A DNA stretch of 64,000 bases from Ornithodoros turicata (taxonomy: Eukaryota; Arthropoda; Arachnida; Ixodida; Argasidae), in the NCBI RefSeq assembly GCF_037126465.1, contig NC_088201.1, positions 128,030,665-128,094,664 on the forward strand, read 5' to 3'. Positions 1 to 64,000 of this stretch are shown here, one piece after another (position 1 is the stretch's first letter; each line of letters starts with the position of its first letter). The notes below the pieces were generated by a model. The model saw only the letters and a list, made by a program, of their open reading frames with translations, searched no databases and was not told where the DNA came from. Position numbers and translations under genes: made by a program.

Positions 1-3000
1 GCTCTCAAACAAGGGACGCGTTGCGCGACATTATACCGATAGAGGAGCCGTTATGCAGCCCCCTTGGGTCGCTGTTTAGTTGAGGAGAGTTTGGGCGGGG
101 GATCAAATTAAAACGAATACTATATACGGCACATTGCTAGAGAGTCACATGTACCTCTAAGTCTGTGTGCGTGCGCGAACGATAAACCATTACAAAGGGA
201 GCCTAAGGGTCATAGTATACCGACATACATTCCACCGTAACCGTAACCTTCGTATAGTATCCATGACATGACTTCAGAGCACACGACGTCTGTTTCCTTT
301 TTTTTCTTCTTCTCTTCAAGTTTTTTCTTGTACCGAAAACCGTTAAATATATTTTTCGGTTTCCTGCCTGAGCGAAAAAAACGCATACGGTTTCGATTCC
401 GCTCCGGTTCGCACAGAAATAGCGTTTTTTTCCGGTTTTCGGTTCGCTCCGACACCCTGCAGTATACCGATGTATCCTAACAGTGTTTCACAGGTGTCCT
501 GTCGTTGGATTCTTAATTACGTTGTTTTGCATTCCGAAACTAGACCGTCACTGCAGTGCAGCGCTGGGGATTGTACTTCAGCACGTTTCCCAGCCAATAT
601 TTCAATAAGAAACGATGTGAGATTAACAACAACCATGTATATAATCTCCCGTGCTGCGTTCTGGACAAAAATTGTTCCACAAAGAACGGTCCCGGAAAAG
701 ATATACTCGCATGGCAGAGAGATCGTTCTGTAGAATGACAGCCGTTGTTTTAGCCGTGTATGCGTTTAGTATGATTTATATCAAGCATCGCCGCAGGAAG
801 AGAGTGAGAGAACGACAGCCGTGCCTCGCCTCGCAAATATGGACACACCGAAGCAACCCAAATAATTACTTCACGGAATTAGATCACGCTCGTTAGGACA
901 GTTAATCAGGTAGTGATGTAAGCTTAATCAAGTTACTTAGAAAGTGGTAACACCTCCTTGAGACACAGGACTTATCTCTTTTTGAAGTACAGCCCTTCTA
1001 TGTTTCTTTGTTTCTGCCTTCATTTGTTCTGATTATTTGCAGGCGCGGTTATGCCAAATTGAATGTCCTTCTCGCGTACTCACATGCTTTTGCTGAATAG
1101 AACTGCAGCGTGAGCAAAGCTGCGTAGGGACGGGAGCCTGCTATCCTGTGCTGACTTTGTCATGCTTGTTATGTGGAGTACGTTCCAAAAAATGCAGCTG
1201 CACATCTGAAACTCCAATCAGTAGCATCGTCATCTAAAAGGGACCGTCGTAGCACCGTTGTGAGACCAGACACGCTTTCTGAAGATCTTCTATCCGATCT
1301 GAACCTTCCGCAGTTTGCACAATTTTCTTCAGCATCGAAGTCTCTAATAGGAACCACTTTGCATTAACTGTGCCTCCCATCTTACATTTTGATGTGGTAG
1401 GGCCTTCTTGCACTACACACGTATGGTCTGCAAATTGCAACAGGACGATTTGGAGCTTGAAACAGTTGTGATTTTGTCATTTTGGCCCTCGTGTACCCTG
1501 TTTGTGAAACGTAAAAAAAGTCTAACACGATATGCTTTTGTTAAGAAGATCACTGATGATGAGTAAAGAGAATATACATTTTTCAAGTTCAACATTTATT
1601 TCTTGCACTTATGCCTTTCAAGATACAATGAACGTGCAGGGAAGTCACAAAAGACAACCACCACCACAACAACAACTACTACATTTATTGTTTTGTGACC
1701 TTCCTGCAATGACAATATATATTTTAGGAAAGAATATGAATTTTAAGTTGGAATGAGCAATGAACAGAAACTGCCCTCCATTAATTTCCCCTATATATAC
1801 TGAATTTCAAATTTAATGTGTTCAAATATGTGATAATATAAAAATATATATAACAATAATAATAATAGTATATAAGAATATAATATGTGATAAATGAATG
1901 TGATCAACAGAATATGTAAACAACATCAGTAGCCAGCGAAGTGCATTCTCAAGAAATAATTTTCTTCTTGTAGCATATATGAGCATACCTTAACTGAAAC
2001 AATTATCACAGTTCCCTGACAAGTTTTAATTTCTGAGAGTGTACTGTAGAGGTGGCTTAGATCTACAACAGTTGATACAAGGTATTATATACTATGAATA
2101 CCTTTAAAAATCTCACGTGACACATATGCTTTTACATTTTGGAGGTGCTGTGGTCATCAAAGTTTGTGGGCACTACACAGGTTCTGCACACATTTCTTGA
2201 GTATGTCGAGGCAGCTGTGAAGTAACCTGTATTGCTGATGATTATTTCAATTTTTATGGTGCATCGACAACAAAAGTCATAATACATCAGAACATTGGTT
2301 TGGATGCAACTAGTTAAAAATAAATATGTTGTTTAATAAATGCATTGGAGAAATGTTAAAACATCAGTTTAAAACGGGGTTTACAATCCCTATATCTTTA
2401 AATATTTAAAAGATTACAAACTCTTCTAAAAAGAATATGGGGAACTCTGCTATATATGGGGATAAACTATTATACTATACTCTTCTAAATATGGGGCCTA
2501 AGGTGTATAAGGCGTGTTTCTGATGTGAACATGTAAGAAAATGTGCAAAATTGAGAGAGGCTAACCACAGTGCGTGCACTGAGGTGGCTCCTTCCTGCAA
2601 AAATAGAAACCTGTGGATGAGGAACATGATACTCACCTGTAACCTCAATCGTATCACACTGCATAGACGATCCTCTGGGTAGCCCCATGAGGAAATCTGT
2701 ATTGAGAGACCACTCTTGCCTTAAAAACTGCTACAAATAACAGTAACTACAAGTAGCGCCAAACCACCGTTACGCAGGATTCTTTGTCACAAATCAAAGC
2801 AAGGCACCAAAGAATACCAATACATGAAATAGGGTGACAATCTCGGTCGCATTATGACGTAATACCCAGCATGTGCGCAAAGGTAATTCAAAGAAATGAC
2901 TGTGCACTTGCTTCCGTAGAGAACACCGTGTAACGTGCTAGCAATGCACGCAGAAAAGCGCTCAAGTGCTGGCACATATATTGATGACAACAATACCAGT

Positions 3001-3190
3001 GTAGTGTAACATGTTCTCTCTAGCATATTATGCACTCATACTGTATTTGCCGCCGGGTAAAATGCAAGTGTGTTCGATTGAATCTCGGAAGAGCGATCAA
3101 ACAACCTGCGTCCAGTGCCCGTTTTGGGCAAAAAAACACTTCATAATTGTCAAATAAATGTACAGAATGGACGCCTATTTATTCCTTGAT
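1..3190. other. Region without a recognisable gene
   Basis: Only short overlapping open frames occur on both strands and none shows a domain. The sequence has a T-rich tract near 295-330, a short triplet-like run (acc/aca/act) near 1658-1682 and an AT-rich stretch near 1800-1900. I see no RNA gene or transposon terminus here. Confidence 0.6.
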
Positions 3191-3298
3191 AAAGAATGAC
3201 TCACCTGCAGAAATTTAGGCCCTGTATCCTTGCCGGTACGGTTGATACGACCGTAATTGCAAGAAGTTGCCATGATCGCTGCGGCGACTGTTTTGGGT

Positions 3299-3500
3299 AC
3301 AGTACGATGGCGGCCGGTTTCCGCACGCTCTCGCTCCCTATCCGCGATCCAGCCTTTTACAATCGAGGTCAGTGTGATACACACAGGTCACCGGAGCCCA
3401 TCCAAAACTGCCGTCACGGTCAAACCACTGATCTCTATAGTAATAGGCTGGATAGCGGATTGAGGGTGCAACGGTACGGTCACCGGCCGCCATCTTGCGA
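3299..3500. repeat. Fold-back element, about 200 bp
   Basis: The left end (atggcggccggt, then ctatccgcgatccagcc) is mirrored at the right end (ggctggatagcggatt, then accggccgccat). The two ends form imperfect inverted arms. A related sequence starts near 9408, so this is an interspersed family, probably a non-autonomous DNA transposon. The segment 3520-3570 just downstream has several short direct copies of a ctgcgtattct motif. Confidence 0.5.
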
Positions 3501-3596
3501 AGCTCAAAACATTGCCGTGCTGCGTATTCTGCTGCGTATTCTGAGTACTCATCTGCGTATTCTGCATGAGCCTTTGCGCAGCATTTTTGTGGTGTC

Positions 3597-4191
3597 ATGC
3601 CCGCCTGCTGTGGTTATGGGTGTACTGCCCGTACTGGCAAGATACCGGGGACGACATTTCACAAGTAAGTGACTTAGTTTTACTAATAAATGTGATTTAT
3701 TAGTCCACGAGCGGGGCGACAAAACATTGCTGTTGAAGCATGTGCGCGGCACTGTGTGACTCGTATCTCAAGATCTAAACGTTAAACTTTAAGCAGTACG
3801 TTATCTGGATAGAGTCATTGTGATAGTCCCGACTTCCTGCATTTGACGGGTATGGTCTTGGCACGCAGGCGTTGAAATGCGCTTGTCAGGTGTGGGATCT
3901 ACGACTCAGTTTGTTGGTCACGGTATCGACGATTGCTTGCTTGGATCAGCCTTGTCATCCGTGTCGTAACTGATGGCATAAATTGTTCAATGCAGGTTCC
4001 CTCACAGCCGCCCACAACATTTAAAAAAGTGTGTGGTGAATGTCAGGCGAAAGGACTGGACGCCGTCGAGGACATCACTGGTCTGCAGCAAACATTTTAA
4101 AGACAGGTGCTTCGACAGAACAGGGTAAACCGTTCGACTGAGGCCTGACGCTGTGCCCAACAAGTTCGACTTCCCAGAACACCTAAAGAAA
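3597..4191 (+). pseudogene. THAP-domain gene fragment, two exons, interrupted by a stop
   Basis: Seen: exon 1 (3597-3664) starts with ATG and gives a C-x4-C zinc-ligand pair, then ends in the THAP-style FH(K) segment at an aa/gtaagt donor. Exon 2 (3996-4191) follows a tgcag acceptor in matching phase. It supplies the invariant tryptophan (KDWTP) and the second zinc pair (VCSKHF), and ends at a gtaata donor. The order C-C ... W ... C-x2-H with a spliced FH(K)-FP junction is diagnostic of the THAP zinc-dependent DNA-binding domain. A TAA at 4126-4128 breaks the frame between CSKHF and the last part. No transposase domain follows before the retroelement cluster. It may be a decayed THAP-transposon gene or a host THAP pseudogene. 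Confidence 0.7.
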
Positions 4192-4701
4192 GTAATAATG
4201 CATACGTCATATGTAGAGGCCGGATTTATATGCACTAAAAGCTGGTTGAACACACATGCACGAAAAATTAATTAATCTTGCTCAGAATATGCACCTCTAG
4301 ATATTCACTTGCATGCATTTAGAACACGCAACAAATTCACTGGGGCAAAAGTATCTTACTTTATGCAGTGTACAAAAAGCATGCAGAGTTGAAAGCATAG
4401 ATCGAGAAGTTACCAGTCAAAAGGAACTCCCTACGAAGTTACCGTGTGAAAAATGTAACGAAGTTATTCAGCCCGAAACAAAACTCGCAGTTACGGAGTT
4501 ACTTAAAAAAAAAGAACGAGTGACTCCCAAGTTACTTCGGACACAAAATAGCACTACACAGGTGCAGCGCGTGTGAGCAGTTGAGTTCGACCCTGAGTTG
4601 CCTGCGTTGAGTTTCGTTTATGTCCAATAATGCGGACGCTTTGCATCTTATTCACTGTGGGCACACAATGGTTCAGCTTCATTTCAATAGCAGCGGTTCT
4701 T

Positions 4702-5211
4702 ACTGTGATGACCGCTCCCGGTAGGAACGACAGCACACGAGATAGGGGTACCTTTTGGGGTAGTTTGTGGAAGGAACGAGGCCTACACCAGTAAATAATG
4801 GGCACACAATTTAATCTAACACAAGAGATCTGTGCTCAGGCTGCCGGCTCACCACACTTGGACGTTGTCCTTGGGGCACAATCTGTGACGGCACAGTGTT
4901 GATGGACGCTGTCGAGCTGCTTGTTGAGAGGTTGCACCGTCTGAAGTCCGTGTCGGGCCCTGCGACACCAGTTGTTCCGGGTTCCCCGTCCGAGCGATGA
5001 CTTCTTGCTCCCGGTGGTTCTGTGACGAGTCGTCGTCGTCTGCCCTCACTTCTCTTTTTTTCTGGTTATGGAGCTGCTCCCCTTTTATGGACTCTCCGGT
5101 CGCCGTTCCCACTCACCTCCCTTGCTTAGGGAAAAGCCGGCCAAGTAATGAAACGGCTTCCTGGAATCGGCGGTTTCGTGTGAAGTCGTGATCACCTTCC
5201 CTCTTCCCATC
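4702..5211 (-). mobile_element. LTR-retrotransposon leader and gag N-terminus, copy 1
   Basis: This block lies next to the LTR at 5212-5549 and recurs at 5859-6166 (part) and 6689-7196. On the minus strand an open frame (5112-4849) of 87 codons starts soon after the LTR. It is rich in Q, R and D and has no domain I can name. Its place just inside an LTR suggests a gag start. On the minus strand the bases following the LTR begin gatggg, which could belong to a primer-binding site, but I could not match a tRNA. Confidence 0.5.
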
Positions 5212-5549
5212 TGTCGCTTCAGTTTACGTGCACTGCTAGCCTCTACAGGCCACGACTATTCCCTGCTTTGGGAAGAGTTGGGAAAACAGGGAAATTGCTA
5301 AAAGGAGAGTTTTCTCCGCACTATATCTTCGTGCTAGACGTTGGTTCGTCAACAGTTGACTTAGCTCTGGGTGGGGGCGTTCAAACAATGCCGTGCTGTC
5401 CATTCTTTCAAACGGCCGCTGTCACTCCAGGGGTGCTCATAAACACACAAAGAAGATGCTCATAGAAGTATACGACTGGCCTGCTCGATGGGCACATCTG
5501 GAGAGCCCATTTAGTTATTCTAGGAACCTCACTTCCTAGGAACATCACA
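5212..5549 (-). repeat. Retrotransposon LTR, copy 1 (338 bp)
   Basis: On the minus strand it starts TGTGATGTTCC and ends in CA, the usual LTR termini. The same 338-bp segment recurs at 7197-7534, and a shorter inverted copy lies at 6208-6534. Confidence 0.65.
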
Positions 5550-5678
5550 TTCGCACCAGCGGAGGGATACCATTGCTTTGGGGCATTAACGGAGACCCTT
5601 ACATAAGGACCCTTCCGTTAAAGTGCGTGGAAGGAGAGCGGCAAATATCGGGATATCTGGTACGTTCAGCCGGTCACA

Positions 5679-5862
5679 ATGTCCTTACAGGTGTCATCCA
5701 ATGGACCGGCAATGGGTCCTAGTATTCTTGCTTTCAGCCATCTCATTCCTAACTTCTCGGGAGATGGATCGGGCGTTAGAGATTTTCTGAATATGTTAGA
5801 ACAGGTTGCAAAGGTGCGAGTCTGGAGCGATAAGCAAATTATCTGCATGTGCAAATGTGATG
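5679..5862 (+). pseudogene. gag-like fragment of an LTR retrotransposon
   Basis: The open frame reads through PNFSGDG, then VRDFLNMLEQVAK and a WSDKQ segment. This pattern (a folded start, then FL..LE.VA....W...) resembles the N-terminal part of capsid-like gag proteins of Gypsy/BEL-type elements. After about 60 codons it runs into the rearranged leader block at 5859. A shorter diverged copy of the same segment lies at 6603-6690. The assignment rests on pattern recognition only. Confidence 0.45.
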
Positions 5863-6166
5863 ACCGCTCCCGGTAGGAACGACAGCAGACGAGATAGGGG
5901 TACCTTTGGGGTAGTTTGTGGAAGGAATGAGGCCAACACCAGTAAATAATGGGCACACAATTTAATCTAACACAAGAGATCTGTGCACAGGCTGCCGGCT
6001 CACCACACTTGGACGTTGTCCTTGGGGCACGATCTGTGACGGCACAGTGTTGATGGACGCTGTCGAGCTGCTTATTGAGAGGTTGCACCGTCTGAAGTCC
6101 GTGTCGGGCCCTCCGACACCAGTTGTTCCGGGTTCCCCGTCTGAGCGATGACTTCTTGCTCCACTG
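5859..6166 (-). repeat. Partial copy 2 of the retrotransposon leader block
   Basis: This stretch matches 4702-5010 and 6689-6995 nearly base for base and then stops before an A-rich run at 6181-6196. No LTR follows in the same orientation, so the copy is truncated. Confidence 0.6.
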
Positions 6167-6191
6167 TATCGTTTGTCTTCAAAAAAAAAAA

Positions 6192-6534
6192 AAAAAGAAG
6201 GGGCGAATGTGATGTTACTAGGATTTGAGGTTCCTGGAATAACTAAATGGGCTCTCCAGATGTGCCCATCGAGCAGGCCGGTCGTATACTTCTACGAGCA
6301 TCTTCTTTGTGTGTGTATGAGCACCCCTGGAGTGACAGCGGCCGTTTGAAAGAATGGACAGCACGACATTGTTTGAACGCCCCCACCCAGAGCTAAGTCA
6401 ACTGTTGACGAACCAACGTCTAGCACGAAGATATAGTGCGGAGAAAACTCTCTTTTTAGCAATTTCCCTGTTTTCCCGACTCTTCCCAAAGTAGGGAATA
6501 GTCGTGGCCTGCGGAGGCTAGCAGTGCACGTAAA
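6192..6534 (+). repeat. Polypurine tract and inverted LTR copy
   Basis: A purine tract (aaaaagaaggggcgaa) directly precedes TGTGATGTTAC at 6208. That is the arrangement expected at a 3' LTR in plus orientation. The LTR is the reverse of copies 1 and 3. It ends early near 6534, about 11 bp short of the CA terminus, and joins a leader fragment (6535-6602) that has the opposite orientation. Confidence 0.6.
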
Positions 6535-6688
6535 ATGAAACGGCTTCCTGGAATCGGCGGTTTCGTGTGAAGTCGTGATCGCCTTCCCTCTTCCCATCTG
6601 TGACTGACGTTAGAGATTTTCTGGATATGTTAGAGCAGGTTGCAAAGATGGGAGTCTGGCGCGATGAGCAAATTATTTGCATGTGCAA

Positions 6689-7534
6689 ATGTCATGACCG
6701 CTCCCGGTAGGAACGACAGCACACGAGATAGGCGTACCTTTGGGGTAGTTTGTGGAAGGAACGAGGCCAACACCAGTAAATAATGGGCACACAATTTAAT
6801 CTAACACAAGAGGTCTGTGCACGGGCTGCTGGCTCACCACACTTGGACGTTGTCCTTGGGGCACAATCTGTGACGGCACAGTGTTGATGGACGCTGTCGA
6901 GCTACTTGTTGAGAGGTTGCACCGTCTGAAGTCCGTGTCGGGCCCTACGACACCAGTTGTTCCGGGTTCCCCGTCCGAGCGATGACTTCTTGCTCCCGGT
7001 GGTTCTGTGACGAGTCGTCGTCGTCTGCCCTCACTTCTCTTTTTTTCTGGTTATGGAGCTGCTCCCCTTTTATGGACTCTCCGGTCGCCGTTCCCACTCA
7101 CCTCCCTTGCTTAGGGAAAAGCCGGCCAAGTAATGAAACGGCTTCCTGGAATCGGCGGTTTCGTGTGAAGTCGTGATCGCCTTCCCTCTTCCCATCTGTC
7201 GCTTCAGTTTACGTGCACTGCTAGCCTCCGCAGGCCACGACTATTCCCTGCTTTGGGAAGAGTCAGGAAAACAGGGAAATTGCTAGAAAGAGAGTTTTCT
7301 CCGCACTACATCTTCGTGCTAGGCGTTGGTTCGTCAACAGTTGACTTAGCTCTGGGTGGGGGCGTTCAAACAATGTCGTGCTGTCCATTCTTTCAAACGG
7401 CCGCTGTCACTCCAGGGGTGCTCATACACACACAAAGAAGATGCTCGTAGAAGTATACGACTGGCCTGCTCGATGGGCACATCTGGAGAGCCCATTTAGT
7501 TATTCTAGGAACCTCACTTCCTAGGAACATCACA
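6689..7534 (-). mobile_element. LTR-retrotransposon LTR and leader, copy 3
   Basis: The leader block is 6689-7196 and the LTR is 7197-7534 (338 bp), matching copy 1 in content, order and length with few substitutions. The unit again ends at aggaacatcaca. With copies 1 and 2 it shows at least three insertions or local duplications of one young family. Confidence 0.6.
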
Positions 7535-7636
7535 TTACTTCCTGAACAGAATACTGTCATTGACTGAACATCACATTTTATGACATAAAATGCCATGGAA
7601 GAACCGGAGCGAAAGCAAGAAAACAAGTGGACGTGA

Positions 7637-7793
7637 GTGAAAAGCGAATTAAAAGTAACCTGGAACTTAGCTTAAGTTACTTTGGCAAAGTTACATGAAA
7701 AAGAAATGAGTTCCTCTGAAGGTTACCACGGCGCAAAAGTAGTGAGTTAAGTTATAAGTTACCAAAAAAAGGAACTTAGTTACAGTAATGAGT
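7637..7793. repeat. GTTACTT-rich degenerate repeat flank
   Basis: The segment repeats short gttac / agttac / taagttac words. Similar words occur at 4400-4560 on the other side of the retrotransposon cluster. This could be the subterminal parts of one older transposon into which the LTR elements inserted. I see no clear terminal repeat or target duplication. Confidence 0.3.
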
Positions 7794-8387
7794 TGCCTCG
7801 AACTCTGGTTGAAAGTGTGTATTTGCATGAAAGTCTAGCCTCTATGAGCATGTTCCCTAGTTTAGAGTTTCAAGCGATGGTTGATGATTGGAATCAGTAC
7901 TGCATGAAGGGCACCTTAAAGCTGCAACTAGTCCAATATATGAAAACACTCCTACGTATGCATTCATACGCAGTTAAAAGCTACTCCATAATGGATAGGA
8001 CAGTACTAAGATGGGCAAAAGCATATAAAGGAAAAATTATTGCATTAAAATTTTGACTAACGTACAAACTCATATTAGTGCGACATCCCAGCCACATGTC
8101 TCTTTAGTGCGTTCCAGCATGTTTACTTTACTTAGAGACAATAAATAATTTTTCAACCTGGAATGTCTACTCTTTATTCTCCCTGCTTAAGTTTGCGACA
8201 ATATATGTTTGAATGCAGCCCAAATGAAAACAATGTGATCCGTCTGATCAAAGAGGTTTCCCAGTGCTACAGCAGTATCGGACTGTACCACATTGCCAAG
8301 GAATATACAGAGAAGGTGACAGCCAGGCCTCATCTGCGAAAGAAATTGTCAAGGTTGATCATATTCAACAACCAGTAATGAACTCTG
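7794..8387. other. No supported gene
   Basis: An open frame of 87 codons begins at 7793 and another at 8163. Neither shows a recognisable domain, splice context or repetition elsewhere in the window. Confidence 0.5.
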
Positions 8388-8674
8388 CACTCTTAAAAAA
8401 AAGGCGTACTTTAACTCCTTTCCTTGCCACATATATAACACCATTTTGCAGAGTACAATTACGCTCAAAAGGGTGTCTCCTCACTCCCTCAAGGGAGTTG
8501 CATAACACCTTCTCCCTGCTGGGGAGTAATATTACTCTCCAGTAGGGAGAAAGGTGTTATGCTACTCCCTTGAGGGAGTGAGAAGACACCCTTTTGAGCG
8601 TAATTGTACTCTGCAAAAGGGTGTTATATATGTGGCAAAAAAAATGAGTTAAAGTACACCTTTTTTTAAGAGTG
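8388..8674. repeat. Near-perfect 287-bp hairpin (MITE or fold-back element)
   Basis: The element starts CACTCTTAAAAAAA and ends with the reverse complement. Its two arms of about 135-140 bp pair almost without mismatch around a centre near 8531. A transcript of it would be one long hairpin. No target duplication could be fixed with confidence, so the superfamily is unknown. Confidence 0.8.
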
Positions 8675-9404
8675 TGCCCACTTACCTGGATGACTGCTTC
8701 AAACTTTGTGATACTTTGATGTTGGAGCTTTCACCACAACACCTTGCTACTTAGCCTTTTTATGACTCATTCACTCTACCTCTAGTCAATTTTGAACTGT
8801 CTTTACCGCCATTTACTTCCCCAGTGCACATATTTCTAGTCGATATGTTTTTACCGTCATATAGCCTTTATATCACATATCATTCTAGTCCTTTGGAAGT
8901 GCTTTAGTGTCGTTCGGCATTTCGTGTCATAACTAGTCATGTCTGTGCAAAGCATAATGTTTATACCCAAGCATATTATGGTGGGTATGTAAACAAACGT
9001 ACCAAACAGTGCTGAATGCCGAGAGTCAATTCTGAGAATACTGCTCCCTGGCATTCCACACCCCCGAGCAGAAAGGAAATGGGAGAAACACGAGAAGCAA
9101 CACGCTGACAGACGACAAAAGAAACGTAACACAACAAATACAACACCACACAAAACCAGCAAATCACATAATTGAAGTTCAAAGTACAAAATTGGAACGA
9201 CACCACCTCACACGAGTACAAAATACACAGGAAATAACATGCGGGATTTCACACAAAAAACGTAAGGAATCCAATCACGAGGGATTTCTGCAGCGATCCG
9301 TGGCAAAATTTTAGCGAAGCAGCAAGGGAAGCGCTCACAAACAGCAAAACTTGTCACAGCTAACATGCATTCCAATGGGCTGTAATGACTCTTTTGAGCA
9401 CCGC
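8675..9404. other. No supported gene
   Basis: Overlapping minus-strand open frames at 8857-9221 are rich in C, F and L with no recognisable motif. I see no structured element. Confidence 0.5.
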
Positions 9405-9995
9405 AATATGGCGGCCGGTTGGCGTACCCTTTCCGCGAAACCATCACCCATCCGCTATCTAGCCTTTATACATAGAGATCAGTGGGTCAAACCAGAGCCA
9501 TTTATAGGGAGAGTTTGGCCATTCTTTGATCTTTTGCCGCCTCATGGGAGGAGCTTATTTTGACGTCAGAGTCGTCGTTGCGCCGCCCAAAAAGCCTGAA
9601 TCCGAGCGGAATCCGCTTATCAGCCATCTAATCCACGCCATATTGATGCTGTCCGCCAGCTGGTCGACACCTTCGTGGCCGTGTTGAATGTAATCTACAG
9701 GAATAACTGGCTTATGACCCACTGGCGCAAGTGATATGGGGGGCTTTGTTGCCGAACAGAAAGAGTTCAAGGACGAAAGGCTTTCGATGCAAGAAGCACG
9801 CACGTGTCTTCTCTCCTTGGATTGTAAACAACGATCAGCATCAATATGGCGTCTGCGACCGGGTGACGGCTGGATAACAATAGAGCACGACGAGGGAGGC
9901 CGTTCGGCCGTGACGTTGCATGACGCGCTTTAAGTTAGGCTCCTCCCAATGGCCAAACTCTCTCTATAAACGGCTCTGGGTCAAACTAAGGAAGC
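9405..9995. mobile_element. Nested non-autonomous inverted-repeat element
   Basis: The start (atatggcggccggt, then ctatctagccttta) resembles the fold-back family at 3299-3500. Inside it, the segment near 9498-9550 (agagccatttatag, gagagtttggccatt, gggaggagc) is mirrored by 9935-9990 (gctcctccc, aatggccaaactctc, ctataaacggctct). This defines an inner element of about 490 bp. The open frame at 9736-9933 lies wholly inside it and I do not treat it as a gene. Confidence 0.5.
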
Positions 9996-11446
9996 CGCCA
10001 TTAGGCTTCCCCGTGTTGCCCGGCCAGAACTGGCGCAGGCCGCTAGTTTTGGCGGAGGAAATCTGAACAATGGTTTTGGTTCATGTTTGTCGTTTTTTCA
10101 CTGTGTGTACCAAACAAAGACGTGTGAAACGTGATAAAAAGCGATTAAATCTCGAGTGGGGTCATATCTTGTGTGTTTTATTGTTCCGATGTATTCTTTT
10201 AGACCGGCCTCCAGCTAGCTTTCTAACTCGAGCCTACTTAGATTTCGGTTTCTATTCTGTGGTTGTCAAACCTGTCCAGCCATAAAACGCGTGAACGTAT
10301 CTTTAATTAGTGAGTTTATTGGCGGTTTCAAAGATACCGTGGCACCGATGCCTTTAAATGGAGCCGAAATCCGAGAGCTTTGACGTTCAGTTTGGGAAGT
10401 CAGCAACATGAACATGAAACTCCCCATTGGCCTCTGCCGATGGAACTCCCCATTCATCATCTTAAAATAAAGTTGATATTGTTACTGCCCAATAAATGCA
10501 TCAAAGAGAACTGCAAGCAGTGCAGAGAGGGTGGACCAGGAGTATCTTTCCTAAAGTAAGTAGCCTACCTTTCCTACTTTCATGTGTGTGAAATTCATCC
10601 ACTATGTTTCTGAGTGAATTAAGTTTGGCTTTCCCTGACCGTGCAGCTTTGTACATCAGATGAGTATATCAGTGTGTACATCAGAGTGCCAATATATACA
10701 AATATAGCTTTATTTTTGTAACTTTTGCTCAAACTTATAAATTTCAACATCAGAAATATTTTACTAACACAGCATTGACTAAAGGGCACATGCCGCAAGG
10801 TAGCATGCCGCTCAGCACCCACCTTATCCCAGTTACTTATATTTGTTTGATCCCATCTGTCATGTTTTTGTACACACACACATATAGGAGCACCTTGTAT
10901 TTTCCTCAAGATACACATAATACAAGCACTCAGATATTTTCTCTCAGGGAATATACCAAGCAGATGCTGCACCATCCCATGAACAGCTCCACATGGGAAG
11001 GCTCTGTTGCGATGGGCACGCATGCACCTGTAGCTGGAGATCCCATAGCTTTTACCGACCAATATGAAGGTGTATTATGCATATGCTACATAAAGAAAAA
11101 GAGGGCACTACTTCTGTTGTTTCTCTAATATTGTTAATGAAAATTTGTCGCCCTCACAGGCTCCCCCAACAGCATACGGAACGATATTCGAAATGGGTTC
11201 AGTGACATGAGGAAGTGAATGCGAAATCCTACACTGACTGCAAACACGACCTTATGTGCTTCACGCATTTTCAGCAATGCGCCTTTTATGGTGGACACAG
11301 TCGAGCTGTACTTATGCCTAGTGCATGCCCTAGCGTTCCGGCACCAGGTCAACAAAGTATACATGAAAGAACTGATGTTCTGAGGCTGGAACAACATAGA
11401 AGGGACAAACACATACAAAGCCTCAATTTGCCTAAGAAATTAACGA
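9996..11446. other. No supported gene
   Basis: Several open frames of 64-147 codons overlap on both strands (for example 10619-11062 minus and 10775-11128 plus). None shows a motif I recognise. The segment 11340-11420 is partly repeated (tgttctgaggctggaac, here and inverted near 15700-15720), so it belongs to an interspersed family. Confidence 0.5.
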
Positions 11447-11790
11447 TGAAAGATGAAAGTCACTGAAAAGGTTAGCCAGCTGTAGGACTCGTTCTGGATT
11501 GCCGGTCCAGGGCTCTACCAATTGAGCTAAGCTAACACGCCTTCTCAGCGACTGCCAAGGGTGCGTCGATCCCGTCGCATGAATGTGTGTATGAGTGAGC
11601 AAAAATGTAAGAGTGAGAGGAGGATAAATGAGAGAGAGTGGCTGGTTTGTCCCTTCAGATGACGCACCCTTGGAAGTCGCTGAGAAGGCGTGTTAGCTTA
11701 GCTCAATTGGTAGAGCCCTGGATCGCCAATCTAGAAGATGTGGGTCTGAGTCCTACAGCTGGCTAACCTTTTCAGTGACTTTCATCTTTC
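11447..11790. mobile_element. Palindromic element built from two tRNA-like arms
   Basis: The two arms (about 11447-11575 and 11659-11790) are inverted copies. Each runs gaaagtcactgaaaagg, tRNA-like unit, then ggcgtgttagc..., with a spacer of about 85 bp between them. The tRNA-like parts are at 11471-11536 (minus) and 11692-11767 (plus). A single-arm relative lies near 15648-15700. This looks like a tRNA-derived SINE-like family that now exists as a head-to-head palindrome. Confidence 0.65.
11692..11767 (+). other. tRNA-like sequence inside the palindromic element
   Basis: It can be folded as a cloverleaf. The acceptor pairs GTTAGC with GCTAAC, the D arm is GCTC/GAGC, the anticodon stem is CTGGA/TCTAG around a 7-base loop TCGCCAA, and the T stem is GTGGG/CCTAC. 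The base before the anticodon is C rather than T, and the T loop (TCTGAGT) is not canonical. It is therefore more likely a tRNA-derived repeat than a working tRNA gene. Confidence 0.5.
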
Positions 11791-14368
11791 AAAGTATACG
11801 TACATGTTCAGGAGGTGATGGAGCTTACACTGTTTCATTCATTTTAGTGTCAATGTGCCTCTGTACTTCTCTGTGAATTTTCTGAATTTTATCCTGCTTG
11901 TGCTTGTGTGCAGGTCATGCAAGAGTATACCCACAGCAAAGTGTGTGTAAGGTGCAAACCCCTTGAGCACTTGCCATGAAGCCATGAGAGAGGATGGGCT
12001 TCACTTGGACCACTCAGTTAAAAGTGTGCTTGAGCCGTACTTTTTGTTTGAGCAGGGGTTTTTCAAATCCTTTAAAAAGTAAAGTACTAATTAAAAGTAC
12101 ATGATCGCTGCATAAACATAATTTGTAAAAGTGTTTTACATGGGTGACCAGATAGTTTGTGTGAGGCATATTCATCTAGCACATGTTACATGACTAAAAT
12201 TCATTTACTAACCACGAAACTATGGCTTTGATTTTTGTGCAATTATACCAAAACCAAGGAAGAATCTACAGCAAAGTGCGCGGGCACTACAACTGTCTAC
12301 ATGAAACAGCTATGTGCTACAACATGTTCTACATCGCTCAGTAGATCATCTCTTTTATATGGGGAGTACCGACACTGACAGTGCAGCGTGGTGTGGTGAA
12401 TGCGCCTGTGTAATACAGTCACAGCTTGTTACACAGAAAGTCAATGCAATGGTATTTTCACTGAAACAAAATAGAATCATCTCTTGATTGATGAAATTGG
12501 AATTTACAAATTCCTTTATTTTATTAACAGTGCCCTCTCAATCAAAACCCATTTCCTTATTTATTGCAAAATTAGAAGCCTCGTTTTATGAATCTCAATT
12601 AATTATAATATTTTGCAGGAATATTGACCATTCATAAATTGTGTGTTAATTGTATTCGATACAATAAAGTAGACTATTCATGATCACCATTCATTCTTTT
12701 AATATAGAGGTGTACCTGCGTCGAACAGCCTGTGTACATACAACATTATACTTACGGTCTGACTTTGTCAAGTTAAACTCATCTCCTACTGATTTTACTC
12801 CGAATCAGTTGAGCCCCAGTTTTGGTGGAACATTTTCTCTGTCTGAACTCCAATCATGTATCATATCTGCTAATTAGTGGCAATATGAATGCGTATGTAG
12901 GATGTAAAATTATTTTAGTGCAAAAATAAACTATGCAAGGCACGTTTGATATCACAACATTCGGCATTTGTGACCATTAATTGTGACAACTGTATATTTG
13001 ACTTCCTTTACCTGAGGTACAGTTGCACAGAGAAAAGCGAAAAAAATTACGAAGCTTATAACACCCAAATGCATCAACAGCACCTGATGTCATCCTGATT
13101 TGCAGATGGGAAACTGAAAGACTGTACCTACACATTTTTCTTCCCCTTTCTAGGGAACATACTTAAAAAAAAAGACAGACGCAAGTATAATTTGTTCAGA
13201 CGTAGCGCTGTACAACAGCATCCCATCCACAACTACGTTTTAACATGGCTTGGCAGAAGCAGCTACATCTCTGTCGACTACCCCGTGAAACAGCTTAATT
13301 TTACTGTACTGTGCTCTAATGAAATTGTGACTCGCATTAATAAACAGATTTTCTTTGTTGCAACAAAGTTGTGTGTGGCTCTCTCATTCACCTACACTAC
13401 ATTCACCTACACTGCGTACGTTTCCCTCTACTTCGTGCAGTCGAACAGCTATTATACCTGAATCACGGCAGACTGTGATATCGAACATCGACCTACAGAG
13501 CTATGTGCCAAGTACCGTCAACATGCGCAATTCATTCGATGCAAACAACTTGATGCATCTGTTAATTGCTCAATTGCATGATGCAGCTAGCACGATGATC
13601 TATATGCTGCGTACTTCACTTCGCCAAACTTGAAACGAATTCACAAAAACGAACGCAGGTCATTATTCATGATAGAAGTGCTAAATGGCACGCAAATGTA
13701 AAGACAACAGCACCGACAACACTACACAACAAGCGCGACGACATAAACAAGGCTTGAGGCGCGGAAGCCACAAATCACCAATTTCACAAAACTGTGCAGC
13801 GTATTGTAGATCAAGAACTTCAAAATACGTTTCTGCAGTTCACAAACCGACGATTTCGCATTATCTTCGCCTCTGCACTGCTTATTGTTGACATTAGGAG
13901 CATCTAGGCTTGGCTTGGACAAGTTGCCAGTTGGATGGCTTAGATTGAATCTGTAACCCCACTTGAACCCAAACAATCATCAAACTTTAGGCACAGTGTG
14001 CGCAGACACTTTATACTTTGTACCAAGTATGGGGAGAGAAATTTCTGTGCCAATTACTGTGGGACGTCTGATGGCTGCCGCCGCCGTTTGACGCGCTGAA
14101 TAGGGAGAAATGCACGGGAAGATGGCGACTTACTCCCACCTGGATACACATGCGAGCGTGGTTGATGAGGGGTAAACTACGAAGGTAAGCAAAAATAATG
14201 TAATTGGAGGCACGAATAATGTGTGTACTAATGCAATATGCATGTTTTTAATAAGCAATTCGCGCGGTCTGCCAGTAATATGTAAGATTATAGACAGAGT
14301 CGAGTACGCTTCCAGTTCCTCTCACTCTCCATGTTCTTAGCTACGAGCTGCTACGAGTTTGCCGTACG
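11791..14368. other. No supported gene
   Basis: This AT-rich stretch has scattered short frames on both strands. I see no domain, RNA gene or repeat boundary. The overlapping plus-strand frames at 13192-13633 and those at 13685-13976 show no motif. Confidence 0.5.
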
Positions 14369-14837
14369 TTGACTGCGCACTTTGTGACTGTTAATAGCCG
14401 TTTTCTACTTCATCGTCGTCTTTTCAGTTTCAAACCACCAAGTCGAACATGGGACATTCCTCGGAGGAATGCCACATTTCAGGACAGTAGCCAGCTATTG
14501 CTTTATTTGAGTGTCAAGAATGTGAACAGTACTGACTTTGGAGCTGTCGGTTTCTCTTCCTGCCTTTGCGACGTTTGTGAGTGCGTGTGAGGAAGCCTTC
14601 AAAGCCAACGTCAAGACATTCCTCACCTCCCAAAGGGTCAGGTTCAAGCTGTGTGAAGTGTTGGACACACTTGTGCCAAAGACATTGAGTTTGTGTTCTT
14701 CATCGGTGTATGATGATCTATTTCACTTTTTTCTGAGGGTACGACTGTTCTGGTTTGCACGACAAAGGAATGATGAAGTACGAAGTAGTAGGCTACGTCA
14801 GAAGGCACTGCAGCAGGCAGCGAGACAAAGTTCGTAA
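14369..14837 (+). other. Possible coding fragment, unrecognised
   Basis: The open frame from 14538 to 14837 (99 codons) has a protein-like C-terminal half: alternating aromatic and basic residues (FFLRVRLFWFARQRN) followed by a basic tail. The upstream frame (14369-14590) ends in a Cys-rich stretch. The pattern suggests the end of a transposon or host gene, but I cannot name a family and there is no convincing start or splice structure. Confidence 0.3.
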
Positions 14838-16234
14838 TCTCTGCACGTTGTTGTGATGTAACCAGAAGTTTTCTTTCGATGCAAAATGATATGCATGGTT
14901 CTGTTGTCTATCCAGTGCTTTCAGTTGTAACCTATAGATTACACATGATCTCTTGTAATTCTTCCATTCCTGTGCAGCATACGATATGTGAAAGTGCACT
15001 TTTGCACATAGCTCCTCACTGTGTTATTTGTACTTTGACAGCCCTGCAGAGTTCAGTAGTCTATGCCTATTATTTATATGTTTAGTGTATGTACACCTGT
15101 GTACATATATACCTAGCATACATTTTCTATTTTGAATCTTCAGCAGTTTGCCTATTATTTGATACGTATTAAGTGTATACCTGTGTACATAGATCCCTAG
15201 CAAGTAATTTTATATTTTGAATCCTGCGCTGAGTTCAGTAGTTGAGTGCACAACCGCCAGTATGTAGGCGCAGTTATGTGGAGGGCTAAGCACCTTGTGC
15301 AGCTTGAAAATCTACACCACATGGCAAAAAGTGCACGAAATAGCAGAAGCACAGAACATTGTCGATGCTTTGACATGCCTTTAATACAAAAATGCTGTTG
15401 TAGTCAAAGTAGAAGTAGTCATCAGCAGTGTGTATACACACTGGACAAGATTGTCATTGCTGGGAGCTGATATTATTGTGGCTGTTTTGCAAGATAAAGT
15501 ATCACAGGCTTCTAAACTGAGCTAATGGACTTGTGCCTTCTAATTTTTCTCATAGCATTCGTTACAATGCCAAAAACTGTGGGCAGGCATAGCAGCACAC
15601 AGTATGCAAATATCATTTAATGTGATCTTCAGGTGCAAATATGATGAAAGATTAAAGTCACTGAAAAGGTTAGCCAGCTGTAGGACTCGAACTCAGCGGA
15701 ACTGTTCCAGCCTCAGAACATCAGTTCTTTCAAGTGCAAATATGTTCACTTCCAACTTGTTTGTACGAGAGATATGTGGAAAGTTCCAGATGTGCACGAG
15801 GACAGCTATAGCAGCATGCATTGGACATTAAGGTCCTGGGCCCCACCTGTGTTTGCTGGAATTTGTACATTATCCTTTCGTGCTTATTCAGTACGTGGAC
15901 TGTCATATTGGTTATTTTGCACATTATTCTGTCGTGGGTATTTATGATGAAAGATGGAAGTCACTGAAAAGTCACTGTGTTCCAGCCTCAGAACATCAAT
16001 TGTCTCATGTGGGTATTTATATTGTTTACAACGGCATGGCGAATTTACCTGTGATCAAAGAAAAAAGCCCCCACCTGGTCTCCTGTGTCCTTTGTTGCAC
16101 GCATGTCGCTAGTGTTGATTCTTCTGTGTTTACAAATCGTTTATGAGTTTTTGCTCTTGGATTTGCTTTCAAGAGCGATTGTAATACTCCGCGGCTCGAC
16201 ATCGCGATGGAAGGAACGCGCAGCGCGAGCGCCC
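14838..16234. other. No supported gene; repeat fragments only
   Basis: Apart from tRNA-like repeat fragments near 15648 and 15950, I see only short frames. Two similar segments near 15050-15115 and 15125-15240 (both with tgtacacctgtgtaca-type words followed by cctagca) suggest a local duplication. Confidence 0.45.
15646..15730 (-). repeat. Single-arm fragment of the tRNA-like repeat family
   Basis: The sequence gatgaaagattaaagtcac, then gaaaggttagccagctgtag, matches the arm at 11447-11490. On the minus strand it keeps a B-box-like gagttcgagtcc, which the left arm at 11471 has lost. A shorter fragment of the same family lies near 15948-16005. Confidence 0.55.
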
Positions 16235-16302
16235 GGCCCGCGCTATATATTCTTTTCACCGACGTCACGCGCGCGATGCATCATGGGTTTGTGCGCCATA
16301 TT
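16235..16302 (+). repeat. Left terminal inverted repeat of the ISL2EU-like element (outer part)
   Basis: It reads tcttttcaccgacgtcac ... gcgccatatt up to the Polinton insertion point and continues at 40670 as tttgtatcg. The right end at 45302-45375 carries the mirrored words in the same order. Confidence 0.65.
16297..16302. repeat. Target-site duplication CATATT, left copy (outer Polinton)
   Basis: CATATT lies immediately before the AGTAGTATAGAA terminus and is repeated exactly at 40664-40669 after the mirrored terminus. A 6-bp duplication is characteristic of Polinton/Maverick integration. Confidence 0.9.
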
Positions 16303-16479
16303 AGTAGTATAGAACATGACTGTATAATAACCGTTACGTAAAACGACATCCTTTTTCTAATCCAAGATGGCCGATTCTAATCCAATTCTAAGCCAAAATC
16401 CAGTTCTAAGCCAACACAATCAAGTTCTAAGCCAACACAATCCACTTGTAATCCAACACAAGCCAAATCCAAAGCCATC

Positions 16480-17450
16480 TGATTGGCCGCCATTAGCCCC
16501 GCCCACTTCACGTTGATTGGTCCACGCCAAGCCCCACTGATCATTGATTGGTCAATCGTAGCTCCGCTCCTTTATGCTAATTAGTTGGCTTGGCTCCACC
16601 CAGTTCACGCTGAATGGCCCGTGCTAAGCCTACTGATCATTGATTGGTTGACTGTAGCTCCGCCCCTTTATGCTAATTACTCAGCTCTGCCCACTTCACG
16701 CTGATTGGTGCATGCGTATCGCTGAGCACAGCTCCGCCCCTTTATGCTAATTAACCGGCTCCGCTGATTGGTCCATTCTAAGCCTACTGATCACTCTCCA
16801 CATTTTCCACACTTTCTAAGCCCTCTGATTGGCCGTCCCCCGTTTAAGCCTACCGATTGGCCCGTTCTAAGCCCGCTGAACATAGCCTTCATTAGCGCCC
16901 GCAAGATAGCAGCGACCCCGCTGCGGCTTTATCTCAGATGTTCAAACTTACCTATCTCTTCATGCCGATTGGCCCGCGCTAAGCCCCACCATAATGGCTA
17001 GCAGTCCTGATTGGCCTACTGAACATAGCCTTCACCGGTGCCAGCCAGATGGTGCGCCGATCGCTCGGCAGTGGCCTGCGGCTTTATCTCAGATGTTCAA
17101 ACTTACCTTGTGGTGTGCAACTTTCCACCCACTTCGTGCTGATTGGTCCATTCTAAGCCTACTGACTTCTAAGCCGGTCGACGCTAAGCCTGCTGATCAC
17201 TCTCCCAGTGCTCTGATTGGCCGTTCCCAGTTCCCTACCAATTGGCACTCGCTGGCCCGTTCTAAGTCCACTGGCACCAGATGGCGCAACTCTTTACTGG
17301 CTCCAACCACTTCATGCTGATTGGCCCATTCTAAGCCTACTACTTCTAAGCCGGTCCACGCTGAGCCTACTGATTGGCCCTTCACACCAAAGCCTACCGA
17401 TGACTTGCCCTGATTGGTCCACGCTAAGCCTACTGAACAGTGATTGGCTA
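16480..17450 (+). promoter_or_regulatory. Dense CCAAT-box / GC-box / octamer cluster in the left arm
   Basis: About 17 copies of ATTGG in CTGATTGGYY-like context lie within about 1 kb. They alternate with gctccgccc (GC box) and atgctaatta (octamer-like) words. CTGATTGGYY is the binding consensus of the NF-Y transcription factor, GC boxes bind Sp-family factors and ATGCTAAT resembles POU sites. The density and regular alternation suggest an enhancer or promoter array, but they also reflect descent from a short tandem unit. Function is inferred. Confidence 0.55.
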
Positions 17451-18171
17451 GCCTGTCGCTCCTAAACCACAATGCAGCCGCTTCAGACAAGACAAACGAC
17501 AATTGTTGATTTCAACCTTTATTTGGTACAACAGCCTCCTGGTCCAGCTGTGGGATGGTTCAGCTGCATCAGAGAGATCTCGGTCATCTCTTGCGCTCAT
17601 CGGTCACTCAGCTCCCTCGGTAGACACCAACTGCTGTCGGTTCATCGAACTACAAGTGGTTGTGCTCATTGGCCCATCTGACTACAAGCCTCTCATTGGT
17701 CACTTATGTCTAGAGCTTCCTAACAGTTTCGAACTGCACTTCCACTCATCGCTTGACCCGACTGCTACTCCCTCTAATCTCTAGATGAGATAATATAAGT
17801 TTAACTGTGGGATATTGGAACTTTTACCATAAGATAGGTTTAGCCAGGGGCTGGTAGGCTCCAACTGCTATCGACCCATGCCTCCATCCGCGGCTGCTCA
17901 CTGGCTCACAATGAAACTTTTTCACATGCTCTGCCCTACACATACAATAGATGGCGCCGGTTGTCTTTGCAAAGATGGACAGCCGCGACGCGAGTATTGA
18001 TAATGTCCATTCTAACTGCATTGGTCACTCCTTTCTATCCAACTGGTTCATATTTCTAGCAAGAGAGCCAACATTAGAAGTGAAATCTGTTGCTGAACAT
18101 TACAAAACATGAATAAAACAGCTTACATCAACATGTTCGGTGCCGCCATCTGAAGTCAGCCCCCTTCATGC

Positions 18172-18235
18172 TATCCATGCCCCTCATAGCCACGGTTGCC
18201 TCGCGGTGCTAACGGCAAATTAAAAAAAAATTCAG
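18172..18235 (+). repeat. SINE 3'-tail fragment in the left arm
   Basis: The words ctcatagccacggttg, cgcggtgctaac and an A-rich tail match the 3' end of the full SINE at 45678-45962. The same fragment sits inverted in the right arm near 38525-38590, so the insertion is older than the present matching of the arms. Confidence 0.6.
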
Positions 18236-19994
18236 GATACAATGAACACATCTTAAAACACGCTCTACTCATCTCTCCATAGAACACGAGTAAAGTGGGC
18301 TTAACCACTTTGTATGCATGCGTAGGGGGAAGCCCACCTCTGGGAACAAGCTTTCGTTTTTGTGATAGTGTGCCTTTGCACTTCAACATCAAAATTTAGA
18401 TCAGTGTTTATCAAGCAGAATGGAGAGGAAAAACATCAACAATGCTATAGACTAGTGAAGCGCGTTCATTCTCAAAAGCTGAAGAACGAATTTTGTCGCA
18501 GATAGTGTGCTTCAACAACAACAGCAAAACAAAACAAAATGTTTCAATGTTTAATAAGCAAAACGAAAAAAAAAACATCGTGATGCCAAACTGTGAAACC
18601 CACTAGCTCCGCACGGACAGTAAGAAGCACAATTAGAAATATAAGTCCAGGGTGATCACACAGATTCAAAATGACCGAAGTTCATCACATTATAAGCAAG
18701 TTCACCTCAGAATAAATGTGTTCACTTTAACAGTATCACAGTTACAAATATGACAGGTTTTACACCACATAGATTCACCGCGCGTCACGCGACACGAGCA
18801 CCATACAGCACGCAATATCTGAAACGCATGGACAGCCCACGCGATTTTAGCCTGCCCATATCCGCATATATTGCAATTTTTCACCTGAGAGGCATGCACA
18901 CACCGTTATCACGTAGCTATGCATACACACACAATACAATTTTGAATGCGTAATCTGCGTATGATCGCGACGCACGAGCTCAACATGCGCCGATATAGAC
19001 ACACCAAACTATCGCGCACCTTCCAGGTTTACAAATCTACATCACGCAGCAAACGTAGCCAGGGTGTATTTCACGCGACACACCTCCGCGTTCGCACGAG
19101 CACTACTCAACAGTATGAAGAAATATAGATTTAGGATGATCGCACTCAATCTTAAAAGGCAGATTCAACCCAAGCTGAGTATGAAGAAACACAATTTCAC
19201 ATTGCTCTCCCAGAACATTACGTGCAAACATAGCCAGCGCACGCAACCCACCTCGCACGCAGAGCACAACTGGAAGCACCATTAGAAATATTAGGATGGT
19301 CGCATTATGAACAGGTTCATCTCGGAAAAAATGTGCTCACCTTCGCAGACTGGCACATACATTCACGAGCACCATGCAACAATATCTGAAACATGCGGCG
19401 CGCGGGCAGCTCAAGCGACTTTAGCCTGCCGATGTCCCGATGTCCGTGTATATTGCGGTTTTAGACAGCGTGCTTTAACATAAGAAATTAACTAAATCAA
19501 GCAGAATGATAGAGCACAGTGATGCTATGTCATAAGGCTCTCACTGACGCTCCAACGCTTATTAAACAATGCTATGCAGTGAAGCTTCGTACGTACTCAA
19601 TGTTAAAAACGGACACTCAACCCAAGCTGAGTACGAAGAAACACAATTTAACATTGTTCTCTCCCCGAACATCCCGTGCAGTGGCACCTCTGCGTTCCTT
19701 CTCTATACTGGAAGCACCAATATTAGAAATATTAAGATCATCGCACTATGAAGAAGTTCACCTCATCAAAAAAAAAAAAAGGGGGGGGGCTCACCTCATC
19801 ACACCGGTATGACGCACGTAGATTCTTGTGGCGCGGCGCCGTACAGCAGGTTAGGGAAACATGGGCACACTTCACAACATGCGCCGACACACGAAAATGT
19901 CGCGCACCTTCCTGGTTCACCCGCATGTCGCCAACTTACCGTGCCAGCCGCACGGAAAACTAGATAGCCGGATCACAGGCGCATAATATAACCC

Positions 19995-20110
19995 AGGACC
20001 ATCTCTTTTATATCAATGTTGGCTCCTTTCTGCAAGGTTGCAAGTACGAGAAATTGGGTCACCTTGAAGATGAGCCGGTGTTGGAGCCATCTGTTTTATA
20101 TCAAAACGCA
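19995..20110. promoter_or_regulatory. TATA-bearing cassettes in the left arm
   Basis: Two words related to the reverse complement of gatataaaacagatgg occur here (catctcttttatatcaatg, then catctgttttatatcaaaac). Each is followed by a cggtgttgg/ttggctcc-like segment. The right arm has them in the other orientation near 36660 and 36752. The same cassette is arrayed in front of the inner polymerase gene at 28520-29170. Confidence 0.45.
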
Positions 20111-21076
20111 CTTCCACCCGTCATGGCCAAACTGAGTACTCTGCGGCGGACCCTAGCGGAAAAAAATGTTGCGTCAAGGTGATGTAAATAGGCTTTCTCC
20201 GAGAAACTGGGTCGCCTCGTAAGTCATGTTTTCCGAGGCCGCACGTATTAAAACCAAAAGTAAGCAGTGATCACACCACGCTATGTGAAGAAAAAAATAT
20301 CCCTATGAGCCCACGTCACCACCTGCTCATTGCCGAAACAAGCTTTCTCTAACCAAGAACAAAGGGTTCGCTTATGCAGTTTCCAAGAAGTTCCAAATGT
20401 TATTCGCGCATCACGGGCCGTTCCTGCGTGATTCTATAAACAAAATCACACCACCCTCCAAGGGCGCATTTGAGTTCCGTCCGTCCGTAGACTCTGGGTC
20501 AAGCACACAACGAGGAAGATGAGGAAAGTTCTCATTTTCAGTTCATTCGGCAGTAAATTAAAAGTATTTCCTGTTTTTAGGGGGGCAAATTCGGTGTTGT
20601 GTGATGGGGGGGAGAAGCTATATAGATAGCTGATAAGGAGAAGGGTTATATAGCACGTACTCATCGGCTAAGAGAGTATAGTTTGTGGAGAGCGCCACAC
20701 TATTTTAAAGCCATTTTATATCATATCCCAAACGTTCTGCGCGATCAAACAGCATTATGGAAAGAAGAAAACCGTTTCACACATCACGGTGCGTGCGCGT
20801 TTCAGCGTGCTCAAACAAGTTCTGGCTATTAGTAAAAGAAGTAGTTTTGGGTTCCCAGGCGGGTTCTGCATGGTGTTTCCAGCGCATCAGGCGATGTTCG
20901 ACAACAGCGTAAAGTGTTCTGCGCGATCAAACAAGTCCCGCTCCCACGCGCGCGCCATATCATGACTTGTTTCAGCGTGCTCAAACAAGTTCTGGCTTTT
21001 GTGGTGAGACGTGGGACTCGTATGATGGTGCAGATTTGTAAGAAACACTGAAGAAATTCAAGGATGATCCTCTGAC

Positions 21077-21118
21077 ATGAGAAAAGTGATGAGCAGCGAC
21101 TTGACAACCGCGAAAGTG
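21077..21118 (+). pseudogene. First codons of the outer-Polinton ORF, cut by the inner element
   Basis: An ATG at 21077 opens a frame of 14 codons that reaches the AAAGTG target duplication. The same frame resumes at the duplicated AAAGTG at 33873-33878 and continues to 34241. The inner Polinton thus inserted near the 5' end of this gene. Uninterrupted, it would encode about 134 residues. A downstream ATG at 33903 could still give a shortened product. Confidence 0.65.
21113..21118. repeat. Target-site duplication AAAGTG, left copy (inner Polinton)
   Basis: AAAGTG directly precedes the AGTAGTATAGAA terminus of the inner element and recurs exactly at 33873-33878. Confidence 0.9.
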
Positions 21119-21735
21119 AGTAGTATAGAAAGGAGTCCTATAGCCAAGAGTTTTCTCTAATCCAATTCCAATCCAATTCTAAGCCATAATCCAGTTCTAA
21201 TCCGACACAATCCAGTTCTAAGCCAACACAAGCCAAATCCAAAGCCATCTGATTGGCCGCCATTAGCTCCGCCCAGTTCACGCTGATTGACCCATGCTAA
21301 GCCTACTGATCTGATTGGCCACCATTAGCTCTGCCAACTTCACGTTGATTGGCCCATGCTAAGCCTACTGATCTTTGATTGGCTGACCGTAGCTCCGCTC
21401 CTTCATGCTAATTAGTTGGCTTGGCTCCGCCCAGTTCATGCTGAATGGCCCGTGCTAAGCCTACTGATCATTGATTGGTTGACTGTAGCTCCGCCCCTTT
21501 ATGCTAATTACTCGTCTCTGCCCACTTCACGCTGATTGGTGCATGCGTATCGCTGAGCGCAGCTCCGCCCCTTTATGCCGATTAACTGGCTCCGCTGATT
21601 GGTCCATTCGAAGTCTACTGATCACTCTCCACATTTTCCAGACTTTCTAAGCCCTCTGATTGGCCGTCCCCCGTTTAAGCCTACCAATTGGCCCTATTCT
21701 AAGCCCACTGATTGGCTGACTAAGTCCGCGTCACA
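21119..21735 (+). repeat. Left terminal inverted repeat of the inner Polinton (about 0.6 kb)
   Basis: It mirrors 33235-33872 and is made of the same CTGATTGG / aagcctactgatc / gctccgccc / atgctaatta words as the outer arms. I count about ten ATTGG cores in the last 490 bp. It ends near ctgattggctgactaagtc, which is mirrored by gacttagtcagccaatcag at the right end. Confidence 0.85.
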
Positions 21736-21756
21736 CGAGCGAGAGAAGTTTGTCGA

Positions 21757-21940
21757 GATGTGCTGCCACATATTGTGCTCCCGTATCAGCGCAAACAAGT
21801 TGCGGGAAATCATACGCGAAATCTTGGATGAGTACCTGTCGGCTTACAGGGAGCAATCACTGCGCGAGCTTCAGGAACTATGTCAGGAAGAAATAAGAGT
21901 CCTGGAGACGATCATCAATCGTGCTAGGAGCTATGGATGA
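21757..21940 (+). CDS. Small charged helical protein, unrecognised
   Basis: A frame of about 60 codons starts at an ATG just inside the terminal repeat and ends ahead of the ATPase gene. The product has a Cys pair near its start. It then has heptad-like spacing of Leu/Ile with many Glu and Arg, suggesting one amphipathic or coiled-coil helix. The longer open frame reaching back to 21599 is terminal-repeat sequence, so I chose the internal start. It could be a chance frame. Confidence 0.35.
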
Positions 21941-21991
21941 AACTAAAGATGCATCACACCTCGCTACACAGTCTGCTTGAGTTATTCCACG

Positions 21992-22609
21992 ATGCGCATG
22001 CAGTTCCAGCACCCCGCTCGAATTCTCATCTCCGGCGCGTCCATGTGTGGGAAGACGGTGCTCACGCAGAATATAATGAGACACCCCGAAGTATTTAGCG
22101 TTCCATCGCAGAATATCCTCTACGTACGAAAGTATGCAGCCGGCTGGGAAAAGGATTTCGACAGTGTGGAATTTATGGACAGGATACCCGCAGATTGGGA
22201 TGAGCGATATCCCACTCTCATAGTTATTGACGATCAAATCACGGAAAAGGGGGTTCTCTCGGAGGTAGAGTCGTTGTTTGTACGTGGTAGCCATCATAAG
22301 AATGCGTCCGTGATCCTGATCACACAAGCCTTGTTCTATCACAATGCCGCTTTTCGAACGATATCGCTGAACGCCAGTTATATCGTATTGTTCCGGAACG
22401 CTCGGTCCGTACAACAGATCGAAACCTTCGGACGTCAGGTGTTCTGGAAACAGGGGCTCTCCTATTTTCTCGATGCATATAACCAGGCGACGAAGAATGC
22501 GCACGGTTATTTAGTTGTGGATCTGCACGTGCAAACACCTCCCTCTCATAGCCTGCGAACGGGTATTTTACCGCACGACTGGCAGTTCCTGTTTACGCCC
22601 GCGAAATGA
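21992..22609 (+). CDS. Packaging ATPase (FtsK/HerA superfamily, A32-like)
   Basis: This would be the motor that pumps element DNA into capsids. The protein of about 205 residues has Walker A GASMCGKT near residue 16 and a hydrophobic strand ending in the Walker B acidic pair (TLIVIDDQ) near residue 70. A sensor-like segment (SVILITQALFY) comes about 30 residues later. These features and the size fit the A32-type ATPases of Polintons and adintoviruses. I chose the ATG at 21992. An open frame extends upstream to 21977 without an ATG. The stop overlaps the next gene's ATG (22606). No frame damage is seen. Product family is confident; packaging is inferred from the family. Confidence 0.85.
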   Translation: MRMQFQHPARILISGASMCGKTVLTQNIMRHPEVFSVPSQNILYVRKYAAGWEKDFDSVEFMDRIPADWDERYPTLIVIDDQITEKGVLSEVESLFVRGSHHKNASVILITQALFYHNAAFRTISLNASYIVLFRNARSVQQIETFGRQVFWKQGLSYFLDAYNQATKNAHGYLVVDLHVQTPPSHSLRTGILPHDWQFLFTPAK

Positions 22610-22980
22610 CGGCCGATCTTAGAAGACATCTCACGCTCCTCAAAGTATTGGCCGCCAGCAAACCGACGCACCGCGCGGAGTTACTTAAAGAGCTCAGCTG
22701 CGACGACATTCGAGTCCTTTCGGAAATCTGTCTGAATATTCTACGTGGAAATATCCCACTTTCGACGGAACTTTATAAAAACCTGAAGAAACACAAAAAA
22801 ATCCTCCGCTTCCTCGCTTACAAGTCACTTCATAAGTGCCCCCGGCAGTTGAAGAAATATATTAGGGGACAACGAGGTGGTCTCATTCCCATACTTCCGC
22901 TGTTCCTCTCAGGGCTATCAAGTCTCGTGGCAGGAGTCGCCGGGCGAGCGATATCCAAAGCTATTGGTCATGGCTCATAG
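22606..22980 (+). CDS. Small conserved Polinton protein with hydrophobic C-terminus
   Basis: The 124-residue product starts at an ATG overlapping the ATPase stop. Its first two thirds are basic and helical, with repeated Leu and a K-rich centre (KKHKKILRFL). A QRGGLIP turn then leads into a hydrophobic, glycine-rich tail of about 35 residues. Small proteins of this design (basic helices, then a GG turn and hydrophobic tail) are common next to the ATPase in arthropod Polintons, where their role is unknown. A virion or membrane-active role is possible. The frame is intact. Confidence 0.6.
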   Translation: MTADLRRHLTLLKVLAASKPTHRAELLKELSCDDIRVLSEICLNILRGNIPLSTELYKNLKKHKKILRFLAYKSLHKCPRQLKKYIRGQRGGLIPILPLFLSGLSSLVAGVAGRAISKAIGHGS

Positions 22981-23362
22981 AATAGAAATAGGTGAAGTTC
23001 TGAAATGTAACGATTCGGATGATGTAAAAGTGGGCAAAATACTGGAAGCCCTCTATTACTTGCTGAAGCGTGCTCACTATCATCCTCCTCCTCCTCCTCC
23101 TCTGGAACCAGTCCATTCGGAGCCCGAACCGGAACCCAATCAATTCGATTTTAGTTTTCTGCCCTCCGGCGTTGATAAAGCACGTGCGAAATCTGTGCTA
23201 AAAGAATTGAAGAAAGTTTTCACCTGGCAGGCGGATAATGTGCTAGTATATAGAGGGAAGCGAATCAATCGCTCAAACATTGTGGCTCTCGTGAGCTACT
23301 TAGCACGTCGTAGCGCGCTCATCAAGAAACCTGCTGGTACAAAAAAGTATCGAAAATTATAA
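22970..23362 (+). CDS. Small protein with polyproline linker, unrecognised
   Basis: The frame of 130 residues starts at an ATG at 22970 that overlaps the preceding gene's end by 11 bp. The open frame extends further upstream, but that part shadows the previous gene. It has an N-terminal helical segment, a run of eight prolines followed by an acidic EPEPEP stretch, and a basic C-terminal domain. The domain layout suggests two small folded parts joined by a flexible linker. I do not recognise the family. Confidence 0.5.
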   Translation: MAHRIEIGEVLKCNDSDDVKVGKILEALYYLLKRAHYHPPPPPPLEPVHSEPEPEPNQFDFSFLPSGVDKARAKSVLKELKKVFTWQADNVLVYRGKRINRSNIVALVSYLARRSALIKKPAGTKKYRKL

Positions 23363-23459
23363 GCGCTCTGAAAATACACCGCATTGCTCGCTGGAGCAAA
23401 TATGGGGCCCTATAGAAAGATCAAGGAGAAAGGGTTAGGTGGAGTTATCACAAGCTCAC

Positions 23460-24274
23460 GCGCTCAGAAGCCGTGGAACAGCTGAAAAAAGAAGATGCTT
23501 ACACCCTTCACAAGCCAGTGAAGAAAAAATTTAAGCGGCGCTCCATCATCGCAACTCACGTGCGGGATTTATATCGGGCAGACCTTCTGGATATGCGTAA
23601 ATATCAGAAATTTAACAAGGGCTTCAGGTACATCTTAACGGTCATAGATACGCTATCGAGGTACCTGTACATGGTCCCCATTCGCACAAAGCGCCCGCAA
23701 GACGTAAAGAAAGCCTTCCAACGAGTTTTCCGTCACGGAATTCCGAAGAATTTGCTCACGGATCGCGGAAGCGAATTTTCAGTCGCTACTAAATCACTAT
23801 AGCACGCAAAGCGGAATGAAAGCGGCCTCCTGTGAACGCGTGCAGAGAACAATTAGAGAAAGAATAGCCAGGCATTTCACTAGTACGGGGAAGTTTAATT
23901 ATATCAACGTGCTGCCGAAGGTAGTGGCTGACTATAACGACTCGGTACACTCCGTCACGGGCGAAAAGCCGAAAAACGTGAGCGCCGGAAATGAAGTAGC
24001 TCTGTTCAACAGATTGAATCGTAAGACGACCCCACGCGAGAGCAAGTATAAAGCAGGGGACCAGGTGAGGCTCGCGTTAGATCACTGCGTGTTCGCCAAA
24101 GGCTACGATCAAAGGTGGACGGCCGAAGTGTTCGAGGTGTCACGAACGAGAAAGACCGATCCGCCCGTAGTGTACGTGAAAGATTCGACGGGAAAAGAAA
24201 TACTGGGATCATTCTACGAGCAAGAGCTGCAGCCCGTCGATTCTTGGGTGCCCGCCAGCGATGTCAGAAAATGA
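23460..24274 (+). pseudogene. Retroviral-type integrase (rve), frameshifted
   Basis: The integrase inserts element DNA and makes the 6-bp duplications. The first frame (to about 23802) carries the AYTLHKP and KFKRRS segments typical of Polinton integrases. The catalytic-core aspartates follow (DLLDM, then LLTDRGSEF). The second frame (23816-24274) carries the CERVQRTIRERI helix with the expected catalytic glutamate and a C-terminal SH3/chromo-like part (KAGDQVRLAL ... VVYVKD ... YEQELQPV). The frames meet at a shift near 23775-23800, between the second Asp and the Glu. An upstream start is also unclear, since no ATG in frame precedes 23473. The 3' end overlaps the next gene's ATG at 24261. 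Confidence 0.8.
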
Positions 24275-25552
24275 ATTTTACGTGTATCTGCTCTCGAACG
24301 CCAGCATGGACCTGTACCCATTCAACACGCTGAATGACTTCACGATCGCGTTAGATAAGCCGCTACACCTGGATGATTCGTACGTCGTCGGTCTAGAGGG
24401 ATTTTCCATTCCCAACAGCTTTCTGAATGTGAACCAAGCGCCTGATAACCTGATAACGCTATCAACGGAGAAGTGGCAAACAAAACAGCTCACGTTCGAA
24501 GACACGGACACGCTATTGAATAAAATATTCCCCGAATATGGGATAGAGTGGACTTACGAGGAAGATCACTACGTGTTTAAGCTACCGTCGCGCGTGCGCT
24601 CGGTGAAATTAATCGACAGACCGCTGCATCTCGCCTTTGGAATCGTCGACATCGATGGAGATCATCCGGAGGGCGGTAAAGTACGCGCCGTCCCAAACGT
24701 GTTACCGCTCGCGGAGGAAAGAGCCGTTATGATGCAAGTTCGCCGGGTGATAGTGATCAATAACGATCTAATTTTAGAACCCCGATCGCTAATTACCGAC
24801 ACATTCAACGAATTCTTCTGAGCGATGAACGATACAGAATCAAGGGTGGAATACAACGACAAACTCAACAAAGTCAATACAAAGACTTACTCGCTCTCTC
24901 TCCCGGCGAATTTCAACTTGTCGACTGAGTTCCTGGACCTCATTCAGGTGAAGCACGTCCGTGTTGAAGGATCCCGAAAGCGCATCACGTGTAATCCCAT
25001 AGTGAAGACGTACCGCATCCACATAAACACTCGAGAGACGGAAAGTCGGCGAATTTCACTTCCACCGAATTACTACGAAACACCCGAAGCTCTCGTGAGC
25101 GCCATCCATGAGCGTCTGCAGCCGGAGGCTTCCCTCACGTACGATGCATGGGCGAGGAAGTGTTCGTTGAGCTTGCGGGAAAACGTGTCCCTTACATTAT
25201 CCGATTACTTTGCGTACCTACTGGGTTTCGGCGCAAAAACCGTATTTACCGAAAACGATACGGGCGTCGACGTTATTAACTGTCCATTAACTGTATTATG
25301 ATATACACGGATCTCGTCGCGCCCTCCGTAGTGGGAAACGGGCGGCCTCCGATACTGAAATTAATTTCATTCGTATATGATAGAAGGAAAGAACAACTGA
25401 GTTTCAGCTTTCTTCCCGTTCAGTATTTTAAGTTAGTGCAGCGCGAAATTTCCTCAATCACCGTCTCTATACGCGACGACACGGGTCGCAAGCTACCGCT
25501 GCAAAATCGCGGTAGATCGACGCTGACGCTGCACTTTAAGGATGTACACTAA
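24261..25552 (+). pseudogene. Minor capsid (penton-like) protein gene, interrupted twice
   Basis: Three consecutive frames (24261-24821, 24825-25301, 25298-25552) look like one gene. The start has the LLSNASMDLYPFNTLNDF pattern that opens a widespread Polinton-associated protein. The end has the YTDLVAPSVVGN and IRDDTGRKLP segments that close the same family. The first two frames share phase and are separated by one TGA codon (24819-24821). The third is shifted by one base at an ATGA overlap. Joined length would be about 430 codons. The family is often taken as the penton or minor capsid jelly-roll protein, which I hold as likely rather than proven. Separate short proteins are a less likely reading. 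Confidence 0.65.
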
Positions 25553-25886
25553 AGCGGTACCAATCTACGGATCTGGCGTTCCGACGGTATACAGGTCGCA
25601 CCTGTACCAGAGGGGAGGCAATTTCTTTTCTGAGCTCGGGCGCTTCGCTATTCCACTGTTTAAACGCGTATCGCCCTACTTAAAAAAGACGGCTGTTGCG
25701 GCCGCTAAGCGCGTGGCCAAAAATCTGTCGGAGGGAGACTCTTTCCAAAGTGCGCTTAAAAGATCGGCGAAAGATACGGGCCGTGAAATTCTCCGCGACC
25801 TCGGAGGGGCTGGCAGGCGAAGAAAGAGGAGAAAACCGGACGTCTTCGACGGCATAAATCACGCCGGTTGCGCAGCCACAATTTAG
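25542..25886 (+). CDS. pVI/pX-like minor core or capsid protein
   Basis: The 114-residue product has an N-terminal Tyr/Gly stretch with a YQRGG turn, an amphipathic segment (FFSELGRFAIPLFKRV), alanine/lysine-rich helices and a strongly basic tail (RRRKRRK). This layout matches the small basic proteins (adenovirus pVI/pX-like) found beside the major capsid gene in Polintons and adintoviruses. Such proteins bind DNA or disrupt membranes. It overlaps the previous gene's end by 11 bp and is followed after 7 bp by the major capsid gene. The frame is intact. Confidence 0.6.
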   Translation: MYTKAVPIYGSGVPTVYRSHLYQRGGNFFSELGRFAIPLFKRVSPYLKKTAVAAAKRVAKNLSEGDSFQSALKRSAKDTGREILRDLGGAGRRRKRRKPDVFDGINHAGCAATI

Positions 25887-25893
25887 TTGCGAG

Positions 25894-27172
25894 ATGGACA
25901 CGATTAACGTCGTACATCCCGACACTCATCTGTTGGATAAGTCGGAAACACAGTTATTTTCCGTGCCGGGAAAGCATTGGCATATACTGAAGGGGGAATA
26001 TGAGGTATTCTACCCGTTCGCTGACATGTCCTCCGTCATAGAGTTCCAGCTTTCGAATTTGGGGCATCACTATCTCGATTTGAACTCCGCGTACATAGTG
26101 ACGAAAGTCCGCATCGTACGTGACGATGGTTCGCTACCGGAAACACAGGCTGGCGATCGGACGACCTACGACGAGGTCTACCTCGTCAATGCGTTCGCCA
26201 GCTCGCTTTTCAAGAACGTAGCCGTCTTCTTGAATCAGACCATGATTATGAATAATGATTTGTATAGCTATAGAAGCTACTTGGATATTTTGCTTCACGC
26301 CAGCACCACGGAGCAAAATACCGTGCATAAAGCAGGTCTGTACACGCAAGAAGAAGCGCGTCAATCGGAAAACAACATTCGCGCTCGTGGACCGACTGAA
26401 CGATACAACCTCACACGTGGCGGCAGGACCATCGACCTGGTTTCCAAGATCAACTCGGACATTTTCCTGCAGCTTAAGCTACTCATATCGGGAGTGGAAA
26501 TTAGGCTTGTTTTTTATCAAGGCTCCGACGAGTTCCGCATTATGAAGACCGATCAGGAGCAGCACACGCATAAAGTGGAAATCATGAGTGCCACCTTGTA
26601 CATAAAGAAAATCACCGTGTCTCCCAGCCTATTCCTCGGACACGAAACGGAATTGCAGCAGCGCAACCGGAAGTGAATCGCGTATTCGTTCGCTACCAGT
26701 TGGCAACCTGGATGCATGCCTGGAAGATTTATTTCCAGAGAAGATACCGTCTAAGGTGGTGGTCGCATTCGTTCCCACCCTAGCCTACCGGGGAGCGTTC
26801 AATCGGGACCCGTACCGATTCGTGAACTGCGACATTGAGTCGGCGATGCTCACCGTGAACGGGACGCAGCGAATAGACACGTTCGACTTCAACAATAACC
26901 TGAACCACCGAAGCTACTTCAACTTCCTGGAGCAGCTGTGTGAGAAGCACGTCTCCTACGAATACGACCACTACGTTGGAAACAAGTTCCTACTGTACTA
27001 CGACCTGGATCCCGATCAATCCTCCGTCCACCTGTCACCGATCAGGCGTGGAAACGTTCGTCTGCAACTCAAGTTCCGACGTGCCTTGGCCGAACCTACG
27101 ACCGTATTGATACTGTCCGAGAGTGTGCGAATTATGTCCATCGATAAGAATAGGAACGTCACACTGGATTAG
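25894..27172 (+). pseudogene. Major capsid protein (double jelly-roll), one frameshift
   Basis: The first frame (25894-26676, 260 residues) starts with a short lead, then a FSVPGKHWHILKGEYEVFYP stretch typical of Polinton major capsid proteins. Long beta-rich segments follow. The second frame (open from about 26664, ending at 27172) carries DPYRFVNCDIESAMLTVNG and later DTFDFN and SYFNFLEQL segments, typical of the second jelly roll. The shift lies near 26660-26676. Joined length is about 425 residues. The gene sits between the pVI/pX-like gene and the protease, the usual late-gene neighbourhood. The family call comes from these segments and from context. Confidence 0.75.
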
Positions 27173-27174
27173 CG

Positions 27175-27609
27175 ATGTTCGAGCAAGATATCGAGAGACT
27201 CCTGAAGTACAACGATTACACTTCGGCACTCTTCCGTGGTGTATACGCTCGAGACGACCGTCTGCCCGCGCTGGATAGACCGGGTATAATCGTGGTGAAC
27301 ACCGATCGGCGACAGCAGGCTGGGGAGCACTGGATTCTGTACGCGAAAATGAAGGATGACCTCATCTACTTTGATTCCTTCGGATGGCCACCCATCGAAC
27401 CTAAGTTGAAACGCCTCATCGTCGACGAATATTATGATGTCTGTATTCAAAGCCTGTATTCTCCAATGTGTGGTGTGTACTGTTGTATCATGGCGACATT
27501 GTTGGCGAAAGGGAAATCACTGAAGAGCATTGTATCCCTGTTTTCCGATAATCTTGTCGCTAATGACCTAAAATCAATAAAGCTGCTAGAAAAGTTGTTT
27601 GTCACTTAA
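27175..27609 (+). CDS. Adenovirus-type maturation cysteine protease (adenain-like, C5)
   Basis: The 144-residue frame starts 3 bp after the capsid stop. The catalytic triad can be read: a His in GEHWILYAK, an acidic residue after the strand (YFDSFGWPP) and a Cys in SPMCGVYCC. This H ... D/E ... C order with GxHWI and DSFG is characteristic of the adenovirus protease and its Polinton relatives. The enzyme would cut capsid precursors during maturation. The frame is intact. It is the last plus-strand gene of the late block and is followed by an intergenic region rich in ctatagctccc words. Confidence 0.85.
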   Translation: MFEQDIERLLKYNDYTSALFRGVYARDDRLPALDRPGIIVVNTDRRQQAGEHWILYAKMKDDLIYFDSFGWPPIEPKLKRLIVDEYYDVCIQSLYSPMCGVYCCIMATLLAKGKSLKSIVSLFSDNLVANDLKSIKLLEKLFVT

Positions 27610-27847
27610 AAACGCCTGATGTCCTTTATTCTCTATAGCTCCCCCACAAACTACACTTACTTAGTCAATGACTACACGCTATAGCTCCCTATGATATCAT
27701 TCTATCAATACAGCTTCCCATCATATCAGCCTATCTTCCTAATCCATTACAACAACGCAACACTTTTTTCTCTTAAAATCAGAAATACATGTATTTTTAT
27801 TTTACTGCTGATTACATATGGGACGCGGACTTTCGCTGGTCTCGCGG
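27610..27847. promoter_or_regulatory. Convergent intergenic region between protease and a minus-strand gene
   Basis: It contains repeated ctctatagctcccc / cgctatagctccc words, related to the outer-arm segment near 36085-36155 (acaaactatactcgctta, gctatataacccttctcc). Both genes end into it, so it should hold transcript 3' ends. An aatacatgtatttttattt word near 27784 is a candidate polyadenylation context on the minus strand. Confidence 0.3.
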
Positions 27848-28183
27848 TCACTTCTTCTTCGCGTGAGTAAAGATGATGTCGGGCGATGCGACTCTTTTAC
27901 CATCCCTGAATCTCTCCTTCTTCTCTGGTTTCAGATCTGGTAATTCTCGCATTTCTTGCAAATCTTCATCTGTGAGTCGCTTAAAACGACTGGGTAGGTA
28001 CACCTTTACGCGTTTATCGTTGTCCATCAGGAGTTCCACGTACACGGACTCCCCGTACATAGTATCAACTTTGCGCAAGCCCAACACGTCGAGCTTTTCG
28101 TTGTTCGGAACAGTGCTCATTTTCTGAATGTCCCCATCACCGGGTTTCTTTAGTTTATCCAGCTTCTCGAAAATAGATGACAT
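27848..28183 (-). CDS. Small Polinton protein, possible OB-fold single-strand DNA-binding type
   Basis: The 111-residue product has a charged N-terminus and a beta-rich centre (DVLGLRKVDTMYGESVYVELL ... VKVYLPSRF). A LTDEDL helix and a basic C-terminus follow. The centre (a strand, then kYGe.v.veL, then a strand ending in LP.R) resembles small OB-fold-like proteins seen in arthropod Polintons. That is a tentative reading. It is the only gene of the inner element on the minus strand, and its upstream region is the TATA-cassette side. The frame is intact. Confidence 0.5.
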   Translation of the reverse strand: MSSIFEKLDKLKKPGDGDIQKMSTVPNNEKLDVLGLRKVDTMYGESVYVELLMDNDKRVKVYLPSRFKRLTDEDLQEMRELPDLKPEKKERFRDGKRVASPDIIFTHAKKK

Positions 28184-28194
28184 ATCTCTCAGTG

Positions 28195-28515
28195 CAAGTT
28201 TCTACGCAGGCCAAATGAACTGAAAATGAGGACAACTATTACCTAACTTTCCTCATCTTGAAGACAATAGTGAAACATACCTTTCTCGTTGTGCGCTTCA
28301 CGGGGAGTCAACCGACGGAAGTAGCTTCACAGACCTCAAATGAGTTGTATATATCGCAACTTTTATATAAAGCACCCCTGGAGGAGCGCAAGGGTGGTGC
28401 GATTCTGTTTACAGAATCACGCAGGAACAGCATGTGATTTATGATGCGCGCGAAGGACATTTGGAACTTCTTGGAAACCAAAGTCCATAAGCGAACCCTT
28501 TGTTTTTGGTTACGG
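28195..28515. promoter_or_regulatory. Regulatory module shared with the outer-Polinton arms
   Basis: Several blocks here (gaactgaaaatgagg, cgttgtgcgcttcac, cgacggaa, gggtggtgcgatt, acgcaggaac, catttggaacttcttggaaa, cataagcgaaccctttg) recur in the same order in the outer right arm at 36225-36430, and mirrored in the left arm at about 20340-20535. A TATA-like tttatataaag lies at 28371. It separates the minus-strand gene from the polymerase and probably drives one or both. Confidence 0.5.
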
Positions 28516-28519
28516 AAAG

Positions 28520-29175
28520 CTTGCTGATATAAAACAGATGGCCCAACTTGTTGAGACATGCAGCGCCGCGGCCGAGGCTCCATGACCTCATTTCTTGACA
28601 AACGTGATTTACGACCTCCAAAGCATGGCACGCGACCTTTGATATAAACGCGACCTTTGATATAAAACAGATGGCCCCAACGTGTTGGGATGGCCGATGA
28701 AGCTCCGTGACCTCATTTCTCCTCCGTGACCTCATTTCTCGGAACACATGATTTACGACCGCCAAAGCATGGGAATATGCGAGCTTTTATATAAAACACA
28801 TGGCCCCAACGTGTTGACACGTGCGCCATGACCGCGGAGGCCCCTTGGCCTCATTTCTTGGAACACATGATTTACGACTACCAAAACATGGGAGTACCCG
28901 AGCTTTGATATAAAACAGATGGCCCCAACGTGTTCTGACGTGCAGAGCGGCCGATGAAGCTCCGTGACCTCATTTCTCGGAGAACGTGATTTACGACCTT
29001 CAAAGCATGGGAGTACACGAGCTTGGATATAAAACAGATGGCCCCAACGTGTTCTGACATGCAGCATGGCCGATGAAGCTCCGTGACGTCATTTCTCGGA
29101 ACACATGATTAACGACCACCAAAGCATGGAAGTATGCAAGCTTTGATATAAAACAGATGGACCCAACCTGTTCTG
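28520..29175 (+). promoter_or_regulatory. Tandem array of TATA-bearing cassettes upstream of polymerase B
   Basis: A unit of about 120-130 bp is repeated about five to six times. Each unit has a (g)atataaaacagatggcccc word (near 28525, 28657, 28788, 28907, 29027 and 29146). A goose-step of caacgtgtt, ccgatgaagctccgtgac, ctcatttctcgga, atgatttacgac and caaagcatgg follows. The last copy lies just before the first polymerase ATG. Repeated TATA motifs in phase with a conserved spacer suggest a multi-start promoter. It may also be a simple tandem duplication. Confidence 0.55.
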
Positions 29176-29183
29176 ACATGCAG

Positions 29184-32100
29184 CATGGCTGTTGGTTTAT
29201 AAGCCGCGCGATCGCCTCAGAGGGGAACAGTCTGCTTTCACTCGCTTCAAAAGTAAGTTATTCGCCTCACTTGTTGCACGTTTCTTACGGATCCGTTTAT
29301 TTTCAGTGCCTCGGTGTGCGTTCTGCTTTTTTGATCCTCACGATATCGAGGATGAATCGGACGACGATTCTCGGGACGGCGCACCTCCTACACTGTCTGC
29401 TCACGTGATGCGATCGCACCCCGACGTGGATACATCTTTCCTGCCCTTCTTCCAGACTGACAGTGCATTTAGAGGTGTCGTTAAAAGGTACGTGCTATTG
29501 GCATCTGTTCACGATCAGGGAGTAGAGGATTTGCGACAATATTTAATGAGTCACTTTCACGATATGGTCACTATATTGAGAGCGCAAAGAATACCCTTTA
29601 GGTTTTGCATTTGTTCGGATGTTTTAATGGTAAAGGAAACTCGTGGGGAGATAATCGCGCACATTGCCCACTTTATGGCGTTTGCTCCCGAAGTCCACAG
29701 CAAACGGAGCTATCGCGAATACCCTGATGGATGTGATTCAGGAGTCCACGGGACGCGTAGAAAATTATCAGCGGGAAGGGCCTGCATTTACCGGCATGTA
29801 AGGAGGGTAAAAAAAATATGAAAATTACGCAGTGGAGTACTGGTGGCCTAGTCGCTTCCCCGTTTCCTACTCTGACCTGGACGAATTCGAAGCCAAAAAC
29901 ATGATATCCGTGTATGTATACGAGTACGTCGATCAGGGAGTGCACGTGTCGTGACCTCCAAAACTCGAGTATGAAAAGAAAATTCACTTACTGGCTATAG
30001 ACCAGCATTTTTTTGGAATCAAGTCCCTCGAGCGGTTACTGATTAGGAAAGACAAGCGTTTCGTCTGCGAGCGTTGCACGCGCTCTTTTAACAAGGAAGA
30101 GAGCATGGCGAAACATCGTCGCCTGTGCGCGGACGTAAACGAAATCATATTGGAATTGTGCGAACCAGGCAAAAACTTTGTAGAGTTTACTAAAATACAG
30201 TACAAGCAGCAGTACAACTACGTCGTCGCGTTGGACACGGAGAGCGTACTCGCGCCCAGTGGTGTTGGCATGCAGCGTCACGTCACCTCGAGCTTCTGTG
30301 CCGTGCTCGTACGCACCCACGACTCGAAGGTGATGCGCATCAGGACGAACCACGGTGAAGATTCTGCGAGGCAGTGCGTCAGAGCTTTGATGGAAATGCG
30401 GGACGAGATGATCGCCCTGAACGCCTGCCCCGCGGAAATGGTGCTGAATGATGAGCAACGAGCACGGCACAGAGCTGCTACCCACTGCGCGTACTGCGGG
30501 CGGGAGTTCGCGCAAGATCTACCCCGTGTCCGGCACCACGACCATTCCAAGCGTTGTACTGCCGGCGAGACAAATTACATCGCGACGCTGTGCAACCCCT
30601 GTAACGTGGCGTGCACGACGCGGGAACAACTGCCCATCATGGTGCACAATCTGGCCTACGATTTGGCCGGACTACTGCAGGAATATCACCTTCTCGGGTG
30701 GAAGCGAGCTCCCTTCATCGTGGCCAGTTCCATAGAAAAAATCCGATCGTTCGAAATTGGCACCTTCCTATTCAGAGATACCATGCAGTACCCAAATTCG
30801 TCTCTGGGAGAGCTCGTGGAAACCGTCAAATCCATGTGGGGAGCAGAGGCGTTCCAATGCCTGAAGCAGGTATTTGGAGACGACTACAAAATTTTGCTTC
30901 GTAAAGGTGTATTCCCGTACAGCCACGTTAGCTCGTTCGCGGTCTACGACGAATTGGCTCTGCCGGCAAAATCCGCCTTCCGAAACGATCTGACGGGGGA
31001 GGATATAAGCGATGAAGACCATCAGTACGCGCTGCGCGTATTTGAACGTTTTGGATGCTCGAAGCTGAGGGATTATAATGCATTGTACCTGAAAACGGAT
31101 GCCTTGCTACATGCTGACGTAATGCAGCACTTCCGACGCCTGTGCTACGACGCACGCGGTTTGGAATTGCTTCATTGCGTTTCTCTCGCATCCTATTCGT
31201 GGCAATGCGCTCTAAATTACTCGCGGGCAAAATTGGAGCTGATCATCGACGAGGACATGTACCGGACCACCGAATCGGGTGTTAGAGGCGGACTCTGTCA
31301 GGCGAGCAGGCGTCATTTACAGGCTAACAACCAACCTAAAGAGGAGGTGCACATATCGTACATAGATTGCAACAATCTTTACGGATTCAGTATGATAAAG
31401 CACCTCGCCGTCGGCGATTTCAAATGGGTCGAGGATTTTAGCTACGTGGATTTTATGCGTCATCCCAGAGATTCGGATGTGGGATACTTGTACGTGTGCG
31501 ATTTGGAGTATCCAAAATCTATCCACGCGCTGACGCGGTACTTCCCCTGGCTCCTGAGAAGGCGATCGTCCCGAAGGAATGGCTCTCACCATTCCAGCGA
31601 GGGCTCCCCGAAGAGTTAATGTATCAGCCGGCGAACAGCAAAAAACTGCTGCTCACGTGCAAGGGCAAGGTCGAGTACGTTGTTAATTACGCGCTGCTCG
31701 CTCTCTATTGTAGACTGGGCATGCGGGTGACAAAAATTCACCGAATTCTAAAATTTCATCAGGCACCATTCCTGCGTCCCTACATCGAGGACAATGTTGC
31801 CAGACGCGTCGCATCGAGCATGACGTTCGAGAAAAATTTCTATAAAATCTCAAATAATGCGGTCTTCGGGCGTACGCTACTAAATAAATTTAATATGCGG
31901 GACATTCGAATAGCCTTCGATGAGGAGACGGCAAGTCGCCTCGGGAGTCGGGCGGAATGTGTACGAATGGAAATTTTGTTCCCCGATTGCGTCATGTACG
32001 AAATGTGCAAAAGAAAAGTGCGATGCGATTTCCCCCTGCAGATTGACTTCACGATTTTAGAACTGAGTAAGTTAACCATGTACTCGTTCTACTATGAAAC

Positions 32101-32563
32101 CCTGTTGAGTAAGCTCACTTGTCCGGTGATTACGTGCTACTTTGACACGGATTCTCTGATCCTCGGCCTATTCTGCAAGGACTACGAAGATCAGTTACGC
32201 GCGATCGCCGACGATCATTTAGATTTGTCTTCCTTCGATCGTGATCATCCACTGTACAGCGAGAGGAATCGCGGTAGACTTGGCGCGTTCAAAAGTGAAA
32301 CGGGTAGCGTACCCATTGAGGAAGTAATATGCTTGAAAGCCAAAATGTATTCCATCAAATTAGCTGGGGGAAAACAAATTGCAAGAGCTAAAGGGGTCAA
32401 AAAGAACATTGTGCTCAAACACCTCCTCCATGATGCGTACCGCGATACCCTATTCAAGCACGCTAGCGTATCGCACGAACAGGTGTCAATAGTGGGAAAG
32501 AAACAGTGCATGTACACCATCAGAAATGTGAAAAGAAGTCTGATGGCGTACGACGACAAATGA
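29184..32563 (+). pseudogene. Protein-primed family B DNA polymerase (pPolB), several frame breaks
   Basis: It would copy the element from protein-primed ends. The N-terminal part (29192-29821) has a C-x2-C ... H-x3-H finger-like motif and a possible intron near 29252-29324 (aaaagtaagt / attttcag). A further zinc-finger segment (VCERCTRSFN ... H) lies near 30065. The frame 30105-31619 carries the exonuclease DxE (ALDTES), a C/H-rich insertion, HNLAYD, YLKTDALLHADV, GVRGGLCQ and polymerase motif A (YIDCNNLYG). The frame 31496-32563 carries motif B (KNFYKISNNAVFG), motif C (YFDTDSL) and a K-x-Y segment. Breaks lie near 29700 and 29950, at about 31540, and a TGA at 32561-32563 cuts about 24 codons from the end. 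Confidence 0.85.
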
Positions 32564-32730
32564 TACCTCTACAATGATGTAGACTCCGACTCGTACGGAA
32601 GCTGCGAATATGGTAAGCTCGAGTGGATGACGTAGGTAGCGAGATTTCACCTGGCGTTCTTTCCCCCCGCCGCACAGATAATGCAGTGGATGAGTAGGAG
32701 TAGCATCATTTGACCTGCGTCACTGGAAGG

Positions 32731-33147
32731 ATGTGGCACCTCGTTCTATTCTCGCTCGTCTCGTGCGCGCTGGCGCTGGACGCTGGCAACTGTACTGTGA
32801 GCATCAAGTTGGAGAAGGATAAGCACACGTACGCGCACGAATGCCCTGGCGACATCTTGGCCATCAGAGAGTGGCACGTGGTACCTATGCGATCCGGTAT
32901 TAACCTGAATAGGAACGCTACTGGATCGCTGCGTACGTGCCTTCACTCGCTGGACGTGAGCGACAGCTACGAAGATATCCAGTGCACGCGGAAGTGCCAG
33001 CTCACGGAGGACGAAATTTTTCTCAGCCGCTGTCTCGGAGACGTCTACATGATCCGTCACTTCCGTGGAACAACGCCCAGCATCAAAGGAATCAATCTCT
33101 CCAAGACCGCCATGCTTTTTCTCAAACATGTACTCAATAAACGTTGA
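32731..33147 (+). CDS. Predicted secreted cysteine-rich protein (cargo gene)
   Basis: The 138-residue product starts at an ATG followed by a typical signal peptide (WHLVLFSLVSCALALDAG), with cleavage probably after about residue 18. The mature part has about seven cysteines (NCT, ECPG, TCL, QCTRKC, RCLG), enough for three disulfides. It also has two N-glycosylation sites (NCT and NAT). It lies between the polymerase and the right terminal repeat, a position where Polintons and related viruses often carry captured or accessory genes. I do not recognise the family. The frame is intact, unlike most core genes. Confidence 0.6.
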   Translation: MWHLVLFSLVSCALALDAGNCTVSIKLEKDKHTYAHECPGDILAIREWHVVPMRSGINLNRNATGSLRTCLHSLDVSDSYEDIQCTRKCQLTEDEIFLSRCLGDVYMIRHFRGTTPSIKGINLSKTAMLFLKHVLNKR

Positions 33148-33169
33148 AAGGTATTTTTTCCCTGTCTGT

Positions 33170-33872
33170 CTGAGATAAAGCCGCAGCAGGGTCGCTGCCG
33201 AGCGCGCCATCTGGCGGGCGCTAACGAAGGCTATGTTCAGCGGACTTAGTCAGCCAATCAGTGGGCTTAGAATGGGGCCAATTGGTAGGCTTAAACGGGG
33301 GACGGCCAATCAGAGGGCTTAGAAAGTCTGGAAAATGTGGAGAGTGATCAGTAGGCTTCGAATGGACCAATCAGCGGAGCCAGTTAATCGGCATAAAGGG
33401 GCGGAGCTGTGCTCAGCGATACGCATGCACCAATCAGCGTGAAGTGGGCAGAGACGAGTAATTAGCATAAAGGGGCGGAGCTACAGTCAACCAATCAATG
33501 ATCAGTAGGCTTAGCACCGGCCATTCAGCGTGAACTGGGTGGAGCCGAGCCAACTAGTTAGCATGAAGGAGCGGAGCTACGGTCAGCCAATCAAAGATCA
33601 GTAGGCTTAGCATGGGCCAATCAACGTGAAGTGGGTGGAGCTAATGGCGGCCAATCAGATCAGTAGGCTGAGCATGGGCCAATCAACGTGAAGTGGGTGG
33701 AGCTAATGGCGGCCAATCAGATGGCTTTGGATTTGGCTTGTGTTGGCTTAGAACTGGATTGTGTTGGATTAGAACTGGATTATGGCTTAGAATTGGATTG
33801 AAATTGGATTAGAATTGGATTGGAATTGGATTAGAGAAGACTCTTGGCTATAGGACTCCTTTCTATACTACT
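33170..33872 (-). repeat. Right terminal inverted repeat of the inner Polinton
   Basis: From about 33235 it mirrors 21119-21735, ending TTCTATACTACT. The part 33170-33240 (gagataaagccgcagc, gccatctggcgggcgc, gaaggctatgttcag) has no partner in the inner left repeat. It does match the outer arms near 16900-17090 and 39830-40040, which points to exchange between the two element families. Confidence 0.75.
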
Positions 33873-33878
33873 AAAGTG
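33873..33878. repeat. Target-site duplication AAAGTG, right copy (inner Polinton)
   Basis: This is the exact repeat of 21113-21118 on the other side of the inner element. Confidence 0.9.
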
Positions 33879-34241
33879 CGAAGCCTCAATGCGTCGTGTG
33901 AGATGAATCAGTTCGTATGCAAACGCATGCTGGCAGATTTACAATGCCTCCACAACTTTTTAAATGGACACAGAGAAGAGAGTGATTTTAGTGACATTTT
34001 GAGAGCTATTCCCGTGCGGAGTACTCATAAAATAAGACAGTTTGTGAGATACAAGTTGGAACTGTTGGAGCGATATAGAAACGGAGAACCCATCAACGAG
34101 ACAATCATAAATGCTGGGTTTTCCATCCCCGTGGTGCGTGACTACTGGAAAAAGAACCACACGAGCTTGGACATTACCGTCGTCGAGGGAAAGGAACGTG
34201 TTGTCTCCACGTCAGAAGACGTCCTCGCTAAAGTGTTGTGA
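33876..34241 (+). pseudogene. Outer-Polinton small ORF, remainder after the inner insertion
   Basis: The frame of 121 codons continues the one begun at 21077, with the junction exactly at the target duplication. An internal ATG at 33903 could start a 112-residue product. The product is charged and probably helical, with a Cys-containing N-terminus and a VVRDYWKKNHTSLD segment. I cannot assign a family. Before the insertion the gene would have read inward from the edge of the left arm, mirroring the minus-strand gene at 35696. Confidence 0.5.
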
Positions 34242-34536
34242 ATACAGTGTTTACCACAAACAATTTTTTCATAATCTTTATTGTTTGTGACATAAAGTTC
34301 GCACGAAATAAATGCGGGAATGAAGCAACCACTATAGTTTTATGATGTAAAACAAATCCACCTCCCGAACGCGAACTACGCAGGGGTATTGCCACCCATT
34401 GAGTAGATATCTAGTGACAGCGCGAAATATTCATTGTTTACGCACATTGAGATCATCCATATATTTCTTATGAAAAGAAACGTTTATTTGCCTGTACTGT
34501 TTCACTCAATCCTGGAAATATAAACCGACCGCTCAC

Positions 34537-34947
34537 TTAGTAAATCGTACAACAACAACATTGATTCCACCGATAGACCAGCATGCGTAGCAGAAGGAGA
34601 GCTTGAAGAATATTTACAGGTACAATGTCTTCGTAGCTCGACCTCCTTAGGACTTCATCGAGGTTACTTGATATTTTGAATAGAAATGAGACTCCTTGCT
34701 TTCGCTCGATTACGTAGTACATGCGTAAGATCTTGTCCACGACGCTGTCTATCCTGTCATCTGCGCTGAATCTTTTGTTGATGAAAGCTTCATATATTCC
34801 TTCCGGCACTTCATGTTCAGGTACCCATTGGAAGAACATTGTTGCAACATCGAGGACCACGCGTCCTACAGAAAATGTGATTTTCGTCAGTTCTGTGAAG
34901 AGAGGGCTGGGGCAAGAAATCGATTTACCCCTTCTTCTATCAAACAT
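34537..34947 (-). CDS. Outer-Polinton cargo protein A, probable short intron
   Basis: The frame is open for 136 codons. An intron of 63 bp (34866-34928: gtaaat ... ctgtag on the minus strand) is likely, since the paralogue at 35262-35696 has an intron at the same place and phase. Spliced, it would be about 115 residues. Conserved with the paralogue are GR.VLDV, FFxW(V/I)P, YEAFI.KRF, a DRxD segment, the acidic/basic helix ending LDEVLRRSSYEDI and the ILQAL.LL hydrophobic helix before W(N)QCC. All-alpha character is likely. I do not recognise the family. Because 63 is a multiple of three, the unspliced frame also stays open. Confidence 0.5.
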   Translation of the reverse strand: MFDRRRGKSISCPSPLFTELTKITFSVGRVVLDVATMFFQWVPEHEVPEGIYEAFINKRFSADDRIDSVVDKILRMYYVIERKQGVSFLFKISSNLDEVLRRSSYEDIVPVNILQALLLLRMLVYRWNQCCCCTIY

Positions 34948-35261
34948 TATGCTGTGTCGATGTGCTATCTCGAATGATGTGCGGTGGGAGCTCGAATTGC
35001 ACAGCGTGTTGCCTATTTACAGATATAGAGGAAGAGCATTTTCGCACCACTTACATCAGGCTTCGAAAGTACCTTATTCCCCATACTTTGTTTTAGGGTT
35101 ACTGCATGTGTGGTTATAAAGATACGCGATGTCAAACGCCCGCGTGGCAATTTCAAAAAAATGCGTCGAATGAGGTAGGCTGGACGTTCGAAACCGTCTG
35201 TTCATGCATTCAAAAATCTTTTGTGCGGACGAAAGAGCTTTATTTTACGTGAGGATTAGTT

Positions 35262-35696
35262 TTACTCGATCTTTAGGGGACAGCCATCCGGTTCGTACAT
35301 GATACGACAGCATTCATTCCAGAGGTAAACTAAGACGTGCAGCAGATGGAGAGCTTGAAGAATATCTATGGCCGCGATGTCTCTGTAGCCGTATCTCTTT
35401 AGGACTTCGCCGAGATCGCGTGATATCATGAATAGGTACGCATCTCCTTTTTCTAGCTCAATTTCGTGGTGTACTCGTTAGGATCTCGTTCACAGCATCG
35501 TCTACCCTGTCGATGGTGGTGAATCGTTTCCCGATGAAAGCTTCATAGAGACCCCGCGGTACTGCATCGTCCGGAATCCAACCGAAAAACGCCGTCAAAA
35601 CATCGAGAACCGTTCGCCCTGCTGAAAATAGTGCTTTCGATTAGACAGCGAGGATAAAATCGCAATACCTTTTCTAATTCGGCTGTCCATTTCCAT
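35262..35696 (-). pseudogene. Outer-Polinton cargo protein B, paralogue of A, one frameshift
   Basis: On the minus strand an ATG at 35696 opens a 28-nt exon ending at a gtattg donor. The intron (35622-35668, 47 bp) ends in ttttcag and the next exon continues in matching phase. The product aligns with the 34537-34947 protein almost end to end (VLDV, FF.WIPD, GLYEAFIGKRF, DLGEVLKRYGY, ILQALHLL, WNECC). A frameshift near 35475, after the NEILTS segment, breaks it. Its first exon sits directly at the inner edge of the right arm, so its promoter would lie in the arm. Confidence 0.5.
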
Positions 35697-36654
35697 AGTG
35701 TGTGCCCTTCAATCTCTTCAGTGTTTCTTACAAATCTGCACCATCATACGAGTCCCACGTCTCACCACAAAAGCAAGAACTTGTTTGAGCACGCTGAAAC
35801 AAGTCATGATATGGTGCGCGCGTGGGAGCGGGACATGTTTGATCGCACAGAACAATTTACGTTGTTGTAGAACATCGCCTGATGCGCTGGAAACACCATG
35901 CAGAACCCGCCTGGGAACCCAAAACTACTTCTTTTACTAATAGCCAGAACTTGTTTGAGCACGCTGAAACGCGCAATCACCGTGATGCGTGAAACGGTTT
36001 TCTTCTTTCCATAATGCTGTTTGATCGCGCAGAACGTTTGGGACATGATATAAAATGGCTTTAAAACAGCGTGGCGCTCTCCACAAACTATACTCGCTTA
36101 GTCGATGAGTACGCGCTATATAACCCTTCTCCTTATCACCTATCTCTATAGCTTCTCCCAGCCCATCACACAACACCGAATTTCCCCCCCTAAAAACAGG
36201 AAATACTTTTATTTGACTGCCGAATGAACTGAAAATGAAAACTTTTCTCATCTTCGTCGTTGTGCGCGTGACCCAGAGTCGACCGACGGACGGAACTCAA
36301 ATGCGCCCTTTGAGGGTGGTGCGATTTTGTTTATACAATCACGCAGGAACGGCCCGTGATGCGAAGGACATTTGGAACTTCTTGGAAACTGCATAAGCGA
36401 ACCCTTTGTTCTTGGTTAGAGAAAGCTTGTTTCGGCAATGAGCAGGTGGTGACGTGGGCTCATAGGGATATTTTTTTCTTCGCATAGCGTGGTGTGATCA
36501 CTGCTTACTTTTGGTTTTAATACGTGCGGCCTCGAAAAACATGATTTACGAGGCGACCCAGTTTCTCGGAGAAAGCCTATTTACATCACCTTGACGCAAC
36601 ATCTTTTTCCGCTAGGGTCCGCCGCAGAGTACTCAGTTTGGCCATGACGGGTGG

Positions 36655-36775
36655 AAGTGCGTTTTGATATAAAACAGATGGCTCCAACACCGGCTCATCT
36701 TCAAGGTGACCCAATTTCTCGTACTTGCAACCTTGCAGAAAGGAGCCAACATCGATATAAAAGAGATGGTCCTGG
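36655..36775 (+). promoter_or_regulatory. TATA-bearing cassettes in the right arm
   Basis: The words gatataaaacagatggctcc (near 36665) and gatataaaagagatgg (near 36753) match the cassettes upstream of the inner polymerase gene. They are mirrored at 19995-20110. Confidence 0.45.
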
Positions 36776-37714
36776 GTTATATTATGCGCCTGTGATCCGG
36801 CTATCTAGTTTTCCGTGCGGCTGGCACGGTAAGTTGGCCACATGCGGGTGAACCAGGAAGGTGCGCGACATTTTCGTGTGTCGGCGCATGTTGTGAAGTG
36901 TGCCCATGTTTCCCTAACCTGCTGTACCGCGCCGCGCCACAAGAATCTACGTGCGTCATACCGGTGTGATGAGGGGAGCCCCCCCCTTTTTTTTGATGAG
37001 ATGAACTTGTTCATAGTGCGATGATCTTAATATTTCTAATATTGGTGCTTCCAGTATAGAGAAGGAACGAGGAGGTGCGACTGCACGGGATGTTCGGGGA
37101 GAGAGCAATCTGAAATTGTGTTTCTTCGTACTCAGATTGGGTTGAGTGTCCGTTTTTAACATTGAGTACGTGCGAAGCTTCACTGCATAGCATTGTTTAA
37201 TAAGCGTTGGAGCGTCAGTGAGAGCCTTATGACATAGCATCACTGTGATCTATCATTCTGCTTGATTTAGTTAATTTCTTATGTTAAACGCACGCTGTCT
37301 AAAACCGCAATATACGCGGACATGGGAGCTGCCCGCGAGCCCCATGTTTCAGATATTGCTGCATGGGGCTCGTGAATGTATGTGCCCGTCTGCGAAGGTG
37401 AGCACATTTTTTCCGAGATGAACCTGTTCATAATGCGACCATCCTAATATTTCTAATGGTGCTTCCAGTTGTGCTCTGCGTGCGAGGTGGGTTGCGTGCG
37501 CTGGCTATGTTTGCACGTAATGTTCTGGGAAAGCAATGTGAAATTGTGTTTCTTCATACTCAGCTGGGGTTGAGTCTGCCTTTTAAGACTGAGTGCGATC
37601 ATCCTAAATTTATATTTCTTCATACTATTCAGTAGTGCTCGTGCGAACGCGGAGGTGTGTCGCGTGAAATACACGCTGGCTACGTTTGCGGCGTGATGTA
37701 GATTTGTAAACCTA

Positions 37715-37768
37715 TAGTAGCGCGACCTAGCGTAGTACCTAGTAGCGTACCTAGCGCGATAGTTTGGT
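37715..37768. repeat. Short tandem block present only in the right arm
   Basis: Words of the type tagtagcg / acctagcg are repeated about four times (tagtagcgcgacctagcg, tagtacctagtagcg, tacctagcgcgatag). The left arm near 19015-19020 has only the final element (actatcgcg). This is a recent local expansion. Confidence 0.5.
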
Positions 37769-38524
37769 GTGTCTATATCGGCGCATGTTGAGCTCGTGCG
37801 TCGCGATCATACGCAGATTACGCATTCAAAATTGTATTGTGTGTGTACGCATAGCTACGTGATAACGGTGAAAAATTGCAATATACGCGGATATGGGCAG
37901 GCTAAAATCGCGTGAGCTGTCCACGCGTTTCAGATATTGCGTGCTGTATGGTGCTCGTGTCGCTTGACGCGCGGTGAATCTATGTGGTGTAAAACCTGTC
38001 ATATTTGTAACTGTGATACTGTTAAAGTGAACACATTTATTCTGAGGTGAACTTGCTTATAACGTGATGAACTTCGGTCATTTTGAATCTGTGTGATCAC
38101 CCTGGACTTATATTTCTAATGGTGCTTCTTACTGTCCGTGCGGAGCTAGTGGGTTTCACAGCTTGGCATCACGATGTTTTTTTTTCGTTCTGCTTATTAA
38201 ACATTGAAACATTTTGTTTTGTTTTGTTTTGCTGTTGTTGTTGAAGCACACTATCTGTGACAAAATCCGTTCTTCAGCTTTTGAGAATGAACGCGCTTCA
38301 CTAGTCTATAGCATTGTTTATGTTTTTCCTCTCCATTCTGCTTGATAAACACTGATCTAAATTTTGATGTTGAAATGCAAAGGCACACTATAACAAAAAC
38401 GAAAGGTTGCTCCCAGAGGTGAACTTACCCCTACGCATGCATACAAAGTGGTTAAGCCCACTTTGCTCGTGTTCTATGGAGAGATGGGTAGAGTGTGTTT
38501 TAAGATGTGTTCATTGTATCCTGA

Positions 38525-38590
38525 AATTTTTTTTAAATTTGCCGTTAGCACCGCGAGGCAACCGTGGCTATGAGGGGCAAGGATAGCATG
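38525..38590 (-). repeat. SINE 3'-tail fragment in the right arm
   Basis: This is the mirrored copy of 18172-18235, with the same A-rich tail and the same truncation point. Confidence 0.6.
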
Positions 38591-39289
38591 AAGGGGGCTG
38601 ACTTCAGATGGCGGCACCGAACATGTTGATGTAAGCTGTTTTATTCATGTCTTGTAATGTTCAGCAGCAGAATTGGCTTCTAATGTTGGCTCTCTTGCTA
38701 GAAGTATGAACCACTTGGATAGAAAGGAGTGACCAATGCGGTTAGAATGGAGATTATCAACACTCGCGTCGCGGCTGGCCATCTTTGCAAAGCAACCGGC
38801 GCCATCTATTGTATGTGTAGGGCAGAACATGTGAAAAAGTTTCATTGTGAGCTAGTGAACAGCCGCGGATGGAGGCATGGGTCGATAGCAGTTGGAGCCT
38901 ACCAGCCCCTGGCTAAACCTATCTTATGGTAAAAGTTCCAATATCCCACAGTTAAACTTATATTATCTCATCTAGAGATTAGAGGGAGTAGCAGTCGGGT
39001 CAAGCGATGAGTGTAAGTGCAGTTCGAGACTGTTAGGAAGCTCTAGACATAAGTGACCAATGAGAGGCTTGTAGTCAGATGGGCCAATGAGCACAACCAC
39101 TTGTAGTTAGATGAACCGACAGCAGTTGGTGTCTATGGAGCTGAGTGACCGATGAGCGCAAGAGATGACCGGGATCTCTCTGATGCAGCTGAACCATCCC
39201 ACAGCTGGACCAGGAGGCTGTTGTATCAAATAAAGGTTGAAATCAACAATTGTCGTGTGTCTTGTCTGAAGCGGCTGCATTGTGGTTTA

Positions 39290-40480
39290 GGAGCGACAGG
39301 CTAGCCAATCACTGTTTAGTAGGCTTACCGTGGACCAATCAGGGCAAGCCATCGGTAGGCTTCGGTGTGAAGGGCCAATCAGTAGGCTCAGCGTGGACTG
39401 GCTTAGAAGTCTGGCTCAGTAGGACGAATCAGCATGAAGTGGGTGGAGACAGTAAGGAGTTGCGCCACAAGGTAAGTAGCATGGACCAATCAGGGGCCAT
39501 CCATCGGTAGGCTTAGAATGAACCAATCGGTGTGAAGGCCTAATCAGTAGGCTTAGCGTGGTTCGGCTTAGAAGTCAGTAGGCTTAGAATGGGCCAATCA
39601 GCATGAAGTGGTTGGAGCCAGTAAAGAGTTGTGCCATCTGGTGCCAGTGGACTTAGAACGGGCCAGCGAGTGCCAATTGGTAGGCTTAGACTGGGGACGG
39701 CCAATCAGAGCGCTGGGAGAGTGATCAGCAGGCTTAGCATCGACCGGCTTAGAAGTCAGTAGGCTTAGAATGGACCAATCAGCACGAAGTGGGTGGAAAG
39801 CTGCATGCCACAAGGTAAGTTTGAACATCTGAGATAAAGCCGCAGGCCACTGCCGAGCGATCGGCGCGCCATCTGGCTGGCGCCGGTGAAGGCTATGTTC
39901 AGTAGGCCAATCAGGACTGCTAGCCATTATGGTGGGGCTTAGCGCGGGCGAATCGGCATGAAGAGGTAGGTAAGTTTGAACATCTGAGATAAAGCCGCAG
40001 GGGGTCGATGCCATCTTGCGGGCGCTAATGAAGGCTATCTTCAGCGGGCTTAGTGAGCCAATCAGTGGGCTTAGAACGGGCCAATCGGTAGGCTTAAACG
40101 GGGGACGGCCAATCAGAGGGCTTAGAAAGTGTGGAAAATGTGGAGAGTGATCAGTAGGCTTAGAATGGACCAATCAGCGGAGCCAATTAATTATCATAAA
40201 GGGGCGGAGCTGTGCTCAGCGATACGCATGCACCAATCAGCGTGAAGTGGGCGGAGCCGCGTAATTAGCATAAAGGACCGGAGCTCAACCAAGAGTCAAC
40301 CAATCAATGATCAGTAGGCTTAGCACGGGCCATTGAGCGTGAACTGGGCGGATCCAAGCCAACTAATTAGCATAAAGGAGCGGAGCTACGATTGACCAAT
40401 CAATGATCAGTGGGGCTTTGGCGTGGACCAATCAACGTGAAGTGGGCGGGGCTAATGGCGGCCAATCAGATGACTTTGGA
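39290..40480 (-). promoter_or_regulatory. CCAAT-box / GC-box / octamer cluster in the right arm
   Basis: This is the mirrored counterpart of 16480-17450, with repeated CCAATCAG words, ggggcggagc and taattagcat. Four or more tandem ttggcttagaactggattg-type words lie near its outer end (40490-40575). They are fewer in the left arm. Confidence 0.55.
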
Positions 40481-40663
40481 TTTGGCTTGTGTTGGATTAC
40501 AAGTGGATTGTGTTGGCTTAGAACTGGATTGTGTTGGCTTAGAACTGGATTGTGTTGGCTTAGAACTGGATTTTTGCTTAGAATTGGATTAGAATCGGCC
40601 ATCTTGGATTAGAAAAAGGATGTCGTACGTAACGGTTATTGTACAGTCTTATTCTATACTACT

Positions 40664-40669
40664 CATATT
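40664..40669. repeat. Target-site duplication CATATT, right copy (outer Polinton)
   Basis: This is the exact repeat of 16297-16302. The following bases (tttgtatcg) continue the ISL2EU-like terminal repeat interrupted at 16302. Confidence 0.9.
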
Positions 40670-40771
40670 TTTGTATCGAAACCAGCCATCCCCGCCTAGT
40701 ACTCTGTTGAGTCTGTCTGTGTTTTGGCTCCCTTTCTTCTTCGTGTGCCTCCGCCGTCGATTGGATAATTA

Positions 40772-42895
40772 ATGGTGATTTGTGCGAAAGTTGGCTGTGC
40801 GAACCACCCGCATCGTAAACGAGCGAAACTAGAGAAGAATGTGCAAGATGAACGATTCTTCAAGATACCTGCAGTTCGCAACCGTGAATGCAATCCTACC
40901 CGTGAACTATCTGCCAAACGAAGGGCTCTGTGGGTTGCTAGGATTCGAAGGAAGGAATCCTAGGAAGGACATTAATATGAAGGACAGGACATTAATATGA
41001 ACAATCTCGATAAACACTATGTTTGTGGACGTCACTTCTCCGGGTGAGCATTAATTCGTAAGTTTCCTACCAATTCTCCACTTTTCCCTCACAGCCACAT
41101 GAGGTGTTACTTTTGTTAATGAAATCTGCGTTTTCGGCTCCCTACCTCCCTCTTTCTTTTTTTCTTTGTAGTGGCTGCCCTGCGAAGTTATTTGATGATA
41201 GCGCACCTAACTGGGCTCCTCACAGAGAACTTGGGTACGAGTTGACGGTGAGTCAATAAGCACATGAACGCCACTATCGACAGCAGAAGCGCAGTCGAAA
41301 CAGGGAAAATCTCGCAGGTAATACTGTTTTGGCGTAGAACGAAATATGTGCACATGTTGATGTACTTCTTCTGTCGTTGTTCACGATGCCGGAAATGCAT
41401 AGCATTTCCATGAGGAGCCAGGCCAAAACATTTCACTCAGCCAAGCTGATCAAACTGGTGCCACTGCGTCAGGTGGGTTCTTTCATGTCTACAAAGTGTC
41501 ACTGCTGTATTCCTTATTCCTAAAAAATAAATTCCTGCTGCAGATTTTTCACATGCGGAGAGTGGACTCGATCACTCGGATGTCACTGGTGAGAATGTTC
41601 ATTGAATTGTTGAAATGTAGAAACTAACCTCAAAAACCAAACATAGAAATGATCTGGCAGAGCAAGTACAGCAGGATATCTGTTCTTTAGCTTTAGATCT
41701 TGAGCTGGTGGTAGAACAAGACTAAGGATGAAACTTAGGCAATAAAACTATGTCCTCATAAGTGCATACATATATAATAATTCTTCTTTTCTGAAAGCTA
41801 AGTATGCCATGTCATGTAAGTACGCGCTTCAAAGCTCCAAATGAGCAGGGCTTGTAGGGCTGTGCATTAAAATTGATGTAAATTTAATCTACTTCAGAGC
41901 CTCCCACATACCAACAGCTAATGGATGAGATCTCACGGCTAAATGAGCAGTATACAACTGTAGGGCTGCAGCAGCAAAGCATGATTTCACGGAAGACAGC
42001 CTGACGAATGATGATGGCAGGGTCCGGTTTTATACTGGGCTTCCATCGTTCCAAGCGCTCAACTCTGTGTACAGGATTGTATGTGATCACGTGTCATATG
42101 GACCACAGAATATTCTGTCAAAGGTTTAGGAGATGATCGTCTGTTTGATGAGGCTGCGTCTCAACCTAAGTTTACAGGACTTGGCCTACAGATTTGGTGT
42201 GTCGGTACCAACGGTGTGTATGATTATTGATAGATGGCTTAATGTATTGTATGACAGGCTTCGCCTACTTATCAGATGGCCAACACAAGAAGAAAATGCG
42301 AAAAGCATGCCGTTGCCTTTTCGTGAAAATTTCGGGTGCAAGGTACGGTGTATCTTGGACTGTTTTGAAATATTCATTGATCGTCCCAGTTCTTTAGATG
42401 TCAGGGCTGCAACGTGGTCACAGTATAAAGGGCATAATACTGTCAAGTTCCCCATTTCTATATGCCCTCTTGGTAGTATAACTTTTATTTCAAGGTCATA
42501 TGGGGACCGAACGAGTGACAAGGTGAGTACTGAAGACTGTGGAATTCTGACTAACTTGGAGTATGGTGATGTGGTTTTGGCGGATCGGGGTTTTTTGATC
42601 GCAGAGAGCGTAGGGTTGCGCTGTGCAACCCTTCACGTCCCTGCATTCACCCGAGGTAGGAAACATCTCAGCTGAGTTAGAATCAACACGTTCACTTGCA
42701 AATGTAAGAATACAGGTTGAAAGAGTTATTGGTATAGTGAGAAGCAAGTATACCATACTCAAAGGCCCACTGCCAGTTGACACCCTCGTGACTAACAGCA
42801 GCAGGGAAGTGCCACAGATTGATAAAATATCCACTGTGTGCTGCTGCTTGGTAAACCTTTGCAACTCTGTTGTTTCTCCCATACCAGTTCATTAA
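40772..42895 (+). pseudogene. ISL2EU-like transposase: THAP domain plus DDE_Tnp_4-type core, broken
   Basis: Exon 1 (40772-41043) gives a THAP domain: MVICAKVGC, an FFKIPAV segment, the invariant W in ALWVARIRR and the second zinc pair in VCGRHF. A gtgagc donor joins in phase to exon 2 (41172-41247, GCPAKLFDDSAPNW). Short candidate exons follow near 41446 and 41544. The last part (about 41897-42895) has a RVRFYTGLPSF segment and an HTH (LQDLAYRFGVSVPTV). The DDE residues are in ILDCFEIFIDRP, VLADRGF and VERVIG. Breaks are a small duplication near 40960-41000 that brings stops, a shift near 42000, a TAG near 42128 and a shift near 42675. THAP plus this DDE class is typical of ISL2EU and related transposases. 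Confidence 0.75.
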
Positions 42896-43249
42896 GCATT
42901 CATGATGAAGACGAGTTTGTTAGGGTGTTGCAGTTTTGACTCCTGTAAGTTTATTGCACATAAGACTAGTAAAGCAGATAACTGTGAAATGATGGTTAAT
43001 AAAAATGAGTAAAATACCACACAATTGTAATGGTCATTCAATTGTGGAGGCAGCTGTTGCAGTACCACTGCTTTGTTCTTGGTGTGGTCTTTAGCCCAAC
43101 ACATGGAAAGTGGAACCAACCAGTCGTGCAAGTCTCGGAGTAACACCTGATCATTTTGCCTTCCCCAGGCCCTTTACATATGCAGTATGTCCCATCCTCT
43201 GTGCCAGCAGAATGTGCACTGTTGTTTTAGTTTGTGAGGTGTATGGTTG

Positions 43250-45221
43250 TCAGTGGCATATGTAGTCCCCTTCTTGCACTATTGTGAACAGGTGTCGAAG
43301 AGTCTTGTTGAGATCGAGTGACATTCTCCTGTTCACTGTTTCTGGTGTACCACTTTCCGAACAGTTCTGGCAGAAGGCCCCGACAAAAAAAAAATTGTAT
43401 GCCTGATCCAGTGCCTCAGAGGTGAAAGCTGTGTTTGCCATTACTCTCTCTACACTGAAGTCATTCTTGCTCCATAAAACAAAGTCACCATAAGAAACGT
43501 CACAAGTACGCGTGGTCACGACGTAATGATAACTTGCCAGACTGATTGTAGACACAACTGCTTTTTTGGCTTGTAAGCTCTATGAACATGACATCCTTTG
43601 CACTGTAAGGACACTTCACCTCTACAACCCCTTTTCCGCAGCAGTTGTATTCCACCAACAAATCTGGTGTTGCTCCAAAGAAGGGGGTAGTTTTCGGCAC
43701 AATCAATCCTGTTTCCTTAAATGTCACAGTTGCATGTGTCTTCTCTGCCACTGATTTGTAGGTGTCCAGCGCATCTTTCTCATGTTTTCTGCCATACTTC
43801 ACCTCTTTTGTCGAGAACAGGTGCTGCTTGGGGTAGCATATCCGTCTTATTAAGTTCTCTGAGGGTTTCTCTAGATCCGTTCGGCACACCGCTTTCAGAT
43901 TAGAGGCTGTTACACGACCTGCTGTGCATCGGTACCACTGGTCACACTGTGCTTGCTTTCTCGTTGATTTCTCAATCTCCTTGGCGACTTCATCATTTAC
44001 TTCCAGGCTTTCTGCCACAGTTCTGCATTTCTCTAACAATTCATCCCAGTTCATTCGTGTTGCACGTGGGTCCTCTAGAGATGTTAAGTTTGCGGCCTTG
44101 CATCTTATTAAGTGTGGAACATAGAGATCGCTATATTTGGACATTGTCCCAGCACATACTGACCTGTGACCAGAACCAATTAGGTCATCAAAAAGTGTAC
44201 TCCACTCTTCCTCAGTGGGTTCTGGTGCTGGAATACGCTGGAGTAGCATCTGTGGCTTGACTTCAGAACCATTGAAGCGCCTTTTCCGTACTTTTGGAGA
44301 TGAAAAATCCATTTCTAATATAGGTTTTGGTACAAGCTTTTTAACGTGCGGCGGCAGCCAAGAATTAGCACGATCAGTGCATGAACTTGATTCAAGAACT
44401 TTTCGTCCCATTTCAAGAGAAGTGATGCTACGTGAGAACACGTTTCACTTGTCCCTGCCATACAGGTACAATGTCCCAAGATGACTTCACCGTCCAGCCG
44501 AATAACATAATAATAATGACAGGCATTGCGAGTGATTAACCTGCAATTAGAAAAAGATTTCGCTGTACAAATAAGTGGAAGGCTGCATGCATCTTAAAAT
44601 TCTCTGTTTAACTGTTGTGGAAGGGTGAAAGTTTGAACCAGTTGGTCTTTTTTTCCTAATAAACATATCTCCCCCGCCAACCCTCTGTTGGTACATAGTA
44701 TTGGAGAAAGGTAACCAGCGGTAAACACAGGACAAAAGATGTAGACACACGGACGCTGGACACCAGCGTCCGTGTGTCTTCTAGTTCTCTCTGTCGCGTT
44801 TTTCCCGATGGGTATGTTTCTCCAGTTTAACTGTTGCTGCAGTGTCACTGTCTACTGTACCGTAACAGCTGCTGATCCTAAGTACACTTACCTCTGTGAT
44901 CATGACGACTTCCCCACCGTTCAGGAGCTTCACACGTGGTTCTCGCACCCAGCCACTAGTGACATAGTTGTATGCCTCCAGCGACTTTGTCGCTTTCAAC
45001 TGCTTTCGCGTGAGATAGCTTGTCCTAGTTACAAGATAATCATGTATGCCCATTATGTCCAACTCCGGCCACAACGAAACATTACTCACGCAGTCACTTT
45101 CGGAAAGCAGGAAGGGGTCGACGCCACTGCACCTTTCCACCTTGATCTCGTACCGTTTAAGGTCGTCTCCAGATAGTGTTGACCGGTAGTTTCGTGCTTC
45201 GACGCGTTTTGATGACGCCAT
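43250..45221 (-). pseudogene. SWIM zinc-finger / YqaJ nuclease gene of the ISL2EU-like element
   Basis: Exon 1 (45221-44892) has the SLEAYNYVTSGWVREP segment that opens this family and ends at a gtaagt donor. The intron (44891-44541) ends in ttgcag. Exon 2 begins with a VNHSQ motif. After a one-frame slip in an att-repeat it gives a SWIM finger (GHCTCMAG ... CSHVASLL). The YqaJ exonuclease domain follows: QWYRCTAGRVTASN, KYGRKHEKDAL, then the catalytic FFGATPDLLV and GVVEVKCPYS. A shift near 43550 separates the C-terminal part (DFVLWSKNDFSVERV, ending in CQNCSESG). ISL2EU elements are known to carry a YqaJ nuclease, which is probably involved in end processing. Confidence 0.75.
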
Positions 45222-45301
45222 ATCAATCGCAACACGGTGACATTTGATATATTCCGTGTAAACGCCGACGCCTGCACTACGCGACTGTCCGCACAACAGC
45301 G

Positions 45302-45375
45302 TTCCTACACAAAAATATGGCGCCGGGATTCTGTCGTCTGCTACGGTGACGTCACGTGAAAAGAGCCTATACGTA
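45302..45375 (-). repeat. Right terminal inverted repeat of the ISL2EU-like element
   Basis: The words aaaaatatggcgcc, then gtgacgtcac and gtgaaaaga mirror the split left terminus (16235-16302 joined to 40664). The last shared bases are near ctata. The exact end is uncertain because a second gtgacg/gacgtcat block lies just outside at 45379-45400. Confidence 0.6.
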
Positions 45376-45677
45376 TGGTGACGTACCAGGTGACGTCATT
45401 ATGACGGAATTTGTAGTTTGCCCCGCAACGGATGGATGGCGCTGACGGTCTTTATCATGGCCGCCCTTGAAGACGTGGTGGCCAATGCAAGCTTCGCTAC
45501 CATTTATATTTACCTTGCTTACTTTCTCGACGGTTTTTGTCTCGGGTAACACTCCTACTGTACATCGCCTTCTTTTTCTTTTTTTTGCGCATTCAATTCT
45601 ATCTAACTTGAACTTGTATTTCCTCCTCACCATCTTCTTTGTCCCCTTTCTCTGATGTACCTCAGCTTAGATAACTA
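45376..45677. other. No supported gene
   Basis: A short minus-strand frame (45633-45367) is basic at its start but has no recognisable domain. The segment carries gacgtcat words next to the transposon end. Confidence 0.45.
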
Positions 45678-45962
45678 CCGGCTCCCGTGGCATAGTGGTT
45701 AGGGCGGTCACTTTCCACGCAGAGACTGGGAGGTGACACGGGTTCGAATCCTGTCACCGGCTCTGCTGTCTGAGGTTTTCCCTGGGTTTTCCGAAGACTT
45801 TCCAGGCGAATGTCGGCACAGTTCCCCCTGAAGTCGGCCCAGGACGCATACTAACCCCTCTGTCGCCCACTCCTTCCTGCTGTCCTCTGTCCACGTCTGT
45901 ACGCTGCTCATAGCCACTGTTGTTTCGCGGCGCTAACACGGAATAAAAAAATAACTGTTTAA
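45678..45962 (+). mobile_element. tRNA-derived SINE, full length
   Basis: The head has an A box (tggcatagtggttagggcgg) and a B box (ggttcgaatcc) of RNA polymerase III. A body follows and then an A-rich tail (gaataaaaaaataactg). A 7-bp target duplication ATAACTA lies at 45671-45677 and 45963-45969. Related tRNA-derived SINEs are abundant in ticks, which I use as weak support for the host. Confidence 0.8.
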
Positions 45963-45969
45963 ATAACTA

Positions 45970-46388
45970 TACCAAGTGTTAAATGTATCGCACCAGATAA
46001 GGACGGACTCCGCCCGAAAGCTTGTTTTTTTAGTAAATAAATTATTTGAATGTTATCTTTTTATGAGAGAGAATGCAAGTTCATTAGCTTTAGTCTAAAC
46101 TTCGACGAAGGCCACGTTGTTGAATTAATTAGGTGTTATTTCTATTTTTTAAACATATATGCTCATGTGGAATACAGGTTCAACGTGCGTAGCAAAGTGC
46201 CAAAAACATGACAGAGACTGGGTTCAAAACCAGTCACGAGTTTATCTTAACATTGCTCTAAAACATGCATGTGAATTTCGCAAATGTTTGTTTACAAAAC
46301 CAAAACTGAACTTGGGTAAAGAAACACACTCTCATAGAGACATGTGGTGCTCTATGCGACACCAGACATGTGACACCGCCTTTTTATT
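45970..46388. other. No supported gene
   Basis: This is AT-rich unique-looking sequence between the SINE and the satellite. I see no motif. Confidence 0.5.
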
Positions 46389-46412
46389 GCAGCACCGCAA
46401 ACGATACTGCCC

Positions 46413-46512
46413 NNNNNNNNNNNNNNNNNNNNNNNNNNNNNNNNNNNNNNNNNNNNNNNNNNNNNNNNNNNNNNNNNNNNNNNNNNNNNNNNNNNNNNNN
46501 NNNNNNNNNNNN
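46413..46512. other. Assembly gap, 100 N
   Basis: This run of 100 undetermined bases lies inside the first part of the satellite. The sequence on both sides is satellite, so the true array length is unknown. Confidence 0.99.
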
Positions 46513-49500
46513 TGTGCCGCGCATTCAAAGACACGGCCCTCCCCGGGGGCGAACCGCGTTATCAAAGGGCCCCTCTCCGGTATATGAGGGACCGGCTTCC
46601 ATTTTACTCCCTCCACCGCTTATGCGGATTTGAAGGTATTTGAGAAAAGATCTTCCCGGAACAGCACTGCAACCGATACTGCCCCGACGACCGTTTTATT
46701 GGCCGCGCATGCAAAGACACAGCCCACCAGGGGGCGGACCGCGTTATCAAAGGGCCCCTCTCCGGTATATGAGGGACCGGCACCCATTGTCCTCCCTCCA
46801 CCGCTTACGCGGATTTAAAGGGATTTAAGGAAAGATCTTCCTGGAACAGCACCGCAAGTGATACTGCCCCGACGACCATTTTATGTGCCGCGCATTCAAA
46901 GACACGGCCCTCCCCGGGGGCGAACCGCGTTATCAAAGGGCCCCTCTCCGGTATATGAGGGACCGGCTTCCATTTTCCTCCCTCCAGCGCTTACGCGGAT
47001 TTAAAGGTATTTGAGAAAAGATCTTCCCGGAACAGCACTGTAACCGATACTGCCCCGACGACCGTTTTATCGGCCGCGCATTCAAAGACACGGCCCACCA
47101 GGGGGCGGACCGCGTTATCAAAGGGCCCCTCTCCGGTATATGAGAGACCGGCTCCCATTTTCCTCCCTCCACCCGTTACGCGGGTTTAAGAAAAGATCTT
47201 CCCGGAACAGCACCGCAACCGATACTGTCTCGACGACCGTTTTATGGACCGCGCATTCAAAGACACGGCCCACCAGGGGGCGGACCGCGTTATCAAAGGG
47301 CCCCTCTCCGGTATATGAGGGACCGGCACCCATTTTCCTCCCTCCACCGCTTATGCGGGTTTAAAGGGATTTAAGAAAAGATCTTCCCGGAACAGCACCG
47401 CAAGCGATACTGCCCCGACGACCATTTTATGTGCCGCGCATTCAAAGACACGGCCCCCCCGGGGGCGAACCGCGTTATCAAAGGGCCCCTCTCCGGTATA
47501 TGAGGGACCGGCTTCCATTTGACTCCCTCCAGCGCTTACGCGGATTTAAAGGTATTTGAGAAAAGATCTTCCCGGAACAGCACCGCAACCGATACTGTCT
47601 CGACGACCGTTTTATGGACCGCGCATTCAAAGACACGGCCCACCAGGGGGCTGACCGCGTTATAAAAGGGCCCCTCTCCGGTATATGAGGGACCATTCCC
47701 ATTTTGCTCCCTCCACCGCTTACACGTATTTAAAGGGATTTAAGGAAAGATCTTCCCGGAACAGCACCGCAAGCGATACTGCCCCGACGACCATTTTATG
47801 TGCCGCGCATTCAAAGACACGGCCCCCCGGGGGCGAACCGCGTTATCAAAGGGCCCCTCTCCGGTATATGAGGGACCGGCTTCCATTTTACTCCCTCCAC
47901 CGCTTACGCGGGTTTAAAGGGATTTAAGAAAAGATCTTCCCGGAACAGCACTGCAACCAATACTGCCTCGACGACCGTTTTATGGACCGCGCATTGAAAG
48001 ACACGGCCCACCAGGGGGCTGACTGCGTTATGAAAGGGCCCCTCTCCGGTATATGAGGGACCGTTTCCATTTTCCTCCCTCCACCGCTTACGCGGATTTA
48101 AAGGGATTTAAGGAAAGATCTTCCTGGAACAGCACCGCAAGCGATACTGCCCCGACGACCATTTTATGTGCCGCACATTCAAAGACACGGCCCCCCCGGG
48201 GGCGAACCGCGTTATCAAAGGGCCCCTCTCCGGTATATGAGGGACCAGCTTCCATTTTACTCCCTCCACCGCTTACGCGGATTTGAAGGTATTTGAGAAA
48301 AGATCTTCCCGGAACAGCACTGCAACCGATACTGCCCCGACGACCGTTTTATCGGCCGCGGATTCAAAGACACGGCCCACCAGGGGGCGGACCGCGTTAT
48401 CAAAGGGCCCCTCTCCGGTATATGAGGAACCGGCTCCCATTTTCCTCCCTCCATCGCTTAGCGGGTTTAAAGGGATTTAAGAAAAGATCTTCCCGGAACA
48501 GCACCGCAACCGATACTGTCTCGACGACCGTTTTATGGACCGCGCATTCAAAGACACGGCCCACCAGGGGGCTGACCGCGTTATGAAAGGGCCCCCCTCC
48601 GGTATATGAGGGACCGTTCCCATTTTCCTCCCTCCACCGCTTATGCGGATTTAAAGGGATTTAAGGAAAGATCTTCCTGGAACAGCACCGCAAGCGATAC
48701 TGCCCCGACGACCATTTTATGTGCCGCGCATTCAAAGACACGGCCCCCCCGGGGGCGAACCGCATTATCAAAGGGCCCCTCTCCGGTATATGAGGGACCG
48801 GCTTCCATTTTCCTCCCTCCAGGGCTTACGCGGATTTAAAGGTATTTGAGAAAAGATCTTCCCGGGACAGCACTGTAACCGATACTGCCCCGACGACCGT
48901 TTTATCGGCCGCGCATTCAAAGACACGACCCACCAGGGGGCGGACCGCGTTATCAAAGGGCCCCTCTCCGGTATATGAGGGACCGGCTCCCATTTTCCTC
49001 CCTCCACCGCTTACGCGGGTTTAAGAAAAGATCTTCCCGGAACAGCACCGCAACCGATACTGTCTCGACGACCGTTTTATGGACCGCGCATTCAAAGACA
49101 CGGCCCACCAGGGGGCTGACCGCGTTATAAAAGGGCCCCTCTCCGATATATGAGGGACCGTTCCCATTTTGCTCCCTCCACCGCTTACGCGTATTTAAAG
49201 GGATTTAAGGAAAGATCTTCCCGGAACAGCACCGCAAGCGATACTGCCCCGACGACCATTTTATGTGCCGCGCATTCAAAGGCACGGCCCCCCGGGGGCG
49301 AACCGCGTTATCAAAGGGCCCCTCTCCGGTATATGAGGGACCGGCTTCCATTTTACTCCCTCCACCGCTTACGCGGGTTTAAAGGGATTTAAGAAAAGAT
49401 CTTCCTGGAACAGCACTGCAACCAATACTGCCTCGACAACCGTTTTATGGACCGCGCATTGAAAGACACGGCCCACCAGGGGCTGACTGCGTTATCAAAG

Positions 49501-52500
49501 GGCCCCTCTCCGGTATATGAGGGACCGTTTCCATTGTCCTCCCTCCACCGCTTACGCGGATTTAAAGGGATTTAAGGAAAGATCTTCCTGGAACAGCACC
49601 GCAAGCGATACTGCCCCGACGACCATTTTATGTGCCGCGCATTCAAAGACACGGCCCTCCCCGGGGGCGAACCGCGTTATCAAAGGGCCCCTCTCCGGTA
49701 TATGAGGGACCGGCTTCCATTTTCCTCCCTCCAGCGCTTACGCGGATTTAAACGTATTTGAGAAAAGATCTTCCCGGAACAGCACTGTAACCGATACTGC
49801 CCCGACGACCGTTTTATCGGCCGCGCATTCAAAGACACGGCCCACCAGGGGGCGGACCGCGTTATCAAAGGGCCCCTCTCCGGTATATGAGGGACCGGCT
49901 CCCATTTTCCTCCCTCCACCCGTTACGCGGGTTTAAGAAAAGATCTTCCCGGAACAGCACCGCAACCGATACTGTCTCGACGACCGTTTTATGGACCGCG
50001 CATTCAAAGACACGGCCCACCAGGGGGCTGACCGCGTTATAAAAGGGCCCCTCTCCGGTATATGAGGGACCGTTCCCATTTTGCTCCCTCCACCGCTTAC
50101 GCGTATTTAAAGGGATTTAAGGAAAGATCTTCCCGGAACAGCACCGCAAGCGATACTGCCCCGACGACCATTTTATGTGCCGCGCATTCAAAGACACGGC
50201 CCCCCGGGGGCGAACCGCGTTATCAAAGGGCCCCTCTCCGGTATATGAGGGACCGGCTTCCATTTTACTCCCTCCACCGCTTACGCGGGTTTAAAGGGAT
50301 TTAAGAAAAGATCTTCCCGGAACAGCACTGCAACGAATACTGCCTCGACGACCGTTTTATGGACCGCGCATTGAAAGACACGGCCCACCAGGGGGCTGAC
50401 TGCGTTATGAAAGGGCCCCTCTCCGGTATATGAGGGACCGTTTCCATTTTCCTCCCTCCACCGCTTACGCGGATTTAAAGGGATTTAAGGAAAGATCTTC
50501 CTGGAACAGCACCGCAAGCGATACTGCCCCGACGACCATTTTATGTGCCGCGCATTCAAAGACACGGCCCCCCCGGGGGCAAACCGCGTTATCAAAGGGC
50601 CCCTCTCCGGTATATGAGGGACCGGCTTCCATTTTACTCCCTCCACCGCTTATGCGGATTTGAAGGTATTTGAGAAAAGATCTTCCCGGAACAGCACTGC
50701 AACCGATACTGCCCCGACGACCGTTTTATTGGCCGCGCATGCAAAGACACAGCCCACCAGGGGGCGGACCGCGTTATCAAAGGGCCCCTCTCCGGTATAT
50801 GAGGGACCGGCACCCATTTTCCTCCCTCCACCGCTTATACGGGTTTAAAGGGATTTAAGAAAAGATCTTCCCGGAACAGCACCGCAAGCGATACTGCCCC
50901 GACGACCATTTTATGTGCCGCGCATTCAAAGACACGGCCCCCCCGGGGGCGAACCGCGTTATCAAAGGGCCCCTCTCCGGTATATGAGGGACCGGCTTCC
51001 ATTTGACTCCCTCCAGCGCTTACGCGGATTTAAAGGTATTTGAGAAAAGATCTTCCCGGAACAGCACCGCAACCGATACTGTCTCGACGACCGTTTTATG
51101 GACCGCGCATTCAAAGACACGGCCCACCAGGGGGCTGACCGCGTTATAAAAGGGCCCCTCTCCGGTATATGAGGGACCGTTCCCATTTTGCTCCCTCCAC
51201 CGCTTACGCGGGTTTAAAGGGATTTAAGAAAAGATCTTCCCGGAACAGCACTGCAACCAATACTGCCTCGACGACCGTTTTATGGACCGCGCATTGAAAG
51301 ACACGGCCCACCAGGGGGCTGACTGCGTTATGAAAGGGCCCCTCTCCGGTATATGAGGGACCGTTTCCATTTTCCTCCCTCCACCGCTTACGCGGATTTA
51401 AAGGGATTTAAGGAAAGATCTTCCCGGAACAGCACCGCAAGCGATACTGCCCCGACGACCATTTTATGTGCCGCGCATTCAAAGACACGGCCCCCCGGGG
51501 GCGAACCGCGTTATCAAAGGGCCCCTCTCCGGTATATGAGGGACCGGCTTCCATTTTACTCCCTCCACCGCTTACGCGGGTTTAAAGGGATTTAAGAAAA
51601 GATCTTCCCGGAACAGCACTGCAACCAATACTGCCTCGACGACCGTTTTATGGACCGCGCATTGAAAGACACGGCCCACCAGGGGGCTGACTGCGTTATG
51701 AAAGGGCCCCTCTCCGGTATATGAGGGACCGTTTCCATTTTCCTCCCTCCACCGCTTACGCGGATTTAAAGGGATTTAAGGAAAGATCTTCCTGGAACAG
51801 CACCGCAAGCGATACTGCCCCGACGACCATTTTATGTGCCGCACATTCAAAGACACGGCCCCCCCGGGGGCGAACCGCGTTATCAAAGGGCCCCTCTCCG
51901 GTATATGAGGGACCAGCTTCCATTTTACTCCCTCCACCGCTTACGCGGATTTGAAGGTATTTGAGAAAAGATCTTCCCGGAACAGCACTGCAACCGATAC
52001 TGCCCCGACGACCGTTTTATTGGCCGCGCATGCAAAGACACAGCCCACCAGGGGGCGGACCGCGTTATCAAAGGGCCCCTCTCCGGTATATGAGGGACCG
52101 GCACCCATTTTCCTCCCTCCACCGCTTATGCGGGTTTAAAGGGATTTAAGAAAAGATCTTACCCGGAACAGCACCGCAAGCGATACTGCCCCGACGACCA
52201 TTTTATGTGCCGCGCATTCAAAGACACGCCCCCCCCGGGGGCGAACCGCGTTATCAAAGGGTCCCTCTCCGGTATATGAGGGACCGGCTTCCATTTGACT
52301 CCCTCCACCGCTTACGCGGATTTAAAGGTATTTGAGAAAAGATCTTCCCGGAACAGCACTGCAACCGATACTGCCCCGACGACCGTTTTATCGGCCGCGG
52401 ATTCAAAGACACGGCCCACCAGGGGGCGGACCGCGTTATCAAAGGGCCCCTCTCCGGTATATGAGGAACCGGCTCCCATTTTCCTCCCTCCATCGCTTAG

Positions 52501-53301
52501 CGGGTTTAAAGGGATTTAAGAAAAGATCTTCCCGGAACAGCACCGCAACCGATACTGTCTCGACGACCGTTTTATGGACCTCGCATTCAAAGACACGGCC
52601 CACCAGGGGGCTGACCGCGTTATGAAAGGGCCCCCCTCCGGTATATGAGGGACCGTTCCCATTTTCCTCCCTCCACCGCTTATGCGGATTTAAAGGGATT
52701 TAAGGAAAGATCTTCCTGGAACAGCACCGCAAGCGATACTGCCCCGACGACCATTTTATGTGCCGCGCATTCAAAGACACGGCCCCCCCGGGGGCGAACC
52801 GCATTATCAAAGGGCCCCTCTCCGGTATATGAGGGACCGTTCCCATTTTGCTCCCTCCACCGCTTACGCGTATTTAAAGGGATTTAAGGAAAGATCTTCC
52901 CGGAACAGCACCGCAAGCGATACTGCCCCGACGACCATTTTATGTGCCGCGCATTCAAAGACACGGCCCCCCGGGGGCGAACCGCGTTATCAAAGGGCCC
53001 CTCTCCGGTATATGAGGGACCGGCTTCCATTTTACTCCCTCCACCGCTTACGCGGGTTTAAAGGGATTTAAGAAAAGATCTTCCCGGAACAGCACTGCAA
53101 CCAATACTGCCTCGACGACCGTTTTATGGACCGCGCATTCAAAGACACGGCCCACCAGGGGGCTGACCGCGTTATAAAAGGGCCCCTCTCCGGTATATGA
53201 GGGACCGTTCCCATTTTGCTCCCTCCACCGCTTACGCGTATTTAAAGGGATTTAAGGAAAGATCTTCCCGGAACAGCACCGCAAGCGATACTGCCCCGAC
53301 G

Positions 53302-53330
53302 ACCATTTTATAACGAAAGAAAGAGCCGCC
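53302..53330. repeat. Unique insertion within one satellite monomer
   Basis: After gacgaccattttat the monomer is interrupted by aacgaaagaaagagccg and then ccattttat is repeated before the monomer resumes. It is the only such insertion I see, about 26 bp, with a short direct repeat on both sides. Confidence 0.7.
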
Positions 53331-56300
53331 ATTTTATGTGCCGCGCATTCAAAGACACGGCCCCCCCGGGGGCGAACCGCGTTATCAAAGGGCCCCTCTC
53401 CGGTATATGAGGGACCGGCTTCCATTTGACTCCCTCCACCGCTTACGCGGATTTAAAGGTATTTGAGAAAAGATCTTCCCGGAACAGCACTGCAACCGAT
53501 ACTGCCCCGACGACCGTTTTATCGGCCGCGCATTCAAAGACACGGCCCACCAGGGGGCGGACCGCGTTATCAAAGGGCCCCTCTCCGGTATATGAGGAAC
53601 CGGCTCCCATTTTCCTCCCTCCATCGCTTAGCGGGTTTAAAGGGATTTAAGAAAAGATCTTCCCGGAACAGCACCGCAACCGATACTGTCTCGACGACCG
53701 TTTTATGGACCGCGCATTCAAAGACACGGCCCACCAGGGGGCTGACCGCGTTATGAAAGGGCCCCCCTCCGGTATATGAGGGACCGTTCCCATTTTCCTC
53801 CCTCCACCGCTTATGCGGATTTAAAGGGATTTAAGGAAAGATCTTCCTGGAACAGCACCGCAAGCGATACTGCCCCGACGACCATTTTATGTGCCGCGCA
53901 TTCAAAGGCACGGCCCCCGGGGGCGAACCGCGTTATCAAAGGGCCCCTCTCCGGTATATGAGGGACCGGCTTCCATTTTACTCCCTCCAGGGCTTACGCG
54001 GATTTAAAGGTATTTGAGAAAAGATCTTCCCGGAACAGCACTGTAACCGATACTGCCCCGACGACCGTTTTATCGGCCGCGCATTCAAAGACACGGCCCA
54101 CCAGGGGGCGGACTGCGTTATCAAAGGGCCCCTCTCCGGTATATGAGGGACCGTTTCCATTTTGCTCCCTCCACCGCTTACGCGTATTTAAAGGGATTTA
54201 AGGAAAGATCTTCCCGGAACAGCACCGCAAGCGATACTGCCCCGACAACCATTTTATGTGCCGCGCATTCAAAGGCACGGCCCCCGGGGGCGAACCGCGT
54301 TATCAAAGGGCCCCTCTCCGGTATATGAGGGACCGGCTTCCATTTTACTCCCTCCACCGCTTACGCGGGTTTAAAGGGATTTAAGAAAAGATCTTCCCGG
54401 AACAGCACTGCAACCAATACTGCCTCGACAACCGTTTTATGGACCGCGCATTGAAAGACACGGCCCACCAGGGGCTGACTGCGTTATCAAAGGGCCCCTC
54501 TCCGGTATATGAGGGACCGTTTCCATTGTCCTCCCTCCACCGCTTACGCGGATTTAAAGGGATTTAAGGAAAGATCTTCCTGGAACAGCACCGCAAGCGA
54601 TACTGCCCCGACGACCATTTTATGTGCCGCGCATTCAAAGACACGGCCCTCCCCGGGGGCGAACCGCGTTATCAAAGGGCCCCTCTCCGGTATATGAGGG
54701 ACCGGCTTCCATTTTCCTCCCTCCAGCGCTTACGCGGATTTAAAGGTATTTGAGAAAAGATCTTCCCGGAACAGCACTGTAACCGATACTGCCCCGACGA
54801 CCGTTTTATCGGCCGCGCATTCAAAGACACGGCCCACCAGGGGGCGGACCGCGTTATCAAAGGGCCCCTCTCCGGTATATGAGGGACCGGCTCCCATTTT
54901 CCTCCCTCCACCCGTTACGCGGGTTTAAGAAAAGATCTTCCCGGAACAGCACCGCAACCGATACTGTCTCGACGACCGTTTTATGGACCGCGCATTCAAA
55001 GACACGGCCCACCAGGGGGCTGACCGCGTTATAAAAGGGCCCCTCTCCGGTATATGAGGGACCGTTCCCATTTTGCTCCCTCCACCGCTTACACGTATTT
55101 AAAGGGATTTAAGGAAAGATCTTCCCGGAACAGCACCGCAAGCGATACTGCCCCGACGACCATTTTATGTGCCGCGCATTCAAAGACACGGCCCCCCGGG
55201 GGCGAACCGCGTTATCAAAGGGCCCCTCTCCGGTATATGAGGGACCGGCTTCCATTTTACTCCCTCCACCGCTTACGCGGGTTTAAAGGGATTTAAGAAA
55301 AGATCTTCCCGGAACAGCACTGCAACCAATACTGCCTCGACGACCGTTTTATGGACCGCGCATTGAAAGACACGGCCCACCAGGGGGCTGACTGCGTTAT
55401 GAAAGGGCCCCTCTCCGGTATATGAGGGACCGTTTCCATTTTCCTCCCTCCACCGCTTACGCGGATTTAAAGGGATTTAAGGAAAGATCTTCCTGGAACA
55501 GCACCGCAAGCGATACTGCCCCGACGACCATTTTATGTGCCGCACATTCAAAGACACGGCCCCCCCGGGGGCGAACCGCGTTATCAAAGGGCCCCTCTCC
55601 GGTATATGAGGGACCAGCTTCCATTTTACTCCCTCCACCGCTTACGCGGATTTGAAGGTATTTGAGAAAAGATCTTCCCGGAACAGCACTGCAACCGATA
55701 CTGCCCCGACGACCGTTTTATTGGCCGCGCATGCAAAGACACGGCCCACCAGGGGGCGGACCGCGTTATCAAAGGGCCCCTCTCCGGTATATGAGGAACC
55801 GGCTCCCATTTTCCTCCCTCCATCGCTTAGCGGGTTTAAAGGGATTTAAGAAAAGATCTTCCCGGAACAGCACCGCAACCGATACTGTCTCGACGACAGT
55901 TTTATGGACCGCGCATTCAAAGACACGGCCCACCAGGGGGCTGACCGCGTTATGAAAGGGCCCCCCTCCGGTATATGAGGGACCGTTCCCATTTTCCTCC
56001 CTCCACCGCTTATGCGGATTTAAAGGGATTTAAGGAAAGATCTTCCTGGAACAGCACCGCAAGCGATACTGCCCCGACGACCATTTTATGTGCCGCGCAT
56101 TCAAAGACACGGCCCCCCCGGGGGCGAACCGCATTATCAAAGGGCCCCTCTCCGGTATATGAGGGACCGGCTTCCATTTTCCTCCCTCCAGGGCTTACGC
56201 GGATTTAAAGGTATTTGAGAAAAGATCTTCCCGGGACAGCACTGTAACCGATACTGCCCCGACGACCGTTTTATCGGCCGCGCATTCAAAGACACGGCCC

Positions 56301-59300
56301 ACCAGGGGGCGGACCGCGTTATCAAAGGGCCCCTCTCCGGTATATGAGGGACCGGCTCCCATTTTCCTCCCTCCACCGCTTACGCGGGTTTAAGAAAAGA
56401 TCTTCCCGGAACAGCACCGCAACCGATACTGTCTCGACGACCGTTTTATGGACCGCGCATTCAAAGACACGGCCCACCAGGGGGCTGACCGCGTTATAAA
56501 AGGGCCCCTCTCCGGTATATGAGGGACCGTTCCCATTTTGCTCCCTCCACCGCTTACGCGGATTTAAAGGGATTTAAGGAAAGATCTTCCTGGAACAGCA
56601 CCGCAAGCGATACTGCCCCGACGACCATTTTATGTGCCGCGCATTCAAAGACACGGCCCTCCCCGGGGGCGAACCGCGTTATCAAAGGGCCCCTCTCCGG
56701 TATATGAGGGACCGGCTTCCATTTTCCTCCCTCCAGCGCTTACGCGGATTTAAAGGTATTTGAGAAAAGATCTTCCCGGAACAGCACTGTAACCGATACT
56801 GCCCCGACGACCGTTTTATCGGCCGCGCATTCAAAGACACGGCCCACCAGGGGGCGGACCGCGTTATCAAAGGGCCCCTCTCCGGTATATGAGGGACCGG
56901 CTCCCATTTTCCTCCCTCCACCCGTTACGCGGGTTTAAGAAAAGATCTTCCCGGAACAGCACCGCAACCGATACTGTCTCGACGACCGTTTTATGGACCG
57001 CGCATTCAAAGACACGGCCCACCAGGGGGCTGACCGCGTTATAAAAGGGCCCCTCTCCGGTATATGAGGGACCGTTCCCATTTTGCTCCCTCCACCGCTT
57101 ACGCGTATTTAAAGGGATTTAAGGAAAGATCTTCCCGGAACAGCACCGCAAGCGATACTGCCCCGACGACCATTTTATGTGCCGCGCATTCAAAGACACG
57201 GCCCCCCGGGGGCGAACCGCGTTATCAAAGGGCCCCTCTCCGGTATATGAGGGACCGGCTTCCATTTTACTCCCTCCACCGCTTACGCGGGTTTAAAGGG
57301 ATTTAAGAAAAGATCTTCCCGGAACAGCACTGCAACCAATACTGCCTCGACGACCGTTTTATGGACCGCGCATTGAAAGACACGGCCCACCAGGGGGCTG
57401 ACTGCGTTATGAAAGGGCCCCTCTCCGGTATATGAGGGACCGTTTCCATTTTCCTCCCTCCACCGCTTACGCGGATTTAAAGGGATTTAAGGAAAGATCT
57501 TCCTGGAACAGCACCGCAAGCGATACTGCCCCGACGACCATTTTATGTGCCGCGCATTCAAAGACACGGCCCCCCCAGGGGCGAACCGCGTTATCAAAGG
57601 GCCCCTCTCCGGTATATGAGGGACCGGCTTCCATTTTACTCCCTCCACCGCTTACGCGGATTTGAAGGTATTTGAGAAAAGATCTTCCCGGAACAGCACT
57701 GCAACCGATACTGCCCCGACGACCGTTTTATTGGCCGCGCATGCAAAGACACAGCCCACCAGGGGGCGGACCGCGTTATCAAAGGGCCCCTCTCCGGTAT
57801 ATGAGGGACCGGCACCCATTTTCCTCCCTCCACCGCTTATGCGGGTTTAAAGGGATTTAAGAAAAGATCTTCCAGAAACAGCACCGCAACCGATACTGCC
57901 TCGACGACCATTTTATGCACCGCGTATTCAAAGACACGTCCCACCAGGGGGCTGACCGCGTTATCAAAGGGCCCCTCTCCGTATATGAGGGACCGGCTCC
58001 CATTTTTCTACCTACACCGCTTACGCGGATTTGAAGGGATTTAAGGAAAGATTTTCCCGGAACAGCACCGCAAGCGATACTGCCCCGACGACCATTTTAT
58101 GTGCTGCACATTCAAAGACACGGCCCCCCCGGGGCGAACCGCGTTATCAAAGGGTCCCTCTCTGGTATATGAGGGACCGGCTTCCGTTTTCCTCCCTCCA
58201 CCGCTTACGCGGATTTAAAGGTATTTGAGAAAAGATCTTCCTGGAACAGCACTGCAACCGATACTGCCCCGACGACCGTTTTATCGGCCATGCATTGAAA
58301 GACACGGCCCACCAGGGGGCGGACCGCGTTATCAAAGGGCCCCTCTCCGGTACATGAGGGACCGGCTCCCATTTTCCTCCCTTCACCGCTTACACGGGTC
58401 TAAAGGGATTTAAGAAAAGATCTTCCCGGAACAGCACCACAACCGATACTGGCTCGACGACCGTTTTATGGACCGCGCATTCAAAGACACGGCCCACCAG
58501 GGGGCTGACCGCGTTATGAAAGGGCCCCTCTCCGGTATATGAGGGACCGTTCCCATTTTCCTCCCTCGACCGCTTATGCGGATTTAAAGGGATTTAAGGA
58601 AAGATCTTCCCGGAACAGCACTGCAAGCGATACTGCCCCGACGACCATTTTATGTGCCGCGCATTCAAAGACACGGCCCCCCCGGGGGCGAACCGCGTTA
58701 TCAAAGGGCCCCTCTCCGGTATATGAGGGACCGGCTTCCATTTGACTCCCTCCACCGCTTACGCGGATTTAAAGGTATTTGAGAAAATATCTTCCCGGAA
58801 CAGCACCGCAACTGATACTGCCTCGACGACCATTTTATGGACCGCGCATTCAAAGACACGGCCCACCAGGGGGCTGACCGCGTTATAAAAGGGCCCCTCT
58901 CCGTATATGAGGGACCGGCTCCCATTTTTGTACCTCCACGGCTTACGCGGATTGAAGAAAATATCTTCCCGGAACAGCACCGCAACCGATACTGCCCCGA
59001 CTACCGTCTTATGGGCCGCGCATGCAGAGACACGGCCCACCAGGGGCCGGACCGCAATATCAAAGAGCCCCTCTCCGTATATGAGAGACCAGCTCCCATT
59101 TTCCTACCTCCACCGCTTACTCGGATTTAAAGGGATTTAAGAAAAGATCTTCCCGGAACAGCACCGCAACCGATACTGCCCCGACGACCGTCTTATGGGC
59201 CGCGCATTAAAAGACTCGGCCCACCAGGGGACGGACCGCGTTATCAAAGGGCCCCTCGCCGGTATATGAGGGGCCGGCTCCCATTTTCCTCCTTCCACCG

Positions 59301-59437
59301 CTTACGCGGGTTTAAAGGGATTTAAGAAAAGATCTTGACTCAGTAGGGCCAGGAGTTTTAGGCATTTGCCTAAAAGTGCCTAAACTGACCGTCTTCGTGC
59401 TCTTTTAGCCTTTGTGGGGGTTTCATGCCTAGACTAG

Positions 59438-59720
59438 TGTCAGGGGGGGCAGAGCAGTCGGCTCTGAGGCGATTCGATACAACAAGCAAACTTTAATTAC
59501 ATAGTGGTACAAAAGGACTGCGCATTCGCGCCAAAAGAGCAAATAAATTGGAGAGCACAAAAAAACGTGTCCGTTCCGCTCCACCTCCAAATCACGTGTT
59601 CCTCTCCTCAGGCTGCTGGGTCGTCGTCTCCCTTTCCGCTCGGTCGTCTCTCCTGCGCTTACACGGCCCCTATTCGAAATGTTGCGTCCTCGCAACTGAT
59701 GTCCGCGATGGAATCAGCTA
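59438..59720 (-). repeat. Possible LTR remnant next to the Gypsy pol
   Basis: On the minus strand this segment follows the end of the pol frame and ends in ...cctgaca, consistent with an LTR 3' terminus. Candidate purine tracts occur, but the 5' boundary and a second LTR copy cannot be seen in the window. Confidence 0.35.
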
Positions 59721-60627
59721 GCTATCGAGGTGGCCGCCGGTTGCGTGGTTGCCTTGCGACAGTTTCAGTGGGATGAGGTTGCTGTTCCGGCTCTTCTGTG
59801 TCGTTGTGAAGTAATGGCAACGTTGATTCGTGGAGAGAGTTTTCCGTGGGCGAAGTTCTGGAAGAAGTCGAAATGGCGTCCTCTTGTTGGCTTTGGTCGG
59901 CCTCTTCAAATAATTCAGTGAGGTTGAAGTCACGGTCCAAACTGTACGGCTCATGGTGTCGCTTAATTTGCATGGCTGTGGCGAGCTTGCGGTCCACTTT
60001 TCCATTTGGCAATTGTCGCTCAATGGTGTATGCGTTGTCAGCGATTTTCACGATAGTGAACGGACCCTAAAATAAAGTTCCCAGTTTGCCATTCCGAATG
60101 CCGTTGGAGAAGAGAACACAGTCTCCAACCTTGAACGTCGGTGGCTTATGCCGAGAATCAAAGTTTCTTTTTACAGTCTTGTAATATGCCGTAAGGTTGG
60201 CATGAGCATCATTGCGTGCTTCGTCAATGTCGTTGTCACGGTTACTTGAAGAGACATTTAGTTCGTTATCAATGTATTTGCGCGGATAATAGTTAAAAAG
60301 TAGTTCGAATGGTGACGTTCGCAGTCCAACGTGACGTGTGTCCTTGACTTGGAAAGTTGACTTCTTTAGGTATGCACTCCAGTTGTTGATGTCACCATCC
60401 ACATTTTTTTCGCAGCACTGTCAAAACTTTTCCATATGCCCTCTCAACTAGTCCGTTGGTTTCCGGTGCATATGGTATTGACGTGAGCCTTTCGATGTGT
60501 CTGTCGGCGAAATACTGTGTCGCTGCTGCGGATATCAACACCTTATCATTGTCAGCAATGACGGTTTTTGGCGTTCCATGTGTGTTGATCATGTCATCTT
60601 CAAAAAACATTAGCAGGTGTTCAGTAG

Positions 60628-60780
60628 CCCAGGCAGCACAATGTACTGAAAGTCGAGTGCAATAGGGGTGGACGGGTGGGTGAAAGGCCTTGAACACACT
60701 TGTGAAACTAAAGAAGATTGATAAGACACATACCGTCCACACCTATTGCACTCGACTTTCAGTACATTGTGCTGCTCGGG
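60628..60780. mobile_element. 153-bp MITE, copy 1, within the integrase
   Basis: The ends are inverted (cccaggcagcacaatgtact and its near-mirror at 60760-60780). The arms continue through ctgaaagtcgagtgcaatag and ggggtggacgg, giving terminal repeats of about 48 bp. The pol frame resumes on both sides. Confidence 0.7.
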
Positions 60781-61170
60781 AGATTTACTTGGCACTGCCC
60801 GTGTCACTATGAAACGTGTCGTTAGGTGCACAGCAGTGATGACATACTTGTTAGCGTCGTCAGAGTTTATCGGGCCAACATGGTCGATGGCGATGCACTC
60901 AAAAGGTGTCGTGGGTACTTCTCTTGGCTGGAGAATACGCGTTTGTGTCCCTGTCATGTGGTTGTACTCCTGGCACTTCACACATGCTTTGACGTATGCG
61001 TGAGTGTCTTTTGACATAGTATTCCAATAGTACCTTTTTTGTATTTTCGACAATGTTCGTGTGGCATCACTGTGACCATCGTTGTTGCGATAACACTGGA
61101 GTGCAGCTTGCTTATGCGATTGGGGTACCACAACACGGAGGCCACAAGTCTCGTTGTTTCGTTGAGCGTA

Positions 61171-61323
61171 CCCAAGCAGCAAAATGCACTGAAAGTCGAG
61201 CGCAATTGGGGTGGACGGTATATGTCCTATCAATGTTCTTCACTTTCACGGGTGTGTCTAAGGCATTCCACGTATCCGTCCACCCCTATTGCACCCGACT
61301 TTCAGTACAGTGTGCTGCTTGGG
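61171..61323. mobile_element. 153-bp MITE, copy 2, between RNase H and integrase
   Basis: It has the same length and terminal sequence as copy 1 (cccaagcagc ... gctgcttggg) with a partly different centre. No clear target duplication is visible at either copy. Confidence 0.7.
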
Positions 61324-62070
61324 ATGACTGTGCCGTTTACGAGTTGGCAAGTGTCGATTGTTTGGGATGGACCATCACCAGTTTCAAGGTCGGCAATGAT
61401 ATGCTCGAGCTCTGGATCCTGTCGCTGTGCTTCGTTTATCCGGGAGTCATCCGCACGAAGGACCAGGATTGCTTGCACTTCTTCCGGAATCCGTGACAAG
61501 ATGTCGGCTACCATGTTTTGTCTGCTAGGTGTGTGGCGAATTGTGAATCTGTATTCCATTAGATCAAGCACGAGTCGTGCATACCGTCGGTGCGGCATCC
61601 GTTTAGTCATCAGATGGGTGACTGGCCAATTGTCGGTGAATACGTCGAAATGTGGGAGACCTTGCAGATATCGGTGAAACTTATCGGTTATTGCCCAATG
61701 CAAGGCGAATGCTTCCAGGTCTGTCGAGTGTTTGTTCTGATCAGAGGCAGGGACCTTCTTGCTGGCGTATTCGATGATTTTGGTGTCCCTCCCGTTTCGT
61801 TGCACCAGTACTGCTCCGAATGCCTTTTGTGACGCATCCACATAGACTTCAGTTGGCAAGTCAGCACTGAACGTCGTTAGCACGGGCGCGTGCGTTAAAC
61901 ACTGTTACAACTGCTCCATTGCCGTTTCACAGTTGCTTGTCCAGATGAACTGAGTGTCTTTCTTTGTTAAGTCAGTCAACGGTCGTGCAATATTTGAGAA
62001 GTCCTTAATGTACTTTCTGTAGTAAGATGTCACTCCGAGGAATGATCGCGCTTCCCCAGGCGAAAAAATG

Positions 62071-62700
62071 AACTGGGAAGTCAACTGGTACCAGTTTGTT
62101 CCCGGTTGCCTCCAACTGGTCATGAACTGGAACCAAGTGGGATCAAACCGGCGGCAACTGTAAACTAAAGTGCTACCAGTTCAAGCTGGGCTGGGTGCAA
62201 CTGGAAAGTGAAGTGGTACCAGTTCAAGCTGGGCTGGTGGGAACTGGACATGAGTTGGTACCAGTTCAAACTGGGCTGGTGGCAACTGACCATGAGCTGG
62301 TACCACCTCAAGCTGGGCAGGTGGCAACTGGAAAGTGAACTGGTACCAGTTCAAGCTGGGCTGGTGGCAACTGGGCATGAACTGGTACCAGTTCAAACTG
62401 GGCTGGTGGCAACTGGACATGAGCTGGTACCAGTTCAAGCTGGGCAGGTGGCAACGAGAAAGTGAAGTGGTACCAGTTCAAGCTGGGCTGGTGGCAACTG
62501 GACATGAACTGGTACCAGCTCAAACTGGGCTGGTGGCAACTGGACATGAAGTGGTACCACTTCAAGCTGGGGTGGTGGCAACTGGACATGAACTGGTACC
62601 AGTTCAAGGTGGGGGTGGCAACTGGAAAGTGAAGTAGTGCAAGTTCAAGGTGGGGGTGGCAACTGGAAAGTGAAGTGGTGCCAGTTCAAGCTGGACTAGC
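62071..62700. repeat. 42-bp minisatellite
   Basis: The unit is like tggtaccagttcaagctggg followed by ctggtggcaactggacatga and has a period of 42 bp (for example 62341 to 62383). There are about 14 degenerate copies. As 42 is 14 codons, long frames exist on both strands with a WYQFKLGWWQL-like unit. I do not read them as proteins. Confidence 0.85.
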
Positions 62701-63107
62701 TGACATGTTTGGGGGAAGTTTTGGTTTGGGTTTCGGGATAGGTTTGTAGTAACAGAAGATTACGAAACAAAGGTATGGGGGCGGTCGGAAAGCAACTTTA
62801 TAGTAAAAAAATCATATTTTTATTTTCGGAAAAGGTACGCTAATGCTAACAAAACCTAATTTGGAATTATTATATTTGCATATTTTGCGCGTTCCTGCTC
62901 CCCTGATGAATGACGCGTTTGAACGAGGTGTAACGGTCGCTTGCAGCTTCCAGATGCAGCGTTCGCACTTGTCGGCTGTGTTTTGACTTTTCGCGTTCGT
63001 CTCAGCATGCCCCAAGTTACATTTTTGCTCTTAATGTTATTAGCGTGACATGCGACAATATAAATTACAGTGAGCGTCATCGGCTTCAGTACTACCAGAC
63101 AGGTGTC
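62701..63107. other. No supported gene
   Basis: This is unique-looking sequence with a minus-strand frame of 67-74 codons (62812-63080) and no recognisable motif. Confidence 0.45.
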
Positions 63108-63370
63108 ATGCGATTGCGGCTCTGCTGCAGCTGCGAAGACCGCTTCATCGTGAGTACTATGCTCAAGTGTTTTTCCTTCCTATGAACAAAGTAGAAATAT
63201 CAATAATGGTGCCGTTCTGTTGCACGTAAGGTTTGTCTCCTCAGTGTGTTCCACGAGAACATATAGACGCGTTCCTTTCACGACTAACACCCGGTTTATG
63301 CGTACGTTGTGAAACGTGTCTCTTGGTTTCTCGTTCTTTTAATCGTCACGTGCCGCTAGTCTGCGCGTTC
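63108..63370 (+). other. Possible two-exon zinc-finger-like fragment
   Basis: An ATG at 63108 opens a 42-nt exon with four Cys (LCCSCED) ending at a gtgagt donor (63150). A tttgtctcctcag acceptor ends at 63244. The next segment continues in frame with CVRCETCLLVSRSFNRHVPLVC, which has C-x2-C and a later H and C in zinc-finger-like spacing. Downstream continuation is unclear. The call rests on splice phase and Cys spacing only. Confidence 0.3.
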
Positions 63371-63900
63371 CCGCTTTTGATGCACGTCATTCTCGTGTTT
63401 CAGATCCTTCACACGGAAAACACGGGTTGCTCTTGTACCCGCATAGCTCACCAGTGGGTGACGTGGGTCCGAAAAACATGTGAGTGCGTTGTGGAGTAGT
63501 TCTGCCTTTCGATTCATGTTTTGGTGATAATATTGTGCTTCACAGAACCACTGCGAAGCAATATGTCGGACTCCGCAAGCGCCTCCTGTAAGGGGGGATA
63601 CACAGGAAAGGTGAGTGTCTGCGACATATGTGTGCAGTGAACTAAATGAATTAGTAATGATACAGTCTCCTGCAGCTCTATACGTAGAAAACCAACTGAT
63701 GACGACTTCCACGGCTGCCCGGAATGCTTCCTGTTTTCCTCAACCGTTTCTGTAAAGTCAGTGAGAAACTGCATCGTGAAATACAAAATGTTTGTTTCAG
63801 AAGTGCACAATAAAATAATTCATGTTTATTTCAGTATCATGCATCTGTGGGTTTCATCATAGCGGCCCAAATTAGCTCCGGAGTGTCTCAGTTCCGCTTG
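63371..63900. other. No supported gene
   Basis: Overlapping minus-strand frames (63356-63810) lack a motif. A possible further exon could start near 63546 (gcttcacag), but I cannot support it. Confidence 0.35.
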
Positions 63901-63926
63901 GAGGAGAAACGTTGCTACTTCGGCTG

Positions 63927-64000
63927 CGACCAGTTGCAAGCTGGTATTTTGAACTGGGACTAGTTCAAGCTGGGACCAGCTGCAAACTGGTTTTGAACTG
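63927..64000. repeat. Diverged copies of the minisatellite word at the window edge
   Basis: The words ccagttgcaagctggt, ttgaactgggactagttcaag and gggaccagctgcaaactgg repeat the cagttcaagctgg core of the 62.07-62.70 kb minisatellite. The array continues beyond the window. Confidence 0.5.

Follow-up and report, generated by a model that had tools for sequence, protein, structure and literature searches.

Most discussion of Polintons treats them as virus-like elements that carry genes. Intact vertebrate Mavericks, in the accessible part of PMC8097293, are 12,723–24,620 bp in length with terminal inverted repeats (TIRs) of 46–1,447 bp. The ISL2EU group of the PHIS superfamily is described, in the accessible portions of PMC4482050 and PMC9179366, by an AT duplication in A|AT|T, a size of approximately 4.8 kb, and TIRs of 6–259 bp that start with GG. 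A terminal inverted duplication surrounding a short loop is found in snap-back (defective) AAV genomes (PMC8235507, accessible part).

The window analyzed here is the whole stretch of 64,000 nucleotides from Ornithodoros turicata. It was found to contain a nest of three mobile elements, an inner element within an outer one within an ISL2EU-like transposon. We put the probability of the main reading, which comprises the nest, the empty sites for both insertions, and a long-armed family with its duplications, long arms and ends, at roughly 0.85.

Architecture of the nest

The terminal sequence AGTAGTATAGAA was present exactly at 16303 and 21119 on the forward strand and, mirrored, at 33861 and 40652, with no other site in the window. 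The outer and inner elements were each flanked by an exact 6-bp target duplication, CATATT and AAAGTG, respectively; the chance of one exact 6-mer match is 1 in 4096 by arithmetic, each duplication being taken singly. Both duplications and the mirrored termini were found exactly as the original prediction had claimed, and its three-level nest was confirmed by the termini, the duplications and the paralogous empty sites for both insertions. The nest has no N gap in its interior, the sole gap of the window being 100 N at 46413–46512. Satellite sequence and this gap lie approximately 1 kb beyond the nest. The features are as follows.

16251–16302 (+): ISL2EU-like transposon, left terminal repeat, interrupted at its CATATT (4 of 4 sisters, 96–100%)
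16297–16302 (+): target duplication CATATT, left copy (exact sequence match)
16303–40663 (no strand): outer element, (AGT)2 ends, 24,361 bp in all and, by arithmetic, about 11.6 kb once the inner element is subtracted
16303–21063 (+): outer left arm, a long TIR (alignment to right arm)
21113–21118 (+): target duplication AAAGTG, left copy (exact sequence match)
21119–33872 (+): inner element, decayed coding Polinton, 12,754 bp (termini, Pfam, protein matches)
21119–21729 (+): inner left TIR, about 0.61 kb (alignment)
23416–23802 (+): integrase core (rve) piece (Pfam E 6.8e-08; 33.1 bits, cut-off 32.6)
27154–27609 (+): adenovirus-type protease piece, Peptidase_C5 (Pfam E 9.3e-05; 22.6 bits, cut-off 21.3)
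29177–32563 (+): DNA polymerase B, split over several reading frames and broken (Pfam and protein matches)
33240–33872 (−): inner right TIR (alignment)
33873–33878 (+): target duplication AAAGTG, right copy (exact sequence match)
33879–34238 (+): loop frame A, stop-free across the inner-insertion site in sisters L014, L015 and L028
34540–35016 (−): loop ORF B, paralogue of ORF C, family not recognised (protein comparison)
35265–35640 (−): loop ORF C, frame shifted in the window relative to 26 sister copies compared
35706–40663 (−): outer right arm (alignment to left arm)
40664–40669 (+): target duplication CATATT, right copy (exact sequence match)
40670–45371 (+): ISL2EU-like body and right end (alignment to sisters, Pfam)
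40769–40957 (+): beginning of the transposase gene, THAP-like and broken in the window (THAP in sisters L006 and L008)
42130–42675 (+): transposase piece, HTH_Tnp_4 and DDE_Tnp_4 (Pfam)
43500–44444 (−): YqaJ exonuclease piece (Pfam)

The ISL2EU-like host and the order of insertion

When rejoined at a single CATATT, the outer flanks read ...TCTTTTCACCGACGTCACG...GTGCGCCATATTTTTGTATCGAAACC, and the right end of the host element, inverted, read TCTTTTCACGTGACGTCACC...CCGGCGCCATATTTTTGTGTAGGAA, an imperfect terminal repeat of the rejoined left end. Rejoining thus bore out the claim that the outer element had inserted in the left terminal repeat and that an inverted, if imperfect, match lies at the right end. 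Four sister elements were detected in the genome (L006 on C5, L007 on C10, L008 on C1, and L009 on C6), and all four were unbroken at the outer insertion site, each providing a paralogous empty site. They matched the window from 16244–16251 to 16302 at 96–100% and then from 40670 onward, with CATATT exact in three and CATAGT in L006. Sister homology stopped at 45371 in three cases and at 45372 in one. The predicted ISL2EU element was retained, but not its predicted limits of 16235–45375, which homology to the sisters places at approximately 16244–16251 and 45371.

The host is approximately 4.76 kb in the window and 4.9–5.2 kb in the four sisters, and its imperfect TIR, as judged by eye, and its size agree with the 6–259 bp and 4.8 kb of the group. 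Pfam matches to HTH_Tnp_4 (E 5.6e-18) and DDE_Tnp_4 (E 1.8e-23) were obtained for the transposase, and YqaJ was matched in the window (E 8.8e-13) and in L008 (E 1.6e-16). THAP was detected in L006 (E 2.3e-08) and L008 (E 8.7e-07), on an open frame distinct from that of the DDE domain; no Pfam match was obtained for the broken THAP-like piece of the window. Judged by these domains, the host is ISL2EU-like, with an HTH and DDE transposase, THAP in the sisters, and a YqaJ gene. The ISL2EU group, as far as the accessible portions of PMC4482050 and PMC9179366 describe it, likewise combines a THAP, HTH and DDE transposase with a YqaJ gene, a size of about 4.8 kb and an animal host. The group's AT duplication in A|AT|T, however, was not legible in the five copies here, whose ends are TATA-rich, with GG at the right end in two. 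The inverted right ends read TATAGRCTC in four copies and TATATGCTC in one, and the left ends TAGATTC in three and TATATTC in the window, that of L007 being cut short.

Of 308 candidates from a comparison of the outer element with the genome, 40 copies were scored, one of them in the window. Twenty-nine of the other 39 were fetched; the inner element was absent from all 29, and its end motif was missing from all of their 3.8-kb loci. The expected empty site was recovered in 27, with the junction reading as a single AAAGTG (22) or AAACTG (5), and the remaining two (L021 and L033) were judged by coordinates to be without the inner element.

The order ISL2EU-like transposon, then outer element, then inner element is well supported by these empty sites. 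It had been called clear, which is too strong, since composite movement is possible from nesting alone: the inner element could have entered a long-armed element elsewhere, after which the 24-kb composite moved into the ISL2EU-like element. At 24,361 bp such a composite fits the size range of intact vertebrate Mavericks in the accessible part of PMC8097293, and the ages of the outer arms and inner TIRs overlap. However, no inner element was found in any of the 29 other copies fetched from the 39 scored, and remaking of the arms with every move would predict outer arms as young as the inner element or younger, whereas those observed are slightly, though not significantly, older. Composite movement is thus regarded as improbable.

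Divergence between the outer arms was 0.0351 by K2P (SE 0.0027; 161 substitutions in 4699 sites, 20 gaps) and that between the inner TIRs 0.0319 (SE 0.0072), corresponding to ages of 0.0351/2 and 0.0319/2 per lineage; that of the ISL2EU copy was 0.021–0.025 substitutions per lineage. These ages agree with the proposed order. Dating the outer against the inner element by arm divergence was tried and set aside, the two values being inseparable.

The inner Polinton and the long-armed family

The inner element has (AGT)2-type ends, a 6-bp duplication and a TIR within the 46–1,447 bp of Mavericks. DNA_pol_B_2 (E 3.8e-09) was matched in the piece at 29955–31619, and the polymerase pieces matched O. 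turicata proteins P0001 and P0002 at 85–90%, one 30-residue piece at 77%; by sequence, no solved structure was matched. The integrase piece had no match in a search of viral contigs limited to close relatives. Of the packaging ATPase and two capsid proteins that mark such elements, an ATPase candidate (AAA_14, E 0.0049) fell below the cut-off, and a candidate capsid at 25858–26676 gave no Pfam match and no homologue, its model (pLDDT 34.4) being too poor for structure search. On these gene pieces and ends, the inner element is a decayed coding Polinton. It resembles the Polinton/Maverick elements of PMC8097293, in the accessible part, in its polymerase B, rve integrase and adenovirus-type protease pieces, ~0.6-kb TIR and 12.75-kb length, but differs in that its genes are broken and its ATPase and capsid are candidates only.

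The outer element shares the (AGT)2 ends and 6-bp duplication with the inner one and with Mavericks. Its inverted arms of about 4.8 kb, which flank a loop of about 1.9 kb, nevertheless far exceed 46–1,447 bp, and its net length of about 11.6 kb lies below the 12.7–24.6 kb given in the accessible part of the same source. Pfam searches of five ORFs in the window and seven in sister copies gave no polymerase, integrase, protease, ATPase or capsid; these were selected ORFs, and decayed or short pieces of core genes could escape such a scan. Nucleotide identity between the outer and inner elements was confined to approximately the first 0.6 kb and one 133-bp stretch, and the protein comparison gave TIR-region and short matches among the matches listed. 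The terminal 300 bp of eight family copies were closer to the inner element in five and to the outer in three, L058 being 4.7% from the inner. The original prediction of an outer Polinton therefore does not hold in the gene-carrying sense; it comes from a high-copy family and is apparently a non-autonomous element with long TIRs and ends of the Polinton type.

The other main matches of this family were 91–96% identical to the query, and the same loop (about 1.9–2.1 kb, with small genes) recurred in many copies with arm sequence, about 4.9 kb, on both sides. Both termini were found in five of the ten copies with ends fetched; the target duplication was exact in four (CATGCA, TGCGTC, CACATC, and TTCGCC) and matched at 5/6 in the other. 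Four copies, picked from these five, were compared half by half, L062 aligning over only 2,736 sites. All four had long arms, reaching 4.1–5.7 kb from the ends and diverging by 0.73–1.26%. In one copy, the arms aligned unbroken over 4,920 sites (4.92 kb), differing by 36 substitutions and a one-base gap, an identity of 99.25%. Across the outer-end and half-by-half alignments, the youngest long-armed insertions had arms that differed by 0.5–0.9%.

Arms aligned over at least 700 bp in 7 of 11 copies tested (the ten and the window), four being unusable, and in six of the seven the two arms were nearer to one another than to the nearest other copy, with L050/L051 as the exception. When the comparison was confined to the inner 480 bp of each arm, a weak tree grouped the two arms of a copy as sisters in just 6 of 23 cases (22 copies plus the window), 7 of the 29 fetched copies having no readable pair. 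Because several of these stretches look rearranged, with distances of 20–44%, reliance was placed on the longer outer-end and half-by-half alignments. In a separate arm-pair comparison, 22 of 29 copies gave a result, but L011, L024 and L038 were not compared arm against arm and no count was drawn. Given the 6 of 23, the L050/L051 exception and the four unusable copies, the support for homogenization of the arms covers some copies and part of the arm.

One might suppose that the outer element is a Polinton stripped of its genes by deletion, its long arms stemming from a single accidental inverted duplication, as its Polinton-type ends and duplications and the absence of polymerase, integrase and protease matches from the scanned ORFs would allow. 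This is very improbable, since the recurrent loop with arm sequence on both sides, the copies' own target duplications and the young, near-identical arms point to a mobile lineage, not one decayed copy. Decay of a single copy is contradicted; the family itself may have originated by such an event. That the junctions are assembly joins of unrelated repeats is hardly credible despite the satellite and 100-N gap nearby, as the nest interior is gap-free and exact duplications at both junction pairs agree with the empty sites in sister copies.

The loop frames were open in 22 of 29 copies for A, 17 of 28 for B, and 0 of 26 for C in the window's frame. Between B and C, dS was 1.18–1.51 (above 1, near saturation) and dN 0.29–0.37, giving dN/dS of 0.2–0.3 over 12 non-independent pairs from open-frame copies only (four of B, three of C). 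Crude dN/dS among copies, with the window as reference, was 0.74 for A, 1.19 for B and 0.73 for C, without clear constraint. In our reading, the tandem pair B/C would have been under purifying selection in the past, with constraint before the spread and little since. No homologue of ORF B was found, and frame A had no match among viral contigs in the search limited to close relatives. A second structure model had a pLDDT of 49.4, too poor for structure search.

Proposed history and implications

We propose that an ISL2EU-like transposon was the first to insert here, that a long-armed family member then entered its left terminal repeat, producing the CATATT duplication, and that a coding Polinton, related by its ends to that family, afterwards entered the loop, producing AAAGTG. 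Coding Polintons of the inner element's kind would supply the integrase that mobilizes the long-armed family in trans, and probably also the polymerase that copies it; the arms of the family may be re-made alike at each round by self-annealing of the displaced strand or by conversion. This combination of trans mobilizer, replication route and arm homogenization seems somewhat probable. A bolder version, which we consider doubtful, is that the family may be a satellite of tick Polintons, using their integrase and protein-primed polymerase, maintaining the likeness of its 4.9-kb arms via a replication intermediate, and carrying its own small conserved genes A, B and C, which might act on either the Polinton or its host. 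The inner Polinton would then lie within its own satellite and split frame A. The reliance of snap-back AAV genomes on a fuller genome (PMC8235507, accessible part) may be likened to this, in our own reading and as analogy only, AAV being a parvovirus and not an integrated repeat family.

Wording such as "non-autonomous" Polinton/Maverick or "Polinton MITE" was absent from the open literature searched, where "Polinton-derived" occurs, and a long-armed Polinton family was not found in titles or abstract beginnings among the open-literature matches listed. From the nest, three kinds of element can be placed in order of arrival relative to one another, and empty sites for both insertions support that order. 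Because copies with near-identical arms and older copies share one genome, arm upkeep and the use of Polinton ends in trans are testable. That a high-copy derivative has ends of the Polinton type and 4.9-kb arms, with no core genes found and some copies that look young, suggests that Polintons, too, have non-autonomous parasites.

Structure of the nest and its host transposon

The end motif AGTAGTATAGAA was found on the + strand at 16303 and 21119 and mirrored at 33861 and 40652, with no other site in the window, and the 6-mers CATATT (16297/40664) and AAAGTG (21113/33873) flank the outer and inner elements exactly. The nest is free of N. The main features are as follows.

Features of the nest (window positions)
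16303-21063 and 35706-40663, inverted repeats: arms of the outer element (161 substitutions in 4,699 sites, 20 gaps, K2P 0.0351)
Loop between the arms: frame A, + strand; ORFs B and C, a tandem pair, - strand
21119-33872: inner element
42130-42675, + strand: HTH_Tnp_4 and DDE_Tnp_4 domain matches, right part of host
43500-44444, - strand: YqaJ domain match, right part of host

A search of the 1.07-Gb genome found 4 more host copies (L006-L009), ending at the equivalent of 45371 or 45372. All four showed the empty site for the outer element, with 16244/16251-16302 running directly into 40670 onward; the junction is CATATT except in L006, where it reads CATAGT. In L006 and L008, a THAP domain lies on one open frame and the transposase, 337 or 338 aa long, on another; L008 also has a YqaJ frame of 518 aa, in which a PHD-finger match fell slightly under its cut-off. 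These THAP, transposase and YqaJ frames agree with ISL2EU as described in excerpts of PMC4482050 and PMC9179366. A target duplication AT of the ISL2EU type was not readable at the ends of the host copies.

Loci were fetched for 30 of the 40 scored outer-family copies, one being the window itself, and the inner element was missing from all 29 others. The empty inner site was read at 27 of these junctions, as a single AAAGTG in 22 and AAACTG in 5; in L021 and L033 the inner element was absent by coordinates. In three copies (L014, L015 and L028) a stop-free frame A spans the site, and therefore the insertion would split frame A in the window copy.

Elsewhere in the window, the sole N run, a 100-N assembly gap (46413-46512), directly adjoins a satellite array (46516-59336) with about 70 units of about 184 bp, a 369-bp double unit scoring higher. 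Other repeats include a cluster in both direct and inverted orientation, about 300-850 bp long and 95-97% identical (4704-7536), two tRNA-type matches on opposite strands (11474-11764) inside an inverted repeat (11447-11571 versus 11658-11791), retrotransposon remnants with Integrase_H2C2 and RT_RNaseH domains (60610-61904, - strand), and about 12 copies of a 42-bp tandem repeat (62174-62694).

Order and age of the insertions

The nesting and the two sets of empty sites give the order of insertion as ISL2EU, then the outer element, then the inner one. The three-level nest of the original prediction was borne out in detail by end motifs, exact 6-mers and empty sites. The window's ISL2EU copy had 89 private substitutions in 4,295 sites (0.0207; tree branch 0.0253), and half the arm distance was 0.0176 for the outer and 0.0160 for the inner element. 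These ages fit the order, with outer and inner not separable. Movement of a composite, with the inner element already inside the outer, is improbable; the overlapping ages of the two are compatible with it, and beyond these no support was found.

The inner Polinton is bounded by TIRs about 0.61 kb long, which differ by 19 substitutions over 611 sites, and carries an rve integrase piece, an adenovirus-type protease piece and a DNA polymerase B, 87% identical to O. turicata protein P0002 over 49% of the query. The polymerase gene is broken, since its coding sequence is spread across several frames. A 119-bp tandem repeat lies inside the inner element at 28722-29189; nearby, 133 bp (28391-28523) show 80% similarity to two stretches of the outer arms, 20339-20457 and 36313-36429.

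A long-armed family with Polinton ends

The label "Polinton" for the outer element needs correcting to a long-armed family with Polinton ends. In the window's outer element, single-copy sequence is limited to about 46 bp on its left side and 1.8 kb on its right, so arms make up most of its roughly 11.6 kb. PMC8097293 gives TIR lengths between 46 and 1,447 bp for intact vertebrate Mavericks, whereas the outer arms are about 4.8 kb and those of the L060/L061 copy 4.92 kb.

No Polinton core gene was detected in the selected frames scanned, 5 outer ORFs of the window and 7 sister-copy ORFs; one of the latter, a repetitive frame, gave an EsV_1_7_cys match (6.7e-07). A protein search with ORF B returned no homologue. 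Where sister copies keep the frames open, the B and C proteins were 52-59% identical, with dS 1.18-1.51 against dN 0.29-0.37 (12 non-independent comparisons), which indicates that purifying selection acted after their duplication. Clear constraint on the loop frames was not visible in comparison among outer-family copies.

Of 308 first-look candidates from a genome search with the outer loop, at least 40 were scored as copies, among them the one in the window, and these counts are lower bounds; the other main matches were 91-96% identical. Ends were fetched for 10 of the 29 other copies. Both termini, of the AGTAGTATAGA type, were present in 5, with exact 6-bp duplications in 4 and a 5/6 match in 1; in the remaining 5, one or both were not located within the fetched stretch. 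Arms were read half by half in 4 of the 5 copies with both termini; these 4 were the better preserved and are not representative of all copies. Those of L060/L061 matched over 4,921 columns at 99.25% identity, one single-base gap included, around a 2,105-bp loop, and the other three, with insertions or deletions, were 0.98-1.26% diverged over 2,736-4,508 aligned sites. Given this low divergence, some copies look younger than the window's. Two loops (L012 and L031) lie about 10.6 kb apart in the same orientation on contig C4, close enough that one arm may be common to both copies or that the two may adjoin; another pair of loops is about 72 kb apart on C44.

Proposed mobilisation and arm homogenisation

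Judging by its ends and 6-bp duplications, the outer family was probably inserted by a Polinton-type integrase. Over the terminal 300 bp, 5 of 8 copies were nearer the inner Polinton and 3 nearer the window's outer element. In copy L058, the terminal 295 bp differed by 4.7% from the inner TIR versus 12.8% from the window's outer TIR, which suggests that ends have been exchanged between elements. From the Polinton-type ends, the duplications and this terminal comparison, we infer that the family is mobilised in trans by coding Polintons of the inner element's lineage.

Arm alignments of at least 700 bp were obtained in 7 of 11 copies tested, and in 6 of these 7 the two arms were nearer to each other than to the nearest other copy compared, the nearest-copy alignments often being shorter. 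This similarity fits a model in which copying makes the two arms alike anew, for instance through a replication route where a displaced strand would anneal to itself. A test on the inner 480 bp found sister arms in only 6 of 23 copies and did not show such re-making. With its label corrected to a high-copy, long-armed family that has Polinton ends, the outer element is a more interesting result than the nest.
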